Assembly: GCA_947627275.1 (NCBI GenBank)
Contig: CANQVK010000010.1
Location: 1-64,000 of the forward strand
Reading direction: 5' to 3'
DNA length: 64,000 nucleotides
Source: an uncultured Ruminococcus sp.
GTDB lineage: Bacteria > Bacillota > Clostridia > Oscillospirales > Ruminococcaceae
In this document: positions 1 to 64,000 of the stretch, piece by piece
Layout: each line of letters begins with the position of its first letter
Numbering within the stretch: the stretch's first letter is position 1
Program-made: the position numbers and the translations under genes
Notes under the pieces: generated by a model
What the model saw: only the letters and a program-made list of their open reading frames with translations
The model's database searches: none
Told to the model about the DNA's origin: nothing

Positions 1-59
1 GGATTGGTGCGTTCCTTGATTCGGATTGCCGTTTTCCTTGTTGCGGATTGGTGCGTTCC
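1..59. repeat. 22-bp tandem repeat, cut by window edge
   Basis: Two full 22-bp units and a partial third can be read. They begin at 1, 23 and 45, and the first and third share GGATTGGTGCGTTCC. The unit is not a multiple of three, so a simple peptide repeat is unlikely. The array stops where similarity to the element copy at 15439 begins, so it lies at a junction. Its extent to the left is unknown. Confidence 0.6.
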
Positions 60-62
60 AAG

Positions 63-280
63 GGGTGAAATAATCACAGATAAATGGTACGGAACAGCGG
101 CTTGCAAGGTTGATATTCGAGGTCGCTGTCGAGCTTGGAAAGCTGTCTCACATGACCGCAGCAATGAACGATGTGGACGATGAAACGTTGAAAAAACTTC
201 ACACTATGTGTGTTACAGAAGTCCGCAAAATCAATGGCATCATCGACTACGAAGATGCTGTTGATTATCAGCAAAACTAA
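63..280 (+). pseudogene. 3' fragment of ribbon-helix-helix gene (relic of the 15247-15642 gene)
   Basis: From about 77 the reading frame encodes the same C-terminal part as the intact gene at 15247-15642, starting at Q-I-N-G-T-E and ending in Y-Q-Q-N before a stop at 278-280. A stop codon (TAA at 69-71) and the 22-bp repeats replace the N-terminal DNA-binding part. It is the first piece of a decayed second copy of the element's recombinase module. No product is expected. Confidence 0.8.
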
Positions 281-354
281 AAATCTAAGAAAGGAAGATT
301 TAAAATGTTAAATTTAATATCAAGCGTAAGAACAACAAGGAGGTCGATAAAATT

Positions 355-537
355 ATGCCGAGACCGAGAGAGATACCCAAAATTAATTCAGTCGTTGTCA
401 CATACAACGGTGACAAGAAATCCTTTGAAATTTTTATGGAATCCATGATTCTGGACTATTTGAATTCATGTAGTATAGCCAAATCTGAGCCTCCTGAATT
501 TGTTGGTAAGGTAGAAAAAATTACAAAGTCGGCGTGA
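355..537 (+). CDS. Small conserved protein upstream of recombinase (relic-copy paralogue)
   Basis: A 60-residue protein that differs at only a few positions from the one at 15730-15912. A good ribosome binding site (AAGGAGG) lies about 9 bases before the ATG. I do not recognise a family. The sequence begins MPRPR, has a central amphipathic stretch (KKSFEIFMESMILDYL) and a basic tail, and lacks cysteines beyond one. The gene sits between the ribbon-helix-helix fragment and the recombinase fragment, the same order as in the intact module. That both copies stay open while their neighbours decayed hints at a short decay time or a function, perhaps as a recombination directionality or DNA-binding accessory; this is a guess from position. 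Confidence 0.6.
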   Translation: MPRPREIPKINSVVVTYNGDKKSFEIFMESMILDYLNSCSIAKSEPPEFVGKVEKITKSA

Positions 538-571
538 TTGCTGGACTTTCGGAAACGGTTGTGATATGGTT

Positions 572-598
572 GTCGTAGCACCAAAAAAGGTGTGCGAC
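572..598 (+). promoter_or_regulatory. Hairpin ahead of recombinase relic
   Basis: GTCGTAGCACC (572-582) pairs with GGTGTGCGAC (589-598) across AAAAAA, with one bulged base. The hairpin sits about 35 bases before the recombinase start codon. The intact module has a hairpin at the same place (15947-15974) with paired base changes, so the structure rather than the sequence seems conserved. Confidence 0.55.
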
Positions 599-632
599 TG
601 CCAACTACACAAATTCAAAGGAGGTTGAAATT

Positions 633-875
633 ATGAGAGCATGGCTGTACTACAGACTTTCCCGTGATGAGAACGAGGAAATGAACAGCTTACAGAATCA
701 GCGGCAGATACTTGTTGAATACGCTGAACAGAACGGTTACGAAATCATTGGCGAGAGTTTTGACGATAATGTTTCGGGTATGACATTTAACAGAAAAGTC
801 TTGGAAGAACTTAAAATTGCAGTTGTACTTGCGCATCATACCAGAAAGTGTTCCGACAGCGATTTAAAAAAGTGA
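633..875 (+). pseudogene. Truncated serine recombinase (N-terminal fragment)
   Basis: The first 64 or so codons match the intact recombinase at 16009, including catalytic Ser10 in the YYRLSRDE motif. After about 833 the match is lost, a 14-codon unrelated tail follows, and the frame stops at 873-875. Most of the catalytic domain, the DNA-binding recombinase domain and the zinc ribbon are missing, so it cannot act as an integrase. It keeps the ribosome binding site AAGGAGG. It marks an older element of the same family that lost its 3' part. The stretch 876-978 shows nothing recognisable. Confidence 0.85.
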
Positions 876-978
876 ATCGAAACTGATGAACCTACTACTA
901 CAAAAAGTAATTACATCATTTTCTTTCTGTGGTTATTATTGGCATTTGCACGATTCAATATTCACTATCTTTTAATAA

Positions 979-1740
979 TCAAAATTTAGCATTTTTTAAA
1001 GTATCACATTCAGATATTTTTACAAATCCAATTTTTTCTGCCAGTTTTTGCGATGCAATATTTTTTGAATGACAAGCCCAAACAGGACGTTTATGTTGTT
1101 CAAAGCAATGTTGTATCATTTTTTTTGCTACGATGGTTCCCAGCCCCAAATGTTGGTATTCTGTTCGGGTTTCTATTCCTATATCAATTTCATATGTACT
1201 AATTGCAGCCGAAAAAGCCCAAGCAGCCACCGTTTCTTCGTATACGACACAATATCCTTTTCCATTGTTAAGAAATTCTGATGAATTAATCCATGAAAAG
1301 CGTGGCGTGACAGTGCCTTGTATTTTATCAAATAACTCTTTGTTGATTTCACATATTTTAAAATCCTCAGACAATATAGTAGTTTTTGGCAAAGAGCTGT
1401 TCGTGTATTCAAAAAAATAACGTTTTTCTGATACAATGTTATCTTTGCTTAAAAAGTACTGTCTCACTTTCTCATTTGTTACAAACAGAATAAAACGTCT
1501 TGATGTTGAACTGTCAATGCTTAGAAAATTGTTATATACGCAATTTAGAAAATTATTATCACACGCACCATAAAGAAAAGCAAAACCGCTGTAATGCCAA
1601 AACAAAGCAGAATTTTCTCCAGTATAAATATCTCCATTCTGATTCATTTCAGCTATTGAAAGAGGGTAAACCGCTCCACATGACATCTTATCAATATATT
1701 GAATAATATCATTACAACTTGTAGGAGTTACTTTATCCAT
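979..1740 (-). CDS. GNAT-family N-acetyltransferase
   Basis: Protein of 253 residues. The C-terminal half carries the acetyl-CoA binding signature QHLGLG within a strand-loop-helix, then a typical GNAT ending (NIASQKLAEKIGF). The long N-terminal half resembles the two-domain GNAT family of Firmicutes (GNAT_acetyltran, PF12746 type), which acetylate unknown small molecules. The start at 1740 is chosen because AGGTGA lies 5 bases before it. A promoter is visible at 1773-1801. The gene lies between the recombinase relic and the tRNA-Leu 3' half, the slot that a membrane protein occupies in the intact element, so it is probably cargo of the older element. The substrate cannot be read from sequence. 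Confidence 0.8.
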   Translation of the reverse strand: MDKVTPTSCNDIIQYIDKMSCGAVYPLSIAEMNQNGDIYTGENSALFWHYSGFAFLYGACDNNFLNCVYNNFLSIDSSTSRRFILFVTNEKVRQYFLSKDNIVSEKRYFFEYTNSSLPKTTILSEDFKICEINKELFDKIQGTVTPRFSWINSSEFLNNGKGYCVVYEETVAAWAFSAAISTYEIDIGIETRTEYQHLGLGTIVAKKMIQHCFEQHKRPVWACHSKNIASQKLAEKIGFVKISECDTLKNAKF

Positions 1741-1772
1741 TACAATCACCTAAATTCCGATTTATTTCACTA

Positions 1773-1801
1773 ATTATATCATATTGGAGCAAAGAAATCA
1801 A
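1773..1801 (-). promoter_or_regulatory. Promoter of the GNAT gene
   Basis: On the minus strand, TTGATT and TATAAT are separated by 17 bases, about 30 bases before the start codon at 1740. Confidence 0.7.
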
Positions 1802-1835
1802 GCCTTGTGTACACTCAAACCGCATACACAAGGCT
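1801..1835. terminator. Hairpin between tRNA half and GNAT gene
   Basis: AGCCTTGTGTA (1801-1811) pairs perfectly with TACACAAGGCT (1825-1835). On the minus strand it is followed by a T-rich stretch, so it may be a second terminator behind the tRNA. It overlaps the -35 box of the GNAT promoter by one base. Confidence 0.5.
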
Positions 1836-1868
1836 CTTCGTTTAGAAAAACAATATCAAAGATAAAAG

Positions 1869-1912
1869 AATAATCCGAGCCCCCCATTGATTTAAATGTT
1901 GTTCGGATTATT
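1869..1912 (-). terminator. Terminator of the split tRNA-Leu gene
   Basis: AATAATCCGA (1869-1878) pairs with TCGGATTATT (1903-1912). Read on the minus strand it comes 7 bases after the CCA end of the tRNA 3' half and is followed by a T-rich run. It shows that the 3' half still has its native downstream end. Confidence 0.65.
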
Positions 1913-1918
1913 ACTGTT

Positions 1919-1972
1919 TGGTGCGGATAACAGGAGTTGAACCTGCACCGAGTTGCCCCGACTGGCACCTGA
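1919..1972 (-). pseudogene. 3' half of split tRNA-Leu(CAG)
   Basis: Read on the minus strand it starts in the anticodon loop (TCAGGT), then gives the 3' anticodon stem GCCAG, a variable arm, a T arm with TTCAACT loop, the acceptor strand TATCCGC and an encoded CCA. There is no 5' half next to it. That half lies 16.5 kb away at 18447-18485 and pairs with this one in the acceptor stem (GCGGATA with TATCCGC, 7 of 7) and the anticodon stem (CTGGC with GCCAG, 5 of 5). Insertion of the element separated them. Confidence 0.92.
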
Positions 1973-1982
1973 GAGTAACGTC
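1967..1982. other. Left attachment junction (attL)
   Basis: The core ACCTGA (1967-1972) lies in the tRNA anticodon loop. The tRNA stem CTGGC is on the left and the element arm GAGTAACGTC (1973-1982) on the right. That arm is nearly the inverse of the arm at the other end. Confidence 0.75.
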
Positions 1983-2110
1983 ATGATAGTGTAATTATTT
2001 CCAATGGACATTATTCTCATGCAGAAATATAGAAATATTATTTTTGGCTAACTCTACATAAGGTAAGGATTGTAAAAATACCAACATACGATCTCAAAAC
2101 ATAGTTTCTT

Positions 2111-3868
2111 TTATAAGATATCTATAGTTTTTAATTTATCTATAAACTGTGTGTAAGTAAAGATATTATTTTTGCCCACCAATGTTTCTAAGAAATTTCG
2201 AAATGTGAAATCAATAGGGAGTGTTACAAACATTATTAACCTCTTTTTAGGTCTTGAACAGCAAACATAAAATAAGTTTCGATTCCTTTCAAAAGACGCC
2301 TCTTTTCCTTTTGGAATTGAGACTGTTTCATTCATCATTGGTGCATAGGTTTCAAATTGGTATTGGTTCCAACCTTTGCTTATGACAAAAATCACATTAT
2401 CATACTCTTCACCTTTTACACCATGTTCAGTAGAAAATTCTGCCTCAGGATATAGAAAATCCATAGCTGACAGAAATTGTTCATATTCCAACTCCAAAAA
2501 GTCTTGAATGGTAGTATCCGAACTATATATTGTTTCCGGAGCACTATGGTACAGTTTTAAATATCCCTCAAGCTGCGGTGGGATGGGAATAAGCTTAGAG
2601 TTAATAACTGAATTAAGAACGTCAATCGTCTTTTTAGTGCGAACTATTTTTAATGATTGTTCTAATTCTTTCCACTTTGTTTTTTCTGCTTTCTTGGTGA
2701 TAGGATATCTTTTAATTCCAAGTGTATCAAAAAGTAACTGCATATTCAACGTGCAAAGTGCCTCATATATTGGCTCTACAGTATTCATAAAGAACAGAAG
2801 AAACGGATCTTGTTTATCTCGTAATCCGTCTGCTAAGATACTTAATAGGCGTTCATAGCCTTGCTGTGTTGCGAGTACCTTATGAGTAATCATCAGCACT
2901 TTCAGTTTTTCGATAGAGGGAGTGGTTGTTTTGATACCGTTGACTAACCCATTTAACCTATTTCTTAATTCTTGTGCAGGCAGTTCATTTTTAAAATTTC
3001 GATCAGTACGCCGTTCTCCAGAGTAGTCATCACAAGTAACAACAATCACTTCACCCTCAAAATCGTCTATCGCAGACTTTTGAGGCAATTCAGGTCTAAT
3101 ATCATTCAGAAATTTTACAATCCTTGGTGCTGATCTAAAGTTTGAGCCTTTTTTAATTTCCTTAATATTATTGTGCTCTACTACCCCACACGCCTTATTT
3201 GATTGATAAATTGTCTGCCAAGCATCTCCGAAAAAACCGAATTGTGGACCTTTTTTTGTGGCAATAAAATAGTCAATAAAGCGTTCAATAATCGGCTTAT
3301 ATGAGTCTTGGTACTCATCAATTAAAATTAATGGGTATTTATCTGTGAATATACGTCGGAATTTTGCATTATCCAAAAGTGAACAAAAAAGTTTAAGCAC
3401 ATCATCATGATACAAATACTGTATTCCATTTTCTTTATATCTGTGTCCTAAAGTATATCTAACTTCGGACACTTTAAAGAAATCTCCCTCATCCGGTTGA
3501 AATGACTTATCTTTTTGAATAATATTCAGCAATGTGCTTTGGTATTGCTTGATTGCGTTCCACGCAAACGAGTGAATTGTCGAAGGAAGTATAAATGAAT
3601 CATTTGATAACCGTTCTGCGATTACATTCACGGCAGCATTTGTGTAGGTAATACAAATAACATTCTGCTTTTTTCGATTATATTCATTCCATTTGTTTGC
3701 TTGTACCCATTCAATTACTTTGTTTAGTGAATAAGTTTTTCCCGAACCGGCTCCGGCTTCAACACGAAAACTAAGACCTTCTTGTAGAGCAGCAATAATT
3801 TGTGTTTCTACTTTATCAGCTTCTGCTTTTGCAATATCATAGTTGGTATCTTTGTGTTTGTCACTCAT
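2111..3868 (-). CDS. UvrD/Rep-like SF1 helicase, GajB-like partner of OLD nuclease
   Basis: Protein of 585 residues. Seen: Walker A AGAGSGKTYS at about residues 38-47, Walker B with LILIDEYQDS, motif III FGFFGDAWQTIYQ, motif IV around NFRSAPRIVKF, then EHGVKGEEYDNVIFV and the final motif RNLFYVCCSRPKKRL. These are the SF1A helicase motifs. A frame upstream is open to 3946, but the start at 3868 has AGGAGG 9 bases before it. The gene follows the OLD gene by 13 bases. Family knowledge: a class 2 OLD nuclease followed by a UvrD-like helicase is the Gabija anti-phage layout (GajA-GajB), in which the helicase-like protein supports the nuclease. Assignment to Gabija is by layout and motifs only. 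Confidence 0.82.
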   Translation of the reverse strand: MSDKHKDTNYDIAKAEADKVETQIIAALQEGLSFRVEAGAGSGKTYSLNKVIEWVQANKWNEYNRKKQNVICITYTNAAVNVIAERLSNDSFILPSTIHSFAWNAIKQYQSTLLNIIQKDKSFQPDEGDFFKVSEVRYTLGHRYKENGIQYLYHDDVLKLFCSLLDNAKFRRIFTDKYPLILIDEYQDSYKPIIERFIDYFIATKKGPQFGFFGDAWQTIYQSNKACGVVEHNNIKEIKKGSNFRSAPRIVKFLNDIRPELPQKSAIDDFEGEVIVVTCDDYSGERRTDRNFKNELPAQELRNRLNGLVNGIKTTTPSIEKLKVLMITHKVLATQQGYERLLSILADGLRDKQDPFLLFFMNTVEPIYEALCTLNMQLLFDTLGIKRYPITKKAEKTKWKELEQSLKIVRTKKTIDVLNSVINSKLIPIPPQLEGYLKLYHSAPETIYSSDTTIQDFLELEYEQFLSAMDFLYPEAEFSTEHGVKGEEYDNVIFVISKGWNQYQFETYAPMMNETVSIPKGKEASFERNRNLFYVCCSRPKKRLIMFVTLPIDFTFRNFLETLVGKNNIFTYTQFIDKLKTIDIL

Positions 3869-3881
3869 AGTTTTCGCCTCC

Positions 3882-5852
3882 TCATTCAAGAACTTTCTGC
3901 TCGTTAAGCCATACCAAACCAGCTTTAATGTACTGCGGAATCTCATAGTCTGGTTTATCGAAAATTAGCCTTAATGCAAAATCAGTTTTGCTTTTTTCTT
4001 TGAATGTCAACGATTCTTCGGTGACAGGTTCAGCTAATCCGTAATAGTTTCTATTTGTATTTATAATAGATTCTTCCAAAGATCTACCACACAATCCGTT
4101 TTCCTTCGTTTGAAATTCAATGTGACATTTTCCTCTTGTTTTTTGACTTTCATTCAACGCAATTATTTCGGACAAAGCAATTGGTGTATCATCATCCTCA
4201 GATAGTGATTTAATTTGTCTCATCCACCATTTTATTGTAGAATTGGATGTTGTTTTTCCTTTACTTACGACTGCTTTTGTTCGCCCATCTTCCATTGAAT
4301 CAATGTCTGTAAGAATCAGACAGGGAATACCAAGGAAATTTGAAAATGGAATAAATTTATAGGCGTATGCACCTCCTATTTCGATTAATGCGTAATACTG
4401 TGCCGGTAACTTATATGTTACAGAATTAAACAATCCCGCCTTATCACATTTAGTAATCATATCAGGCAGTAGTAATCTCTCAGAGGCTCCTTCTATAAAT
4501 ATGATTTTGTCAGCAAAGAACAAGTCACAGCGACTAATAGTTAGATACTTCTTGATGAAATCCATGTTATTGGCATTGCTCTGGGCGAACAAGTGTAAAT
4601 TTTTATAAATTACCCCAGCAGTTGTTTTCTGTGCATATCGTATTTTTGAAAAGTCCATTGTATTTGCAATATGAGCAGAGTGAGAAGTCAAAAAAGTCTG
4701 AATATGCACATTGGAAATCTTATTCAAAAAAGTTTCAAGATAATCTGCAAACGCATGTTGCATTTGAGGATGCATATGTGATTCAGGCTCTTCAATGAAA
4801 AGTAATGGAATACATGCTTCCCCGTGTTTATCCACATCTTTTGCAAATGCAGCAAGAAGAAACTCCATCTTAATTAAATTCTTATAACCGAGTCCATTAT
4901 GCGTGCTTGGCAAACTTTCTTTCGATGCTCCAGAAGTATAAGATAGTTTTGTTTGGTTTTTAATTTGATCATCAATTTTTAAGTGCGTCGTTACACCAAG
5001 TTGCAATTCTTCTGCATTGGGATATCCAAACCCGATCGCATTACTAACTACAGAACTAAGGATCTCATTACTATGTTTTTGAACATCTTTATTTGCATCC
5101 TCAATAATTTGGCGCAACTTCATAATCTCTGTTGCCACTTTTGGATCAAGTTCTTCTTCATTTACATCAAAAAAGCTAGAAATCAATTCACTAAGAGTGT
5201 TCTTACTTTGAGTGCCATCTTCGCCAAGTATACGTTCCGCAGGAATTGAGTAGAATGGAAATAATTCAGATAATTCATTTGAACTTTTTACTTGCCTATC
5301 TTTCATGTTCTTAGGATTTACTGCATAAATTGTCAAACCAAATATCTTGGTAAAACTGTTGACAACAATGTCATGTATTTCTGTAGTATCAGGCATCCAA
5401 ACATTATTTTTATAAAAAGTCTTCTCTAATAAATTCCATAAGGCTTTTTCTTCTATTTTTAGCTTGTATTCTACACGTATCAAAGCCTCTGTTGTATCTA
5501 AATCGACATCAATTATGAAAGGAGAAAGTGCTCCCAGATTATCTTCGAGGTCATCAGAAGAATAATCAACTATAAATTCTATAGAAATTATTGGCAGCTT
5601 TTCACAAAGTTCAGAAAATGAAATTTCTTTTGCCATATATTTTGCAACTAAATTATGTAGTTCTTGGCGCTTTTCTAATGGATAATCATCATAAGAAAAA
5701 TTTTTGCCATTCAACACCGTACTGACGCAATCAATACATGATGTTTTCGCAGTGTTATTGCGTCCAACAATAAGCGTTGTCTCCTTGTGAACATCCAGTT
5801 CAGCATCAATAAGTAGCCTGTAGTTATGGATTCTAATTTTTGATAGTTGCAT
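3882..5852 (-). CDS. OLD-family ATPase-TOPRIM nuclease, GajA-like
   Basis: Protein of 656 residues. The N-terminal ABC-type ATPase has a Walker A at residues 30-38 (GRNNTAKTS, where the usual G before the lysine is A), Walker B LLFIEEPE near 350-357 and the H-loop SHSAHI near 390. The C-terminal TOPRIM domain has IEGASERLLL near 453, an acidic EIGG strand near 491 and LTDIDS near 514-519. This order defines OLD nucleases, which cut DNA and are held in check by nucleotide binding in Gabija. The length exceeds that of typical GajA (somewhat under 600), with an insert between Walker A and Walker B. GGAGGAG precedes the ATG. A palindrome lies just upstream (5877-5898). Confidence 0.83.
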   Translation of the reverse strand: MQLSKIRIHNYRLLIDAELDVHKETTLIVGRNNTAKTSCIDCVSTVLNGKNFSYDDYPLEKRQELHNLVAKYMAKEISFSELCEKLPIISIEFIVDYSSDDLEDNLGALSPFIIDVDLDTTEALIRVEYKLKIEEKALWNLLEKTFYKNNVWMPDTTEIHDIVVNSFTKIFGLTIYAVNPKNMKDRQVKSSNELSELFPFYSIPAERILGEDGTQSKNTLSELISSFFDVNEEELDPKVATEIMKLRQIIEDANKDVQKHSNEILSSVVSNAIGFGYPNAEELQLGVTTHLKIDDQIKNQTKLSYTSGASKESLPSTHNGLGYKNLIKMEFLLAAFAKDVDKHGEACIPLLFIEEPESHMHPQMQHAFADYLETFLNKISNVHIQTFLTSHSAHIANTMDFSKIRYAQKTTAGVIYKNLHLFAQSNANNMDFIKKYLTISRCDLFFADKIIFIEGASERLLLPDMITKCDKAGLFNSVTYKLPAQYYALIEIGGAYAYKFIPFSNFLGIPCLILTDIDSMEDGRTKAVVSKGKTTSNSTIKWWMRQIKSLSEDDDTPIALSEIIALNESQKTRGKCHIEFQTKENGLCGRSLEESIINTNRNYYGLAEPVTEESLTFKEKSKTDFALRLIFDKPDYEIPQYIKAGLVWLNEQKVLE

Positions 5853-5876
5853 GTAAACTCCTCCATCTATTAAATC

Positions 5877-5898
5877 AATTTATTCGTCCGAATAAATT
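5877..5898. promoter_or_regulatory. Palindrome upstream of OLD gene, likely operator
   Basis: AATTTATTCG and CGAATAAATT flank a 2-base centre, a perfect 10-bp inverted repeat about 25 bases before the OLD start codon. The half-site CGAATAAAT recurs as an inverted pair at the AbiE promoter (10655-10685), which suggests one regulator acts at both. Confidence 0.6.
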
Positions 5899-5953
5899 TA
5901 ACTTTCTATACTCTATTATTCTTATTATATTCTATCGCTATATGGCAAAGATT

Positions 5954-6112
5954 TCATATAGCCATCCAATCCCAATCTGAAATGTATCCATCGTCCGAAA
6001 ATTCGTGTGTTTCATCATACATAATTCCGTTTGCATCGTGTTTGACAGGCAGTTTTATAGTAAAATCTTTGCAGAAATGCGCGTTTAGTTTTTGTTGTTC
6101 AATGTAAGTTCA
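5954..6112 (-). pseudogene. C-terminal fragment of a specificity subunit (HsdS-like)
   Basis: About 50 in-frame codons end at a TGA (5954-5956) and are cut upstream by an in-frame TGA at about 6112. The peptide contains KLNAHFCKDFTIKLPVKHD, which mirrors ELNAHIKRNFVIKLPAKVD near the end of the intact specificity subunit just upstream. It is the tail of a lost target-recognition domain. This is the usual mark of swapping or deletion among hsdS modules. Confidence 0.7.
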
Positions 6113-6135
6113 CTATTTAGCTTTCCATTTGGAGT

Positions 6136-7203
6136 TTATACGGTTTGCAATGTTTTAATCGTGTGCAAGCTTCGGCTCTTTATTCTACTGATATACTCCG
6201 ACATATGCTCATAATCAGGCGTCCCGTCAACCTTTGCAGGCAATTTGATTACAAAATTCCGTTTGATGTGAGCATTCAACTCTTTTATAAATGCTCTGTA
6301 ATTATTTTGGCTTTCCTTGAATATTGCAGTTGCAATAAATTGCTTTGCCTCAAAAGATATATCTTTCTTTGGTATCAGTACTACAACATTTTGACTTGTG
6401 TAAAAAGGTTCTTCTTGGATGAAGCAAGAACCTAAGTACGCGCCACCCAAAGCTAAGGTCAAATTGCCCGGTTTATAAGACTTTAATCCCTGTATTTCGT
6501 TGACTTTTTGGGTTATGCCGTTGTTAAAATTGGATCGACCAACAAAATTTATTTTAGGTGCAGTGGTCTCCATCTTTGCCTTGTCCAATTTTGTACCAGA
6601 GTCAATCTCGAAAATATCATATAAATGAAAGTTTTGCCAGTTTTCTAAATTGAATTTTTGACAAATAGCGGACCGTTTTGCTGACTGCAATTTAGTCAGC
6701 GAAGCACTGACTGCAATTTCCCGATTTTTCATATATTCTTCCATATATGAAAAATCGGGGTTGCCATCTTTATCAGCTGGCAACGTTATTATGTCCTTTT
6801 GAATTGATTTCGAAGATATAGAATCTCCCCAATTGTAAGTATGCCCTATGCTTGCCTTTAATGCCGTAATTAAAAACAACTGTACTTTCTCTGTACGATG
6901 ATTGTTATCTTTTAGATATAAAACAAGGTTATGACTATCATTTGAATAGAAGTCCTTTTTTTGATATGTGATAGTCAAAGTTTTACCAGCAATCATAATG
7001 CAATTCCCTGATTCTTTTAGATTCTCATTATAGGTGATATATGTATAAACACCATTGTTTTCATTGCTTGCTGTAACATAGGGAGTTTCGCCACTATCTT
7101 CTTCAATTTCATTTTTCAATATACTATGCGTATTTTTTACTTCAAACAAATCAATAACCTTAAACTGTTTCCAATCGGATGTTTCAATTTTGCTCACAAT
7201 CAT
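6136..7203 (-). CDS. Restriction-modification specificity subunit (two target-recognition domains)
   Basis: Protein of 355 residues built of two similar halves. Each half begins with a W-x-x-F-x-x-x-D-L/I-F motif (near residues 11 and 191) and ends with an I-x-L-P-A-x-x-D-G-x-P-D motif followed by a tyrosine-rich helix (near 140-155 and 325-340). This is the layout of HsdS and BcgIB subunits, which read a bipartite DNA target and guide a methyltransferase. The gene overlaps the methyltransferase-nuclease gene by 20 bases, so the two are translated together. No HsdR gene lies nearby, which favours a BcgI-like (type IIB/IIG) system over classical type I. A leftover fragment of another specificity gene follows at 5954-6112. 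Confidence 0.82.
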   Translation of the reverse strand: MIVSKIETSDWKQFKVIDLFEVKNTHSILKNEIEEDSGETPYVTASNENNGVYTYITYNENLKESGNCIMIAGKTLTITYQKKDFYSNDSHNLVLYLKDNNHRTEKVQLFLITALKASIGHTYNWGDSISSKSIQKDIITLPADKDGNPDFSYMEEYMKNREIAVSASLTKLQSAKRSAICQKFNLENWQNFHLYDIFEIDSGTKLDKAKMETTAPKINFVGRSNFNNGITQKVNEIQGLKSYKPGNLTLALGGAYLGSCFIQEEPFYTSQNVVVLIPKKDISFEAKQFIATAIFKESQNNYRAFIKELNAHIKRNFVIKLPAKVDGTPDYEHMSEYISRIKSRSLHTIKTLQTV

Positions 7204-9058
7204 TCACCTCTCTGCTATCCAAGGAAATGCACACTTTTTTGTCGGTGGATGTAATCTCACTACTATACATTACTTTTTTTACCAATGCATCACTAAACTC
7301 TTTCACATCAACGCCCTGTTTAAACATCAAATAATCCATCATTGTTTTGGTGAAATCTTCTTCGCTGATTTCAAATTCCTTTTCGGGAATCTGATAGCTT
7401 AAATGCTCGGAAGGCTTGATCCATTTTATTGTATCATCGCCAGATTGCTTGCGGATGATTTCAACCCATCTGTCCTCAATGCTCTGCCATCTATCCTTAA
7501 TGTCCTGTCTACCTTGATTTTTAACGGTTTCCAATCCGTCATCTTTAATAAAACAAGTGAAGATTTCTTTATTGTTCTGTGGAACACCTGCCTCAAAAAT
7601 AAATATGGAAGTCGTTACACCCTCGGAAAATATCTTTTCCGGCAACTTAATAATTTTCTCTAAGGTGCTATGCTTGAGCAGTTTAGCTCCGTTATCCTTT
7701 TCGAGTTTTTTATCAGGAAGAATAAAGGCACATTTTGTATGCGGCGGTACATTCAAAAGAACATTGTTTACAATTGTTAAACAACCATATTTGCGTTCAA
7801 AAGGTGGATTCATTAAAACTTTTGTTATAGGGTTACTCAATAAAATCAAATTGCCGTTTTTATCTTTTTGGAATTCACCTTTTTTGTTGGTTTTATAGCT
7901 TTTGGATTTTATCCAATTGCAAGCCTCTTGTGTGCGCGTGTCCAACTGTTCCAAATTGGTTTTTCCGTCTTTATGGATAAGCATATTCGCACAGGCAAGA
8001 GCAAATATTTCCCTGTCAAACTCAATGCCAAACAACTGTGTTTCTTTGATTTCAGGTGTTTTCTTGGCATTTATGCCGCCCGCTGCCTTAATCATATTGC
8101 ACATAGACTTTACAAGGAATGCACCGGAACCGCAAGCAGCATCTAGTATTCTGTCGTTTTGATCTATATCAATAAGACGATACATAAACGAGGTAATGTG
8201 ATCAGGGGTAAACACTTGTCCGCTTTCAGATTTCTTTTTATAACGGTTAAATTCATTAAAGAATATACCCATTACATCTTCGCCGTTCCAATAGTCAGAG
8301 TTGACGCAATCGGAAATTTCGGAAACCCATTTAATAAAATTGTCAATCGCTTCTTGGTTGGAAGCGTTATTCATTTTAATTTCGGCGTAAACATCAATCA
8401 ATAAATCCAGCTTTAGATTTTGTTTTTTGCTTTCCTCTAAAGATTTACCCAATGTACTTAAAATGGAGTTTTTCATCAAGGAAAAATCCATACCTTTGAT
8501 TAAAATGGCTTCGTATCTTTTTGCTACCAAAGCGCAAGCGGTAAAAATCATTCTGTGATACAAATTTTTAATACCAAACTCTGTGTGCAAGCAATCGTTA
8601 ATTTTCTTTGTAAGATTATAAATACGTTGTTTATCTATGGCATTCTTGTTAAAAAGAGCAATATAGTATGTCTTGTGTTGGAGAGTTGTTGAAATCTCAG
8701 TATCTTCAATATTATTCTTAAAAGTACGAGTATCTATTCCGTTATAAAGAATACCAACTACTTGCTTATATTTAGTAGCGGCAATATCGCAATTTTTAAT
8801 AAGTTCATCTGCCCACTTTTGAAGAGAAATATCTTCGGATTCTGATTTTGTTTCAAGAATTATGGCTGGCATATTATGATCATCAGGCAGATACCAACCG
8901 TCAGGTTTGTCATTTATACCTTTGAATCCTAATTGATTAAAGGTTGTAATTTGTCCAGTACCTTGTTGTATTTTTGCTTCTATGGCATCAAAACCCAATA
9001 TAATTTTAGCACTATCTCTAACTTGATCTTCCGTGCGGCAAGTAGATTTATTTATCAT
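7184..9058 (-). CDS. Fused nuclease-N6-adenine methyltransferase (BcgIA-like)
   Basis: Protein of 624 residues. The N-terminal part has a PD...ExK nuclease pattern: D53 in KPDGW, then E69-x-K71 in ILETKSE. A helical HsdM-type linker follows, then the methyltransferase core with FTPDHITSFM (about 283), SAM-binding motif I DAACGSGAFL (about 306-315) and catalytic NPPF (417-420). One chain thus both cuts and methylates, and the neighbouring subunit gives specificity. That is the BcgI architecture, and no separate restriction gene is present. AGGAGG lies 7 bases before the ATG. The operon begins downstream of the broken AbiE toxin gene and may share its transcript. The target sequence cannot be told from the protein. 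Confidence 0.84.
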   Translation of the reverse strand: MINKSTCRTEDQVRDSAKIILGFDAIEAKIQQGTGQITTFNQLGFKGINDKPDGWYLPDDHNMPAIILETKSESEDISLQKWADELIKNCDIAATKYKQVVGILYNGIDTRTFKNNIEDTEISTTLQHKTYYIALFNKNAIDKQRIYNLTKKINDCLHTEFGIKNLYHRMIFTACALVAKRYEAILIKGMDFSLMKNSILSTLGKSLEESKKQNLKLDLLIDVYAEIKMNNASNQEAIDNFIKWVSEISDCVNSDYWNGEDVMGIFFNEFNRYKKKSESGQVFTPDHITSFMYRLIDIDQNDRILDAACGSGAFLVKSMCNMIKAAGGINAKKTPEIKETQLFGIEFDREIFALACANMLIHKDGKTNLEQLDTRTQEACNWIKSKSYKTNKKGEFQKDKNGNLILLSNPITKVLMNPPFERKYGCLTIVNNVLLNVPPHTKCAFILPDKKLEKDNGAKLLKHSTLEKIIKLPEKIFSEGVTTSIFIFEAGVPQNNKEIFTCFIKDDGLETVKNQGRQDIKDRWQSIEDRWVEIIRKQSGDDTIKWIKPSEHLSYQIPEKEFEISEEDFTKTMMDYLMFKQGVDVKEFSDALVKKVMYSSEITSTDKKVCISLDSREVNDCEQN

Positions 9059-9074
9059 TTGATCTTCCTCCTAA

Positions 9075-9970
9075 TCACATCCACTCTGTATTTTGAGCTG
9101 ACCATTTTTCAACATAATCCATCTTTTTTATCGCCAATGCAAACGGTTTGGCAAGAAAGACTTTTATCGTTTTCAACACTGTGCTGAAATCATCGGTTTT
9201 AGTATCAATCTTTCGACAAAACGCTTTCCATTTCTTTTGCATTGCTTCATCACTGTCAAAAGCCATAACCTGTTCAAACTGCTCTACTGTAAAGGCGTGT
9301 CCACGATTTTCGAAAGTTTTTCTTAGTGCCTCCGTAAGCGTTGCTTCGTCAAAATCAACTTATATGCAAGATAGTAAATATCGTAGTAATCCTTCATTCA
9401 ACTGGAAAACTCCATAAGACTAAGGATATCGTCAATTTTTTCAGCAATCGTTGTTTCGAGAGAATAGGTATTTACCGTCGGAGCAGTAAAATCATCAAGC
9501 TGTGTTGGGATTTTCCACTTTTCCTGTTTTGGCACAATGACATCGCCCACACCGAAATCAATGCTGAACGGCGTTTTCGTGTTCTTGATTCGTACTACGA
9601 GAGAATCGCCGATGCCAGCGTATTTCTTTGCAACGGCAATAGGCGTAATATCCTTGATTTCAAAGGTAATAAAATCATTGCCGGTAGGCGTGTTGATGAT
9701 TTCTTCCAGCACAGGCTTCAACTGTTCGGGTGTATTGGGTACTTTCCAAAGAAGAAAATATACATCCACTGTTACACGGCTGTCAAAGTCAGTAACTGAA
9801 TATATAAACAGACCGCCTTTGAGTACAAGATTCTCAGCATATTTAGAATGTTCCAAACGCCGTAGAAACTCTTCCTGACAGAAAAGCTACAAACAAAGCT
9901 GTTAGCTCCGTCCGCTTTCTTTCGCCTTATTTTTCAATTTCGCAAGTACAGATGCTGCAATATCAGCCAT
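9075..9970 (-). pseudogene. Broken AbiEii nucleotidyltransferase toxin
   Basis: From an ATG at 9970, overlapping the abiEi stop by 8 bases, one can read MADIAASVLAKLKNKAKESG followed by in-frame TAA and TAG codons. The frame then continues through LVLKGGLFIY and SRVTVDVYFLL to a third stop before MKDYYDIYYLA. About 10 codons later a 1-base loss shifts the frame, which runs on to QNTEWM at 9075. Joined, the pieces give a full AbiEii-like protein. The nucleotidyltransferase D-x-D is also changed (DVY). With three nonsense codons, one frameshift and a damaged active site, the toxin is dead. Confidence 0.88.
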
Positions 9971-10568
9971 TCAGCAGCACCTCCGTTACATTCGTAACCT
10001 TTGCATAAAGCTTCATTTCTCTTGCGTACCTTGAAAGGTTCGCAAGATTTTTGTTTTTATCAGCGGCATAAGCGTTGACAGCCTTGTTAAAAATTTCATT
10101 GTCCAGCTTTGTACGATATTTGAAGCAATCGCATATTGTACGCTCTCGGTCGTACACAGCAAGCGTTACGCCGTTAAAGCTATCTGTTGATTTTCCAATT
10201 TGTAAAAAATCCTTTTGAATATAGTAAGCCTTAATCGGAAACTCTTCTATCTTTTTTACAGCACGGGACGCCGTTCTCGGCACGGCTACAGACCATTCAC
10301 GGGGAGCGAAATCGCTATACCCATAATGAAACAGTGCGGATTCAAAGCAAACAATTCCTTGCGGAAGAATCTCCTGTAGCAATTGCTCCTCTGTTATTTG
10401 ATTGCTGTGAGGAAGCTGATAAAAACCCCGGCGGATTCTTTCAATAAAGCCTTCTTTGCAAAGTACCACAACTTCATAATTTTTTATTCCCTCTGCCACA
10501 AAGTCAGCGGTTTTTGCAATGCCGCCGTTATTCATAATTACATTTTGCGCAATTTCTTTTTTGTTCAA
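9963..10568 (-). CDS. abiEi: AbiEi antitoxin-type transcriptional regulator
   Basis: Protein of 201 residues. It has an N-terminal winged helix (about residues 1-60, with GIAKTADFV and GFIERIRRGFYQL) and the AbiEi antitoxin domain with ECxTICDCFKYR-like text (RERTICDCFKYR near 145). In type IV AbiE systems AbiEi represses its own promoter at inverted repeats and offsets the toxin AbiEii. The start is a TTG with only a weak ribosome binding site, about 40 bases behind a strong promoter (10616-10644). An inverted repeat at 10655-10685 fits as its operator. Since the toxin is broken, the intact antitoxin may survive as a regulator. Confidence 0.85.
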   Translation of the reverse strand: MNKKEIAQNVIMNNGGIAKTADFVAEGIKNYEVVVLCKEGFIERIRRGFYQLPHSNQITEEQLLQEILPQGIVCFESALFHYGYSDFAPREWSVAVPRTASRAVKKIEEFPIKAYYIQKDFLQIGKSTDSFNGVTLAVYDRERTICDCFKYRTKLDNEIFNKAVNAYAADKNKNLANLSRYAREMKLYAKVTNVTEVLLNG

Positions 10569-10615
10569 GCAAGCACCAACTTTCTACACACAAACTCAAA
10601 ATATTTTATGCTCTT

Positions 10616-10644
10616 ATTATATCATAGAGTAAGAACAATTGCAA
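10616..10644 (-). promoter_or_regulatory. Promoter of abiE and possibly the restriction operon
   Basis: TTGCAA and TATAAT on the minus strand with 17 bases between them, about 48 bases before the abiEi start. Confidence 0.75.
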
Positions 10645-10654
10645 TAGTTATTGA

Positions 10655-10685
10655 CGAATAAATCATACACATGGAGATTTATTCG
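10655..10685. promoter_or_regulatory. Inverted repeat next to abiE promoter, likely AbiEi operator
   Basis: CGAATAAATC (10655-10664) and GATTTATTCG (10676-10685) form a perfect 10-bp inverted repeat, 11 bases apart, directly upstream of the -35 box. AbiEi proteins are known to bind inverted repeats at their own promoters. The same 9-base half-site occurs before the OLD nuclease gene. Confidence 0.65.
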
Positions 10686-10700
10686 TAGTTACAGGAGTGT

Positions 10701-10974
10701 TGTAACTATTATGTAACTAATCACATAAAGATCACAAGAAATGCCTCTAAACTCCCTGTATCTCATTATATATAAAAATCCTTATTACAGAGCATACAAT
10801 CTCATCAATCACCTAAATACGTCGTTTCTGAGTAATACTATCTAAAAAAATCAGCATACAACCGTACTACACTTCCAAGTAAGTAGTACAGATGTACGTG
10901 CTTTGTAATACTATCAAAATTCCCACAAATCCTTGATAACACTGGGCAAAACGCAGTTTGTAATACTGTAATAC
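10701..10974. repeat. Short direct and inverted repeats in a non-coding stretch
   Basis: This region between the sigma gene and abiE holds TGTAACTA twice (10701, 10712), GTAATAC four times (10832, 10905, 10960, 10968), two of them extended to GTAATACTATC, and an inverted pair GTACTAC/GTAGTAC (10864-10889). It codes for nothing visible. Such clustered repeats can be binding sites for a replication or regulatory protein. Confidence 0.45.
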
Positions 10975-10980
10975 AAATTT

Positions 10981-11718
10981 TCAGGAAAGATGTTCCTTCA
11001 GCTTTTTCAAAGCCGCCTTAATGCCCTTTTCAACTGTTGCTGTACCAACGCAGAACTCCTCGCCGATTTGTGCAAATGTATGCGGTTGACAGCCAATTCC
11101 GTAGTACATTCGTATATATTCAGTATGCCGAGGATTGAGAATTTCATCAAGTTTATCTGTCAGCTCTTCAGCAATTTGTTTTTGTTCATTCTCAATCACA
11201 ATTTCTTCTGGATTCAAAATGTCAGACAGCAATTTTTCGTCCAGTTTTTTATCATGAATAAAATCATTACTATCAAGCATTGAACGGTACTCGTCAATGC
11301 TTGTTTTTCTTTTTTGGCTTAAAATAAAAAGTTCTGTTGCCTTGTCAGTAGAAATATTCATTGTATTGCTTATGAGGACAATCTGCTCATCGACTGAAAA
11401 TTGACTGTTTTCAGCACAGATTTTTCTTACCTTGCCAATCTGCTTGTTAAGGTGCTCAGAAATGCTGACTGTGTCAAGGAAAAAACGGATTTCCTCAAGC
11501 ATTTTCAATCTGACTCCGCTGTAAGCATATGTCCAAAACGGTACCCCTTTGCTTTCATTAAAGTTTGCAGATTGCTCGATCAGCGAAATATAGCCGGCTT
11601 TCTGCAAATCCTCAAAGGCTTCAAATGGCAGGCTATATGTCTTTGAAAGCGATTCTGCAAGCCTGTACACATTATCATAATTTTCATGGATAAGCCGTTC
11701 ATTTTTGTTCTTCTTCAT
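10981..11718 (-). CDS. Element-encoded sigma-70 family factor
   Basis: Protein of 245 residues. Region 2 is seen near residues 35-80 (FEDLQKAGYISLIEQ, then VPFWTYAYSGVRLKMLEEIR), a region 3-like helical stretch lies in the middle, and region 4 near 190-243 (NPRHTEYIRMYYG, then the helix-turn-helix FAQIGEEFCVGTATVEKGIKAALKKL). This is the SigF/FliA-like small sigma layout, without region 1. Its start overlaps the stop of the preceding gene by ATGA, so translation is coupled. A dedicated sigma factor would let the element switch on its own genes; its target promoters are unknown. The 3' end abuts the repeat-rich stretch. Confidence 0.8.
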   Translation of the reverse strand: MKKNKNERLIHENYDNVYRLAESLSKTYSLPFEAFEDLQKAGYISLIEQSANFNESKGVPFWTYAYSGVRLKMLEEIRFFLDTVSISEHLNKQIGKVRKICAENSQFSVDEQIVLISNTMNISTDKATELFILSQKRKTSIDEYRSMLDSNDFIHDKKLDEKLLSDILNPEEIVIENEQKQIAEELTDKLDEILNPRHTEYIRMYYGIGCQPHTFAQIGEEFCVGTATVEKGIKAALKKLKEHLS

Positions 11719-12866
11719 TTTGCCCCTCCGATGTTTAAGGTCTTGTATAGTGAGTTCTTTTCAAATAACTGTTCAAGTGTTTTGTAGGTTATTAAATCAC
11801 CATTTGCATCGTATTTTCCACGGATAGCCATATCACGCATAGTTTCAAGATAATGCAGGATTTTATCATACTCCTCATCTGAAATATTTCCACGAAATTT
11901 CTGCTGATAATATTTATTCCTCGCCTTATTATAGGTCTGAACGATAGGATCGTTTTCCGCCTTTTCCTTGTGCTTGTTTTTAGCGCCTATTTGACGGCAG
12001 GTTCTGTTTGAATTTTCGGGAGATTTTTCATTGCAGTAAAATGTTTTATAGCTGTCAGTTGAAAGGAAAAAACGTCCGCAGTTATGACAGCGAAACGGCG
12101 CTCTGTCATACTGAACAGCTTTGAAAAAGTCGTATTGGATAACGCTCTGCGCATTATGAAATTCACAGGTTTCCACCATGATCAGTTTTTCCTTATCGTT
12201 CGGATCAATCATTCCTGAAACGCCAAGATTTACGTCCATAGTTTTATCAATATTGGATTTATCGTAGTACGGAACAGTTGCCCGTAGATTTTGTGAAAGT
12301 GAGGAGTATTCGTTAAAAGCCCACCACGCCGCAGTGTAATTGTCCTCGTCACGCTTTTTTACCTGTGAGAAATACATATCAGATATTTCTGCAATACAGC
12401 ACGACATAATATAAAGTCCAATTCCATAACCCGAAAACAGCTTTTTGTACTGCTTATACTCCGAATATTCGTCGGAAGTAACATCATACAGTCTGCCATA
12501 GAATTCACTGCATTTTATTCTTTCGGCACGCTGTTTTTCCTTCTCCAAATTAATACTGACATAGCGATATGGTGGCAAACCAACTGCTATTTTTTCAATT
12601 TCTAAAATGCGGTTCACGAACTCTGTTATCGTATGTTCATTTTTTACCGCCATGCTGTTATCTGCAAATCTCGCAAAGGAAACTGTTAAATCGAAAATTT
12701 TCCCCATATCCTCAGCCTTCATATTCAGCAGATCCGTAGTAATTTCGCCGACATTCAGACTGTATTTGGTCGTGAAAATTCTGTTTTTATGGATAAGAAA
12801 ATAGAACCTGAAAAAGCTGTCATCAGGCATATCATAGTTGGAGTTGTTCGGAATTGTGTTGTTCAT
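11715..12866 (-). CDS. Zinc-finger protein, DUF6076-like
   Basis: Protein of 383 residues. The N-terminal two thirds are helical and unrecognised. A metal-binding cluster follows with C260, C263, C278 and C290 (FRCHNCGRFF ... FYCNE ... TCRQIG), then a basic, helix-rich tail. The cluster resembles that of CGNR and DUF6076 proteins, which often occur on clostridial mobile elements. It is the first gene of a two-gene operon with the sigma factor, which it overlaps by 4 bases, so it could act as that factor's partner or anti-factor; that is inference. AAGGAG lies 7 bases before the ATG. Confidence 0.65.
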   Translation of the reverse strand: MNNTIPNNSNYDMPDDSFFRFYFLIHKNRIFTTKYSLNVGEITTDLLNMKAEDMGKIFDLTVSFARFADNSMAVKNEHTITEFVNRILEIEKIAVGLPPYRYVSINLEKEKQRAERIKCSEFYGRLYDVTSDEYSEYKQYKKLFSGYGIGLYIMSCCIAEISDMYFSQVKKRDEDNYTAAWWAFNEYSSLSQNLRATVPYYDKSNIDKTMDVNLGVSGMIDPNDKEKLIMVETCEFHNAQSVIQYDFFKAVQYDRAPFRCHNCGRFFLSTDSYKTFYCNEKSPENSNRTCRQIGAKNKHKEKAENDPIVQTYNKARNKYYQQKFRGNISDEEYDKILHYLETMRDMAIRGKYDANGDLITYKTLEQLFEKNSLYKTLNIGGAK

Positions 12867-12908
12867 ATCGTTTCTCCTTGTAACAAATCGAATTTCATTT
12901 CTAAGTTA

Positions 12909-12918
12909 ATTATATCAT
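12909..12918 (-). promoter_or_regulatory. Extended -10 promoter of the DUF6076-sigma operon
   Basis: TGATATAAT on the minus strand, about 45 bases before the start at 12866, with no good -35 box at 17 bases. The 170-base stretch 12867-13036 separates this operon from the divergent helicase gene and otherwise holds nothing clear. Confidence 0.5.
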
Positions 12919-13036
12919 GCTTGTCAAGTCCCATTCTGTAGTGAATGGAGTTTTTGCTTGTAATGCAATTTGATAAATTACAAAAAATTCTCCCAATAAA
13001 TATATGGGAGCAAAAAATGATTGGAGAGTGATAAGA

Positions 13037-14818
13037 ATGTCAGAATTATTGGCAGAAGAAAAAATTGAAGATGCTATGGATGAAACAGTCTATGATTCGC
13101 CTTATGCTGTGAAAAGCGGCTGTCTGTACGAAATGGTTCAAATCAAAGAACAGATTGTACCCATAAAACTTGCAGACTTTGTACCTACGCTTACAACAGA
13201 GATAACCCGCGATGACGGTGTGGAGCAGACCAAGAAATTTAAAGTATCTGCGATACACAAATCGGGAATTACTTTGCCGGAGGTAACAGTTTCAGCAGAT
13301 GAAATGCAGTCAATGAAATGGATGCTGAACCGCTGGGGAGCATACGGAGCTGCGCAGCCAAAACAAAATGTTCTCAGCAAGATTTGTCATGCTATACTGA
13401 GTACCAAAACGGCAGTTGAGTTTAAAACTGTCTACTTGCAGACAGGCTGGAAGAAAATCAACGGCGAGTATGTGTTTCTTATGCCGAACGCTCAACGACA
13501 AATCAGCGTTGAGCTGCAAGGAAAACTGAAAAATTATTCTTTCAGTAACAAGTGTTCAAAAGATGACGTAATTTATTTGACTGCTATGCTTGAAAATAGT
13601 TTTGCTCCGCAGAATGTTATGTTGCCACTGCTTGCGGTGACTTTTCTGTGTCCGCTGAATCATTTCCTGAAAATCGCAGGATATGAACCTAAGTTTGTAA
13701 CTGCTCTCATCGGTAAGACGGGTTCAAGGAAGTCAACACTTGCGGCACTGTTTCTTTCGTTCTTTGGAAAGTTCAGTGCAAGCGATTTGCCGATGTCTTT
13801 TCATGATACAGCAAACAGCATTCTGAGCAACGTTTACTATCTTAAAGATGTTCTGACTTGCATTGATGATTTTCATCCTAGCGGAATGTTTCATGAGCAG
13901 GAGATGAAAAGTATTGCTCAGAACATTTCACGATACTACGGCGATAGAATAGGACGTGCAAGGCTGAATTCAAAATCAGAATTACAGTCAAGCCGTCCAC
14001 CGACAGGAAATGCAATCATCACAGCGGAGTATGCTCCTGAGATTTCTGTTTCAGGTTCGGCAAGATACTTCAACATTGAATTGAATGAGAATGATGTTCA
14101 GATTGATGAACTGTCAGAGTATCAGCAACTTGTAAACAGCGGTACACTTTGTGGAATCATGCAGTTGTACATTGATTGGATAAAAGATGTGTATCTTGAT
14201 GATGAAAGTGTATTTGCAAAAATGCTTGAAGATATGTTTTTGAAGTATCGCTCTGATTTTATCAATGTGCTATGCGAATCAAAAGTAAAATTTCACAATA
14301 GGACTCCCGATATGCTTGCACATCTGAAAATTGGATTTTCATTTCTGCTTGTGTTCTTAAATGAACATGAGCAAGTTACAAAGTCAGAACTTGATAAATT
14401 TGAAAAAGTTTTTGATGAAATAATTCTGAAAGCTGTTTCGGACACTGCTGAAGTCATCGAACTTGAAAATCCCACAACAAAATTTTGTGAAAAGCTGCGC
14501 AGTCTGCTTGATAGCGGTCGATGCTATGTTGAAATCAGAGGTGCTGATAGAGTGCCACATCAGAAAAATTGTTTGGGATTGCAGGATGATAATTACTACT
14601 ATCTTTTTGCGGACGCTGCACATTCGGAAGTGCGAAAACTGTGTGCAGAACAGGGTGAGCATTTTAGTATCAGCAAAAACGAATTGCTCCGACAGTTAAG
14701 AAAAGATGGGATTCTGATTTCTCGGACAAACAGAAATACGATTTCAATTCGTGATAATTCAAATACAGTGGTTAACGTGATCATGCTGAATAAGGCAAAG
14801 CTGAAAATTTCAGAATAG
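13037..14818 (+). CDS. P-loop ATPase/helicase, DUF927-like
   Basis: Protein of 593 residues. A Walker A (GKTGSRKST) lies near residues 226-234 and a Walker B (VLTCIDDFHP) near 272-281, with an arginine-rich segment (RYYGDRIGRARL) after it. This pattern fits DUF927-type superfamily 3 helicases, which act in replication of plasmids, phages and integrated elements. The C-terminal 110 residues look like a winged-helix segment (ISKNELLRQLRKDGIL). The start at 13037 is preferred over the one 11 codons earlier because GGAGAG precedes it. No primase or replication initiator is adjacent, so replication of the excised circle is plausible but unproven. The gene is divergent from the sigma operon. Confidence 0.7.
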   Translation: MSELLAEEKIEDAMDETVYDSPYAVKSGCLYEMVQIKEQIVPIKLADFVPTLTTEITRDDGVEQTKKFKVSAIHKSGITLPEVTVSADEMQSMKWMLNRWGAYGAAQPKQNVLSKICHAILSTKTAVEFKTVYLQTGWKKINGEYVFLMPNAQRQISVELQGKLKNYSFSNKCSKDDVIYLTAMLENSFAPQNVMLPLLAVTFLCPLNHFLKIAGYEPKFVTALIGKTGSRKSTLAALFLSFFGKFSASDLPMSFHDTANSILSNVYYLKDVLTCIDDFHPSGMFHEQEMKSIAQNISRYYGDRIGRARLNSKSELQSSRPPTGNAIITAEYAPEISVSGSARYFNIELNENDVQIDELSEYQQLVNSGTLCGIMQLYIDWIKDVYLDDESVFAKMLEDMFLKYRSDFINVLCESKVKFHNRTPDMLAHLKIGFSFLLVFLNEHEQVTKSELDKFEKVFDEIILKAVSDTAEVIELENPTTKFCEKLRSLLDSGRCYVEIRGADRVPHQKNCLGLQDDNYYYLFADAAHSEVRKLCAEQGEHFSISKNELLRQLRKDGILISRTNRNTISIRDNSNTVVNVIMLNKAKLKISE

Positions 14819-15027
14819 TGTTGATTTCGGCGATTCTTGCCATCCGATTTCAAGTCGAGCAAGTTATCGATAGAGGACACAAAAACGGCACACAGGGCAA
14901 CGTGGAGCGTTTGTGAGCGAGTAATCCGATTACGGCAAAGGTGATGAAAAAATGTGAAATTGGCATATTGCACAAACGAAGCTTAATTCTGAAAATAACC
15001 AGTTGATTTATTTCATAGCAGGTTAAA

Positions 15028-15080
15028 GCATAGGGGTCTGAAGTCCCTATGCGTTCACAGCGGACGGCAAAGCCGACCGC
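15028..15080 (+). other. Two strong hairpins in a non-coding stretch
   Basis: GCATAGGG/CCCTATGC (15028-15052) is followed by GCGGACGGC/GCCGACCGC (15060-15080, one mismatch). They lie in the 428-base stretch 14819-15246 between the helicase and the ribbon-helix-helix gene, which has no convincing gene. They may terminate the helicase transcript or form a single-strand origin or transfer site. Confidence 0.45.
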
Positions 15081-15132
15081 AAAAGTACCGGAATTACGCC
15101 GTTTCCGCAAGTGGTTTGTGCAATTTTTAGTA

Positions 15133-15226
15133 GTCGCATCATGGAGTCAAAAATTGAAAATCGGTCGCATTCAGGAGTCGTAATTGCGAAATAGTGGCGA
15201 TAATTGGCGTATTTATAGGAGTCGCA
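15133..15226 (+). promoter_or_regulatory. Direct repeats upstream of ribbon-helix-helix gene
   Basis: GTCGCATCATGGAGTC (15133-15148) and GTCGCATTCAGGAGTC (15164-15179) are 31 bases apart, about three helix turns. A third partial copy GGAGTCGCA lies at 15218-15226. Ribbon-helix-helix proteins usually bind such repeats at their own promoters. Confidence 0.5.
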
Positions 15227-15246
15227 AAAAGAAAAGGAGTAAATGT

Positions 15247-15642
15247 ATGGCAAAAGAAAAAATGGCTGTATATTTTCAGCCTGAAACAATTAAGAAAATC
15301 GAACAGGAATATCGAGAGGACAATTGTGCCTCGAAAACAGAATTTATCGAAAAAGCCGTCAAGTTTTACATCGGCTATCTTCGTCAGCAGGAGGAGGTGA
15401 ATTACCTCTCCCCAATGATAACCGAGACGGTGAAAGCGCAGATCAAAGGTACAGAACAACGGCTTGCAAGATTGATGTTCAAGGTCGCAGTTGAGCTTGG
15501 AAAGCTGTCTCATATGACTGCTGCGATGAATGATGTTGATGATGAAACCTTGAAAAGTTTACACGCTATGTGTGTCACAGAAGTCCGTAAAATCAACGGT
15601 ATCATTGACTACGAAGATGCTGTTTATTATCAGCAAAACTAA
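15247..15642 (+). CDS. Ribbon-helix-helix DNA-binding protein of the recombinase module
   Basis: Protein of 131 residues. The start MAKEKMAVYFQPETIKKIEQ is a beta strand followed by a helix, with a second helix around TEFIEKAVKFYIGYL, the ribbon-helix-helix fold of CopG/MobC-like proteins. The C-terminal half is helical (LARLMFKVAVELGKLSHM) and is what survives in the relic at 63-280. AAGGAG precedes the ATG. It heads the block ribbon-helix-helix, 60-residue protein, recombinase. It likely binds the direct repeats upstream and controls the module, or serves as an accessory protein in transfer or excision; no relaxase gene is present. Confidence 0.7.
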   Translation: MAKEKMAVYFQPETIKKIEQEYREDNCASKTEFIEKAVKFYIGYLRQQEEVNYLSPMITETVKAQIKGTEQRLARLMFKVAVELGKLSHMTAAMNDVDDETLKSLHAMCVTEVRKINGIIDYEDAVYYQQN

Positions 15643-15729
15643 AAAATCTAAGAAAGGAAAATTTAAAATGCTCAATTTAACGTTCACAAGAAAATCAAGC
15701 GTAGGAACAACAAGGAGGTCGATAAAAGT

Positions 15730-15912
15730 ATGCCAAGACCGAGAGCGATGCCCAAAATCAATTCAGTTGTTGTCACATACAATGGCAACAAAAAATCCTT
15801 TGAAATTTTTATGGAGTCCATGATTCTGGACTATTTGAATTCATGTAGTATAGCCAAATCTGCGCCTCCCAAATTTGTTGGTAAGGTAGAAAAAATTACG
15901 AAGTCGGCGTGA
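15730..15912 (+). CDS. Small conserved protein upstream of recombinase
   Basis: A 60-residue basic protein of unknown family, nearly identical to the relic-copy protein at 355-537. AAGGAGG lies about 9 bases before the ATG. It stands 96 bases before the recombinase start, with a hairpin between. Conservation of the frame in both copies supports a real gene. Position suggests a role in the recombination module, such as a directionality factor, but nothing in the sequence proves it. Confidence 0.65.
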   Translation: MPRPRAMPKINSVVVTYNGNKKSFEIFMESMILDYLNSCSIAKSAPPKFVGKVEKITKSA

Positions 15913-15946
15913 TTGCTGGACTTTCGGAAACGGTTGTGATATGGTT

Positions 15947-15974
15947 GTCGTAGCATCAGACAAGGTGCTGCGAC
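15947..15974 (+). promoter_or_regulatory. Hairpin ahead of recombinase gene
   Basis: GTCGTAGCA (15947-15955) pairs with TGCTGCGAC (15966-15974), nine pairs including one G-T. It corresponds to the hairpin at 572-598. The two copies differ in sequence but both pair, which suggests a structured RNA leader affecting recombinase expression. Confidence 0.6.
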
Positions 15975-16008
15975 TGCCAACTACACAAATTCAAAGGAGG
16001 TTGAAATT

Positions 16009-17592
16009 ATGAGAGCGTGGCTGTACTACAGACTTTCCCGTGACGAGGACGAGGAAATGAACAGCTTACAGAATCAGCGGCAGATACTTGTTGAATACGC
16101 TGAACAGAACGGTTACGAAATCATTGGCGAGAGTTTTGACGATAATGTTTCGGGTATGACGTTCAACAGAAAGGGCTTGGGAGAACTTGAAATTGCTGTT
16201 GATGAGGGTAAAATTGATGTTGTTCTAGTCAAAGATTTAAGCCGGCTGGGACGTCACAGAACGCAGACAGAACTGTTCATAGACCACTTACGACAGAACA
16301 ATGTCAGAGTATATTCCGTCACAGAGGGCATTGATTCAACTAACGAAAACGATGATCTGATGATTGGATTCAAGCAGATTTTCAATGATTTTTATGCTAA
16401 AGACATCAGTAAAAAGGTCAAGGCTGGAATGCGTCAGAAACAGAAAAGTAAAGGTCTGGTTCTCACGCTGCCGCTTGGTTATTACCTTGATCGCAACACA
16501 AACGAAGTAAAAATTGATGAGGATACGGCGTGGATTGTGCGTGAAGTGTTCAGTCTTTATGTTATCGGTTATGGACTGACTACCATTGCTAAAAAGATGA
16601 ATGCTGACGGTATCAGATCGCCCGATTACTACTTCAATCGGAAACTTGCCGACTGGAAACCTGATATTTCCAAGAAATACTTATGGGTACAAACCGCCGT
16701 AAAGCGCATTCTGACTAACGAACTTTACATTGGTACGATGGTAAATCACAAGACTGTGACAAGTAAGATTTACAAAACTAAAACGTTCATACCGCAGGAA
16801 GAACAGTATCGGCACGAAAACTTCTGCGAACCTATCATAGACGAAACAACTTGGAAACAGGCTCAATTTTTACTGGAACAGCGTTCTAAAATCAATCCAC
16901 GTTCGCAAAACGGTCGTAAACTTCATCGCTATGCAGGACTGATAAAATGTGCTGATTGCGGTTCGGGATTTACTGCACGAACACGAAAATGGCGTGGAAA
17001 CGAATACGTTGACTACACTTGCAATAGCTGTCACAGGTACGGAAAGGAATACTGCACTCCACACACCATAAGAGAGAATCAGCTTGACGAGCTTGTGGAA
17101 AATGAGGTGAAATCACTTAGAGATAGCATCTTGGCGGAGAGCGATAAGTACGATAAAATTGTCAGAGATTGGCTCAGAAAGAAGCCTTTGTATGAGCAAC
17201 AGATTCAGCAGAATAATGATAAAATTCTATCGCTCAGACAGCAGATTGAGGACTTGATTATTGAACGCATCGGCGATCGTGAACACGCTTCAATCTATAA
17301 CAGTATGATCGCTAAGCGTGAGGAAGAAATAGCATCCCTTGAAAAAAAGATATCGGAGCTCAAAGAATATGACAAGGTCTGCAAGCAACGAAAAGAACAC
17401 CTCAAAAATACAACTCAGGTACTTGATGAAATCTTATCAGAGGGCAAAATTTCAGATGTGAATCTCAGAATGCTTGTTAATAAAATTTTGATTCATCAAA
17501 ATGAGGATAAAAGCCTTGATATCAAATTTGAGTTAAATGGAGATTTTAACAACACATCAAACACATCTATTGAATTGGAAAATCAGTTATAA
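16009..17592 (+). CDS. Large serine recombinase (site-specific integrase)
   Basis: Protein of 527 residues. The catalytic resolvase domain has Ser10 in YYRLSRDE and arginines 79 and 82 in KDLSRLGR. The recombinase domain follows (from about 150, PLGYYLDRNTNEVKIDE), then a zinc ribbon with C314, C317, C338 and C341 and a coiled coil at about 375-450. This is the complete layout of the large serine integrases of mobile clostridial elements. It is expected to join the element's attachment site to the chromosome. The borders of this element, with a short core and inverted arms, fit that mechanism. AAGGAGG precedes the ATG and a strong terminator follows. Confidence 0.93.
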   Translation: MRAWLYYRLSRDEDEEMNSLQNQRQILVEYAEQNGYEIIGESFDDNVSGMTFNRKGLGELEIAVDEGKIDVVLVKDLSRLGRHRTQTELFIDHLRQNNVRVYSVTEGIDSTNENDDLMIGFKQIFNDFYAKDISKKVKAGMRQKQKSKGLVLTLPLGYYLDRNTNEVKIDEDTAWIVREVFSLYVIGYGLTTIAKKMNADGIRSPDYYFNRKLADWKPDISKKYLWVQTAVKRILTNELYIGTMVNHKTVTSKIYKTKTFIPQEEQYRHENFCEPIIDETTWKQAQFLLEQRSKINPRSQNGRKLHRYAGLIKCADCGSGFTARTRKWRGNEYVDYTCNSCHRYGKEYCTPHTIRENQLDELVENEVKSLRDSILAESDKYDKIVRDWLRKKPLYEQQIQQNNDKILSLRQQIEDLIIERIGDREHASIYNSMIAKREEEIASLEKKISELKEYDKVCKQRKEHLKNTTQVLDEILSEGKISDVNLRMLVNKILIHQNEDKSLDIKFELNGDFNNTSNTSIELENQL

Positions 17593-17605
17593 ATTGCATA
17601 TTAAA

Positions 17606-17637
17606 GGCTGTAAGCTACCGTTGCTTACAGCCTTTTT
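17606..17637 (+). terminator. Terminator of recombinase gene
   Basis: GGCTGTAAGC pairs perfectly with GCTTACAGCC (17623-17632) across 7 bases, followed by TTTTT. Confidence 0.9.
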
Positions 17638-17644
17638 GAAATAA

Positions 17645-18154
17645 TTAATCTTTTTTCACAAACATAGTTTCATTAGCATGTTTCAACCTTTTATCTAAAA
17701 TTCTTTCAATCATTTCTTTCTCAAATTCTTCACAATGTAATTTTTCATAATTATTAAGTGTTTTTCTTTCTTCAAATTTTTTTATAAGAAGATTTAAAAG
17801 CCAAAGCAAAAAGATGAATATTATTATACCAGATAATAGTTTTCCTATTATTCCACTCATTTTATCTAAATCGTTATCTAAATTAAAGAGAATTGAAACA
17901 ATAGTAGACGTAATTATTCCAATTATTGCAGATGTAATTAAATCTTTAGATGTTGATGTATGAAAATCTATATCATTCAACCTTGAAACCAAAGCATCCG
18001 AAGCACCTGTAAAGTTATTATAATAATTTTCAATATAATTTTGAAATTTTATACGTTTATCTTCTAAAGATGTTTTTTCACCCTCATTTATTATCTCATT
18101 TGCTTTTACTTGAATGTCTTGTGTAATGATATTTTTATTTTGTTTTTTTGACAT
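17645..18154 (-). CDS. Two-helix membrane protein of unknown function
   Basis: Protein of 169 residues. A charged N-terminal region (about 1-70) is followed by two hydrophobic segments (about 73-92, SAIIGIITSTIVSILF, and about 104-124, LLSGIIIFIFLLWLLNLLI), then a charged helical tail. I do not recognise a family. It lies between the recombinase terminator and the element's tRNA-Leu, the same slot that the GNAT gene holds next to the relic recombinase, so this slot may take variable cargo. Low-GC codon use sets it apart from the housekeeping genes. Small two-helix proteins near defence genes can be membrane effectors, but nothing here proves that. Confidence 0.6.
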   Translation of the reverse strand: MSKKQNKNIITQDIQVKANEIINEGEKTSLEDKRIKFQNYIENYYNNFTGASDALVSRLNDIDFHTSTSKDLITSAIIGIITSTIVSILFNLDNDLDKMSGIIGKLLSGIIIFIFLLWLLNLLIKKFEERKTLNNYEKLHCEEFEKEMIERILDKRLKHANETMFVKKD

Positions 18155-18199
18155 CTTATTTTTAACCTATAGAAAGAAATTTTATTATTGATACAAATA

Positions 18200-18221
18200 A
18201 AGACCCGAAATTTCGAGCCTT
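18200..18221 (-). terminator. Terminator behind element tRNA-Leu
   Basis: On the minus strand, AAGGCTCG and CGGGTCTT pair (with G-U pairs) around AAATTT, 17 bases after the tRNA CCA, followed by a short T-rich stretch. Confidence 0.5.
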
Positions 18222-18237
18222 AACTTGTAATATTTTT

Positions 18238-18324
18238 TGGTGCAGATGAAGGGACTTGAACCCATACCTCCTTGCGAAGACTAGCACCTGAAGCTAGCGC
18301 GTCTGCCTATTCCGCCACACCTGC
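18238..18324 (-). tRNA. tRNA-Leu(CAG), intact copy carried by the element
   Basis: The acceptor stem is GCAGGTG with CATCTGC and CCA is encoded. The D arm follows GGCGGAATAGGCAGACGC, the anticodon stem is CTAGC/GCTAG around loop TTCAGGT (anticodon CAG), with a long class II variable arm (TCTTCGCAAGGAGG) and a T loop TTCAAGT. It differs from the split tRNA-Leu(CAG) in both stems but reads the same codon. It lies 122 bases inside the right junction, downstream of the captured promoter of the split gene, so it can be transcribed by read-through and restore CUG decoding. Its anticodon loop also holds the ACCTGA core, so it is a possible target for another element. Confidence 0.95.
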
Positions 18325-18332
18325 ATTATTAT

Positions 18333-18362
18333 GAATCTGAAATTTTTACTCGGCTCAGATTC
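18333..18362 (-). other. Hairpin between tRNA 5' half and element tRNA
   Basis: GAATCTGA (18333-18340) and TCAGATTC (18355-18362) form a perfect 8-bp stem. An alternative stem CTCGG/CCGAG overlaps it. On the transcript from the captured promoter it comes just before the element tRNA and could guide processing. Confidence 0.4.
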
Positions 18363-18435
18363 TTTGACCGAGATGGATTTTCACAAGTTGCTCCACAAAA
18401 TATGCTGAGATGAACAGCGAAACTATTTTTACACA

Positions 18436-18452
18436 GACGTAACGCTACCTGA
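18436..18452. other. Right attachment junction (attR)
   Basis: The element arm GACGTAACGCT (18436-18446) meets the core ACCTGA (18447-18452), followed by the tRNA stem. Put end to end with the left arm (1973-1982), the two arms are inverted copies matching at 8 of 10 positions around a 7-base centre, as expected of a serine integrase attP site. Confidence 0.75.
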
Positions 18453-18485
18453 AGCCAGCGCGTCTGCCTATTCCGCCATATCCGC
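18447..18485 (-). pseudogene. 5' half of split tRNA-Leu(CAG)
   Basis: Read on the minus strand it gives GCGGATA (acceptor), the D arm with GGCGGAATAGGCAGACGC, the anticodon stem CTGGC and the loop TTCAGGT, then leaves tRNA sequence at the element border. It matches the 3' half at 1919-1972 to complete a tRNA-Leu. It keeps a consensus promoter and is likely still transcribed as a half. Confidence 0.92.
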
Positions 18486-18498
18486 ACATTACTTTAAC

Positions 18499-18527
18499 AT
18501 TATACCATAATTATAGAAGTTTGTCAA
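18499..18527 (-). promoter_or_regulatory. Consensus promoter of the split tRNA-Leu, captured by the element
   Basis: TTGACA and TATAAT on the minus strand with exactly 17 bases between them, 13 bases before the tRNA 5' end. It now reads into the element and its replacement tRNA. Confidence 0.88.
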
Positions 18528-18569
18528 TAGGGATTGAAATATTTAAAATAAAAAACTATAAGCCAATAT

Positions 18570-18597
18570 AAAAAAGCGGACAGTAGAAACCGTCCGC
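18570..18597 (-). terminator. Terminator of the CD1247-like gene
   Basis: GCGGAC and GTCCGC pair around 10 bases. On the minus strand a run of six T follows. Confidence 0.8.
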
Positions 18598-18608
18598 CAA
18601 ACAAATAG

Positions 18609-19079
18609 TTATTCCTTCTCAGTCTCAGAAGCTTCCGCAGCCTCCTCGAAGTCCTCGATCGTGAGGTCATCACAATCGAATTCAAGAAGCTCGTTGCAGT
18701 TGGGACAATTGATAGAGCCTTCCTCGATCATGCCCTCATCAATAAGAATAGTATCTCCGCAGGAGGGACAAGTAATTTCATAAAGCTCCTCGTCCTCATC
18801 GAAATCATAATCTTCCTCATCCTCAAGGCATTCATCGCAATCCTCAAGATCGCAGTCCTCATCGTAGATGTCCTCCTCGACCTGACCGAGATCCTGATCA
18901 AGAATATCGCAAAGCTCAGTTAACTCGTCAACCTGTGACTGAAGATCCTCGACATAAGCCACCAGTTCCGACATTACGTCAGACATCTGAAGAAGCGCTT
19001 TACCCTCCTTAGTGGAATTGTCGATTTCGAGACCGTCAAGCAGTCCCTGCAAGTATGACATTTTCTCAGTAAGCTTCAT
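18609..19079 (-). CDS. Acidic zinc-ribbon protein, CD1247-like
   Basis: Protein of 156 residues. The N-terminal 50 residues (KMSYLQGLLDGLEIDNSTKE) fit the CD1247 N-terminal domain found across clostridia. A coiled stretch follows, then a very acidic region rich in D, E and C (about 70-100) and a zinc ribbon with CPSCGD and CPNCNE (about 103-130). A role in binding RNA polymerase or nucleic acid is conceivable, but none is established. AGGAGG lies before the ATG. It is the first chromosomal gene right of the element and is separated from efp by 59 bases on the same strand. Confidence 0.7.
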   Translation of the reverse strand: MKLTEKMSYLQGLLDGLEIDNSTKEGKALLQMSDVMSELVAYVEDLQSQVDELTELCDILDQDLGQVEEDIYDEDCDLEDCDECLEDEEDYDFDEDEELYEITCPSCGDTILIDEGMIEEGSINCPNCNELLEFDCDDLTIEDFEEAAEASETEKE

Positions 19080-19138
19080 AACAAGCTCCCCCTCCTTTAA
19101 TTCATAAATATTAATTCAAAGTTTTAAAAAACAATGAA

Positions 19139-19696
19139 TTATGCTCTTGACATGTACTCTCCTGTACGTGTGTCAACCTGAATCTTTTCGCCCTCGTCAA
19201 TAAACAGCGGAACCTTGATTTCCGCACCTGTCTCAAGAACAGCGGGCTTTGTTGCGTTTGTAGCCGTATCGCCCTTGAAACCGGGATCGGTCTGAGTAAC
19301 CACCAGTTCAACAAAGTTGGGCGGTTCAACGCCGAAAACATTTCCCTTATAGGAAAGGATCTTGCAGATCATTTCTTCCTTAACGAATCTGAAGCTGTCG
19401 CCGAGAACAGACGCGCTGATCGGCAGCTGCTCGTAGGTTTCCATATCCATGAAATAATAAAGGTCGCCGTCATTGTAGCTGTACTGCATATCCTTTCTCT
19501 CAACAAAAGCCGTAGGGAACTTAGCTGTAGGGTTAAAGGATGTTTCAACAACTGAACCTGTGATAACGTTCTTATACTTTGTGCGCACGAACGCAGCGCC
19601 CTTTCCGGGTTTTACGTGCTGGAACTCAACTACCTGTACAACCTGTCCGTCCAGCTCAAAGGTCACGCCGTTTCTGAAATCGCCTGCTGAAATCAT
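19139..19696 (-). CDS. efp: Translation elongation factor P
   Basis: Protein of 185 residues, the normal EF-P length, with three beta-barrel domains. K32 lies in the [12 protein letters not shown] loop, the tip that in many bacteria is modified and reaches the peptidyl-transferase centre to rescue ribosomes stalled on polyproline. The C-terminal signature ([25 protein letters not shown]) is complete. ACGGAGG precedes the start. A promoter and a leader hairpin are seen upstream (19726-19820), so it can be expressed apart from pepP, with which it is commonly clustered in Firmicutes. Confidence 0.97.
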
Positions 19697-19725
19697 AAAA
19701 AATACCTCCGTTATTTTAGTTAAGA

Positions 19726-19774
19726 TTAAGAGTTAAAAATCTTATAGTCGCAATCCGTACAGCTTAACTCTTAA
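19726..19774 (-). promoter_or_regulatory. Leader inverted repeat before efp
   Basis: TTAAGAGTTAA (19726-19736) and TTAACTCTTAA (19764-19774) are perfect 11-base inverted copies, 27 bases apart, between the efp promoter and start codon. Confidence 0.55.
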
Positions 19775-19791
19775 CTATAATAATATGTATT

Positions 19792-19820
19792 ATTATAACA
19801 TATTTTTAATATCTTTGCAA
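19792..19820 (-). promoter_or_regulatory. Promoter of efp
   Basis: TTGCAA and TATAAT on the minus strand with 17 bases between. Confidence 0.7.
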
Positions 19821-19837
19821 TACCTAAAATGAGATTA

Positions 19838-20905
19838 TTACAAAGATATTATATTTTTTGCACATTTTGTCAGATTTATACATCCATTTTCAGTTAAAAT
19901 GACAAAATCCTCTATACGAACGCCGAATTTCCCTGCAATATAAATTCCCGGCTCAACTGTCACAACAGCGTTGGGATTCAATACCTTTTTATAGTAAGGC
20001 GCAGCATTCGGCAGTTCGTGAATATCGAGCCCGACGCCGTGACCGAGAGCGTGACCGAAGCACTTTCCATACCCTGCTTCATCTATAATGCTTCTTGCTA
20101 TCGAATCAAGCTCCTGCCCCGTCATTCCGGCATGAGCCGCCTCTATAGCCGCACGCTGAGCCTTAAGGACAACTTCGTAGACTTCCGCCATTTCCTCAGT
20201 TGGCTGACCCACACATACAGTTCGGGTCATATCGCTGTGATAGCCGTTATATACCGCACCGAAATCCATGAGAACAAATTCTCCCTGCCGAACAGCCTTA
20301 CCTGACGGCACACCGTGCGGCATGGACGTATTTTCACCCGACAATGCAATAGTTTCAAAGGATATTCCCTCTGCCCCGTTCGCCATCATAAGACGTTCAA
20401 GCTCATGAGCTATCTCACGCTCCGTAACGCCCTCTTTAATGAAGCCGAGAATGCTTTCAAAGGCGGATTCTGCAATTTCCTGAGCTTTTTTTATACAGGC
20501 AAGCTCCTCGTCATCCTTAAACATGCGCAGGTCGTTCACCGCATTGCTCAAAGCGTCAGTATCAATAATATCGAAGCCTTTCAGCAGCTTTTTCATTTTG
20601 TTAAGGCGGCTCACCGTTACATCCTGAGCCTCTATCGCCATATTTTTAGCGTCATGAGCCAATAGCAGCTTTGCGATCTGCGGATATACCTTTTTCGCCT
20701 CAATGACTTCCGCCGCAGTTACAGTCTCACGGGCTTTCTCGATATATCTGAAATCTATAAGCAGATACGCTTTTCCCCGAAAAGCAAGCACAACGCCTGC
20801 CGAGGACTTCATTCCTGTAAAGTAACGTCTGTTTGCATCAGACGTTATGAGTACGCTGTCAACACGCTTCGGAAGCGTTTCAAAAAGTCTGTCTAATCTG
20901 TTCAT
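19838..20905 (-). CDS. pepP: Xaa-Pro aminopeptidase (M24 family)
   Basis: Protein of 355 residues. An N-terminal creatinase-like domain (about 1-125) is followed by the pita-bread metallopeptidase domain. Metal ligands are seen in LMDFGAVYNGYHSDMTRT (two Asp), GHALGHGVGLDIHE (His), VTVEPGIY (Glu) and GVRIEDFV (Glu). It removes N-terminal residues that precede proline. The start at 20905 is chosen because GGAG precedes it and it follows the aroQ stop directly. Order aroQ-pepP-efp is common in Firmicutes. Confidence 0.92.
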   Translation of the reverse strand: MNRLDRLFETLPKRVDSVLITSDANRRYFTGMKSSAGVVLAFRGKAYLLIDFRYIEKARETVTAAEVIEAKKVYPQIAKLLLAHDAKNMAIEAQDVTVSRLNKMKKLLKGFDIIDTDALSNAVNDLRMFKDDEELACIKKAQEIAESAFESILGFIKEGVTEREIAHELERLMMANGAEGISFETIALSGENTSMPHGVPSGKAVRQGEFVLMDFGAVYNGYHSDMTRTVCVGQPTEEMAEVYEVVLKAQRAAIEAAHAGMTGQELDSIARSIIDEAGYGKCFGHALGHGVGLDIHELPNAAPYYKKVLNPNAVVTVEPGIYIAGKFGVRIEDFVILTENGCINLTKCAKNIISL

Positions 20906-20906
20906 A

Positions 20907-21338
20907 TCAAAGCTCCGCCATTGCCTGTACCGCAAGATAGTAGCTCATAAAGCCAAAGCCGCATATACTGCCCCTGCAAACAGGCGCAATAACGGATTTA
21001 GACCTGAACTCCTCACGCGCGTCAATATTGCTTATATGCACTTCTATAACAGGTATTTTTATAGCCGCAATAGCGTCTCTTATGGCGTAGCTGTAGTGTG
21101 TATACGCTCCGGCATTAATGATAACGCCGTCAAAAGAGGTACGCGCGGTATGGAGCTTGTCGATAATAGCTCCCTCGTGGTTGGATTGGAATATCTCGCA
21201 TTCCAGACCATTTTCCTTTGCCCGGTCGATTATGTTGTGATTAAGTACGTCGATACCTGCGCTGCCGTATACGCCCGGTTCACGTTCGCCGAGAAGATTA
21301 AGATTCGGTCCGTGTATAACTAATATTTTTTTTATCAT
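20907..21338 (-). CDS. aroQ: 3-dehydroquinate dehydratase, type II
   Basis: Protein of 143 residues, the usual type II size. Motifs: GPNLNLLGEREPGVYG with the catalytic tyrosine near residue 24, NHEGAIIDKLH, NAGAYTHYS, VEVHISNIDAREEFR with the catalytic histidine, and GSICGFG. It makes 3-dehydroshikimate in the shikimate pathway in the cytoplasm. The downstream pepP start lies directly behind its stop codon, so the two are co-transcribed. Confidence 0.96.
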   Translation of the reverse strand: MIKKILVIHGPNLNLLGEREPGVYGSAGIDVLNHNIIDRAKENGLECEIFQSNHEGAIIDKLHTARTSFDGVIINAGAYTHYSYAIRDAIAAIKIPVIEVHISNIDAREEFRSKSVIAPVCRGSICGFGFMSYYLAVQAMAEL

Positions 21339-21407
21339 ATGGAACTCCTTAAAATTTACAGACTCTGTATATATTAAAAATTCAATATAGAAAGATACAA
21401 TGAAAAA

Positions 21408-21425
21408 GCGGACGAAGCCGTCCGC
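21408..21425 (-). terminator. Terminator behind rpsU
   Basis: GCGGACG and CGTCCGC pair around 4 bases, with A and T runs on both sides, so it can act in both directions. Confidence 0.85.
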
Positions 21426-21447
21426 TTTTAATTCATATACAGTAAGA

Positions 21448-21621
21448 TCAATACTTACGCTTACGAGCTGCCTCAGACTTCTTCTTGCGCTTTACCGAAG
21501 GCTTCTCATAATGTTCTCTCTTACGTACCTCAGCAATGACGCCGTCCTTAGCACATGATCTCTTAAATCTTTTAAGAGCCGTGTCAAGAGACTCATTCTT
21601 GCCAACGCGAACTTCTGCCAT
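21448..21621 (-). CDS. rpsU: 30S ribosomal protein S21
   Basis: Protein of 57 residues: [20 protein letters not shown] at the start and a basic tail ending RKRKY. This is the S21 signature of Firmicutes. S21 binds the 16S rRNA 3' region and supports initiation. GGGAGG lies about 10 bases before the ATG, and a terminator follows 23 bases after the stop. It is a single-gene unit between leuS and aroQ. Confidence 0.96.
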
Positions 21622-21792
21622 CTATCATTTCCCTCCCTTGTTCAGAGGTTGCCCAAAGGAAACCCCGGGGCTATATACCAATCACTCGTAATGAGTGTTG
21701 CTAACAAATACCTCATCCGTTTACGAATATAATATTATTTTACCATACATTTACTTATATGTCAAGTACTTTTTGGGGATTTGTGAATTTCG

Positions 21793-24198
21793 TTATTTTG
21801 CAACAATATTAACAAGTTTATTTGGTACATATATCTGTTTTACGACATTCTTACCGTCAACAGCCTTCATGACGGCTTCGTCCGCCATAGCCATAGCAAT
21901 AACGGCGTCCTTATCGGAATCAGCCGCAACGCTGAGCTTTGACTTAAGCTTGCCGTTTATCTGGACAACTATCTCGATCATATCGTCCTTGCAAAGAGCC
22001 TCGTCATAGGTTATCCAAGGCTGCTCGCTGAGGATCTTTCCGAATGTGAGATTATACAGTTCCTCCGAAATGTGGGGAGCGAACGGGTAGAGCATAGTCA
22101 CAAACGCTCCCAGCTCCGCCTTTGTGATGCTGCCTGCCGTATAAATTTCATTGATAAGAGCCATCATAGCGGCAATTGCGGTGTTGAACTTCATTGCCTC
22201 TATGTCGTCTGTTACCTTTTTAATAGTCTTATGGAAAGCCGACTTCAGCTTATCGCTGTAATCATCGCCATCGACCATAATATCCTGAAGTCCCCATACT
22301 CTGTCGGCAAAACGCTTGCAGCCCTTGATGCTCGATTCGCTCCACGGAGCGGCTTTCTCATAGTCTCCCATAAAGAGGACATAAAGCCTGAGAACGTCTG
22401 CGCCGTATTCCTCCACAACATCGTTGGGGTCGATAACATTTCCGCGTGATTTGGACATTTTCTCGCCGTCGGGTCCGAGGATAAGTCCCTGAGCTGTTCT
22501 CTTTGCATACGGCTCAGAGGTCGGCACAAGACCATTGTCATAAAGGAACTTATGCCAGAAACGGCTGTAGATCATATGTCTGGTAACATGCTCCATACCG
22601 CCGTTGTACCAATCAACGGGCATCCAGTATTCCAACGCCTCTTTTGAAGCAAATTCCTTGTCGTTATGAGGATCGCAGTAGCGGAGGAAGTACCATGAAG
22701 AACCTGCCCACTGAGGCATTGTATCAGTTTCACGGCGCGCGTCCCTTCCGCATTTAGGACACTTGCACTTTACAAAGCTTTCGATTTTTGCAAGAGGACT
22801 TTCGCCGTCCGTGCCGGGCTCGAAATTCTCTACCTCGGGAAGTCTGAGGGGAAGCTCCTCATAAGGTACGGCAACCATTCCGCAGTTGTCGCAATGTACT
22901 ATCGGAATAGGCTCTCCCCAGTAACGCTGACGGTTGAACGCCCAGTCCTTCATCTTGAACTGTACTCCCTTTTCGCCGCAGCCGAGCCTTTCAAGTATTT
23001 CAAGAGCCTTGTTCACAGCGTCCTTTTTGTTGGAAATGCCGTTCAGCTCGCCCGAATTAACAAGCTCTCCCTCGCCCGTATACGCCTCTTTGGATATATC
23101 GCCGCCCTTGATAACTTCGATTATGTCTATACCGAACTTCTTTGCGAAGTCGTAGTCTCTCGTATCATGAGCAGGCACAGCCATAATAGCGCCCGTACCG
23201 TAGCCCATCATTACGTAGTCGGAAATGTAAACGGGTATCTCCTTTCCCGTAATGGGATTGACGGCGGTAAGACCTTCGATCTTCACGCCCGTTTTATCCT
23301 TTACAAGCTGAGTTCTCTCAAATTCGCTTTTCTTCGCGCACTCGCTCCTGTAGTCGTCCAAAGCCTGAATATTGGCGATAGAATCACGGTATTTCTGTAT
23401 CATTGGATGCTCCGGCGCAATTACCATAAATGTAACGCCGTAAAGCGTATCGGGACGCGTTGTGTAAATGCGGAGCGTTTCATCATGCTCCTTTATCTTA
23501 AAGTTCACAAAAGCTCCCGTGGACTTTCCTATCCAGTTTTCCTGCTGAAGCCGAACATTCGGGAGATAATCCACCTCGTCAAGACCTTGGAGCAGCTTAT
23601 CGGCATACTCGGTAATGCGAAGATACCATACCTCTTTTGTTTTCTGGATAATGTCGCTGTGGCAGACATCGCATTTGCCGCCCTGCGAATCCTCGTTTGA
23701 AAGAACTACCTTACAGCTCGGGCAGTAGTTTACATTGGTCTTATCACGGAAAACAAGTCCCTTTTCAAACATTTTAAGGAATATCCATTGAGTCCACTTG
23801 TAGTAGCTTTCCTCCGTGGTGTCTATAACTCTTGACCAGTCAAAGGAAAATCCGACAGTTTTGAGCTGCTGGGTAAACTTCTCTATATTTCTGTCCGTAA
23901 CTATCCTCGGGTGGATATTTTCTTTTATAGCCGTATTTTCGGTAGGCAGACCGTATGCGTCGAATCCTATCGGAAACAGCACATTGTAGCCCTCCATACG
24001 TCTCTTACGGCTGACAACTTCAAGTCCCGAATATGCTTTGATATGACCTACGTGCATACCGTGACCTGACGGGTACGGAAATTCCACAAGCGTATAGAAT
24101 TTCTTTTTGCTGCGGTCGTCGGATGCCTTGAAGGTACCGTTTTCCTCCCAGAATTTCTGCCATTTTTTCTCGACAGATCTGAAATCGTATTTTGCCAT
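21793..24198 (-). CDS. leuS: Leucyl-tRNA synthetase
   Basis: Protein of 801 residues, normal for bacterial LeuRS. The class I signatures are present as PYPSGHGMHVGH (HIGH-type, about residue 40) and EKMSKSRGNV (KMSKS). The editing CP1 domain (TTRPDTLYGVTF, GTGAIMAVPAHDTRDYDFA), the zinc-type cysteines (YCPSCKVVLSNED...CDVC) and the anticodon-binding C-terminus are complete. It charges tRNA-Leu with leucine. The start at 24198 is preceded by GAGG. I see no T-box in the 110 bases upstream, which instead hold a repeat relic. It lies about 3.3 kb from the split tRNA-Leu. Confidence 0.97.
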   Translation of the reverse strand: MAKYDFRSVEKKWQKFWEENGTFKASDDRSKKKFYTLVEFPYPSGHGMHVGHIKAYSGLEVVSRKRRMEGYNVLFPIGFDAYGLPTENTAIKENIHPRIVTDRNIEKFTQQLKTVGFSFDWSRVIDTTEESYYKWTQWIFLKMFEKGLVFRDKTNVNYCPSCKVVLSNEDSQGGKCDVCHSDIIQKTKEVWYLRITEYADKLLQGLDEVDYLPNVRLQQENWIGKSTGAFVNFKIKEHDETLRIYTTRPDTLYGVTFMVIAPEHPMIQKYRDSIANIQALDDYRSECAKKSEFERTQLVKDKTGVKIEGLTAVNPITGKEIPVYISDYVMMGYGTGAIMAVPAHDTRDYDFAKKFGIDIIEVIKGGDISKEAYTGEGELVNSGELNGISNKKDAVNKALEILERLGCGEKGVQFKMKDWAFNRQRYWGEPIPIVHCDNCGMVAVPYEELPLRLPEVENFEPGTDGESPLAKIESFVKCKCPKCGRDARRETDTMPQWAGSSWYFLRYCDPHNDKEFASKEALEYWMPVDWYNGGMEHVTRHMIYSRFWHKFLYDNGLVPTSEPYAKRTAQGLILGPDGEKMSKSRGNVIDPNDVVEEYGADVLRLYVLFMGDYEKAAPWSESSIKGCKRFADRVWGLQDIMVDGDDYSDKLKSAFHKTIKKVTDDIEAMKFNTAIAAMMALINEIYTAGSITKAELGAFVTMLYPFAPHISEELYNLTFGKILSEQPWITYDEALCKDDMIEIVVQINGKLKSKLSVAADSDKDAVIAMAMADEAVMKAVDGKNVVKQIYVPNKLVNIVAK

Positions 24199-24253
24199 TA
24201 TCCTCAATCCTTTTTATAATTTTTCTCAGCAATGTAATTAATTAAAATTTTTT

Positions 24254-24301
24254 AGAGACACGTCGTTCCCTTAGAACGGACACGGCACGCCATGTCCCTA
24301 C
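24254..24301. repeat. Relic of palindromic intergenic repeat
   Basis: The segment holds CGGACACGGCACGCC and ATGTCCCTAC and, before them, CGTTCCCTTAG. It is a decayed copy of the first palindromes of the cluster at 30052-30246. Confidence 0.55.
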
Positions 24302-24320
24302 AACAAAAATGTTAATTTTT

Positions 24321-24686
24321 TTATTTTTTAAAAAGCTCTCCCAATTCGCTCCATTTGTTAGTGAAGTGTTCCTTCACATCGTTCTGCAAAAGCAGAAGAA
24401 CTATCGCTCCGACATCGACCGCCGCTTCTATAAGATATATGAGCGTACCGGGAAGATGCGTTAAATTATGCGGTAAATTTGTAAGCACCGTGATAGCAAG
24501 TATCGCCGATACGGCAATGTTCAGATACTGCAATCCGCTGAACATGGCGGCCGCTGCGATAACGGCAAAGATCAGATCGCCGATATTCAGACCTCCGCCG
24601 ATTATCATGTTCAGTATAGCTTTCAAAACGAGGTATGCTCCGACAATAATGACGTAAGTTCTGCCTTTGTCGTTATTTGTTCTCAT
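24321..24686 (-). CDS. Small four-helix membrane protein
   Basis: Protein of 121 residues with about four hydrophobic segments (about 10-30, 34-50, 55-70 and 82-100) and a charged cytoplasmic tail. I do not recognise a family. It overlaps the rsfS stop by 4 bases, so it belongs to the operon running from nadD through rsfS. No catalytic motif is visible. Confidence 0.7.
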   Translation of the reverse strand: MRTNNDKGRTYVIIVGAYLVLKAILNMIIGGGLNIGDLIFAVIAAAAMFSGLQYLNIAVSAILAITVLTNLPHNLTHLPGTLIYLIEAAVDVGAIVLLLLQNDVKEHFTNKWSELGELFKK

Positions 24687-25051
24687 CTATTTCCCTCCTC
24701 AGTCAGCAAAGAGCTGACATCAAGTCTCTCGCCGTCAGCCCACAAGCCCTCAAGCTTGTAGAAGCTGCGCGTGTCCTTATAGAATACATGGACTATAATA
24801 TCGCCGTAATCAAGGATTATCCAAGTATTTCCCGTATCAGACTCGCGTCTCTCGGGTTCGATCCCGTGCTGTGAGAGCTGAAATTCCACCTCGTCCGCAA
24901 GGGTTCGTGCGTGCGTGTTGCTCGTACCGTTTACAATAACAAAATAGTCGGCAAGTATCGTCAGGTCGGCAATTTTTATTGCCTGAATATCCTCGCCCCT
25001 CTTGCTGTCAAGAGTTTTTATTATAAGTTCCAGTCTTTCCTGCTCAGTCAT
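24683..25051 (-). CDS. rsfS: Ribosomal silencing factor RsfS
   Basis: Protein of about 122 residues with the Iojap/DUF143 fold: KIADLTILADYFVIVNGTSNTHARTLAD and DTGNTWIILDYGDIIVHVF. It binds L14 and blocks subunit joining when nutrients are scarce. Start codons are possible at 25051, 25057 and 25072; AGGA lies 9 bases before 25051. It sits directly behind the LCP gene, in the common nadD-yqeK-LCP-rsfS order. Confidence 0.94.
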   Translation of the reverse strand: MTEQERLELIIKTLDSKRGEDIQAIKIADLTILADYFVIVNGTSNTHARTLADEVEFQLSQHGIEPERRESDTGNTWIILDYGDIIVHVFYKDTRSFYKLEGLWADGERLDVSSLLTEEGNR

Positions 25052-25053
25052 AT

Positions 25054-26586
25054 TCATTCTTCCTTTCGCCATGGTATAGCATTCGGATCACGTACCGGCT
25101 CCGTAGCGTTTTCAAGCTCGTCAAGAGTAGCGCCCGTATCGTCGTACAGATCGTATTCATAGTCTGTAACAAGCTCGACAATAGACGTATCCGCACTTGT
25201 CATTTCCGTCTGATATGGTCTGTAATACTTGTTCAGCAGATCGATAGTCGCCTGCTTATGAACGGAATACACGGAATAAGCGTTTCCGTCGGCAGCATAA
25301 AATTTCGCGTCCTCGCCGGGGACCATATTCACCTGTGCGTCCTCCATTGAGATAGTAGACGCAAAATCCGCTATTTTTCCCAGATCTCCTACCGAAAGAT
25401 CGGTATACATGAGATCCTTTTCGTAAATTTCCTTGATATAGCTGTAAAGCTTGATCCTTCCCTCGTCCTCGACGATGTTCATAAGCTTGTTCATTGCCGC
25501 AGCCATAAAACGGCGCTGATTCTGCATACGTCCGATGTCGCCCGTCAGCCATTCTTTTCTGAAACGCATGAACCACACCGCCTGATCGCCGTCAAGCGTA
25601 ACATCGCCCTCGGGAATTACCTTATCGGGTTCAAATACGATCTCGTTATCAATATGAATGGGAATACCGCCGATAATATCAACGATCTCAACAATATCGT
25701 CACATGTAGTCGTAACATATGCGTCGATCGGTATGCCGAAATTCTCCTGCACCGCATTTACAGTACGCTGAATAGGCGGATTTATACTCGGGTCGCCCAT
25801 TGTATAGATACTGTTGAACTTTCTCGTCACGCTGCTTGTATAGTCTGGCAGACACGTATCTCTCGGTATCTGTAGGATATTCAGCCTGCCGTGACCTATA
25901 TCGAACTGCACCACCCACATAACGTCCGTATTGTATTCGTCAGGCTCGAAGCCGAGAACAAGTATGCTGTACTGTCCCTCTATAAGCTGCGGAAGATCGA
26001 GACCGTCGTTATAATCAACTTCAACAGCGTCGGGGTTAAGGTTCAGATTATTCTGTATTCCCGATTTGTCAAGCTCGCCCTCTTTGGCTGCGGGCTTCAG
26101 GTTTTTGATATAATTTATTATGGAAATATTTCCGCCGTTTTCCCTGTCGGAAAGTATTGGCAGATTAAGAGTCAGCGTAAATGAAAGCGTCAACGCCGCC
26201 GCCACAGAAGCGATCTTTATCAGACCGTTCACCAAAGCTCCCGATTTCTTGGACCTTCCCCTGTGCTTTTTCTTTTTGGAGACATGAGGCGGCGCTTGCA
26301 CACTTTTCTCATTAGACGGCGGAACATACCTTGTCTGAGACCTTGGCGCAGCTTCATATTTACCGTGATATTCGCCCGTATCAGCTTCGTACTTGCCGTG
26401 ATACCGTGGCGGCTCCGCTTCATATTTTCCGTGATATCCGGAGGGGTCAGCCTCGTATTTACCGTGGTATTCAGACGGGTCTGCCTCGTATCTGCCGTGA
26501 TACGGCTCGCGTTCTTTATCTGCCTTGACCAGTCTTTTCAGCGGCTTCGGACCGTTATCTCCTGAATGAAACTCATTGTTTTTCAT
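25054..26586 (-). CDS. LytR-CpsA-Psr cell-wall ligase with N-terminal repeats
   Basis: Protein of 510 residues. A long cytoplasmic N-terminus holds five tandem 11-residue units beginning YHGKYEAD or close variants (about residues 30-85). A basic stretch (SKKKKHRGRSKK), a membrane helix (about 128-148) and the LCP domain follow (LGFEPDEYNTDVMWVVQFD, IPRDT, and R-rich WFMRFRK and IGRMQNQRRFM). LCP enzymes move teichoic acid or other glycopolymers from a lipid carrier to peptidoglycan. The start at 26586 has AGAGG before it. The repeats are unusual for the family and may bind a partner. Confidence 0.88.
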   Translation of the reverse strand: MKNNEFHSGDNGPKPLKRLVKADKEREPYHGRYEADPSEYHGKYEADPSGYHGKYEAEPPRYHGKYEADTGEYHGKYEAAPRSQTRYVPPSNEKSVQAPPHVSKKKKHRGRSKKSGALVNGLIKIASVAAALTLSFTLTLNLPILSDRENGGNISIINYIKNLKPAAKEGELDKSGIQNNLNLNPDAVEVDYNDGLDLPQLIEGQYSILVLGFEPDEYNTDVMWVVQFDIGHGRLNILQIPRDTCLPDYTSSVTRKFNSIYTMGDPSINPPIQRTVNAVQENFGIPIDAYVTTTCDDIVEIVDIIGGIPIHIDNEIVFEPDKVIPEGDVTLDGDQAVWFMRFRKEWLTGDIGRMQNQRRFMAAAMNKLMNIVEDEGRIKLYSYIKEIYEKDLMYTDLSVGDLGKIADFASTISMEDAQVNMVPGEDAKFYAADGNAYSVYSVHKQATIDLLNKYYRPYQTEMTSADTSIVELVTDYEYDLYDDTGATLDELENATEPVRDPNAIPWRKEE

Positions 26587-26656
26587 TTTCATCCTCTTTT
26601 CGTTCTGTCAGTAAAATCGAACTCATACCGAAGCGCAAAACTTCAATATCATATTT

Positions 26657-27244
26657 CTATTTCTTTTTATCTTCCTTTAGCAGACGCGTGTAGAAATTAT
26701 ATCCCTCAACGGTGCAGACGGGAAGGAGTCCGCCCTTTTTCACCACGTTTTTTATTGAGAAATTGAAAGCCTCCAGCATAGCGCCGTTAAGATCGCTGTA
26801 CACAGCCTTTCTCATTTTGTCAACATCCTTGTAGCTTCTGTCTGCGGAAACAAGGTCGCCCAGATAGACTATTTCCTCCAGCCTTGTCATTCCGGCTCTC
26901 CCGACCGTATGGAAACGAATGGAATTTATTATATCTATATCCTCGACTCCGAAAACGTTTTTAACAAAATATGCTCCTGCGACTGCATGCCACAGCGAAC
27001 GGGTCTCGATCTCCTCACGGCAAACGGCGAATCCGCTTTCCAAAACAAGACGTTTCTGCTCCTCGGCAGGCAGTTCCTTGCATACGTCGTGAAGAAGTCC
27101 CGCAAAATAAGCCTTATCGGGGTCTTCGCCGTATTTTTCCGCCAATTTGCGGCATTCTGCGGCAACGTTCAAAGAATGCTGGTATCTCTTTTGCGAGAGA
27201 TGTTCTTTAAGGTATTTCTTTTTTTCATCGGTGTTGTAAAACAA
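26657..27244 (-). CDS. yqeK: HD-domain Ap4A hydrolase YqeK
   Basis: Protein of 195 residues with the HD phosphohydrolase motifs: QHSLNVA (His), FAGLLHDVCKEL (HD pair), and later HAVAGAYF and SIRFHTVGR. YqeK enzymes split diadenosine tetraphosphate into two ADP. The gene follows nadD by 14 bases and precedes the LCP gene, the usual Firmicutes order. The length fits the family. Confidence 0.92.
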   Translation of the reverse strand: MFYNTDEKKKYLKEHLSQKRYQHSLNVAAECRKLAEKYGEDPDKAYFAGLLHDVCKELPAEEQKRLVLESGFAVCREEIETRSLWHAVAGAYFVKNVFGVEDIDIINSIRFHTVGRAGMTRLEEIVYLGDLVSADRSYKDVDKMRKAVYSDLNGAMLEAFNFSIKNVVKKGGLLPVCTVEGYNFYTRLLKEDKKK

Positions 27245-27258
27245 AAAATCACCTCAAA

Positions 27259-27855
27259 TTAATTTCGATAAATTTTTCTTAATGATATATATTGTACTAC
27301 ATTTTCGTCAAGATAGCAAGAGAAATTTTCATTTTTTGCAATTTTTTTTCTGATCTCCGTAGAAGATACTTCTACAGGCTGTGCGCTGCAAATAAAAATT
27401 TTCCCGAATTTACGCAGTTCCTCCGCTTTTTTTTCCAGCAGCTCACGGTCGCCGTCATTTCTCGAAACAACAGCGAGAGCCGCTTCTTTCAGTATGTCCT
27501 CAAAGCGTTTCCATTCATCAAAGCACATGAGCATGTCGCTCCCGACCAGCAGAAAAAGCTCGTCGTCGGGATGCACACGCCGAAACTCCTCCACAGTATA
27601 AACGGTATAGCTTTTCCGATCGTTTTTCAGTTCATAGTCGCACGGAACAAGACGTTCATGCCCCCTGCATGCAAGCTCCAGCATAGCCATTCTGTCCTCA
27701 CCCGAAGCATATTCATCGCTTGAACGGTGCGGACTTATCCTCGAAGGAACAAGGCACACCTTATCCAAAGCAAGCTCCTCGGCTGCCGATTCCGCCAAAT
27801 GGATATGCCCGTTATGCACGGGATTGAAGCTGCCGCCGTAAATGCCTATCCTCAT
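27259..27855 (-). CDS. nadD: Nicotinate-nucleotide adenylyltransferase
   Basis: Protein of 198 residues. GGSFNPVHNGHIHLAE is the nucleotidyltransferase HxGH motif, and SSTEIRKKI is the closing signature. It makes NaAD from nicotinate mononucleotide and ATP in NAD synthesis. The start overlaps the yhbY stop by 4 bases (ATGA-type coupling). Confidence 0.96.
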   Translation of the reverse strand: MRIGIYGGSFNPVHNGHIHLAESAAEELALDKVCLVPSRISPHRSSDEYASGEDRMAMLELACRGHERLVPCDYELKNDRKSYTVYTVEEFRRVHPDDELFLLVGSDMLMCFDEWKRFEDILKEAALAVVSRNDGDRELLEKKAEELRKFGKIFICSAQPVEVSSTEIRKKIAKNENFSCYLDENVVQYISLRKIYRN

Positions 27856-28154
27856 TTCGATCTCGGGATATTCTCAATAACAGGCTCTTTAGGGTTGCGC
27901 TTGAAAAGCACGAACTTGCTTCCGATTACCTGCACAACGTCCGCGCCTGCCTGCTCTGCAACGGCATCTGCCGCCTCTCTTGCCGTCCAGCCCGAGTTGT
28001 CAAGAACTCTCAGCTTGATAAGCTCGCGTTTTCTCAGAGCCTCGCCTATTTCTCTGCAAAGCTGCTCGGTAACGCCGCCCTTGCCTACCTGAAAGATAGT
28101 CTCATATTCCGCCGCAATACCGCGAAGATATGCGCGTTGTTTACTTGTCAGCAT
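27852..28154 (-). CDS. yhbY: CRM-domain RNA-binding protein YhbY
   Basis: Protein of 100 residues that is essentially a single CRM domain: MLTSKQRAYLRGIAAE, FQVGKGGVTEQL and a KLRVL strand, with QVIGSKFVLFKR. YhbY associates with pre-50S particles. The start at 28154 has AAAGGTGAG before it. It follows rdgB with one base between. Confidence 0.93.
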   Translation of the reverse strand: MLTSKQRAYLRGIAAEYETIFQVGKGGVTEQLCREIGEALRKRELIKLRVLDNSGWTAREAADAVAEQAGADVVQVIGSKFVLFKRNPKEPVIENIPRSK

Positions 28155-28155
28155 A

Positions 28156-28731
28156 TTACTCACCTTTCTTTTCCAAACGCTTGAACAGCTCTCTGAGAGC
28201 CGCACCTCTGTGGCTCAGTTTATTTTTTTCCTCTGAGTCCATTTCCGCCATTGTTCTGCCGCCGAACATGAATATCGGGTCGTAGCCGAAGCCGTTTGTT
28301 CCACGCTCCTCGAATCCGATACTGCCGTGACAACTGCCGTTTACAGTAAACTCGGTTTCGCCGTCAACATATGCGATCACGCACTCAAAAGCCGCCCCCC
28401 TGTTTTCCTCGGGAACGTCCTGCATTTCCGCAAGTATCTTTCCGCATTCTTCCCCCTTCGGAGCATAACGTGCGGAATAAACTCCGGGTCTGCCGCCGAG
28501 AGCGTCAACGCAAAGACCGCTGTCATCGGCAAATACGGGCATTTTCACCGCTTCATACACAGTTCTTGCCTTAATAAGAGCATTCTCCGCAAAGGTCGCA
28601 CCGTTTTCCTCCGGGTCGCAGTCCGCCCCCGCCTCACGCTGAGAAACTACCTCTATTCCGAGCGGAGCAAGTATCTCCCCTGCCTCGCGAAGCTTATTTT
28701 CGTTATTTGTAGCAAAAACGATTTTATTCAT
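28156..28731 (-). CDS. rdgB: XTP/dITP diphosphatase (Ham1/RdgB)
   Basis: Protein of 191 residues. FATNNENKLREAGEIL is the N-terminal substrate loop, VFADDSGLCVDALGGRPGVYSARY the catalytic loop and GFGYDPIFMF the base-binding part. It removes deaminated purine triphosphates. It overlaps the ftsY stop by 8 bases and is followed by yhbY, so it is part of the ftsY-nadD transcription unit. Confidence 0.95.
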   Translation of the reverse strand: MNKIVFATNNENKLREAGEILAPLGIEVVSQREAGADCDPEENGATFAENALIKARTVYEAVKMPVFADDSGLCVDALGGRPGVYSARYAPKGEECGKILAEMQDVPEENRGAAFECVIAYVDGETEFTVNGSCHGSIGFEERGTNGFGYDPIFMFGGRTMAEMDSEEKNKLSHRGAALRELFKRLEKKGE

Positions 28732-29992
28732 TATCGTCACCCTTCTTTCCGAAAAGTCTGCTGAAGAAGCCCTTCTTTTTCTTCTTTTCGGGGACTTCCT
28801 CGGCTATGGGTTCTTCCTCAGTTTCGGGAACTTCCTCGGCTGCGGTTTCTTCCTCAGTTTCAGGAACTTCCTCGGCTGTGGATTCTTCCTCAGTTTCAGG
28901 AACTTCCTCGGCTGCGGTTTCTTCCTCAGTTTCGGGAACTTCCTCGTCTGCGGTTTCTTCCTCAGTTTCGGGAACTTCCTCGACTGCGGTTTCTTCCTCA
29001 GTTTCGGGAACTTCCTCGACTGCGGTTTCTTCCTCAGTTTCGGAAGCTTCCTCCGCCTTTTCAGCAGCCTTACGTTTAGATTCGTCAAGATCAAACAAAG
29101 CGTCCACAAACATACGGCTGTCAAAGGGCTGCAAATCATCTATTTTTTCGCCTACGCCGATAAGCTTTACAGGTATGCCGAGTTCATTTTTAATTGATAT
29201 AACAATACCGCCCTTTGCTGTTCCGTCAAGCTTTGTAAGGACTATTCCCGTAATGGGAGCAGTTTCGCTGAAAAGCTTAGCCTGACTTACGGCATTCTGT
29301 CCTGTTGTAGCGTCAAGAACAAGAAGTATCTCACGCGAGCATTCTCCTGCCTTGCTGTCGATAATGCGGTTTATCTTTTTAAGCTCCTCCATAAGATTTT
29401 TCTTGTTATGAAGTCTGCCGGCAGTATCAATTACGACTATATCGCAGTTGCGAGCCTTTGCCGCTTCAAGCGAATCATACACTACCGCACCCGGATCGCT
29501 GCCCTCGGCATGTTTGACAATATCAACGCCGGCACGCTCAGTCCATACCTGTAACTGGTCGATAGCCGCCGCACGGAACGTATCCGCCGCCGCCACAAGG
29601 ACTTTTTTGCCCTCCTGTTTGAACTGGTGGCAGAGCTTTCCAATAGTTGTAGTTTTTCCTGCGCCGTTTACTCCGATAACCATTATAACGGCAGGAGAGA
29701 CCGAAAGATCAAGCCCCGTATCTTCACCCATAATGTCGGAGATGACCTCATGTATAAGCTCCATAATATCGTTGGGATCGGTAATACCTCGCTCCTTGAC
29801 AAGTTTGCGTACACGGCTGCATATCTCCACCGAGGTATCGACGCCGATGTCGCTCATTATCATCTGCTCCTCAAGCTCCTCGAAAAGCTCCTCGTCTATT
29901 TTGGTAAATGAATTAAATACTCGCTGAAGTCCTCCAAGAAAGCTGTCCTTGGTTTTTTTCAGACCCTCTGCGATTTTAGAAAATAATCCCAT
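28724..29992 (-). CDS. ftsY: Signal recognition particle receptor FtsY with acidic C-terminal repeats
   Basis: Protein of 422 residues. The N-terminus [18 protein letters not shown] is the membrane-targeting helix, followed by the N domain and the SRP GTPase with [31 protein letters not shown] and the DLQPFD end near residue 298. Beyond this, where FtsY normally stops, it continues with seven 13-residue repeats of the form [13 protein letters not shown] and a basic end [15 protein letters not shown]. The tail resembles a second, C-terminal copy of an acidic A domain plus membrane anchor. GGAGG lies before the start at 29992. It docks ribosome-SRP complexes at the membrane. Confidence 0.95.
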
Positions 29993-30017
29993 AATATCCT
30001 CCATTTATGGTTTATTA

Positions 30018-30319
30018 ATCACTATCAACAACTTAAAGAATTATTTTTTTTAGTAGGGACACGGCGTGCCGTGTCCCTACTAAGGGAACGCCCTCTCTTG
30101 CAGGGCGTTCCCTCTTTCAAAACAGTCCAGTGGACTGTTTTGAAATTCACCCTTTGCGGAGCGCTTAAACGCTATGCAGGGCTTCGCCCCGCACCCCACC
30201 AGAGGCGCTGCCTCTGGACTCCGCCAAAGGGACACTGTCCCTTTGGAATCCCGATGTTATTTCCCTTAAATTAATGACATTGTAAGCCAGCGTCCACCAC
30301 CTAAGTTACAGACAGTGAT
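30018..30319. repeat. Intergenic cluster of five perfect palindromes inside a split palindrome
   Basis: Five perfect inverted repeats follow each other: 30052-30081 (AGTAGGGACACGGC arms), 30083-30113 (AGGGAACGCCCT), 30115-30145 (TTTCAAAACAGTCCA), 30199-30217 (CCAGAGGC) and 30224-30246 (CCAAAGGGACA). The outer ends AATCACTATC (30018-30027) and GACAGTGATT (30310-30319) are inverted copies too. A partial copy lies at 24254-24301. No coding sequence is present between the ftsY start and the smc stop. Confidence 0.8.
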
Positions 30320-30334
30320 TTATCAAGCATATAC

Positions 30335-33300
30335 TTACTGAATATCGGCAACGTCCTCCTGAAAATCCACCTGCTCCATTTTAAGTAGCTTGGAAATGCC
30401 GTCCTCCTGCATTGTAACGCCGTATAGGACGTTTGCCTCCTCCATTGCGCTGCGTCTGTGAGTAACAAGAACGAACTGCGTGGTATCAGTAAAATTTTTA
30501 AGATACTGAGCATACTTTCTGACGTTCACCTCATCGAGAGCCGCATCTATCTCGTCCAATATACAGAACGGAGCTGGACGAAGCTTCAAAATGGCAAAAT
30601 ATATGGCAATAGCCACAAAGGACTGCTCTCCTCCCGAAAGAGAAATAAGATTCTTTATCACCTTTCCGGGCGGCGCAACGCTTATCTCGATGCCCGATTC
30701 AAGGACGTTTTCGGGATCGGTGAGGATAAGCTCCGCCTTTCCTCCGCCGAAAAGTTCAACAAATATTTCCTTGAAATTTGAATTTATCACACGGAAGCTT
30801 TCCTCGAAAATACGGCACATTTCCTCAGTGAGATCGGAAATTATCTTTTCAAGCTCACGCTTTGAATTCTGAACGTCCGCAAGCTGCGCCGACATAAATT
30901 CGTAACGTTCCGAAACTTCCCTGTACTCCTCAACAGCGTCCACATTCACGCTGCCCAAAGCGCGTATCTTATTCTTGACAGACGTAAGCTCTGCCTGTGA
31001 GGCGGCTATATCGTCTGTTTTTTCGGCATTTTTCAGCGCTTCGGAGTAGGTCATTTCGTAAACGTCCATAAGCTGACGGATAATGCTGTCCGAATCGCGT
31101 TCAGCCGCCTCCCGCCGTTCTTCAAGGCGCGTTATATCTCCCGAAAGCTTTTCCTTTGCCTCGTTGAGCTGCTTCATACCCTTCTGTATTTCGCTCGCAA
31201 GACGGTTCTGCTCGGTGTGGACGTTCTGATAACGCTGTATCTCCGCCGAATAACGCTCCGCATTTCTGCCCGTATTTTCAAGCTCGGCACTTAACCTTTC
31301 AATTTCCTTCTGCTTTTCGGCAATTATCCTTTTCTGCCTTTCGATTTCGTCCTCGAAACGGCTGCTGCCGCTGTTAAGAAGTTCTATTTCGGACTTAATT
31401 CGCTCAATATCCGAATTCCGTGCCTGAATATCCTTTGAAAGCTCCATATCGCGTATTTTAAGCTGTGACAGTTTTTCCGAAAGCTCCGCACGTTCAAGCC
31501 TCAGCTTTTCACGGCTGTTCTGTCCCTCGGCAAGCTTTTTTTCCGCACTTTTTATCTGTTCTTCCAAAGCCTCCGCTTCTTTTCGTGCGTTGGATTCCGC
31601 TTCTTTTGCCGCTGAAATACGGTTTTCAAACTCAGTCTGCTGACGGTCGGAGTTTTCTGCGCTTGCCCTCAGCTGCTCGACAAGAGCGTTAAGGCTCGTC
31701 AGCTCGGCGTTTATCCGTATCTGAGCCGCCTCGCCCTCGGAAATCTCCGATTTTACGGATTCCCTGTCATATCTGAGTTTTTCCGATTCCGCACGGAGCT
31801 TTTCCATTTTTACATTAAGCTCCTCACGCTGCGCTGTGAGACGGGTTATTTCAGCGTCCAGTCCGTCTATCTCGTTTTTTCGGGTAATAACGCCTGCCGA
31901 TTTCTGAGCCGAACCGCCCGTAAACGAACCGCCCGCATTTACGACCTGTCCGTCGAGGGTCACTATGCGGAACTTATATCCGTACCTTTTGGCTATATTT
32001 GCGGCGGAATCAATATCCTCCGCAATTACGATACGTCCAAGGAGCGAAGCGATTATGCCGCTGAATTTTTTGTCGTAGGAGACTATTTCGCTTGCCTTGG
32101 CAACATATCCCGCACAGCTTTCAAGACCGTTTTCACGCAGTTCATAGCCCTTTACCGAAGTTATTGGCAGAAAAGTCGCGCGTCCGCCGTGCTGTTCCTT
32201 CAAAAATCTTATGCCTCGTTTTGCGGAATCCTCATTTTCAACGATGATATTCTGAATAGAACCGCCCAGAGCCGTTTCAACAGCAAGGGCGTATTTTCCC
32301 TCAACGCCGATATTCTGAGCTACAGTACCGTATATTCCGTTGAGCCTGCCCTGTTTTGACGCTTTCAGGATCTGCTTTACGCTGCCTGCAAAGCCCTCCA
32401 TGCTGTTTTCAAGGTCAATGAGTATCTTTCGTCTCTGCTGACAGTTTTTCAATTCGTACAGAGCTTTCTCAAAGCTGCTCTTAGCCTGTTCAAAGCCGTC
32501 CTTTCGTGAACTGTAGAGCCGTTCAAGACCGCCGAGCTTATTTTTAAGTTCAGCCGATCTTTTTACATGCTTATCAAGCTCGGCATTATTTTTTTCAATT
32601 TTTTCTTTGTATCCGCTGACCGCTGTTTCAATATCGTTCGTACTTTCAAGCAGCTCTTGCAGACGTTTTTCATCGTCCGAAGCCTGCTGTTTTGCGGCTT
32701 CTGCGGCGAAATTCAGTTCGCTCCGCCTGATATAGAGATCGTTTATCTCGCTGCCCGCCTTATCAACGGAATCCCCGAGCTGAGAATTTTTTTCCTCCGC
32801 CGCCTTAAATTCCTTTTCAACGGCAACGATCTCCTCCAACAGCTCGGATCTCTGCTGTTCCAATAAAGCAATCTTCTTCTCGGTTTCCTTTATACGAAGC
32901 TGTAGGTCGCGCCTTGTTTCCTCGGAATCCTCCATGCTTCTTTTAGCCTTGCGGATAGCCTCGGCGCAATGATTAATATCGTTCTCAAATACGGCAATAT
33001 CGGACTTTTTCTGTGAGGACTCCTGCTCCTCCTCCAGCATTTTCCGCCTTAGCTCATCTGATCTTGCGGTGCATCTCTGCATCTCCTGATAGCTGCTCTG
33101 AAGCTTTTCTTCCTCCCGTGCGATGTCGTTTTCGGTGTTTTCGTATTCCCCTCGGCTGAGAAGTATTTTCTCGTCAAGCTTATCGAGCTTTTCCTTCAAT
33201 TCGTCAAGACGTGTTATCCATACGGAAAGCTCCAGTCGCTTTCTTTCCTCCGCAAGCTTTATAAATTTCTGCGCCTTTTCGGACTGTATTCTCAGCGGTT

Positions 33301-33907
33301 CGACACGGCTTTCCAGCTCGGACAAAATATCCGAAAGTCTGAGCAGATTCTCCTGCGCCGATGTAAGTCTGCGCTCGGCTTCAAGCTTTTTGTAGCGGAA
33401 TTTCGATATACCTGCCGCTTCCTCGAAAATATCGCGGCGCTCGCTGCTTTTTGCGCCGACTATCTCGGCGATACGTCCCTGACCGATGATCGAATAACCG
33501 TCACGTCCAAGACCCGTATCCATGAAAAGCTCGTTGATGTCCTTAAGACGGCATCCTTTGCCGTTTATCATATATTCGCTCTCTCCGCTTCGGTAAAGCT
33601 TTCGCGTAACGGCTACCTCATCGCCCATATCGGAGAGCGTATTGTCGGAATTGTCGATATTCAGCGTAACAGCGGCAAATCCCATAGGCTTTCTCGCAAC
33701 AGTACCGGAAAAAATAACGTCCTCCATTTTGTTGCCTCGGAGCGTCTTTGTTGACTGTTCTCCGAGTACCCAGCGAACCGAATCGCCGATATTACTTTTT
33801 CCGCTGCCGTTGGGGCCTACCACCGCCGTCAAGCCTTTGTCAAAGGTAAGGCTTATTTTGTCGGGAAAGGACTTAAAGCCCTGTATTTCCAATGATTTAA
33901 GGTACAT
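30335..33907 (-). CDS. smc: Chromosome segregation protein SMC
   Basis: Protein of 1190 residues, the usual SMC length. Walker A GPNGSGKSN lies at 31-39, two long coiled coils flank a hinge at about 500-660 (GIYGTVAQNIGVEGKYALAVETALGG region), and the C-terminal head has the signature LSGGEQSFVAIAI, Walker B FCILDEIDAALDE and a D-loop. It condenses and separates the chromosome with ScpA and ScpB, which are not in this window. It lies 4 bases after the radical-SAM gene, in the rnc-smc-ftsY neighbourhood. Confidence 0.97.
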   Translation of the reverse strand: MYLKSLEIQGFKSFPDKISLTFDKGLTAVVGPNGSGKSNIGDSVRWVLGEQSTKTLRGNKMEDVIFSGTVARKPMGFAAVTLNIDNSDNTLSDMGDEVAVTRKLYRSGESEYMINGKGCRLKDINELFMDTGLGRDGYSIIGQGRIAEIVGAKSSERRDIFEEAAGISKFRYKKLEAERRLTSAQENLLRLSDILSELESRVEPLRIQSEKAQKFIKLAEERKRLELSVWITRLDELKEKLDKLDEKILLSRGEYENTENDIAREEEKLQSSYQEMQRCTARSDELRRKMLEEEQESSQKKSDIAVFENDINHCAEAIRKAKRSMEDSEETRRDLQLRIKETEKKIALLEQQRSELLEEIVAVEKEFKAAEEKNSQLGDSVDKAGSEINDLYIRRSELNFAAEAAKQQASDDEKRLQELLESTNDIETAVSGYKEKIEKNNAELDKHVKRSAELKNKLGGLERLYSSRKDGFEQAKSSFEKALYELKNCQQRRKILIDLENSMEGFAGSVKQILKASKQGRLNGIYGTVAQNIGVEGKYALAVETALGGSIQNIIVENEDSAKRGIRFLKEQHGGRATFLPITSVKGYELRENGLESCAGYVAKASEIVSYDKKFSGIIASLLGRIVIAEDIDSAANIAKRYGYKFRIVTLDGQVVNAGGSFTGGSAQKSAGVITRKNEIDGLDAEITRLTAQREELNVKMEKLRAESEKLRYDRESVKSEISEGEAAQIRINAELTSLNALVEQLRASAENSDRQQTEFENRISAAKEAESNARKEAEALEEQIKSAEKKLAEGQNSREKLRLERAELSEKLSQLKIRDMELSKDIQARNSDIERIKSEIELLNSGSSRFEDEIERQKRIIAEKQKEIERLSAELENTGRNAERYSAEIQRYQNVHTEQNRLASEIQKGMKQLNEAKEKLSGDITRLEERREAAERDSDSIIRQLMDVYEMTYSEALKNAEKTDDIAASQAELTSVKNKIRALGSVNVDAVEEYREVSERYEFMSAQLADVQNSKRELEKIISDLTEEMCRIFEESFRVINSNFKEIFVELFGGGKAELILTDPENVLESGIEISVAPPGKVIKNLISLSGGEQSFVAIAIYFAILKLRPAPFCILDEIDAALDEVNVRKYAQYLKNFTDTTQFVLVTHRRSAMEEANVLYGVTMQEDGISKLLKMEQVDFQEDVADIQ

Positions 33908-33911
33908 CCGT

Positions 33912-34913
33912 TCACCTCCTCAGCTTGACCTTATACGGCGGAATATCATTGTTTCCTTTAACGGTCACATCGTATCCCCGTTCCTTGAAAAATTCGATAT
34001 TTGCTCTTTTTTGTCCGACCGCCTTGCTCAGGCATTTGCCGTTCACCTCAAATACGGCAACTCCGCTGTCATAAGGGAAATCGCATCTGAGCTTATGCGT
34101 CATTTCTTCCCGATATATCATCATTTCGCAAATCTCACGGAAGGCGGGGTGATAATATCCGGCAAGCATATCTTTTTCAACAAATTCGCTTGCATGAAGT
34201 CCGCATTTTATCACTCTTATTCCGTTTTCCTCAAATAATACGATGAGCTTTGCGCAGAATGCAGCCATTTCGTCAAAGGAGGTCATTTCATAAACGCCCT
34301 TTTCATAAAGCTCTCCGAGACGAGTTCCTTTAAGAACGACTACAGGATATATCCTGACCGTATCGGGGTGCAGACCGACCATATGCTGTGCCGTGTCCAT
34401 ATCCTTGATCAGACTGCTTTTATACAGTCCTGTCATCATCTGCAAACCCAGCTCAAAACCGTACTCCCTTATCAGAACGCATGCCTCCGCTACCTGAGCA
34501 GCATTGTGACCTCGTTCATTTGCTTCAAGCACCTCGTCGCACATGGACTGCGCACCCAGCTCAATTGCCGTAACACCGTATTTTTTCAGTATATCAAGGA
34601 CTTCACGATCAATGCAGTCGGGACGTGTGGAGATCCGTATACCCTTGAATTTCCCCTCACCCGTAAATTCATGAGCCGTTTCGAGAAGCTCCGTCATATA
34701 TCCTCGGGGGATCGCCGTAAAGCTGCCGCCGAAAAAAGCTATTTCCGTGTTTTCGGGGGACTTCGCCTCCCCGAGAGCTTTCTCGCAGACTGCCCTTACA
34801 TCGTCCGCAGACGGCGCATGCTGAGTTCCGCTTATAGTCCTCTGGTCGCAGAAGCTGCATCTGTGCGGACAGCCGATATGAGGGATAAAAACAGAAATAT
34901 TCGCATGCTTCAT
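33912..34913 (-). CDS. Radical SAM protein, Elp3-like
   Basis: Protein of 333 residues. The iron-sulfur motif is CPHRCSFC (CxxxCxxC near residues 14-22), then FFGGSFTAI and IRISTRPDCID of the radical SAM barrel, as in Elp3-like and TIGR01212-type oxygen-independent enzymes. It lacks an acetyltransferase domain, so it is not a full Elp3. A gene of this kind between rnc and smc is common in clostridia, and its substrate is not settled. It overlaps the rnc stop by 4 bases. Confidence 0.82.
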   Translation of the reverse strand: MKHANISVFIPHIGCPHRCSFCDQRTISGTQHAPSADDVRAVCEKALGEAKSPENTEIAFFGGSFTAIPRGYMTELLETAHEFTGEGKFKGIRISTRPDCIDREVLDILKKYGVTAIELGAQSMCDEVLEANERGHNAAQVAEACVLIREYGFELGLQMMTGLYKSSLIKDMDTAQHMVGLHPDTVRIYPVVVLKGTRLGELYEKGVYEMTSFDEMAAFCAKLIVLFEENGIRVIKCGLHASEFVEKDMLAGYYHPAFREICEMMIYREEMTHKLRCDFPYDSGVAVFEVNGKCLSKAVGQKRANIEFFKERGYDVTVKGNNDIPPYKVKLRR

Positions 34914-35614
34914 AGGCTTGTATTGTAACCCATAAGTTCAAGGGCTTCCTTCGCCGCAAGCTGCTCCGCATCCTTTTTGCTTCTTCCCCTGCCCTTGCCG
35001 ATGACCTGAGAATTAAGCATTACTTCGACTACAAAACGCTTATTATGGTCAGGTCCTTCTTCACCGATAAGGACGTATTCCACCTTTTCCTCGGGATTCT
35101 TCTGAACTACCTCCTGAAGGACTGTTTTAAAGTCGCCGAAAGCCATTTTTGCGCCGTGAACAAGGTCGTTGGGGATAAAATGCAGGATATGCTTTCTTGC
35201 CGCTTCAATTCCGCCGTCGAGGTATACGGCGGCAATAACTGCCTCGAATGCGTCTGCAAGAATGGAGGGCCTTTCACGTCCGCCCGTATTTTCCTCGCCC
35301 TTGCCGAGAAGAATGTACTCGCCCAGACGAATACGCTGAGCAAATACGTGCAGGCTCTTTTCGCATACAAGAGACGCCCGAAGCTTCGTCAGGTCGCCCT
35401 CTGCAACGGAATGCAGATGCTTGTAAAGATAGTCCGAAACTACCACGGAAAGCACGCTGTCGCCCAGAAATTCCAGTCTTTCGTTGCTGCCGCCGGGATT
35501 TTTCGTCTCATTTGCGTAGGAGGAATGGGACAGCGCATTTATCAGCAGCTTTCTGTCCCTGAATTTATAACCGATAAGTTCTTCAAATCCTGAAATATTT
35601 TCAATATCATTCAT
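34910..35614 (-). CDS. rnc: Ribonuclease III
   Basis: Protein of 234 residues. The catalytic signature NERLEFLGDSVLSVVVSDYL and the second acidic site in ADAFEAVIAAVYLDGG (ending the RNase III domain) are intact. A double-stranded RNA-binding domain follows (about 160-230, FKTVLQEVVQ, GKGRGRSKKDAEQLAAKEAL). It cuts rRNA precursors and structured mRNA. AAAGGA lies 9 bases before the start at 35614; another ATG is two codons earlier. Confidence 0.96.
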   Translation of the reverse strand: MNDIENISGFEELIGYKFRDRKLLINALSHSSYANETKNPGGSNERLEFLGDSVLSVVVSDYLYKHLHSVAEGDLTKLRASLVCEKSLHVFAQRIRLGEYILLGKGEENTGGRERPSILADAFEAVIAAVYLDGGIEAARKHILHFIPNDLVHGAKMAFGDFKTVLQEVVQKNPEEKVEYVLIGEEGPDHNKRFVVEVMLNSQVIGKGRGRSKKDAEQLAAKEALELMGYNTSL

Positions 35615-36611
35615 TATCATCGTTCCTTTGGGAATTTACGTATTTTTCGATAGATTCGATCACTCTGCCGTCAACGCATTTCTGCGCCTGTCTCACGGCA
35701 TTGAAAAACGCCTTTGCATCGGAGCTTCCGTGAGCTTTGATAACAGGCTTTTTCACGCCCATAAGAGCCGAGCCGCCTGTCTCTCTGTAATCCATCTGCT
35801 TTTTGAGAAGCTTTATTTTATTGAGTGAGAACACAGCGCCGACCGCACCTATGCCCGAGAATATCCACTTCATTTTTCTTGAGAAAAACGAACCCATACC
35901 CTCGTAAAGCTTAAGCGTGATATTGCCCGTAAAGCCGTCCGTTACGACCACATGGCAGTCGCCCTTCGGCAAAGCTCTCGCCTCGATATTTCCAACAAAG
36001 TTCAGTCCCGAACTTTTAAGGAGCTTATACGTTTCAAGCTCAAGCTCTCTGCCCTTGGAATCCTCCGCGCCTATGTTGAGAAGTCCCACCTTTGGAGACT
36101 TTATCCCCATGACCTTCTCCATATATGCGCTTCCCATGACCGCAAACTGCAAAAGCATTTCGGGGCGGCATTCCGTATTTGCGCCTGCGTCAATAAGAAT
36201 AAAGCACCCATTATCTGTCGGCAGCATGGGAGCCGGCGCAACACGTTTTATGCCCTTGATACGCTTCACGATAAATGTCGCACCCATTACCAGCGCGCCC
36301 GTACTTCCCGCAGAAACAAAGGCGTCGCCCTTATTCTCGGCAAGGAGCCGCATTCCCAGCGCCATAGAAGTATTCTTCCCCGATTTTATTATTTCCGACG
36401 GTTCCGAGTGAATATCAAAGACCTCGTCGGTATGTACTATCTCCATACCGTCAAGGCTCAGTCCGTTATCGGCGGCGCACTTTTTTATCTTCTTTTCGCT
36501 CCCCGTGAGGATTATCTTTATCCCAAGCTCCTTGACCGCTCTCTCACAGCCTTTTATAACTTCAAGGGGAGCATTGTCGCCCCCAAAAGCGTCAACTATA
36601 ATTTTTTCCAA
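35607..36611 (-). CDS. plsX: Phosphate acyltransferase PlsX
   Basis: Protein of about 334 residues. IIVDAFGGDNAPLEVIKG at the N-terminus is the PlsX signature (usually VDAMGGD), and STGALVMGATF, LIDAGANTECRPE and VVTDGFTGNITLK follow. It makes acyl-phosphate from acyl-ACP for phospholipid synthesis. No ATG fits. A TTG at 36611 has GGGGAG 10 bases before it, and another TTG lies three codons earlier. The usual downstream acyl carrier gene is not seen; rnc follows directly. Confidence 0.95.
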   Translation of the reverse strand: MEKIIVDAFGGDNAPLEVIKGCERAVKELGIKIILTGSEKKIKKCAADNGLSLDGMEIVHTDEVFDIHSEPSEIIKSGKNTSMALGMRLLAENKGDAFVSAGSTGALVMGATFIVKRIKGIKRVAPAPMLPTDNGCFILIDAGANTECRPEMLLQFAVMGSAYMEKVMGIKSPKVGLLNIGAEDSKGRELELETYKLLKSSGLNFVGNIEARALPKGDCHVVVTDGFTGNITLKLYEGMGSFFSRKMKWIFSGIGAVGAVFSLNKIKLLKKQMDYRETGGSALMGVKKPVIKAHGSSDAKAFFNAVRQAQKCVDGRVIESIEKYVNSQRNDDNE

Positions 36612-37917
36612 TTCTTTCAAGCTCCCCTTTCAAAGCAGCCACGGCACGGTTTGCATATGCGCCGTATTTTTCCTTTTTATCACGTATTCTTACGCCAATA
36701 TCGGGCAGTATTCCCATGTTCGCACCCATAGGCTGAAATTTGCCGCTGTTGAAGCTGTCGCTTATATAGGCGGTCAACGCTCCTGTCATAGTCTCACGGG
36801 GCAGGCGCAGGGGTTCGAGTCCGAGTATGCTCCTTGCCGCCGCCGTACCTGCAATAATACCGCTTGCGGCGGACTCCATATATCCCTCGACTCCCGTTAT
36901 CTGTCCTGCAAAATAAATGTTTTTATTATTTCTCATGGAAAAATCGGCATTCAACAGTTCGGGACTGTTTATGAAGGTGTTTCTGTGCATAACGCCGTAC
37001 CGCATAAATTCAGCGTTTTCAAGCCCCGGTATCATGGAGAAAACACGCTTCTGCTCGCCGAATTTCAGATTCGTCTGAAAGCCCACAAGGTTGAACAGCG
37101 TAGCCTCTTTGTTCTCACGTCTGAGCTGAACGACGGCATACGGACGCTTTCCTGTACGTATATCTGTTATCCCAACGGGCTTCATAGGGCCGAAACGCAT
37201 GGTGTCCTCTCCCCTCGACGCAAGCGACTCGATAGGCATACAGCCCTCGTAAACGCTGAAAGGATGAGTTTCAAAATCCTTCAGCCGCACTCTTTCGGCA
37301 TTCACAAGCTCCCGATAAAAAGCGGTATATTCATCTTTATTCATGGGACAGTTGATATAGTCCGCATCGCCTCTGCCATATCGTGAAGCAAAGAACACCT
37401 TCTCCTTGTCAAGGCTTTCATAAGTCACTATGGGAGCAGCCGCATCGTAAAAGCTCAGACCCTCGCCGCAAAGCTCTTTTATTACATCAGCCATTGCTCC
37501 GCCTGTAAGCGGCCCCGTGGCGATTATACATATCCCATCGGGCAGGCGGACGACTTCCTCCTCAACAGTCTCGATAAGCGGAGCTTCCCTGATTTTCGCC
37601 GTAACGCTGTCCGAAAACCTTTCCCGGTCTACGGCAAGCGCACCTCCTGCCTCTACGGAATTTTCCTTTGCGCACGGAACTGTCAGCGAGCCGAGCATTT
37701 CCATCTCCGTTTTCAGCAGACCTGCCGCCGATTCGAGCCTTGAAGCTTTCAGAGAATTGGAACAGACAAGCTCCGCAAAGCCATTGTACTTATGCGCAGG
37801 ACTGAATTTTTTCGGCTTCATTTCATAAAGCCGAACGTTTATGCCGTACCTCGCCAAAGCCCACGCCGCTTCGCAGCCTGCAAGTCCTGCTCCGATAACA
37901 TTAACGGTAACGCTCAT
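36592..37917 (-). CDS. trmFO: tRNA m5U54 methyltransferase, folate/FAD-dependent
   Basis: Protein of 441 residues. It starts with the FAD fold VIGAGLAGCEAAWALAR, then KFSPAHKYNGFAELVCSNSLK, the family signature. It also has CIATGPLTGGAMAD and the C-terminal GQITGVEGYMESAASGI. It methylates U54 in the T loop of tRNAs with methylenetetrahydrofolate as donor. It overlaps topA by 4 bases upstream and plsX by about 20 downstream; topA-trmFO is the common Firmicutes order. Confidence 0.96.
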   Translation of the reverse strand: MSVTVNVIGAGLAGCEAAWALARYGINVRLYEMKPKKFSPAHKYNGFAELVCSNSLKASRLESAAGLLKTEMEMLGSLTVPCAKENSVEAGGALAVDRERFSDSVTAKIREAPLIETVEEEVVRLPDGICIIATGPLTGGAMADVIKELCGEGLSFYDAAAPIVTYESLDKEKVFFASRYGRGDADYINCPMNKDEYTAFYRELVNAERVRLKDFETHPFSVYEGCMPIESLASRGEDTMRFGPMKPVGITDIRTGKRPYAVVQLRRENKEATLFNLVGFQTNLKFGEQKRVFSMIPGLENAEFMRYGVMHRNTFINSPELLNADFSMRNNKNIYFAGQITGVEGYMESAASGIIAGTAAARSILGLEPLRLPRETMTGALTAYISDSFNSGKFQPMGANMGILPDIGVRIRDKKEKYGAYANRAVAALKGELERIGKNYS

Positions 37918-39995
37918 TTTTTCAGCTCTCTTTCATAGTTGCAGCCGACGTTTTCACATATAAGCTTTCCTGATTTTCCGCCCTTGTTGAAAAGAGTTTT
38001 GCCGCACTCGGGGCATTTCTCAGCTGTCGGAACGTTCCATGTCATAAAGTCGCACTCGGGATAGCCCTCGCATCCGTAGAAGCTTCTGCCCCTTTTTGAC
38101 TTTTTCAGAAGCATTTTTTTGCCGCATCTCGGGCAGCAGCCGTCCGATTCCGTAACAAGCTGCTTTGCGTTTTTGCATTCGGGGAAACCGGGGCAGGCAA
38201 GGAACTTTCCGTACCTGCCGTACTTTATGACCATATTTCTTCCGCAGTTTTCGCATATGATGTCAGTCTCCTCATTGGGGACTTTTACCCTCTTGCCCTC
38301 CATAGCCGTCTCTGCCTTTTCAAGGTCGGCGGCAAAGTCCTTATAAAACTCGTGAAGCGTTGTCACCCAGTCCTTGTCGCCTTTTTCCACCTCGTCAAGA
38401 CTGCTTTCCATGTCGGCGGTGAACTTAGCGTCCACGATCCCCTTGAAATGCTCTTTCATAAGCTCGGTTATGACTTCGCCGAGAGCTGTCGGCTTAAGTT
38501 GTTTTCCCTCATGCTCAACGTACTGCCGAGCCATGATCGTCGAAATGGTAGGAGCGTATGTTGACGGTCTGCCAATTCCGTTTTCTTCCAGAGCCTTAAT
38601 AAGTGAAGCTTCCGTATACCTCGGCGGCGGCTGAGTGAAATGCTGATTTCCGCTGATAGATCTCAGCTTCGGCTTATCTCCGACGGCAAGAGGGGGAAGC
38701 TCCTTTTTGGACGACTCCTTGCCCTCCGCCGCCTCCTCGTAAAGAACCGTAAAGCCGTTGAACTTCACGGAGTAGCCCGAAGCGCGGAAAATACATCCGT
38801 TTGCCGAAATGTCCGCAGACATGGTATCAAGCAGGGCGTTAGCCATCTGACTTGCGATAAACCTCGACCATACCAGCTCGTAAAGCTTGTACTGATCGCT
38901 TGTAAGGCTTGATTTTACACGGGCAGGCGTCAGGTCGGGCAGGGAGGGACGTATCGCCTCGTGAGCGTCCTGAGCGTTGCTTTTGGATTTGAACGTTCTG
39001 GGCTTATCGGGCAGATATTCCTTTCCGTAGACCGTCTCGATGTACTGAGCCGCAGCCGCCTTTGCCTCGTCCGATATACGCAGACTGTCCGTTCTCATGT
39101 AAGTGATAAGACCTACTGCGCCGATACCCTCGATGTCAACGCCCTCGTAAAGCTCCTGAGCGGCTTTCATGGTGCGCTTTGAGGTAAAGCCAAGCTTTTT
39201 GGACGCCTCCTGCTGCATTGTGGAGGTGATAAACGGAGGAGCGGGCTGCTTTTTGGTAACGCGCTTTTTAACAGCCGTTACTTCGTATTCAGCGCCCTCG
39301 AGACGCTTAAGCAGATCGTCTGCCGCCGCCTGATCCGGGATTTCAAGCTTTTCTCCGTCCACTGACAAAAGAGCCGCGTCAAATACCTTTCTTGAACCCG
39401 GCGCAGTAAATTTTGCGTCTATCGACCAGTATTCCTTCGGCACAAAGGCTCGTATCTCGTTTTCTCTGTCAACAACGATACTTACGGCAACGGTCTGGAC
39501 ACGTCCGGCGGAAAGTCCTCTCTTGACCTTTTTCCATAGGAACGGACTGAGCTTATATCCGACAAGGCGGTCGAGAATACGCCGTGCCTGCTGAGCGTTC
39601 ACAAGGTCGAGGTCGATCTTGTGCGGATTGCTCATTCCGCTGTTTACGCCCGTTTTCGTGATCTCATTGAAAGCGACTCTTATATCATCGTTCAGATCGA
39701 GCTTAAGAAGCTGAGCGATATGCCATGAGATAGCTTCGCCCTCACGATCGGGGTCGGTAGCAAGGTAAACCTTTTCGCATTTCTTGGCACGTTTTTTCAG
39801 CTCCTTGATAACGTCGCCCTTGCCTTTCATGTCGATATACTGGGGTTTGAAATCATCGTCCACATCAACGCCCAGCTTGGATTTCGGCAGATCCCGAATA
39901 TGACCCATTGAAGCCACTACCTCGTACCCCTTGCCGAGATATTTCTGAATTGTCTTAGCCTTTGCAGGCGACTCAACTATAACTAAATTTGCCAT
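37914..39995 (-). CDS. topA: DNA topoisomerase I
   Basis: Protein of 693 residues. The TOPRIM domain is at the N-terminus (VIVESPAKAKTIQKYLG, ATDPDREGEAI). The active-site tyrosine is in GLITYMRTDS near residue 300. Three C-terminal zinc ribbons with CxxC pairs run from about 585 to the end (CENCGRNMVIKYGRYGKFLACP, CPRCGKKM, CPECGKTL). It relaxes negative supercoils. The gene is the first of a trmFO-plsX-rnc run, 22 bases after dprA. Confidence 0.97.
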   Translation of the reverse strand: MANLVIVESPAKAKTIQKYLGKGYEVVASMGHIRDLPKSKLGVDVDDDFKPQYIDMKGKGDVIKELKKRAKKCEKVYLATDPDREGEAISWHIAQLLKLDLNDDIRVAFNEITKTGVNSGMSNPHKIDLDLVNAQQARRILDRLVGYKLSPFLWKKVKRGLSAGRVQTVAVSIVVDRENEIRAFVPKEYWSIDAKFTAPGSRKVFDAALLSVDGEKLEIPDQAAADDLLKRLEGAEYEVTAVKKRVTKKQPAPPFITSTMQQEASKKLGFTSKRTMKAAQELYEGVDIEGIGAVGLITYMRTDSLRISDEAKAAAAQYIETVYGKEYLPDKPRTFKSKSNAQDAHEAIRPSLPDLTPARVKSSLTSDQYKLYELVWSRFIASQMANALLDTMSADISANGCIFRASGYSVKFNGFTVLYEEAAEGKESSKKELPPLAVGDKPKLRSISGNQHFTQPPPRYTEASLIKALEENGIGRPSTYAPTISTIMARQYVEHEGKQLKPTALGEVITELMKEHFKGIVDAKFTADMESSLDEVEKGDKDWVTTLHEFYKDFAADLEKAETAMEGKRVKVPNEETDIICENCGRNMVIKYGRYGKFLACPGFPECKNAKQLVTESDGCCPRCGKKMLLKKSKRGRSFYGCEGYPECDFMTWNVPTAEKCPECGKTLFNKGGKSGKLICENVGCNYERELKK

Positions 39996-40017
39996 TTGAT
40001 AACCTCATAATCTATAT

Positions 40018-41286
40018 TCATGAAACAAATTCATATAATCTTCCGGGGCAAGCCCTGACCGCCCCTATTATCTCCAGTTCCGTAAGTTCGATCATAAGCC
40101 TTGCGGAATCTATTCCCAATTTTGTGCAGATAACGTCCGCATGAAGCCTGCCCTCCTTACAGAGCAGCATGGCAATGTCGCGTGCAAGTCCCTCGGGAAT
40201 GCTGTCAAAGCTTATTTCGTCATCGGCTTTATTCTTATTATCGGCAAGCTCCTGCGGAGTCTCGGAACGCTCATTATTTTCAGACGAGATGACCTCTTCC
40301 TGCTCCATAAGCTCATGTATGCGTGAAACCTTCGGAGCTTCCATGCGGCGTGAGGGCTTAGTGTCAATTACATAGGCAAAGGCATCTGATTTTATATAAG
40401 CGTCCGCAGAAGAACCGGGTTTAAAAAAATCCATTATATCTTCCACACTCATTACCGGTACTGCGCCCTCTCTCAAAAGACGGATATTTCCGCCGAAGGA
40501 GCTGCTGAAAATATCTGCCGGCGGAAGCACGAACAGCTCCCTGCCCTGCTCGGCTGCAAGCTTTGCGGTAATGATAGAACCCGAATTTTCCGCAGCCTCG
40601 AACACTACAGCAGCTCTGCCGAGAGCGGAAAGTATTCTGTTCCTTTTTGGAAAACTGCCTCGGTGAGGTCGGGTTCCGGGAGGATACTCCGAAACGAATA
40701 CGCCTCCCGAAGCGATGATCTTATCCCTGAACCTGAAGTTCTCCTTAGGGTAATCCACGTCAACGCCGCAGCCGAGAACGCAGGCAGTAGGCAGTCCGAG
40801 TTCAGCCGCCGCCATATGAGAGGTAATATCTATCCCGACCGCAAAGCCGCTCACGATAACGAAGCCTTTCCGAGCAAGCTCGGAGCATACTCTGCGGCAT
40901 GTGGAAATACTGTAATCCCCGGCACGTCTCGTACCTACCGAGGTAATGGTTTTTGTTCCCGTCAGACAGCCGATATTCCCCTTGTAAAAAAGTACGGGAG
41001 GCGGATCGGCGATATATCGGAGCTGATTCGGGTATTCATTTTCAGAATAAGCGGCAATGCCGATACCCATTCTTCCGCATACGGCAATAAGCTCCTCAGC
41101 ATTTTTCAAGCTGTACGAATTTATATTTTTTCTTTCGCTGTCAGTGAGATTAATAAATCTGCTGTCGGAAAGTATCTCGCTGCATGCCTCCTGCGCCGTT
41201 TCACAGATATTCATAAGCTGCCATAAGCGGTGACAGCCGCCTCCGAATATCATACCGAGCCATACCCAGTATTTCTTGTCGTTCAT
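40018..41286 (-). CDS. dprA: DNA-processing protein DprA
   Basis: Protein of 422 residues. The Rossmann-like core is visible as SVGTRRAGDYSISTCRR, IVSGFAVGIDITSHMAA and the FEAAENSGSIITAKLAAEQGRELF signature. An extra C-terminal winged helix (about 355-420, LLCKEGRLHADVICTKLGID) completes it. DprA loads RecA on incoming single-stranded DNA. The start at 41286 lies behind GGGAG and overlaps the upstream methyltransferase stop by 4 bases. Confidence 0.95.
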   Translation of the reverse strand: MNDKKYWVWLGMIFGGGCHRLWQLMNICETAQEACSEILSDSRFINLTDSERKNINSYSLKNAEELIAVCGRMGIGIAAYSENEYPNQLRYIADPPPVLFYKGNIGCLTGTKTITSVGTRRAGDYSISTCRRVCSELARKGFVIVSGFAVGIDITSHMAAAELGLPTACVLGCGVDVDYPKENFRFRDKIIASGGVFVSEYPPGTRPHRGSFPKRNRILSALGRAAVVFEAAENSGSIITAKLAAEQGRELFVLPPADIFSSSFGGNIRLLREGAVPVMSVEDIMDFFKPGSSADAYIKSDAFAYVIDTKPSRRMEAPKVSRIHELMEQEEVISSENNERSETPQELADNKNKADDEISFDSIPEGLARDIAMLLCKEGRLHADVICTKLGIDSARLMIELTELEIIGAVRACPGRLYEFVS

Positions 41287-42065
41287 TTTTTCAGCTCCCA
41301 CATAAGTATTCCCGCAGCCATTGCAGCGTTAAGAGAGTTTATAGTACCGTTCATGGGTATAGTCACACGTCTGCCGCAGCGCAGAGCGACATCCCTTGGC
41401 AGACCGCTCCCCTCGTTGCCTATAAATATTGCCTGAGTGCCTTCAAAGCCGCATTCGGTCACTTTTTCCGCATCAGTGTCTATGACAGCGGCAGATGCAG
41501 CCGCACCGCCGCTTTCAAGCAGTTCAAAGAGTCTGTCCGTATTGTTCTCCACAAAAATATCCATGCGGAATACCGACCCCATAGTAGCGCGTATCACCTT
41601 CGGGCTGTAAAGGTCGCAGCTGCCCGAGAGTATAACGCCGTCTATGCCGAGAGCGTCCGCCGTGCGGATTATCATTCCGACATTGCCGGGATCCTGAAGT
41701 TCGTACAGAACGGCATATTTGCCGCCGTCACGAAAAACGGGCTTTTGGGCGGCAGGTATCTTACATACCGCAAACACCCCCTGAGTAGTATCGGTGGAGG
41801 AGATCTTATTTCCAAGCTCATTTGAAATAACAAGCGTTTTTGCATCTCTCAAATCAGCCTGAAACAGAGTACCGCCGAATTTTTCATATGCGTTTTTCGT
41901 CATTATAATATGAGTTATGCCGCCGTTCTCACGGACAGCGTCCTCAACGATACGCAGTCCCTCCAACACGAACAAGCCGTATTGGAGCCTTTCTTTTTTT
42001 GAAGAAGAAAGCTTCTGATACAGCTTGATGATAGGATTGTCCTTAGATGTGATAATATTTTCCAA
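41283..42065 (-). CDS. SPOUT-family RNA 2'-O-methyltransferase (TrmH/RlmB-like)
   Basis: Protein of 260 residues. An N-terminal substrate-binding domain with KLSSSKKERLQYGLFVLEG is followed by the SPOUT knot: motif 1 ELQDPGNVGMIIRTADALG, motif 2 IFIGNEGSGLPRDVALRC and motif 3 IPMNGTINSLNAAMAAGI. It methylates ribose in rRNA or tRNA; the exact site cannot be read. It often pairs with rplT-pheST regions in Firmicutes and here lies after rplT. Confidence 0.9.
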   Translation of the reverse strand: MENIITSKDNPIIKLYQKLSSSKKERLQYGLFVLEGLRIVEDAVRENGGITHIIMTKNAYEKFGGTLFQADLRDAKTLVISNELGNKISSTDTTQGVFAVCKIPAAQKPVFRDGGKYAVLYELQDPGNVGMIIRTADALGIDGVILSGSCDLYSPKVIRATMGSVFRMDIFVENNTDRLFELLESGGAAASAAVIDTDAEKVTECGFEGTQAIFIGNEGSGLPRDVALRCGRRVTIPMNGTINSLNAAMAAGILMWELKK

Positions 42066-42155
42066 TAGTCAGAACCTCCGAATATCCGAACCGGCTCATC
42101 GCCTGCATATGTCTGCCGCTATTGCGGATAACGCCGGGATAGGTTCTTACAACAA

Positions 42156-42181
42156 AACACGCTCTTTATCAAGAACGTGTT
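42156..42181 (-). terminator. Terminator behind rplT
   Basis: As RNA, AACACGUUCUU and AAGAGCGUGUU pair over 11 positions (one G-U) around GAUA, followed by a U-rich stretch. It is 18 bases past the rplT stop. Confidence 0.8.
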
Positions 42182-42199
42182 GTCGTAAGTAATCGTAAA

Positions 42200-42553
42200 T
42201 TAAAGAGCAGCCTTAGCTTTTTCAACGATAGCGGTAAATCCTGCGGCATCGTTTACAGCTATCTCGGAGAGCATCTTTCTGTTGAGAGTGATGCCCGCTT
42301 TCTTGCAGCCGTTCATAAATGTAGAATAATTCATGCCGTTCATCTTTGCGGCAGCTGAAATCCTTGCGATCCAAAGCTGTCTGAAAGTTCTCTTTTTCTG
42401 CTTTCTGCCGATGTAAGCGTAATTGCCGGACTTCATCACGGCCTGCTTAGCCATCTTGAAGTGCTTGCTCTTAGCGCCCCAATAGCCCTTTGCAAGCTTC
42501 AAAGTTTTATTTCTTCTCTTGCGAGTCATCATTGCACCTTTAATACGTGCCAT
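42200..42553 (-). CDS. rplT: 50S ribosomal protein L20
   Basis: Protein of 117 residues, the usual size. It has the basic N-terminal [20 protein letters not shown] region and the C-terminal [11 protein letters not shown] globular part. L20 is an early assembly protein and in Firmicutes represses its own operon by binding the infC leader. It is the last gene of infC-rpmI-rplT. Confidence 0.98.
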
Positions 42554-42607
42554 AATCTTATACCTCCGGAATAAATATAGTTAAACGTTTCTGGACGAGA
42601 TCCCAGA

Positions 42608-42811
42608 TCACATATAGGGAACGAGCTTCTTGATAGTAGGAGCGTTTGCGCTTCCGGCAACACCTGCGTTGCGGGCGATTCTCTTACGCTTTGTATCCTT
42701 CTGGGTAAGTCTGTGTCTCTTGTTTGTGTGCTGATACTTAACCTTACCGCTTCCTGTGATCTTAAAACGCTTTTTAGCGCCGGAATGAGTTTTAACCTTA
42801 ACCTTTGCCAT
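42608..42811 (-). CDS. rpmI: 50S ribosomal protein L35
   Basis: Protein of 67 residues: [20 protein letters not shown] at the start and a basic body with [17 protein letters not shown]. The length fits L35. It stands between infC and rplT with short gaps, as in most Firmicutes. AGGAGG lies before the ATG. Confidence 0.97.
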
Positions 42812-42838
42812 TTATTTTTCCTCCTTAATTAGAACCTG

Positions 42839-43354
42839 TCAGTTCTTTTTGGGACTAACAAACATGACCATGCTGCGTCCCTCCATTTTAGCCGGCTTGT
42901 CAACAGAACCTGCTGCGGAAACAGCCTCCTTGAAGCGGTCAAGAAGATCCGCTCCCAATTCCGGGTGAGCTATCGCTCTCTTGCGGAACCTTACGGAAAC
43001 CTTAAGCTTATCGCCTCCCTGAAGGAATTTGACAGCCTGATTGACCTTGGTTTCAAAATCGTGGGTATCTATTGTGGAGAACATGCGTATCTCCTTGATA
43101 GCGACTATCTTCTGATTTTTTCTTGCTTCCTTTTCGCGCTTAGCCTGCTCGAAGCAGTACTTTCCGTAGTCCATGATACGGCATACGGGCGGAGTAGCCT
43201 GCGGAGCGATTTTAACAAGGTCAAGATCCTTGTCGTAGGCTAATTTCTGTGCGTCTCTGGCAGACATAGTGCCAAGCTTTTTTCCTTCATCATCGATAAC
43301 GAGCAATTCCTTATCCCGAATATCTTCGTTGATCTGCAGTTCCTGTTTGCTAAT
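42839..43354 (-). CDS. infC: Translation initiation factor IF-3, AUU start
   Basis: Protein of 171 residues: an N-domain with ELQINEDIRDKELLVID, linker YGKYCFEQAKREKEARKNQK, and a C-domain with EIRMFSTIDTHDFETK and SVRFRKRAIAHPELG. No ATG fits. An ATT at 43352-43354 has GGAGG 9 bases before it, and AUU is the known IF-3 start used for self-control. A longer frame from an upstream ATG would cross the leader hairpin and adds non-conserved residues. It starts the rpmI-rplT operon. Confidence 0.94.
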   Translation of the reverse strand: MSKQELQINEDIRDKELLVIDDEGKKLGTMSARDAQKLAYDKDLDLVKIAPQATPPVCRIMDYGKYCFEQAKREKEARKNQKIVAIKEIRMFSTIDTHDFETKVNQAVKFLQGGDKLKVSVRFRKRAIAHPELGADLLDRFKEAVSAAGSVDKPAKMEGRSMVMFVSPKKN

Positions 43355-43496
43355 GTTCAAGCACCTCCGGACATAAAATAAGTGAGTGCAGAAACATCCA
43401 CACTCACACAATACGCATATATCCATTTCGGTTATTGACATATTGACCGTTTAAGCTTAGCCTGACGGTGAGAACGGACTTGTTCTGCTTTCTTAC
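43355..43496 (-). promoter_or_regulatory. infC leader RNA, likely L20-responsive
   Basis: About 140 untranslated bases lie between promoter and start. They include a perfect 7-bp stem GTGAGTG/CACTCAC around 12 bases and a conserved-looking TTCTCACCGTCAG stretch. In Firmicutes this leader is the site of L20 feedback. The assignment rests on position and structure. Confidence 0.55.
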
Positions 43497-43502
43497 CAAG
43501 TT

Positions 43503-43531
43503 AGTATACACCATTTTCCCGAAATTGTCAA
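43503..43531 (-). promoter_or_regulatory. Promoter of infC-rpmI-rplT
   Basis: TTGACA and TATACT on the minus strand with 17 bases between. Confidence 0.85.
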
Positions 43532-43539
43532 GGGTAAAT

Positions 43540-44193
43540 TTACTTTTCGTCACTTTTCACTATTTTGCTGTCGAAAATGTCCTTGATTTTGTCCCATACA
43601 GCAAAACGTATCTCATATTTTTTCGGATGATACAATATGTCAAGTTCCTCCTCGTCAAAAAGAGCTTCGGCGGATTTTTCCTCTTTGACCTCCTCAACGG
43701 AAGGCTCTTCTTCACACGCGGCAGGAATGCAGAGCGGCGGATACATTACGCACCACCAGTTTTTTCCCTGCGCGGAGCCGATCTTAACGCGTAAAGCGCG
43801 GTATTCCCCCGCAGGCATCGTTATATCGCCGTAAACTCTTTCGTCAAACACAACGTCCGCCAATTCGGCAGTTACGGGAAGCTCGCAGCCGTTTTCACGT
43901 AGTATGCTTTCGGCGGATTTTTCAATATCGTCAAGTTTTTCCGACGCCGTTTCCTCCGCTTCGGAAAGTGAGTCCGATTCGGTAAAAAGCCCCATTTCAA
44001 GCAGTCCGTCGCGTACTTTAAGCTTAAGCGACTGGTCGTACTCGCTGTCGGACTCCGCAAGGATATGAAGTCTGAGAACGCTGTTCCTCAGCTTTTCAAG
44101 CCGCATTCCGTCCCGAATAACATTTGCTCCGTTTGATATAAGTATACTGAGAATAAGTCCTCCGCCCAGAATAAGGCTCGTATATTTTTTCAT
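43540..44193 (-). CDS. spoIIR: Stage II sporulation protein R
   Basis: Protein of 217 residues. A membrane or signal helix (about 5-22) is followed by the SpoIIR signature: LRLHILAESDSEYDQSLKLK, LPVTAELADVVFDERVYGD, MPAGEYRALRVKIG and KNWWCVMYPPLC. SpoIIR is made in the forespore and triggers SpoIIGA to activate sigma-E in the mother cell. Its presence suggests the organism can sporulate or did so recently. The start at 44193 has GAGGTGA before it. The 196 bases to the next gene hold a divergent promoter region with no clear signals. Confidence 0.93.
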   Translation of the reverse strand: MKKYTSLILGGGLILSILISNGANVIRDGMRLEKLRNSVLRLHILAESDSEYDQSLKLKVRDGLLEMGLFTESDSLSEAEETASEKLDDIEKSAESILRENGCELPVTAELADVVFDERVYGDITMPAGEYRALRVKIGSAQGKNWWCVMYPPLCIPAACEEEPSVEEVKEEKSAEALFDEEELDILYHPKKYEIRFAVWDKIKDIFDSKIVKSDEK

Positions 44194-44440
44194 TAATATC
44201 ACCTCATTCACAGCATTGACCCGACAATAGAAAATATTCCGCATATCGTAATTTTTTTCCTACCGAAACTCCGATATTTCGGCAGAAAATACAGTCTATG
44301 CCACAGTTTTTCGGTCGAAACCCGAAAAAACGCCCCGAATCCCCGATTAACCGCTCATATTTTTTGACTTTACTAATCCTCGAAAAATTTATACAATTAT
44401 ATAAAACAGTATTTGCAGCAAAAGGAGATTTGTTAATAAA

Positions 44441-45340
44441 ATGAAAAAAGCAGTAATGCCGATATTGATAACGTTCGCTTTATTTAATATTCACATGAAA
44501 GAGCCGTCCATTGAAACGTCCGCCAATGAAAACAACCCCGGCTACGTCTATACTATAATAGACAACGAAGCGACCGTTACCGGCTTTGAGGGCGAACCCG
44601 TCTACATCGAGATACCCGAGACTATCGAAGGCTGTCGTATCACGGAAATACGTGACAACGCTTTCTATGAATGCGGAACTCTAAGACACATCACTTTGCC
44701 CGATACTATCGAGAAGATCGGACACCACGCCTTTTACGCCTGCTTTTCCCTTGAAAGCATATCAATTCCCGATTCGGTCACGGAGCTTGGCATGGGCTGC
44801 TTCTGCGGCTGCGAATCGCTTACCTCCGCCGACCTCCCCGACAATATCGCAAGGTTGCCCGAATCCTGCTTTCGTAGCTGCACAAGTCTTAAAAGCATAG
44901 AAATACCGCAGAATACGGCGGAAATAGGCGATTTCTGCTTCAGCGGCTGCACCTCGCTTTCCTCAGTCTCGATAAGCGACTCGGTGACGACTTTAGGGGA
45001 CTGTTCATTTTATATGTGCAGCAGTCTCGATTCTATGTATATACCGCCGTCCGTTACGGATCTCGGCGTCTGCTCGGTCGGCTACACTCCGACAGACAGC
45101 GGAGCTTCTCAGGTCGAGAACTTTACTATATTGGGCAAAAAGAAATCCAACGCCAAAATATACGCCGACGAAAACGCCCTTACCTTTGAAAATGCCGACG
45201 ACTCCGTACACGCTTTCGCCATACAGCGTATAAACGGTCAGAGAGTCTCCGTGCCGTCGGCATTCCTGCTTATCGGCGGAATATTCTTTCTTCTGCTCGC
45301 CGTTTTATCATTAAGAAAAAAACTTCGCCGCAACAAATGA
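44441..45340 (+). CDS. Surface protein with BspA-type leucine-rich repeats
   Basis: Protein of 299 residues. A short hydrophobic N-terminus serves as a likely signal sequence. About six BspA/LRR_5 repeats follow at about residues 60-215, of the form ITEIRDNAFYECGTLRHITLP and SLESISIPDSVTELG. A C-terminal membrane helix (about 270-290, AFLLIGGIFFLLLAVLSL) ends with a basic tail, so the repeats face outward. Such proteins bind proteins or glycans at the surface. AAAGGAG precedes the ATG. It lies just upstream of the dockerin endoglucanase but on a separate promoter. Confidence 0.85.
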   Translation: MKKAVMPILITFALFNIHMKEPSIETSANENNPGYVYTIIDNEATVTGFEGEPVYIEIPETIEGCRITEIRDNAFYECGTLRHITLPDTIEKIGHHAFYACFSLESISIPDSVTELGMGCFCGCESLTSADLPDNIARLPESCFRSCTSLKSIEIPQNTAEIGDFCFSGCTSLSSVSISDSVTTLGDCSFYMCSSLDSMYIPPSVTDLGVCSVGYTPTDSGASQVENFTILGKKKSNAKIYADENALTFENADDSVHAFAIQRINGQRVSVPSAFLLIGGIFFLLLAVLSLRKKLRRNK

Positions 45341-45370
45341 CATAATTTTATAAATTCCGCAAAAAAACTA

Positions 45371-45399
45371 TTGCAATTTGCTGAAAAATGTGTTATGAT
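45371..45399 (+). promoter_or_regulatory. Promoter of the GH9 gene
   Basis: TTGCAA and TATGAT are separated by 17 bases. The block from ACTATTGCAA through CTGAAAAA to TGTTAT recurs before cellobiose phosphorylase (55401-55429) with identical spacing. Confidence 0.8.
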
Positions 45400-45415
45400 A
45401 AATATACCAAATGTT

Positions 45416-45474
45416 TAATTGTCTCATTTTATTAATTAATTGAAAATTAAGGGATGATCTAATTGAGACAATTA
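45416..45474 (+). promoter_or_regulatory. Inverted repeat in the GH9 leader
   Basis: TAATTGTCTCA (45416-45426) and TGAGACAATTA (45464-45474) are perfect 11-base inverted copies, 37 bases apart, between the promoter and the start codon. They may be an operator or form an mRNA stem. Confidence 0.6.
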
Positions 45475-45528
45475 GACCGCTTCGGAAGTTTCCGGAGAGG
45501 TCTGATAATTACAATGGAGGTATTAGTA

Positions 45529-47955
45529 ATGAACAGCTTAAAAAAATTCATTTCAGCGGCTGTATGTACTGTAATGGCTGCATCTCAGCTTACGGCATTC
45601 ATACCTGTCGGAAACGCTGCCGAAGAACTTGCGGATTCCCTTGCCAACGACTCGGGTCTCGACGTGGATTTCGCCCGTGCATTGCAGTATTCTATCTTTT
45701 TTTACGATGCAAATATGTGCGGCACCGAGGTAGACGAGAACAACGCCTACAAGTGGAGAGGAGACTGCCACACATATGACGCTAAGGTCAAGCTTACCGC
45801 AGGTATCACGGACTTTGTCGGCACTAACCTTTCTCAGGAATTTATTGACAAGTACAAGGACGTTCTCGACCCCGACGGCGACGGCTGCGTAGACGTTGCC
45901 GGCGGTTTCCACGATGCCGGCGACCATGTTGAATTCGGTATGCCCGAAAACTACGCCGCTTCAACCCTCGGCTGGGGCTATTATGAGTTCAGGGACGCTT
46001 ACAAGAAAACGGGACAGGACGCTCACATCGAGACCATTCTCCGCTGCTTCAACGATTACCTTATGAAGTGTACCTTCCGTGACGAAAGCGGCAAGGTCAT
46101 TGCACACTGCTATCAGGTCGGGGACGGCGACATTGACCACAGCTACTGGAATTCCCCCGAAGTCGATGAAATGGGCAGACCCGCATTTTTCCTCACGGCG
46201 GAAAAGCCGCAGACGGATTACGTTGTCTCCGCATGCGCTTCACTCGCTATAAACTACCTCAACTTCAAGGACACCGACCCCGAATATGCCGAAAAGTCTC
46301 TTGACTACGCTCTGGCTCTCTGGGATTTCGCCAACGCAAATCCCCTTGAACTCAGCGACAACGCAGACGGTCCGAAGGGCTACTACCGTTCCGAAAAGTG
46401 GGTGGACGATTACTGCTGGGCTGCTGCATGGCTGTACCTCTGCACAGGCGATAAAGAACCGCTGGAGCTTGCCGCGCCTTACTACGATTACTACGCTCCA
46501 AGCGGCTGGTGCTACTGCTGGAACGACGTCTGGAGCGGAGCTGCCTGCCTCTGGGCAAGAATAAATCAGGAACACCCCGAGCTTGACCTTGTAAACATCG
46601 TAAGAAAGGCTCAGGGCAAAAACGAGTATGTTTTCGACAATTTCTGGGACGAAGTACAGAAATGCTTCCCCGTATGGAAAAACCTTGAAACTCCCGGAGG
46701 ATACGCATATCTTAATCAGTGGGGTTCCGCTCGCTATAACACGGCAATGCAGCTAATATGCCTCGTTTACGACAAGTACACCAACGACGGCAAGCCGGGC
46801 GAAGCAAGCGAATGGGCGAAAAAGCAAATGGAATACATCATGGGCGATAATCCGCTCGGACGCTCATATATCGTAGGATATAACGAAAATTCCGTTAAAT
46901 ATCCTCACCACAGAGCCGCTTCGGGTCTTACAAAATGCGAAGATCCCGATGAACACCGTTATGTTCTCTACGGTGCGCTGGCAGGCGGTCCTGACGGAAG
47001 CGACAACCATATCGACATAACCTCGGATTACATCTATAACGAGGTAACTATCGACTACAACGCCGCATTTGTCGGAGCATGTGCCGGACTTTACGAATAC
47101 TTCGGCACGGAAGACATGCAGCCTACCAAAGACTTCCCCCCTGCCCCGAAATTCAGCGGCGGTGAAGGCGGCGGCAACAATTACTGGGTAAACGCCTGCG
47201 GTATAGACGACCTCAATGCGGACGGCTGCGGCGTTACGAAAGTATCATTTATGGTAATGACCGATTCCACTAAGGGTTCAAAGGATATTTCCGTGCGCTA
47301 TTATTTCAGCTCCAAGGAAATAGCGGACGTCAGCAGCGTAAAGGCTTCCGAGCTTTACGATCAGGCGGCGGTCGAAGCTGCTCCTGCCGACGGCGTTATC
47401 ACGGGTATATACAAGTATGACAAAATGGACGATATGTACTACGTTGAAATAAAATTCGACGATTACACCATAGCTAACTCGGGCAAAAAATACCAGTTCA
47501 CAGTAGGTATGTACTACGGCGATAAATGGGATCCCTCAAACGACCCGAGCTATGACGGTCTGACGATTTTCAAGGAGGACGACGCATTCTTCGGAACAGG
47601 CAACGAGGTCAAGGCAGAGGGTATCTGCGTATACGACGGAGACGTTTTTGTCGGCGGAGTTGAACCCGACGGCTCAGTACCCGTAAAACCCACTCAGGAA
47701 TCTACCGACGCTCCTACAGTTCCCACAGAAGCAGGACTTATAGGAGACGCAAACTGCGACGGACAGGTTACTATCGCCGATTCTACAGCGATTTTACAGG
47801 CTCTCGGAAATCCCGACAAATACGGACTTTCCGAACAGGGCGCAAAGAATGCCGATTGCTGCGATCCGGGAGACGGCGTTCTTCCAAGCGACGCTCTTGC
47901 GATCCAGAAAATAGACGCCAAGATACTCGCTAAACTTCCTGAAATTACCAAATAA
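45529..47955 (+). CDS. Secreted GH9 endoglucanase with CBM3 and dockerin
   Basis: Protein of 808 residues. A signal peptide (about 1-30, ending near GNAA) leads into a GH9 catalytic domain (about 35-525) with the DAGDH motif at 129-133, the HHRAASG motif and the catalytic glutamate in NEVTIDYNAAFVGA. A CBM3 (3c-like) module (about 540-690) follows, then a threonine-proline linker and a type I dockerin with two calcium loops (DANCDGQVTIADSTAIL and DCCDPGDGVLPSDALAI). GH9 enzymes with CBM3c are processive endoglucanases. The dockerin docks it into a cellulosome. GGAGG precedes the start at 45529. The second dockerin loop carries extra residues, as is common in ruminococci. Confidence 0.94.
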   Translation: MNSLKKFISAAVCTVMAASQLTAFIPVGNAAEELADSLANDSGLDVDFARALQYSIFFYDANMCGTEVDENNAYKWRGDCHTYDAKVKLTAGITDFVGTNLSQEFIDKYKDVLDPDGDGCVDVAGGFHDAGDHVEFGMPENYAASTLGWGYYEFRDAYKKTGQDAHIETILRCFNDYLMKCTFRDESGKVIAHCYQVGDGDIDHSYWNSPEVDEMGRPAFFLTAEKPQTDYVVSACASLAINYLNFKDTDPEYAEKSLDYALALWDFANANPLELSDNADGPKGYYRSEKWVDDYCWAAAWLYLCTGDKEPLELAAPYYDYYAPSGWCYCWNDVWSGAACLWARINQEHPELDLVNIVRKAQGKNEYVFDNFWDEVQKCFPVWKNLETPGGYAYLNQWGSARYNTAMQLICLVYDKYTNDGKPGEASEWAKKQMEYIMGDNPLGRSYIVGYNENSVKYPHHRAASGLTKCEDPDEHRYVLYGALAGGPDGSDNHIDITSDYIYNEVTIDYNAAFVGACAGLYEYFGTEDMQPTKDFPPAPKFSGGEGGGNNYWVNACGIDDLNADGCGVTKVSFMVMTDSTKGSKDISVRYYFSSKEIADVSSVKASELYDQAAVEAAPADGVITGIYKYDKMDDMYYVEIKFDDYTIANSGKKYQFTVGMYYGDKWDPSNDPSYDGLTIFKEDDAFFGTGNEVKAEGICVYDGDVFVGGVEPDGSVPVKPTQESTDAPTVPTEAGLIGDANCDGQVTIADSTAILQALGNPDKYGLSEQGAKNADCCDPGDGVLPSDALAIQKIDAKILAKLPEITK

Positions 47956-47959
47956 TTTC

Positions 47960-47995
47960 AAAACGGCGAACCCGAAAGATCAGGTTCGCCGTTTT
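47960..47995 (+). terminator. Terminator of the GH9 gene
   Basis: AAAACGGCGAACC and GGTTCGCCGTTTT pair perfectly over 13 bases around a 10-base loop. Confidence 0.88.
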
Positions 47996-48005
47996 CGCAT
48001 ATTTT

Positions 48006-48168
48006 AGAGCCTGTTTAGTATCTTTGTGTGTGCAGATTTTTGAGCATAATTTTTATGCTGACAAGGAAAAAGTATGCAGGAATACTGACGTATTGCAAGG
48101 ACTTTTGACGAAGTTCAGCATGAAAATTTGCAAAAAAGATGTGCGCAGAAAGATACTAAACAGGCTCT
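48006..48168. repeat. 163-bp hairpin element, copy 1
   Basis: The ends AGAGCCTGTTTAGTATCTTT and AAAGATACTAAACAGGCTCT are perfect 20-base inverted repeats. The inside carries GCAGGAATACTGACGTATTG, similar to the inner part of the copies at 54034 and 61407. No gene lies inside. It sits between the GH9 terminator and the stop of the convergent vWA gene. Confidence 0.8.
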
Positions 48169-48226
48169 TATATTCACTGTCAACAACTTAAGTTGCAGAC
48201 ATTGATTTTATAATTGAAGATAGGTA

Positions 48227-49522
48227 TTACTTGACTTGTCTGTAATCATCAATAAGACGAATAATTACATCACGTAGCAATTCTACCTGATAGTCGCCTA
48301 TTATCGGCTCTAAATGGCTGCCGCCGACTCCCGAGTCGTCAGTCAGGAAAACGTATGTTCCATTGGTAGCAGCAGCAAGGACGCGTGCAAAAATTTCCGT
48401 ATCACGATCGGAATTTGACGAAACTACGGGAACTACATGTATTCCCTGCTCGCTTGCGGCGTATATAGCCCTGTCAAGCTCCGACTTGGTTCCGCTGTGG
48501 GGAGGAGCGTCAAATATAAGGAACGCCACCTTGACCGCCTCGCTGTCCCATTGAGTGTCAGCCAATGTCTCGGTGAGTATTTCCGCCACAGCTTCGGGGC
48601 TATCGCCGCCTCCCGATGCTGTTTCGGCATTGAGACAAGCGGAGATCTCGGCTGTATCGGAAGTAAATGGATTACATTTCGTTATATATTCGTCCCCTTT
48701 ATCACGATAGAAATTAACGGAATACTCAATATCGTCCGAGCCGACAGCCTCCGCAATAGAGCCGAATTCGCTTTGCAGAAAAAGTATTTCGTCGCCCATT
48801 GATCCCGTAGTATCGAGAATGAACATGACCTGCGTTTTCTCGTACAAGCTCTCGGGCGTTTCGAGGACTGCCTGCATCGTTTCGTTAATTGCAGACGTCT
48901 GATCGTTCCCCTGACCGCCGTCATCGCCCTGCCCGTTCATTTCAATGGGGAGCTGCTGTGACGTTTCTCCTGATACCACATTGACAAAATCAAGCTCCTG
49001 CGGCTCTGTATCGGGATAAAACAAATACGCTGCGCCGTCCTTTCCGCTGACTGCCGACCATACCGAATTTCCGTCCTTATCCATGAGAACTGCCGTAACA
49101 TTCGGCAGAGGAACACCTGCGCCGTCCGTGATCTCAACCTTGATACGCCTTGTGACATCGAAACAATATTCTGGAAGAGCGATCGTTCCCGACGATATAA
49201 GATTTAGGAAAAATCCCCAGTTATCGTTGTCGTTCCACTCGCCTGCCGTAAGAACGCCTATCTTATCGCTGTTATCAATTTCTTCATGAACTTCCCCCTG
49301 TTCGGGAGCAGCCTCGGGACTTTCCGCTGCGTCCTCCGCCGCAGGTTCCTCAAGTCCAGCTTCCGCTTCATCGGCGGAGGACTCGTCAGCATCAAACGAT
49401 TCTCCTTCGATCGGAGCAGCCGTCGAGGAATAGGAGCAGGACTCTTCATCACTTCCGCAGCCGGTAAGACCTGCCGCCATCGTAATACACATAAGATATG
49501 CTATCGCTTTTTTAATATTCAT
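48227..49522 (-). CDS. Lipoprotein with von Willebrand factor A domain
   Basis: Protein of 431 residues. The lipobox LTGC at about 19-22 is followed by an acidic low-complexity linker (about 25-85), a beta-rich domain (about 95-190) and a vWA domain (about 230-425) with the metal-binding MIDAS motif DTTGSMGDE. It should sit on the outer face of the membrane. vWA domains mediate protein contacts; its ligand is unknown. It runs opposite to its neighbours, ends next to hairpin copy 1 and has no close operon partner. Confidence 0.88.
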   Translation of the reverse strand: MNIKKAIAYLMCITMAAGLTGCGSDEESCSYSSTAAPIEGESFDADESSADEAEAGLEEPAAEDAAESPEAAPEQGEVHEEIDNSDKIGVLTAGEWNDNDNWGFFLNLISSGTIALPEYCFDVTRRIKVEITDGAGVPLPNVTAVLMDKDGNSVWSAVSGKDGAAYLFYPDTEPQELDFVNVVSGETSQQLPIEMNGQGDDGGQGNDQTSAINETMQAVLETPESLYEKTQVMFILDTTGSMGDEILFLQSEFGSIAEAVGSDDIEYSVNFYRDKGDEYITKCNPFTSDTAEISACLNAETASGGGDSPEAVAEILTETLADTQWDSEAVKVAFLIFDAPPHSGTKSELDRAIYAASEQGIHVVPVVSSNSDRDTEIFARVLAAATNGTYVFLTDDSGVGGSHLEPIIGDYQVELLRDVIIRLIDDYRQVK

Positions 49523-49696
49523 AAAAACACTTCCTTCTGATTATTCTGAATTTGTTCTTTTCCGCATTATATCACGATTCAGGGCGTTAGTCAATAAGTC
49601 TCCGAATATATTAAACAAAATGTAATTTCATTGTAATTTTGCTTTTTTTAATGTAATTCTATGGTAATTATTGCATAAATTTTGAAATTATTCAGA

Positions 49697-49726
49697 TTGA
49701 CTTTAGTAATTAAAATGTGATATAAT
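49697..49726 (+). promoter_or_regulatory. Promoter of pth-mfd
   Basis: TTGACT and TATAAT with 18 bases between, about 100 bases before the pth start. The 304-base gap (49523-49826) otherwise holds only AT-rich sequence. Confidence 0.75.
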
Positions 49727-49826
49727 GTTAAGGTAACGATCCGACCGCATATATATATTTGCTGCTATTGCATTTAGCATTCTTGACAATAGTGGAAAGT
49801 ATATAAAGAAAGGAATGAAAACCAAA

Positions 49827-50453
49827 ATGAGTATTTTTGACGTGTTCGACAGAATTTCGCAAAATTCTCAGTCACCACGAGGTAAAATAGAATATATAAT
49901 AGCAGGACTTGGCAATCCGGGGCTTGAATACGAGGGAACTCGCCATAACGCCGGTTCTTTCACCGTTGACGTCCTTGCAGGACAGCTCGGCGAAAGTATA
50001 AACCGCCTGAAATTCAAGGGCAAGACCGCCGAGGTCACTATAAACGGAATACGCTGCCTGCTCCTTAAACCCACCACATACATGAACAACAGCGGAGAAT
50101 CCATAGTGCAGGCGCTTGAATTCTATAAGCTGGACACCGACCGCCTTATCGTTATTTACGACGACATTTCCCTCGAACCCGGCAGGCTCAGGATACGCCG
50201 CAAGGGCAGCCACGGCGGTCACAACGGCATACGCAACATTATAGAGCTTACGGGTAAAGACGATTTTCAGCGCATAAAAATGGGCGTGGGAAAAAAGCCG
50301 CACCCCGACTACGACCTTGCAAAATGGGTACTCGGAAAATTCGGAAAGGACGATTCCGCAAAAATGATGTCCGCTGCCGAAAACGCCTGCGAGTGCCTGA
50401 AACTCATGGTGCAGGGCAAAACGGACGAAGCTATGAACAAGTACAACTCATAG
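49827..50453 (+). CDS. pth: Peptidyl-tRNA hydrolase
   Basis: Protein of 208 residues. IIAGLGNPGLEYEGTRHNAG contains the catalytic histidine, and KPTTYMNNSGES, VIYDDISLEPGRLRIRRKGS and GHNGIRNII follow, the full Pth signature. An extension of about 25 residues lies before the usual start. ATG at 49827 is chosen; an ATG four codons earlier directly touches the AAGGA and is less likely. It frees peptides from stalled tRNAs. mfd follows after 9 bases, a common Firmicutes pair. Confidence 0.95.
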   Translation: MSIFDVFDRISQNSQSPRGKIEYIIAGLGNPGLEYEGTRHNAGSFTVDVLAGQLGESINRLKFKGKTAEVTINGIRCLLLKPTTYMNNSGESIVQALEFYKLDTDRLIVIYDDISLEPGRLRIRRKGSHGGHNGIRNIIELTGKDDFQRIKMGVGKKPHPDYDLAKWVLGKFGKDDSAKMMSAAENACECLKLMVQGKTDEAMNKYNS

Positions 50454-50462
50454 GAGAGTTAC

Positions 50463-53400
50463 ATGAAACTTTTCGGTAATATTTTCAGCGGACTTTCGGG
50501 ATATAAAAGCATTCTCGAATGTCTGAACAAAAACATTTCGCCTGTCTCTGTGACAGGTCTTTCTCACATACACAGAGCGCACCTTGTTTCCGCAATGGCA
50601 GGAAACAAGGTCATGCTTGTTGTATCGGGTACGGAGGCTGAAGCCAAAAAACTCTGCGACGATATAAACATGATGACCGGCAGGGATTCCGCCGTTCTCT
50701 TTCCGTCCCGTGAACAGGTCTACACTTCGGTAGACAGCGCAAATCACGAATATGAATATATGCGCATCTCTGCCCTTGCACGCGCGGTACGGGGCAGCTG
50801 CGAAGTGATCTGCGCAAGTATCGAAGCTGTGATGCAACCCGTTATCCCACCCGATATACTGATTGCCTCCGCAATCGAACTTTCCGAGGGGCAGACTGTT
50901 GACAGAAGCAGCCTTTTCCTTGAACTGACAAAATACGGCTATCAGCGCTGCGAAAAGGTCGAGGGCGCGTCGCAGTTTTCCGTTCGGGGAAGTATCATAG
51001 ATATTTTTCCCGTACAGTCCGACCGTCCTGTGCGTATCGAGCTTTGGGGCGATGAGATCGACAGCATTGCGGAATTTGATACGGACACTCAGCGGCGTTC
51101 CGATGAAATGCTGAAAACTCTGGAGATCTCCCCTGCAAGCGAATTGCTCTGCGATGTAAACGAGCTTGCCGACCGCCTTGAAACGCTTATCAAAAAGGTT
51201 CGGGGCAGACATATGGAGCTTGTCCGCGAACACCTCGGCGCGGACGTGAAACGTCTCAGGTCAGGCGAAATACTCCCCCACGGCATGAAATACTACAGCC
51301 TTGCATATGACGGAATATACACGGTTTTCGACTATATAGACGGAGCTGTGCTTTTCAGCGACTATTCAAACATCATGGAGGCTGCAAACGGGGTAACGTC
51401 GCGTTTCAGCGAGGATGTCAGGATACTCATGGAGGAGGGACAGCTCTGCAAGGGACTGGGCGGTCTTATTGTCGAACTGCCGCAATTGCAGATACTCGCT
51501 GAAAAGAAATGCTGCTTCTATCTGAGCAACTTTTTACAGGGCGGCGAACACGTTGACTTCCGCTGCATAATCAGCTTCGAGGCGCTGCAAACGGCTTCAT
51601 GGGGCGGCGAATTGAAGCCCCTTATGGAGGAGCTTTCCGACTATTCCGAACGAGGCTACAAAATAATCCTCTGCGCCGGAAGTGAGAAAACTCTCCCCAT
51701 TATAAAGGAAGATCTCGAAAACAACGGTCTGCCCTGCGATATTGCCCGTAATGATACTGAACCCCGTACAGGACGCGTCTGCCTTATATCCGGCGGACTG
51801 AGCAGCGGCTTTGAGTACCCCGAGACTAAATGCGTGCTTATCGCTCAGGGACGTTCTATGGATTCCCGATCGACCCGAAGCCGAAAAAAGAAAAAGCCTA
51901 AAGCCGAGGAGATACGTTCCCTTTCAGACATTACAGAGGGCGACCTTATAGTACACAGCAGCCACGGTATCGGACGGTTCATCGGCATACGAAAACTTGA
52001 ATTCGACGGCGTTACAAAGGATTACATAACCATTCAATACGCAGGTACAGACAAGCTGTATATTCCCGTAACGCAGCTTGACATGGTATCGAAATACATC
52101 GGTCCGAGAGACGATACGGGAGTTAAGCTCACAAAGCTCAGCTCGGGAGACTGGCAGAAGAAAAAAAATAACGTCCGCCGTGCCGTGAAAGATATGGCGC
52201 AGGAGTTGATTGCGCTTTATGCTAAGCGTGAACAAAGCGAGGGGTTCGCATTCTATCCAGACGACGAGATACAGCACGATTTCGAGGAACGCTTCCCTTA
52301 TGTGGAAACCGAGGATCAGCTTACTGCAATTGCCGAAATAAAAGCTGATATGGAACGTCCCCGCCCTATGGAAAGACTGCTGTGCGGAGACGTAGGCTTC
52401 GGCAAAACGGAAGTCGCTCTGCGTGCGGCTATGAAATGCGTTCTTTCGGGAAAGCAATGCGCTATACTTGCGCCTACCACCGTTCTTGCATATCAGCACT
52501 ATCAGACGGCTCTGCGGAGATTTGAGCAGTTCCCCGTAAATATAGAGCTTCTCAGCCGCTACCGCACCCCGTCCCAGCAGGCGGAAATAATCAAAAAGCT
52601 CAAACAGGGCAGAATAGACATACTTATCGGGACGCACAAGATAATACAGAAAAGCGTTGTTTTCCGTGACCTCGGACTTGCCGTCATTGACGAGGAACAG
52701 CGTTTCGGGGTCGCTCACAAGGAAAAATTCAAGGAGAGCTTTTCGGGAGTAGACGTGCTTATGCTTTCCGCTACGCCTATACCCAGAACTCTCAACATGG
52801 CTATGAGCGGAATACGCGATATGTCCGTGCTTGAAGAACCGCCGCAGGACAGGTATCCGGTGCAGACATACGTTATCGAATACAACACCGCCACCCTTAT
52901 GCAAGCCGTTTCAAGGGAGCTTCGGCGAGGCGGACAGGTATACTATATCCACAACAGGGTCGAAACTATCGTTTCCTGTGCGTCAAAACTGCAAGAAATG
53001 CTTCCCGAGGCACGAATCGCTGTCGCACACGGACAGATGAATCAGGAGGAAATGTCCGATATATGGGAACAGCTTGTAGAACATGAGGTTGACATACTGG
53101 TCTGCACGACTATTATCGAAACAGGCGTTGACGTGCCGAATGTAAACACCCTTATTATAGAGGACGCCGACCGCTTCGGCTTGTCTCAGCTGTATCAGCT
53201 CAGAGGACGCGTGGGACGCTCCAACCGCAGGGGCTACGCTTATTTCACTTATAAGAGAGATAAAGTCCTTACCGAAATAGCGGCAAAAAGACTAAGCGCA
53301 ATGAAAGAGTTTACACGCTTCGGCAGCGGTTTCCGTATCGCCCTTCGCGACCTTGAAATACGAGGCGCGGGAAGTATTTTAGGGGGCAGTCAGCACGGTC

Positions 53401-53924
53401 ATATGGAGGCGGTGGGCTACGATATGTACCTGCGGCTGCTGTCCGAAGCCATTACGGAAGAAAAAGGCGAAAAACCCGAAAAAATTCCCGAATGCCTTGT
53501 GGATATACAAATCGACGCACACATACCTGAAAAATATATTTCAAGCCTTAATCAGCGTTTGGAAATCTACAGAAGGATCATGACCATAACGGCGGACGAG
53601 GATAGATCCGACCTTATTGACGAGCTTATTGACCGCTACGGCGAACCTCCCAAGGCTGTGATAGGACTCATAGAAGTCTCGCTTCTGAGAAACAAGGCGG
53701 CGCATCTGGGAATTACGGAGATCTCTCAGAAAAACGCTCAGATGTATTTCTACACCCAATATCTCAATACGGCACAGATAGCCGCGCTTTCCGCCGCATT
53801 CAAGGGGAAGATCACCTTTAACGGCTCGGGAAAATCTTATGTTTCCGTAAAGATAAACCCCAAAATACTGCCCTTTGAAATGATGAAAGGAGTCATAAAT
53901 ATAATAGAAAAAGCAGGACTGTAA
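50463..53924 (+). CDS. mfd: Transcription-repair coupling factor
   Basis: Protein of 1153 residues, the full family length. A UvrB-like N-terminus (to about 340), the RNA polymerase-interacting CarD-like domain (about 480-560, GDLIVHSSHGIGRFIGI), a helicase pair with GDVGFGKTEVALRAA, DEEQRFGV, SATPIPRTL and the RecG-like part (QLRGRVGRSNRRGYAY), and the C-terminal TRCF domain are all in order. It removes RNA polymerase stalled at lesions and recruits UvrA. GGAGAG lies before the start. Confidence 0.97.
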   Translation: MKLFGNIFSGLSGYKSILECLNKNISPVSVTGLSHIHRAHLVSAMAGNKVMLVVSGTEAEAKKLCDDINMMTGRDSAVLFPSREQVYTSVDSANHEYEYMRISALARAVRGSCEVICASIEAVMQPVIPPDILIASAIELSEGQTVDRSSLFLELTKYGYQRCEKVEGASQFSVRGSIIDIFPVQSDRPVRIELWGDEIDSIAEFDTDTQRRSDEMLKTLEISPASELLCDVNELADRLETLIKKVRGRHMELVREHLGADVKRLRSGEILPHGMKYYSLAYDGIYTVFDYIDGAVLFSDYSNIMEAANGVTSRFSEDVRILMEEGQLCKGLGGLIVELPQLQILAEKKCCFYLSNFLQGGEHVDFRCIISFEALQTASWGGELKPLMEELSDYSERGYKIILCAGSEKTLPIIKEDLENNGLPCDIARNDTEPRTGRVCLISGGLSSGFEYPETKCVLIAQGRSMDSRSTRSRKKKKPKAEEIRSLSDITEGDLIVHSSHGIGRFIGIRKLEFDGVTKDYITIQYAGTDKLYIPVTQLDMVSKYIGPRDDTGVKLTKLSSGDWQKKKNNVRRAVKDMAQELIALYAKREQSEGFAFYPDDEIQHDFEERFPYVETEDQLTAIAEIKADMERPRPMERLLCGDVGFGKTEVALRAAMKCVLSGKQCAILAPTTVLAYQHYQTALRRFEQFPVNIELLSRYRTPSQQAEIIKKLKQGRIDILIGTHKIIQKSVVFRDLGLAVIDEEQRFGVAHKEKFKESFSGVDVLMLSATPIPRTLNMAMSGIRDMSVLEEPPQDRYPVQTYVIEYNTATLMQAVSRELRRGGQVYYIHNRVETIVSCASKLQEMLPEARIAVAHGQMNQEEMSDIWEQLVEHEVDILVCTTIIETGVDVPNVNTLIIEDADRFGLSQLYQLRGRVGRSNRRGYAYFTYKRDKVLTEIAAKRLSAMKEFTRFGSGFRIALRDLEIRGAGSILGGSQHGHMEAVGYDMYLRLLSEAITEEKGEKPEKIPECLVDIQIDAHIPEKYISSLNQRLEIYRRIMTITADEDRSDLIDELIDRYGEPPKAVIGLIEVSLLRNKAAHLGITEISQKNAQMYFYTQYLNTAQIAALSAAFKGKITFNGSGKSYVSVKINPKILPFEMMKGVINIIEKAGL

Positions 53925-54033
53925 TTTTTTGTATGAAATAAACCAAAAAAGTAAGCGAACATTGTGCAAAATGACCCTTTACAAATTGTTTGTTTTATGT
54001 TAAGATAATTATATGAAAATTTTATCCTCTGTT

Positions 54034-54192
54034 ATACTAAACGCTATAGCAAAACGCGCAATAAATGACAAGCAGATTTTGCACATGGCAAGGCGGAGGA
54101 CGCAGGCATACTGTCGTATGGCAAGGATGACAACGACGCTGTGTGTAAAATATGCTGTTAGATATGCGTGATTTGCTATAGCGTTTAGTATA
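54034..54192. repeat. 159-bp hairpin element, copy 2
   Basis: The ends pair as near-perfect inverted copies beginning TATACTAAACGCTATAGCAA, 21 bases each. The inside has GCAGGCATACTGTCGTATGG, shared with copies at 48006 and 61407. No coding frame is evident. It lies between the mfd stop and the next gene. Confidence 0.8.
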
Positions 54193-54274
54193 TACTCGGC
54201 GCTGTTGTTGCCGTTGCTTTAACTGTAAGAAATATAAAGTAATTTAACGCATAATTTACCGAATAATTAAAAAT

Positions 54275-54299
54275 GCCCTCTGAAAAAGAGGGCTTTTTT
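54275..54299 (+). terminator. Terminator of the pth-mfd transcript
   Basis: GCCCTCT and AGAGGGC pair around 5 bases, followed by six T. It lies 350 bases past mfd. Two further inverted pairs, ATTGCTCC/GGAGCAAT (54318-54377) and GTCAAC/GTTGAC (54326-54342), lie before the next gene. Confidence 0.75.
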
Positions 54300-54407
54300 G
54301 TAAAAAATCGAACAACTATTGCTCCGTCAACTGAACGTTGACAAATATTGACGGCAAGGTTTAGTTTTGGGAGCAATATTACGAAAACGACAAAAGGAGA
54401 ACATAAA

Positions 54408-55367
54408 ATGGACTTAAAAAAAATAATTGCGGCTTTATCTTTTATCACAATGACAGCCGCTTTCACAGGCTGCGGCGAAAAGGAACCCTCATCGGACAGC
54501 TCGGAATCCTCATCGTCTGCACCGCAAACGGCCACTCAGGCTGAGGACGCCACCGAAGCGGAACTTGAACCGCCTACCCCTGCTGAATGCAGCGACCCTA
54601 ACGCTGTCACATTTGACGACGGCGATCTCGGCTTTGCCGCAACGAAGCTTGACGACCCCGATTCGGCACAGGGCGAGCTTGAAATTGTTTCGGTCAACGG
54701 TAACTCCATGCTGAAATTTGTTGACAGCGGCACGAATTTCGCAGACGGCACGGTGCAGAAAATAAAGTTCGACGGCGCAAAAATGCTCAGTACGGAAAAC
54801 CTCGAAAAAGTCCGTTCCATTGAAATGGACGTATACGCCGACGCAACCTCGGACGCCTTTGTAAACGAGGACGATGAAAACGTCAAAGCTCCCGGCTGGA
54901 TAGGCGGAGGCGGCGGCGCAAGTCTCCCCAACGGCAAATGGTATGAGTTTGCCGAATGGGAGGGCGGAGAATATAACTTTGAAATGTCGGGCGCAGTTCA
55001 TGTTGAACTGAAATTCCTCCTCGCTGCCGGCGGTCAATGCTGGGACGATACCATGACCGAAGCGACTTTTCAGATAATGCGCTGGGGCGCGCAGAACGAA
55101 GGCAGTCTGTATGTGGATAATATCGTGTTCAAGGACGAGGACGGCAACTCGCTGCCGATAGAAAAATCCGCAGCTTCGGAGCCTGATGAAAGCCCAACGG
55201 ATGCGCCTGTTTCAGACGAAAGTTCCGAGGACGCCACTATTTCCGATGAAATGCGCAGACAAACTGCGTCCATTTCTGCTGAGTTTGAATCCAGAATTGA
55301 AGAAATTAAAAAGAAAATGGAGGAAGCTGAAAAATTTACGCTCCCTGCCGGCAACTCAGGCAGATAA
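54408..55367 (+). CDS. Lipoprotein with possible carbohydrate-binding domain
   Basis: Protein of 319 residues. The lipobox TGC at about 20-22 precedes a serine-rich linker (about 24-60), a beta-rich domain of about 170 residues (about 65-245) with tryptophans and a closing NEGSLYVDNIVFKDEDGN strand, then an acidic linker and a C-terminal coiled helix. The ending of the beta domain is typical of jelly-roll carbohydrate-binding modules. AAAGGAG precedes the start at 54408. It stands directly before cellobiose phosphorylase, so sugar capture at the surface is plausible. No known family is certain. Confidence 0.65.
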   Translation: MDLKKIIAALSFITMTAAFTGCGEKEPSSDSSESSSSAPQTATQAEDATEAELEPPTPAECSDPNAVTFDDGDLGFAATKLDDPDSAQGELEIVSVNGNSMLKFVDSGTNFADGTVQKIKFDGAKMLSTENLEKVRSIEMDVYADATSDAFVNEDDENVKAPGWIGGGGGASLPNGKWYEFAEWEGGEYNFEMSGAVHVELKFLLAAGGQCWDDTMTEATFQIMRWGAQNEGSLYVDNIVFKDEDGNSLPIEKSAASEPDESPTDAPVSDESSEDATISDEMRRQTASISAEFESRIEEIKKKMEEAEKFTLPAGNSGR

Positions 55368-55400
55368 AAATTAATTTTTGTGTAAATTATTATGAAACTA

Positions 55401-55429
55401 TTGCAAAATTCTGAAAAAAATGTTATAAT
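55401..55429 (+). promoter_or_regulatory. Promoter of the cellobiose phosphorylase gene
   Basis: TTGCAA and TATAAT are 17 bases apart, with the same surrounding bases as the GH9 promoter (45371-45399). Confidence 0.82.
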
Positions 55430-55479
55430 AAAATAAACATAAAACCTCTCCCTCTGAGGTAAAAAAGGAGAATAAAAAA

Positions 55480-57876
55480 ATGAATTACGGACATTTCGAC
55501 CTTGAAAATAAGGAATATGTTATCACAGATCCCGCAACCCCCGCGCCTTGGGCTAACTATCTCGGCGACCCCGAGTACGGCGCAATGATCTCAAACAATG
55601 CGGCAGGCTACAGCTTCGTAAAATCAGGAGCTAACGGCAGACTGCTCCGTTTCCGTTTCAACTCCGATATGGCTCTGCCCGGAAGATATATTTATATCCG
55701 TGATAATTCCGACGGCGACTACTGGTCGGCTTCATGGCAGCCTGTAGGAAAGCCGCTCGATAAATACAAGTCCGAATGCCGCCACGGTACCGCTTACACT
55801 GTTATCTCCGCCGAATATTCTGAAATAAAGTCCGAGGTGACTTACTATGTCCCCTACGGAAAAACTTATGAGGTATGGCGCGCAAAGCTCACCAATACAG
55901 GCGATAAGGAGAGAAAGCTTTCCGTTTACGGCTTCTGCGAGTTCACAAACGAAAATAACTACGAGCAGGATCAGGTGAACCTACAGTATACCCTTTTTAT
56001 CACACGCACAAGCTTTGAGGAAAACAAGATACTCCAGCACATCAACGAAAACGATGGACGCGACGAATCAGGCTCAAATCACCGTGAACGCTTCTTCGGC
56101 ATGGTCGGCGCTGATATTTCCGCATATAACGGCTCTCTCAGCGACTTTATCGGACCTTACAGAACCTATTCAAACCCTATCGCCGTTGAGTCGGGCAAGT
56201 GCAACAACAAGATGAACTACAACTCCAATTCATGCGGAGCTTTGCAGAGCGACATTACCCTTGCTCCCGGAGAAACGAGAGAGCTTATTTACATCGTCGG
56301 TCAGCGTGACAACGTTCAGGCAAACGCTATTCTCAACGAATATAAGGCTGAGGGAAAGGTAGATGCCGATGTCGCTGAGCTTAAGAATTTTTGGCATACT
56401 CAGCTCGATAATTTTCAGGTTGAAACGCCGTCCGCCGAGTTCAACAACATGATAAACGTCTGGAACGCTTATCAGTGCTTCATTACCTTTATCTGGTCGA
56501 GAGCAGCTTCTTTCATTTACTGCGGACTCAGAAACGGCTACGGCTATCGCGATACCGTTCAGGACATTCAGGGCATCATTCACCTCAACCCCGAAATGGC
56601 TGCGGACAAGATACGCTTTATGCTCTCCGCACAGGTTGACAACGGCGGAGGACTTCCTTTGGTTAAGTTCAACCATAATGCAGGTCACGAAAATACTCCC
56701 GACGACCCCGAATACGTCAAGGAAACAGGTCACCCCTCTTACCGTGCGGACGATGCTCTCTGGTTGTTCCCCACAATTGTTAAATATATCGGCGAAAGCG
56801 GCAACAAGGCGTTCCTCGATGAGGTCATTGTTTACGCTAACGGCGGCGAAGCTACGGTTTACGAACATCTCAAGAATGCGATAAGATTCTCTATGGAACG
56901 CCTTGGCGTTCACGATATGCCTGCTGGACTTCATGCGGACTGGAACGACTGTCTCCGTCTCGGCGCAAAGGGTGAATCGACATTTGTTGCGTTCCAGCTC
57001 TACTACGCAATGACCGTTATCAAGGATATGGCGGACTCTAAGGGCGATAAATCATACTCCGAATATATTACAGGCGTTCAGTCAAAACTCGGCGAAGCTC
57101 TTGAAAAGTGCTGGGACGAGGACAGATTTATCCGCGGCATTCGTGAGGACGGCACTATCGTAGGAGCTAAACATGACCCCGAAGCAAATATGTGGCTGAA
57201 TCCTCAGTCATGGAGCATTATCTCGGGCTTTGCTTCTGCCGAACAGGCGGACAAGGCTATGAACAGCGTTCACGAGATACTGAATACCCCATACGGAGCT
57301 AAGCTCCTTGAACCGCCTTATAAGGATCACTATTTTGACGGCGCATTGATGCACATTTTCAACGATGACACCAAAGAGAACGGCGGTATTTTCTCACAGT
57401 CTCAGGGCTGGCTGATACTTGCCGAAGCTCTTATGGGTCACGGAGATCGCGCGTTTGAATACTTCAAGGAAAGCTCCCCCGCTTCAATGAATGACAAGGC
57501 TGAAATACGTGTTATGGAACCATATGTACACGGTCAGTTTACCGAGAGTAAAGCTTCGCCCTATGAGGGTCGTTCGCACGTTCATTGGCTTACGGGTACT
57601 GCTTCTACTGTTATGGTCGGCTGCGTTGAAGGTATCTGCGGCATGAGACCCGACGCTGACGGTCTGACTATAGCTCCCTCTATCCCCTCCGAATGGGACG
57701 GCTTCAAGATCTCCAAGACATTCCGAGGCAAGAAACTGAATATATCAGTGGATAACTCCGCACACGCTGAAAGCGGCGTCAAGTCAATAACTCTCAACGG
57801 AGAGCTTCTGGAGGGCAATTACGTTCCTGCGAACAAGCTTGCCGAGATCAACGAGATCAAAGTTGTGCTTGGTTAA
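55480..57876 (+). CDS. cbp: Cellobiose phosphorylase (GH94)
   Basis: Protein of 798 residues, the size of cellobiose rather than cellodextrin phosphorylases. The N-terminal beta-sandwich (about 1-290), linker helices and (alpha/alpha)6 barrel are complete. The barrel holds RNGYGYRDTVQD and HADWNDCLRLG with Asp490, the position of the general acid in characterised family members, and later PYVHGQFTES. It splits cellobiose with phosphate into glucose 1-phosphate and glucose in the cytoplasm, saving ATP. There is no signal peptide. AAAGGAG precedes the ATG. It complements the secreted GH9 enzyme and shares its promoter type. Confidence 0.94.
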   Translation: MNYGHFDLENKEYVITDPATPAPWANYLGDPEYGAMISNNAAGYSFVKSGANGRLLRFRFNSDMALPGRYIYIRDNSDGDYWSASWQPVGKPLDKYKSECRHGTAYTVISAEYSEIKSEVTYYVPYGKTYEVWRAKLTNTGDKERKLSVYGFCEFTNENNYEQDQVNLQYTLFITRTSFEENKILQHINENDGRDESGSNHRERFFGMVGADISAYNGSLSDFIGPYRTYSNPIAVESGKCNNKMNYNSNSCGALQSDITLAPGETRELIYIVGQRDNVQANAILNEYKAEGKVDADVAELKNFWHTQLDNFQVETPSAEFNNMINVWNAYQCFITFIWSRAASFIYCGLRNGYGYRDTVQDIQGIIHLNPEMAADKIRFMLSAQVDNGGGLPLVKFNHNAGHENTPDDPEYVKETGHPSYRADDALWLFPTIVKYIGESGNKAFLDEVIVYANGGEATVYEHLKNAIRFSMERLGVHDMPAGLHADWNDCLRLGAKGESTFVAFQLYYAMTVIKDMADSKGDKSYSEYITGVQSKLGEALEKCWDEDRFIRGIREDGTIVGAKHDPEANMWLNPQSWSIISGFASAEQADKAMNSVHEILNTPYGAKLLEPPYKDHYFDGALMHIFNDDTKENGGIFSQSQGWLILAEALMGHGDRAFEYFKESSPASMNDKAEIRVMEPYVHGQFTESKASPYEGRSHVHWLTGTASTVMVGCVEGICGMRPDADGLTIAPSIPSEWDGFKISKTFRGKKLNISVDNSAHAESGVKSITLNGELLEGNYVPANKLAEINEIKVVLG

Positions 57877-57897
57877 TATTTACGGATAATACAAAAT

Positions 57898-57921
57898 GCG
57901 GAGCTAAAAAGCTCCGCTTTT
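57898..57921 (+). terminator. Terminator of the phosphorylase gene
   Basis: GCGGAGCT and AGCTCCGC pair around four A, followed by four T. Confidence 0.88.
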
Positions 57922-58083
57922 GTGCGTTTGTACCAATTTGACTTATCTTTAAATTTATGCTATAAGCGGCGTGTCACTGCACGCTATGTCGCGTTAAAAA
58001 ATTTTTATTGAAATTTATTTCCGCGTCTGTTGCAATTTTGCAGCTAATATGATATAATGTAAGATGCGATCGGAGGCGTGGTA

Positions 58084-58533
58084 ATGGAAGTAATCATAGG
58101 ATTAATAATTGTTATAATTATATGCAAAATTCTCGGCGTGAGCAATTTTGTCCTGATCTTAGGCGTTTTAGGACTTATCGAGCTTATAATAATCGCTATG
58201 ACGCTTTTTTTCATCTACTATACGCTTCATCTTTTTTTCACCCAAAAAAGAGAGGCAAGCTTTACTAAAATTGACCTGCCGAAAAAAGGAAAATTCAAGG
58301 TCGCCTATTATATAATAGACGGCGAGGAGTACCCTTGTATCTTCCCGAAAGAATCAGGAATCGGCTCAAAGGTGTACAAAACCGACAAAATATATAAGGT
58401 CAGATTCAGCAGATCGCTGAAAAAAGTTTACGATAAATGGGCGGTAATTACCTGCGCTGTGGGACTTATGTTCAGTATTGCCGCCGCAATTATTACTCTT
58501 GGTATAATTAAGCAGCTCGGTTTATTTTTGTGA
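58084..58533 (+). CDS. Small membrane protein with cytoplasmic loop
   Basis: Protein of 149 residues. Two hydrophobic segments at about 2-20 and 24-52 (VLILGVLGLIELIIIAMTLFFIYY) are followed by a soluble beta-rich region (KFKVAYYIIDGEEYPCIFPKE, about 60-115) and a third membrane helix (about 122-145). I do not recognise a family. The start at 58084 has GGAGG before it. The ArsR gene begins 10 bases after its stop, so both are likely co-transcribed. Confidence 0.65.
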   Translation: MEVIIGLIIVIIICKILGVSNFVLILGVLGLIELIIIAMTLFFIYYTLHLFFTQKREASFTKIDLPKKGKFKVAYYIIDGEEYPCIFPKESGIGSKVYKTDKIYKVRFSRSLKKVYDKWAVITCAVGLMFSIAAAIITLGIIKQLGLFL

Positions 58534-58543
58534 GGTGATGTTT

Positions 58544-58891
58544 ATGGAAGAAAATATTTGCAGCTGCGGAGTTCATGAGGACATCGTTGAAAAGGTCGCA
58601 AAAGTAATGCCCGATGAAGCCGTCCTCTATGACGCTGCGGAATTACTGAAGGTTTTCGGAGACTCGACTCGTATCAGGATTATATTTGTGCTTGGACAAA
58701 GCGAGCTTTGCGTATGCGATATAGCTAAGCTTCTCGGAATGACGCAATCCGCTATATCGCATCAATTGCGGGTGCTTAAACAGGCTCGTCTCGTTAAGGC
58801 TCGCAGGAGCGGAAAGACCATTTTCTACTCCCTTTGCGATGACCACGTACAAAAAATTTTCTACTGTGCCATGGAGCATGTAATGGAGTAA
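58544..58891 (+). CDS. ArsR-family metal-sensing repressor (CadC/SmtB-like)
   Basis: Protein of 115 residues. The N-terminal CSCG is followed by a winged helix with GDSTRIRIIFVL, then ELCVCDIAKLLGMTQSAISHQLRVLKQARLV, and a final helix with several metal-type residues (CDDH, CAMEH). ELCVCD on helix 3 together with the N-terminal cysteines marks the CadC-type site for cadmium, lead or zinc, and the C-terminal helix could form a second site. It should leave DNA on metal binding. No metal exporter gene is adjacent; the neighbours are a membrane protein and an amidohydrolase. Confidence 0.85.
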   Translation: MEENICSCGVHEDIVEKVAKVMPDEAVLYDAAELLKVFGDSTRIRIIFVLGQSELCVCDIAKLLGMTQSAISHQLRVLKQARLVKARRSGKTIFYSLCDDHVQKIFYCAMEHVME

Positions 58892-58893
58892 AG

Positions 58894-59709
58894 ATGAGGA
58901 TTTTTGATTTTCACACGCACGCATTTTCAGAAACTATCGCACAGCGCGCAATGGCTTCTCTTCTGAACACAACAAAGCATTCCGAAGCTACACGCAGCAT
59001 GAGAGCTTATACTGACGGTACGCTTTCAGACCTGAAACGGCTGATGACGGACAGCGGCGTTACCTCGGCAATGCTGCTCCCCATAGCAACAAAACCGTCT
59101 CAACAAACCACTATCAATAACTGGGCGGCAGAGATCATGGGCGGTGAGATTTTCTGCTGCGGTACAGTCCACCCCGATGCCGGGGACGCAGTCGCCGAGG
59201 TTGAACGCATAAAGTCATTGGGACTTCTGGGACTGAAATTTCATTCCGAATATCAGGGATTCCGTCCCGATGAGGAGCGTATGATGCCGATATACCGCAA
59301 GGCGGCAGAGCTTGGACTGTTCGTCGTATTTCACGGCGGCTGGGATCCGTTCGGCAAGGGAGAAATATTGGCAGTTCCCCGAAGCTTCGCAAATATTGCC
59401 GAAAAACTGCCCGAATTGAACATAGTTGCGGCGCATATGGGCGGAATGAAGCTTTTTGATGAAGTTGAGGACTGTATTGCCGGTAAATTCGGGAACATCT
59501 ACCTTGATACGGGCGTTGTGGCGGACTTTATCGAACACGATCAGCTATTGAGAATTATCCGTACACACGGCGCTGATAAGATTCTGTTTGGCAGCGACGC
59601 TCCGTGGGACGACCCGAGAAAAGAAATTAAAATGATAGACTCCCTGCCGCTGACCGATGAAGAACGGCAGGCTATATACTTCAAAAATGCGGAAAAGCTC
59701 ATCGGCTGA
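58894..59709 (+). CDS. Amidohydrolase (metal-dependent TIM barrel)
   Basis: Protein of 271 residues. FDFHTHAF gives the first metal pair near residues 4-10, LKFHSEYQGF and FHGGWDPF supply further histidines, AAHMGG follows, and LFGSDAPWDDP holds the catalytic aspartate. This is the Amidohydrolase_2 pattern (PF04909 type), shared with decarboxylases and hydrolases of small ring acids. The substrate cannot be told. The start lies 2 bases past the ArsR stop, so it is co-translated with that regulator and may be its target gene. Confidence 0.85.
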   Translation: MRIFDFHTHAFSETIAQRAMASLLNTTKHSEATRSMRAYTDGTLSDLKRLMTDSGVTSAMLLPIATKPSQQTTINNWAAEIMGGEIFCCGTVHPDAGDAVAEVERIKSLGLLGLKFHSEYQGFRPDEERMMPIYRKAAELGLFVVFHGGWDPFGKGEILAVPRSFANIAEKLPELNIVAAHMGGMKLFDEVEDCIAGKFGNIYLDTGVVADFIEHDQLLRIIRTHGADKILFGSDAPWDDPRKEIKMIDSLPLTDEERQAIYFKNAEKLIG

Positions 59710-59722
59710 ATACTTTTGAAAT

Positions 59723-59755
59723 AAAAAGGCTGACCCTATGCGGATCAGCCTTTTT
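59723..59755. terminator. Two-way terminator between amidohydrolase and tadA
   Basis: AAAAAGGCTGA and TCAGCCTTTTT pair perfectly around an 11-base loop. The A and T runs let it act for both converging genes. The tadA stop codon lies inside it. Confidence 0.88.
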
Positions 59756-60203
59756 TTCTTTTTTGACGAAGATACTTAAAAAACTTCGACAGTTTTTCGG
59801 AACATTCATGCTCGCAGATACCGCCGTAAACATTCGGTTTATGATTATACGGAAAGTTAAACATATGCTGAACAGATTCTACCGAACCGCTTTTCGCATC
59901 ATATGCCCCAAAGTACACATCGTCTATCCGGGAATTGATTATAGCTCCGCAGCACATGGGGCAAGGCTCTAAAGTAACATAAATAGCGCAATCTGGCAAT
60001 CGCCAGCCGCCAAGCCTTCGGCAGGCTTCGTTAATAGCGGAGATCTCTGCATGTGCAAGCGCATTTTTTTCCGATTCACGGCGATTTCTGCCCTCGCCGA
60101 CAATTTCGCCTGTAGTTTTTTTCACAATTACTGCTCCCACAGGTACTTCGCCGTCGTCAAAAGCCTCCTGAGCAAGCTCTAATGCACGCTTCATATAGTC
60201 CAT
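59745..60203 (-). CDS. tadA: tRNA-specific adenosine deaminase
   Basis: Protein of 152 residues, the usual size. ALAHAEISAINEA (HAE, with zinc histidine and catalytic glutamate) and LEPCPMCCGAII (PCxxC) are the deaminase zinc site. It changes A34 to inosine in tRNA-Arg. The start at 60203 has AAAGGCGG before it and overlaps the upstream membrane protein gene's stop (TAATG), so translation is coupled. Confidence 0.95.
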   Translation of the reverse strand: MDYMKRALELAQEAFDDGEVPVGAVIVKKTTGEIVGEGRNRRESEKNALAHAEISAINEACRRLGGWRLPDCAIYVTLEPCPMCCGAIINSRIDDVYFGAYDAKSGSVESVQHMFNFPYNHKPNVYGGICEHECSEKLSKFFKYLRQKRKKG

Positions 60204-61363
60204 TACAATACCGCCTTTATTGCCGCATATATTACGCAAAGTATAGCAACTGCCGAGTACGGAAACGTTTTGGCAGCTTGTACGATCCGTCCGCCAAATG
60301 TCATATCAGAAACGTAAAGCGCAAGCTTGACCCTGTGCTTTTTCAGCGACATACGGTAGAACGCAAGTCCAACAGAACCAAGTACAACCACAGCGGCCAT
60401 AAATAAATTACGGATAAGCGGCATGTTGTCAGAGCTGTCAGTCTCTATGAGAGTCAACGTCATATCGTACATTCTATACATAATGTTTACTGAAACAGCG
60501 GTAAAAATCGAACCGCTGGCAAGCATTCCATAGCAGCCTACAAGCGTTATAAGGAATACCGTCGGCATCAAATGAAAGTCCTGAGTAAGAAGCGCAGCAG
60601 TAAACGATGTCATCAGCATTGCAAACGGATCGCCGAATTGCCGCAAAACAGTAAATGAAGCTCCGCAGAAAAGCAGCTGCACAATTATCGGACTTATAAT
60701 AACATCGAAAACAGTATACGAAATGAACTCAAATTGATTCCATAGCGCGACATCAGCTCCGCTTGAAGCAAAAAAAGCCACCATTTCTTTACTTTCCGTA
60801 GAATACGCAGACGGAACGCTTGTTGCAACACATACTAAAAAAGCAAGTGAGATCGCTCCCACAAGAGCAGAGGTATTGTTCATTTTTCCCATAACCTCCG
60901 CCTTGAACGGAACTTTGAACTTAAAATGGAGATACAGCATTGGGATAACGGGCTTCAGTATTCCGAGAATAACAAGCGTCAGTGCGACCTCATGGCAGCC
61001 GCCGTATATTATCGCGGTCGAAAAATTTGTATGTATGTTCAGACCTGCAAATCCCAGAAGCGATACAATGATTTTAGAAACGAGGTCGTCAAAAACTATC
61101 CACATAAGGGACGCTATACCCAATGTAAAGAAAATATTGGCAAGAACTTTTTTTTCGGTATACTCCAAAGAATTGTCAATAAACCCCCTGCCGTCCACGT
61201 AAATGCTTTCGCGCTCGTTTTTTTCAAATTTAAAAGCGTATGTATTATCTCTGCGTTTGCGCCAACTACGGAATTTTTCATTATATTCGTCATTCTGAGT
61301 TGAATAGTCAAATTCGTCAATTACATTAATTATGCCTTTTTTATTGGTTTTCTCATCGATCAA
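60203..61363 (-). CDS. Multi-pass membrane protein, degenerate CPBP-like
   Basis: Protein of 386 residues. A cytoplasmic N-terminus of about 70 residues is followed by about eight hydrophobic helices. The region QLLFCGASFTVLRQFGDPF, TAALLTQDFHLMP and SIFTAVSVNIMYR lines up with CPBP intramembrane protease motifs, but the paired glutamates of the first motif are C-G, and the later histidines do not fit cleanly. It may be a catalytically dead relative, or another family altogether. It is coupled to tadA by TAATG. Confidence 0.6.
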   Translation of the reverse strand: MIDEKTNKKGIINVIDEFDYSTQNDEYNEKFRSWRKRRDNTYAFKFEKNERESIYVDGRGFIDNSLEYTEKKVLANIFFTLGIASLMWIVFDDLVSKIIVSLLGFAGLNIHTNFSTAIIYGGCHEVALTLVILGILKPVIPMLYLHFKFKVPFKAEVMGKMNNTSALVGAISLAFLVCVATSVPSAYSTESKEMVAFFASSGADVALWNQFEFISYTVFDVIISPIIVQLLFCGASFTVLRQFGDPFAMLMTSFTAALLTQDFHLMPTVFLITLVGCYGMLASGSIFTAVSVNIMYRMYDMTLTLIETDSSDNMPLIRNLFMAAVVVLGSVGLAFYRMSLKKHRVKLALYVSDMTFGGRIVQAAKTFPYSAVAILCVIYAAIKAVL

Positions 61364-61406
61364 GTCATCGCCCCCATTCGGCAGAACATTTTACTTGATG
61401 GTATAT

Positions 61407-61565
61407 TATACTCGCCGCTATTGCAAAATATCCAGTAATGCCGACATATAATCCGTCTGTCTGCGTCATCCTCCTCGCCATACAACAAGTATGCTTTCGT
61501 CGTCTTCCTTGACATACGAATTTTCTGTTCAGCATTCTTTGGACATTTTACAATAGGCGAATATA
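61407..61565. repeat. 159-bp hairpin element, copy 3 (reverse orientation)
   Basis: The ends TATACTCGCCGCTATTGCAA and the inverse of TTACAATAGGCGAATATA are imperfect inverted repeats. In reverse orientation the inside reads GCATACTTGTTGTATGGCGA near GACG, close to copies 1 and 2. No gene lies inside. Confidence 0.72.
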
Positions 61566-61728
61566 CAACATTCCATTATAATATTTTATCATATTTTTAA
61601 CGTTTTTATGTTATTATTTGCAGAATTTGCAATTAATTTTTGGTGAATTTAAACACATATATAACTATATCGTAAACATGCGACTTGCCGCTCTCTCAAG
61701 TGCGTGAGTATTATCGAAATAATATTTA

Positions 61729-61862
61729 TAGCAAACGACAAAATGTTTTGGCGTTTGCTATTTGCCGACTCGCACGCAGCGAACGTAAGTGAACGAATGT
61801 GCGAGGCAATTAAGATCAAAATTATAGTGAACTTCAAATTTATTTTGAAGTTCACTATAATT
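61729..61862. repeat. Group of three palindromes before rplL terminator
   Basis: The three are TAGCAAACG/CGTTTGCTA (61729-61760, almost a full 32-base palindrome), CTCGCAC/GTGCGAG (61769-61805) and a long one (61820-61862) with AATTATAGTGAACTTCAA arms of 18 bases. They lie in the 554-base stretch 61364-61917, which has no gene. They may end transcripts or belong to another repeat family. Confidence 0.65.
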
Positions 61863-61871
61863 ATACTAAAA

Positions 61872-61897
61872 AGAGCCGTACCCGAAAGTACGACTCT
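61872..61897 (-). terminator. Terminator behind rplL
   Basis: AGAGUCGUAC and GUACGGCUCU pair over 10 positions (one G-U) around 6 bases on the minus-strand RNA, followed by a U run. It is 20 bases past the rplL stop. Confidence 0.85.
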
Positions 61898-61917
61898 CTT
61901 GATTAAGTAATATAAAA

Positions 61918-62289
61918 TTACTTGATTTCGATTGTAGCGCCTGCTGCCTCGAACTTTTCCTTAAGCTCGTTAGCCTCAGCCTCGGAAACGCCCTCCTTGA
62001 TAGCCTTAGGAGCGGACTCAACAACTTCCTTAGCCTCCTTAAGTCCAAGACCAAGAGCTTCCTTAGCGCACTTGATAACAGCCATCTTAGCATCGCCGAA
62101 GGATGTAAGAACTACGTCGAACTCTGTCTTAGCAGCCTCAGCAGCGCCTGCACCGCCTGCAGCGGGAGCAGCAGCTACCATTGCTGTTACGCCGAACTCC
62201 TCCTGAATTGCCTCTACAAGCTCAGCAAGCTCGAGAACGGAAAGAGTCTTGATTTCTTCTACAAAATTAGTGATCTTCTCTGAAGCCAT
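61918..62289 (-). CDS. rplL: 50S ribosomal protein L7/L12
   Basis: Protein of 123 residues. The N-terminal dimer helix [20 protein letters not shown], an alanine-glycine hinge ([14 protein letters not shown]) and the C-terminal domain with [18 protein letters not shown] and [12 protein letters not shown] are complete. It forms the ribosome stalk that recruits translation GTPases. AAAGGAG precedes the start. It follows rplJ by 78 bases in the normal stalk operon. Confidence 0.98.
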
Positions 62290-62367
62290 GATAATAATCT
62301 CCTTTATAACAATTTTAGCCGAATACGGCAAGTTTTTTAAGCTGACATCGAAAAACAATTAGCGAAA

Positions 62368-62880
62368 TCAGGCAGCTTCCTCTGACTTCTTGTCTGCAAC
62401 CGCCTTGATAACAGCTGCGAGCTTCTGCATGGGACCCTGGAGAGAGCCAACCAGCTGAGCGAGCAGAACGTCCTTTGAAGGGATCTTGGAAAGAGCGATA
62501 ACTCCTGCCTGATCGTAAACCTCACCCTCAACGTAGCCTGCCTTAAGATTGAACTTTTCGTCGCCTGCCTTCTCAGCAAACTTACCGAGAATACGAGCGG
62601 GAGCAGTCTGATCGTCGTTTGAGAGAGCGATAGCGGTAGTTCCGTTAAGAACCTCGTCGAATCCCTCAATACCGCAGTTTTTGAAAGCACGGAGAAGCAT
62701 TGTGTTCTTCTCAACGAAGTAATTAACGCCTGCCTCACGAAGCTCCTTTCTGAGCTTGGTGTCTTCCTCAACGGTAATGCCCTTATAGTCAACGAGAACG
62801 CCTGATACGGAATTCTTGATGAGGTCTGTGAGCTGCTCAACCTTAGCCTTCTTGGCTTCGAGAACTGCATTGCTTGGCAT
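62368..62880 (-). CDS. rplJ: 50S ribosomal protein L10
   Basis: Protein of 170 residues. The N-terminal part binds rRNA (AKVEQLTDLIKNSVSGVLVDY) and the C-terminal helix binds L7/L12 dimers. The length and the downstream rplL are typical. AGGAGG-like GGAGGTG lies before the ATG, partly held in a hairpin (62891-62918). Confidence 0.97.
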   Translation of the reverse strand: MPSNAVLEAKKAKVEQLTDLIKNSVSGVLVDYKGITVEEDTKLRKELREAGVNYFVEKNTMLLRAFKNCGIEGFDEVLNGTTAIALSNDDQTAPARILGKFAEKAGDEKFNLKAGYVEGEVYDQAGVIALSKIPSKDVLLAQLVGSLQGPMQKLAAVIKAVADKKSEEAA

Positions 62881-63050
62881 GTGTATTCACCTCCGAATTA
62901 TTTTTATCGTATTCGGAGCAATAAAAAAGTCCTTTACCGACAGCACGGAAAAGGACAATGATAATTCTATCAATTGCACTCCTCGGCGGGACTTATCAGC
63001 CTTGCGGCGCTGCCTGCTGTCTTTAGAATACGATATTTGCTGAAATCAGC
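62881..63050 (-). promoter_or_regulatory. rplJ leader RNA with attenuator and RBS-masking hairpin
   Basis: About 170 untranslated bases lie before rplJ. In the order transcribed they hold an L10-leader-like region with AGACAGCAGGCAGC, then GTCCTTT/AAAGGAC arms with a long loop and a T run (62923-62956, a terminator-like stem), then CTCCGAAT/ATTCGGAG (62891-62918), whose 3' arm covers the ribosome binding site. Such a leader is known to respond to L10 or L10-L12. Confidence 0.8.
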
Positions 63051-63056
63051 TTTTTT

Positions 63057-63085
63057 ATTATATCACATCTTCAAGGGCTTGTCAA
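63057..63085 (-). promoter_or_regulatory. Promoter of rplJ-rplL
   Basis: TTGACA and TATAAT on the minus strand with 17 bases between, both consensus. Confidence 0.88.
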
Positions 63086-63134
63086 GGGTTTTTTGAAATT
63101 TTTTCTCGATAATCAATTTTTAATGTATTCACCC

Positions 63135-63163
63135 TTGCTATTTTACGGCAAACGTGGTATAAT
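63135..63163 (+). promoter_or_regulatory. Promoter of polA
   Basis: TTGCTA and TATAAT with 17 bases between, about 30 bases before the polA start. Confidence 0.72.
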
Positions 63164-63194
63164 AAGGTTAATTTAATTGAATTGAGGAATTTTT

Positions 63195-64000
63195 ATGAGG
63201 CTGCTTGCTATTGACGGAAACAGTATCCTGAACCGCGCATTTTACGGTATAAGGCTGCTTTCCAATAAAAAAGGTTTGTTTACCAACGCTGTTTTCGGAT
63301 TTATGAATATATATCTGAAAAATTTTAACGAAGTACGTCCGGACTCCGTTGCTGTTGCATTCGACCTCAGATCGCCTACATTCCGCCATAAAGCGGCGGC
63401 ATATTACAAGGCTAACCGCAAAGGAATGCCCCCCGAGCTTGCTCAGCAGCTCCCGATAATAAAGGAACTGCTTACGCTTATGGGGATTCGTGTGGTCGAG
63501 TGCGAGGGCTATGAGGCTGACGATATTCTCGGTACGCTGTCAAAGCTATGTACTGACAACGGCGACCAATGCTTTATTCTGACAGGAGACCGTGACAGCT
63601 TACAGCTCGCCGATGAAAACGTGACCGTTCTGCTTGCGACCAATAAGGAAACCGTTCACTACACTCCCGAGCGGTTTATTGAGGACTACGGATTTGAGCC
63701 CATTCGCCTTATCGACTTGAAAGCGCTTATGGGCGACAGCTCCGACAATATTCCGGGTGTTGCCGGAATAGGCGAAAAAACGGCGTCCTCTCTTATCAAG
63801 GAATACGGTACGGTCGAGAATCTTTATGAAAAATATGCCGACTCCTCGCTGACAAAAGGCGTTAAGGCGAAGCTTGAAAAAGGCGCTGAATCGGCAAAGG
63901 AAAGCAAATGGCTGGCTACTATAGTCCGTGACGCTCCAATTGAAACGAAGCCTGAATCATACAAACTGAATACGCCCGATACGGCAGGCATAAGCAGGCT
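63195..64000 (+). CDS. polA: DNA polymerase I, 5' part (cut by window end)
   Basis: The first 268 residues are present and the gene runs off the right edge. It opens with MRLLAIDGNSILNRAFYGI, then VAFDLRSPTFRHKAAAYYK, GYEADDILGTL, LTGDRDSLQLAD and DNIPGVAGIGEKTA. These are the acidic metal sites and helix-hairpin-helix of the 5'-3' exonuclease domain. Whether proofreading and polymerase domains follow cannot be seen, but the domain start without other fusion favours full PolA. GAGGAA lies before the ATG. It is divergent from the rplJ operon. Confidence 0.9.
   Translation, partial: MRLLAIDGNSILNRAFYGIRLLSNKKGLFTNAVFGFMNIYLKNFNEVRPDSVAVAFDLRSPTFRHKAAAYYKANRKGMPPELAQQLPIIKELLTLMGIRVVECEGYEADDILGTLSKLCTDNGDQCFILTGDRDSLQLADENVTVLLATNKETVHYTPERFIEDYGFEPIRLIDLKALMGDSSDNIPGVAGIGEKTASSLIKEYGTVENLYEKYADSSLTKGVKAKLEKGAESAKESKWLATIVRDAPIETKPESYKLNTPDTAGISR

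What the first reader, a model, noticed from the sequence alone, without database searches (positions are those of the whole stretch)
1919..18485. A tRNA-Leu(CAG) gene cut in its anticodon loop by an element that brings its own tRNA-Leu(CAG)
Seen: two halves of one class II tRNA lie 16.5 kb apart, with perfect pairing in the acceptor stem (7 of 7) and anticodon stem (5 of 5). An intact tRNA-Leu with the same anticodon lies 122 bases inside the right end. tRNA genes are common targets, but elements normally rebuild the tRNA from the attachment site. Here the host gene is broken and a different, complete tRNA replaces it. This makes the element depend on and protect a codon: losing it imprecisely could cost CUG decoding, which resembles an addiction mechanism. 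I know of no exact precedent for this layout with a serine recombinase, but I could not search.
Basis: partly seen in the sequence, partly recalled or inferred. Interest (0 to 1): 0.88.

Follow-up and report, generated by a model that had tools for sequence, protein, structure and literature searches.

The report
Mobile element that replaces its target tRNA
A mobile DNA element cuts a gut bacterium's leucine tRNA gene in two and supplies a complete substitute tRNA, which can itself be hit by the next such element, so half-tRNA scars pile up in a row like a record of past insertions.

Summary
A 16.48 kb element (window 1973-18452) splits tRNA-Leu(CAG) in its anticodon loop and carries an intact tRNA-Leu(CAG), the only CAG leucine tRNA found in the genome. 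The joined halves equal an unsplit tRNA in two relatives at the matching site. It is a family trait: 52 of 79 related recombinase loci have an intact tRNA-Leu (25 CAG, 27 UAG) downstream on the opposite strand. Both ends carry the same arm, so attP is an inverted repeat around a 2-bp core (tRNA U33-N34), as expected of a large serine recombinase. In the compact form seen here the replacement tRNA has no recognisable promoter and seems to borrow the host's; some relatives have one of their own. New elements insert into the previous element's tRNA, giving nested elements and arrays of up to four extra 5' half-tRNAs. The principle is known: 'tRNA-dependent lysogeny' (PMC10865867), in phages with tyrosine integrases. 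Not found in print in ten searches: the serine-recombinase version, the reuse of the replacement tRNA as target, and the scar arrays. New variant of a known kind. Expression, need and mobility are untested.

The parts
1919..1972 (-). 3' half of the split host tRNA-Leu(CAG), CCA end at 1919-1921, ending at the core GA (1971-1972)
1971..1972 (.). left copy of the 2-bp crossover core (GA; tRNA U33-C34)
1973..1992 (.). left attP-type arm
2111..3946 (-). cargo: GajB-like UvrD helicase (Gabija)
   Evidence: PDLC00113, E 7.1e-206
3882..5852 (-). cargo: GajA-like ATPase-TOPRIM protein (Gabija)
   Evidence: PDLC00063, E 6.8e-209
6136..7203 (-). cargo: restriction-modification specificity subunit
7184..9058 (-). 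cargo: N6 DNA methyltransferase, type I or IIG-like
9398..9856 (-). cargo: short AbiEii-like protein (152 aa; matches positions 45-192 of a 294-position model, so probably incomplete)
9963..10568 (-). cargo: AbiEi-like protein
10981..11718 (-). cargo: sigma-70 family factor
11715..12866 (-). cargo: DUF6076 protein
13004..14818 (+). 604-aa protein with a weak DUF927 match
15184..15642 (+). 152-aa protein upstream of the recombinase (found in 19 of 80 loci)
15730..15912 (+). 60-aa protein conserved just upstream of the recombinase (61 of 80 loci); candidate accessory or directionality factor (guess from position only)
   Evidence: AlphaFold confidence low
16009..17592 (+). large serine recombinase (Resolvase, Recombinase and Zn-ribbon domains)
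17645..18154 (-). 169-aa protein, no family match
18202..18219 (-). terminator-like hairpin after the element tRNA, followed by a T-rich stretch
   Evidence: read from the sequence
18238..18324 (-). intact replacement tRNA-Leu(CAG) carried by the element
18325..18450 (-). leader between the outer half-tRNA and the element tRNA; best promoter-like match in its last 70 bases is 8 of 12
18333..18372 (-). possible H-type pseudoknot in the leader
   Evidence: 0 of 40 shuffles reach the score; 2 of 100 do
18431..18450 (.). right attP-type arm
18451..18485 (-). 5' half of the split host tRNA-Leu(CAG), starting with the right copy of the core (18451-18452)
18499..18527 (-). promoter of the split host tRNA, TTGACA-17-TATAAT
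   Evidence: 12 of 12
72..825 (+). relic of an older element of the same kind (end of the 152-aa gene, 60-aa gene, truncated recombinase), 86-96% identical to 15434-16201
18609..19079 (-). host CD1247-like gene that marks the chromosomal site
   Evidence: NF045650

Best explanation
The window holds an integrative element of a large-serine-recombinase family that targets the anticodon loop of tRNA-Leu(CAG) or tRNA-Leu(UAG). SHOWN by anatomy and unsplit relatives: recombination across a 2-bp core, U33-N34, splits the host tRNA, and the element carries its own tRNA-Leu with the same anticodon near its right end. INFERRED from promoter positions: in the compact form seen in the window the carried tRNA has a terminator-like hairpin but no recognisable promoter, so the host tRNA promoter would transcribe host 5' half, leader and element tRNA in one piece; some relatives have a promoter of their own instead. 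INFERRED, weak: the leader, which in many members can form a pseudoknot, keeps the upstream half from mispairing with the tRNA. SUPPORTED by nested elements and by arrays made of leaders of different lineages: the carried tRNA becomes the next target, older elements are lost, and each event can leave a 5' half plus leader as a scar. How older elements are lost is INFERRED (homologous recombination between tRNA halves, or recombination between unmatched att sites). Cargo is variable; here it includes anti-phage defence genes.
For: Intact tRNA-Leu downstream of the recombinase on the opposite strand in 52 of 79 loci, 25 CAG and 27 UAG; no tRNA in 0 of 20 distant recombinase loci. Recombinase tree: a group of 27 with 24 CAG and 3 unlabelled, a group of 27 with 20 UAG and 7 unlabelled, a mixed basal group of 10; the two large groups have support 89/97 and 92/95. 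Left arms (19) and right arms (55, of which 43 distinct) share one consensus; right cores GA in 27 of 27 CAG units and AA in 28 of 29 UAG units. Scars carry other bases at loop positions 35-38 than a tRNA would, while the core stays constant. Unsplit sites. Outermost units show a perfect TTGACA-17-TATAAT in 15 of 52 and at least 11 of 12 matches in 17 of 52, against 0 of 57 inner leaders with 11 or more. Of 53 loci with an intact tRNA, window included, 37 have at least one further 5' half close by. A 3' half followed by another element's left arm downstream of a recombinase: L086, L107, L127, L145; stacked elements in L269/L268; relic in the window. In arrays with two or more leaders, 21 of 34 leaders are closer to one in another genome than to any sibling. 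In the closed R. bicirculans 80/3 genome the one CAG tRNA-Leu found is the element's.
Against: 12 of 79 loci hold over 5 kb downstream and show no intact tRNA-Leu; 4 of them are explained by a further element, 8 are not. 16 of 53 loci have no 5' half close by (L093, L113 and L123 show diverged ones by eye), and in 5 of these (L075, L078, L110, L111, L116) a perfect promoter stands directly before the intact tRNA, so a promoterless tRNA is not general; in SIG534 (L078) the 5' halves lie about 10 and 16 kb further out. 35 of 52 outermost units score below 11 of 12. In R. bicirculans the left 3' half pairs 6 of 7 with the nearest 5' half and 7 of 7 with the later ones. Only one 5' half stands right of the window element although a relic of an older element lies on its left, so scars can also be lost. 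In 15 of the 52 loci the tRNA lies more than 1 kb from the recombinase, up to 8 kb, where the link is weaker. Fold calculations do not show that the leader protects the tRNA: mean acceptor-stem probability over 35 loci 0.24 with leader, 0.14 without, 0.11 with shuffled leader, 0.95 for the tRNA alone; pseudoknots were not modelled. Of 46 distinct leaders 11 show no pseudoknot. Many genomes are MAGs.
Confidence: 0.84

Rival explanations
1. Ordinary tRNA-targeting island whose attP rebuilds the tRNA: the intact tRNA is the rebuilt host gene and the extra half is a direct-repeat remnant.
For: This is the usual outcome for tRNA-targeting integrases (as told in PMC10865867). In 5 of 10 loci tested the element's 3' side is identical to the left 3' half.
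Against: In the window the intact tRNA is separated from the core by a 126-nt leader, and the matching arms meet at the outer half, not at the intact tRNA. The element tRNA and the host 3' half are different alleles, 0.72 identity.
Confidence: 0.06
2. The half-tRNA arrays arise by tandem duplication or slippage of one unit, not by serial insertion.
For: Some siblings are identical (L084 units 1 and 2, L096 units 1 and 2) or 95% alike (L073 units 1 and 3); 13 of 34 leaders are not closer to another genome than to a sibling.
Against: 21 of 34 leaders are closer to one in another genome; in L103, L104, L106 and L135 siblings are 64-74% alike but match other genomes at 83-100%. Stacked elements are seen directly.
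Confidence: 0.1
3. An addiction device: the main selected role of the carried tRNA is to punish loss of the element.
For: The element tRNA is the only CAG tRNA gene found; CTG is 22% of 855 leucine codons in 23 host ORFs of the window.
Against: Precise excision would restore the host tRNA. The genome also has a UAG tRNA-Leu, which might read CUG by wobble (general knowledge, untested).
Confidence: 0.15
4. The carried tRNA serves chiefly against tRNA-cleaving defences or to supply codons, and the split host gene is incidental.
For: Such roles of phage tRNAs are discussed in PMC10865867.
Against: The anticodon of the carried tRNA follows the recombinase group and the core dinucleotide, and the tRNA lies within 1 kb of the recombinase in 37 of 52 loci.
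Confidence: 0.06

Closest known systems
tRNA-dependent lysogeny of actinobacteriophages (Guerrero-Bustamante and Hatfull 2024, PMC10865867; abstract, passages and sections 6 and 11 seen)
   Different: There: temperate phages, tyrosine integrases, cores of 8-11 bp in the passages seen, and for Fionnbharth a phage tRNA with its own tested promoter. Here: serine recombinase, 2-bp core, no phage genes recognised, tRNA near the right end and in the compact form without a recognised promoter, and the carried tRNA reused as a target. In those passages I saw nothing on such reuse or on scar arrays.
Serine-recombinase integrative and mobilizable elements (review PMC5704250, passages seen)
   Same: Site-specific serine recombinases inserting inside a gene with very short direct repeats; Tn4451 recombines 2-bp identical sequences.
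   [quoted passage not shown] Here the target is the only CAG tRNA-Leu gene found. No relaxase was recognised here.
Prophage Lj965 of Lactobacillus johnsonii (one sentence in the discussion of PMC10865867)
   Same: Fails to rebuild the tRNA at the junction and encodes a cognate tRNA.
   Different: A prophage; the original papers were not seen.
SCC elements with Ccr recombinases (family matches; the rest recalled)
   Same: Serine recombinases; composite islands at one site (recalled).
   Different: Recombinase scores far below the curated cut-off (96.4 of 900 bits for CcrB); different target; no replacement tRNA known to me.

Membership tests
Large serine recombinase integrative element | Resolvase, Recombinase and Zn-ribbon domains | tested here: met
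Large serine recombinase integrative element | 2-bp crossover core shared by attL and attR | tested here: met
   over the family; the window ends alone share 6 bp
Large serine recombinase integrative element | attP an imperfect inverted repeat around the core | tested here: met
   19 left and 55 right arms share a consensus
Large serine recombinase integrative element | recombinase catalyses integration and excision | not testable with these tools
   needs circle PCR or an assay
tRNA-dependent lysogeny | tyrosine integrase | tested here: not met
   serine recombinase
tRNA-dependent lysogeny | insertion breaks a host tRNA without rebuilding it | tested here: met
[quoted passage not shown]
tRNA-dependent lysogeny | carried tRNA needed for viable integrants | not testable with these tools
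   only copy number was examined
tRNA-dependent lysogeny | element is a temperate phage | tested here: inconclusive
   14 element proteins scanned with Pfam gave no phage structural family apart from a DUF4355 match below its cut-off; the viral contig scan found no relative by two peptide patterns
ICE or IME | relaxase or conjugation genes | tested here: inconclusive
   none among 14 element proteins scanned with Pfam; shorter ORFs were not scanned
SCC element | Ccr recombinase above the curated score | tested here: not met

The most novel reading that the evidence does not exclude
A self-renewing target: a serine-recombinase element family has taken over tRNA-Leu(CAG) and tRNA-Leu(UAG) genes in many Ruminococcus. 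Newcomers insert into the tRNA supplied by a predecessor, use the host promoter through an RNA-structured leader, and leave half-tRNA scars, so the locus keeps a layered record of past invasions and the host's tRNA allele is repeatedly swapped by mobile DNA.
Probability: 0.68. Interest if true: 0.85.

Novelty: new variant of a known kind. Interest (0 to 1): 0.73.

Why it matters
It would extend tRNA-dependent integration from tyrosine-integrase phages to serine recombinases and to elements without recognised phage genes, and show how mobile DNA can come to own a core translation gene. The half-tRNA arrays offer a countable history of insertions at one site, and the recombinases are candidate 2-bp-core tools aimed at a tRNA anticodon loop. 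It also warns that tRNA annotation and phylogeny at this locus can follow the element and not the host.

Tried and rejected
Ordinary tRNA rebuilding was rejected for the window because the matching arms meet at the outer half, not at the intact tRNA. Simple tandem duplication was rejected as the general cause of the arrays, though identical siblings exist. Rfam at E up to 5 on seven loci (including L001, the right end of the window element) gave nothing above threshold but tRNAs, and nothing at the leader. That the leader rescues tRNA folding was tested and is not shown. A scan of viral contigs gave no relative. The structure of the 60-aa protein came out too uncertain to use (mean pLDDT 66). 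A search for a conserved left host neighbour failed: the candidate gene of G059 is in many copies, some broken, with a DUF6329 match, so no genome with both ancestral flanks and no element was found. A strict attP pattern scan of the window gave no match; in the integrated state attP is split. An allele table at the end used a wrong anchor and was discarded; one search replaces it.

Full report
OBSERVATION. The window has one intact tRNA, tRNA-Leu(cag), at 18238-18324 minus. A 3' half lies at 1919-1972 and a 5' half at 18451-18485, both with ACCTGA at the break. Joined, they are called tRNA-Leu(cag) and occur letter for letter, 87 bases, in G109 and G059, upstream of the same CD1247-like gene. 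G109 shows no halves; G059 has three 3' halves, one about 2 kb from its intact tRNA, so it is not a clean empty site. G080 has an unsplit tRNA of the other allele at the site. One search found the CD1247-like gene in 110 of 120 genomes; of the 30 loci it gave, read (the window included) have the recombinase beside a tRNA-Leu, 3 have an unsplit tRNA with no recombinase and no half close by, 2 have a tRNA with decayed remains near a contig end, and 21 have no tRNA-Leu.

ELEMENT. From core to core the element is 16,480 bp. Its serine recombinase (16009-17592) has Resolvase, Recombinase and Zn-ribbon domains. Cargo includes GajA and GajB of Gabija, a DNA methyltransferase with a specificity subunit, and AbiE-like genes, of which the AbiEii part looks incomplete. 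A 60-aa protein just upstream of the recombinase has a match in 61 of 80 loci, 73 of which hold over 400 bases upstream. Other cargo varies: GajA has a match in 4 of 80 loci, two of them weak. Left of the split tRNA lies a relic of an older element of the same kind (72-825).

FAMILY. A scan of named genomes by two peptide patterns gave 79 loci; the viral contigs gave none. An intact tRNA-Leu lies downstream on the opposite strand in 52 of 79: 25 CAG and 27 UAG, 37 of them within 1 kb; no non-leucine tRNA lies within 1 kb downstream. Of the other 27, 15 hold under 1,700 bases downstream. Of the 12 that hold more, 4 show a 3' half followed by another element's end and 8 are unexplained. Of 20 loci of distant serine recombinases, none contains a tRNA. 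In the genus, 31 of 125 genomes have the recombinase at E 1e-120 or better. The tree of 67 rows, 3 of them outgroups, has a CAG group (24 CAG, 3 unlabelled), a UAG group (20 UAG, 7 unlabelled) and a mixed basal group of 10 (5 CAG, 2 UAG, 2 unlabelled, 1 unsure). The nearest row, L069, is titled Alistipes, but a contig of the same length is in G124, which is grouped in the window's genus, so the title is probably wrong.

ATTACHMENT SITES. Read outward from the core, 19 left arms and 55 right arms share one consensus, about GGGTAGCGTYACGACAGTG. attP is thus an inverted repeat around 2 bp. The core is GA in 27 of 27 CAG units and AA in 28 of 29 UAG units: in tRNA terms U33 and the wobble base 34. 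The bases on either side differ between left and right ends in many members, which puts the overlap at 2 bp.

PROMOTER AND LEADER. Right of the outer half in the window stands TTGACA-17-TATAAT. Over the family 15 of 52 outermost units have a perfect match and 17 of 52 at least 11 of 12, against 0 of 57 inner leaders (2 of 57 reach 10). But in 5 loci (L075, L078, L110, L111, L116) the perfect promoter stands directly before the intact tRNA and no half is close by, so there seem to be two forms: a compact one that borrows the promoter, and one with its own promoter, in some cases with cargo between tRNA and right end. A terminator-like hairpin follows the window element's tRNA (read from the sequence). 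Of 46 distinct leaders, 35 can form an H-type pseudoknot by my search and in 24 the best one ends 6-14 nt before the tRNA, against 3.2 expected from shuffles; in 15 of 46 at most 5 of 100 shuffles reach the score, in 11 there is none (first run). In the alignments the stems differ in sequence and keep pairing (judged by eye, no formal covariation test). A folding calculation did not show that the leader protects the tRNA.

SERIAL INSERTION. A 3' half with another element's left arm follows the recombinase in L086, L107, L127 and L145, in L145 behind a recombinase fragment; elements are stacked in R. flavefaciens SIG534; a relic lies in the window. Of 53 loci with an intact tRNA, 37 have at least one more 5' half close by and 16 do not. 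Arrays have up to four extra units, spaced about 108, 119 or 162 bases. In arrays with two or more leaders, 21 of 34 leaders are closer to one in another genome than to a sibling. The left 3' half pairs 7 of 7 in the acceptor stem with the nearest 5' half in 8 of 9 loci; R. bicirculans is the exception with 6 of 7 (the test allows G-U pairs and a few positions of slack, so it is a modest test). In 5 of 10 loci the element's 3' side is identical to the left half; in the window it is 0.72.

NEED FOR THE TRNA. The element's is the only CAG tRNA-Leu found in the window genome and in the closed R. bicirculans genome. In SIG534 the one CAG and the one UAG tRNA-Leu found both lie on contigs beside such elements. 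CTG is 22% of 855 leucine codons in 23 host ORFs. Need was not tested.

LITERATURE. Ten searches were made. PMC10865867 describes tRNA-dependent lysogeny with tyrosine integrases and a phage tRNA promoter (abstract, passages, sections 6 and 11). PMC5704250 says that site-specific serine-recombinase IMEs disrupt dispensable genes (passages). PMC9897764 treats tRNA fragments from integration in general (passages). The passages seen of PMC12429752 and PMC12924846 hold no case like this. In these searches I found no paper on a serine recombinase with a replacement tRNA; most subscription papers are not held.

Noticed in passing
window 72-825: Relic of an older element of the same family, 86-96% identical to the live one's recombinase region.
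   Followed up: partly
window 15730-15912 and 60 other loci: A conserved 60-aa protein without a Pfam match just upstream of the recombinase; candidate accessory or directionality factor.
   Followed up: partly
L263 and L264 (G059): Three 3' half-tRNAs with left-end arms, one about 2 kb from an intact tRNA that has no 5' scar: probably leftovers of several elements.
   Followed up: partly
L150 and L169: Decayed half-tRNA remains with another repeat-like sequence inside the leader.
   Followed up: no
L075, L078, L110, L111, L116: Intact tRNA with a perfect promoter directly upstream and no 5' half close by, a second form of the family.
   Followed up: partly
L074 and L077: Shorter leaders (83-84 nt) without a detectable pseudoknot, in a regular array of four extra units in L077.
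   Followed up: no
L095, second unit: A GA core inside a UAG array, the only such unit of 29.
   Followed up: no
L223 1845-2831 and 39 of 125 genus genomes: A gene with a DUF6329 match, in several copies in some genomes and partly broken; near a 3' half in G059 and Marseille-P6503.
   Followed up: partly
L073 (R. bicirculans 80/3): The left 3' half fits the later scars better than the nearest one; possible gene conversion.
   Followed up: partly
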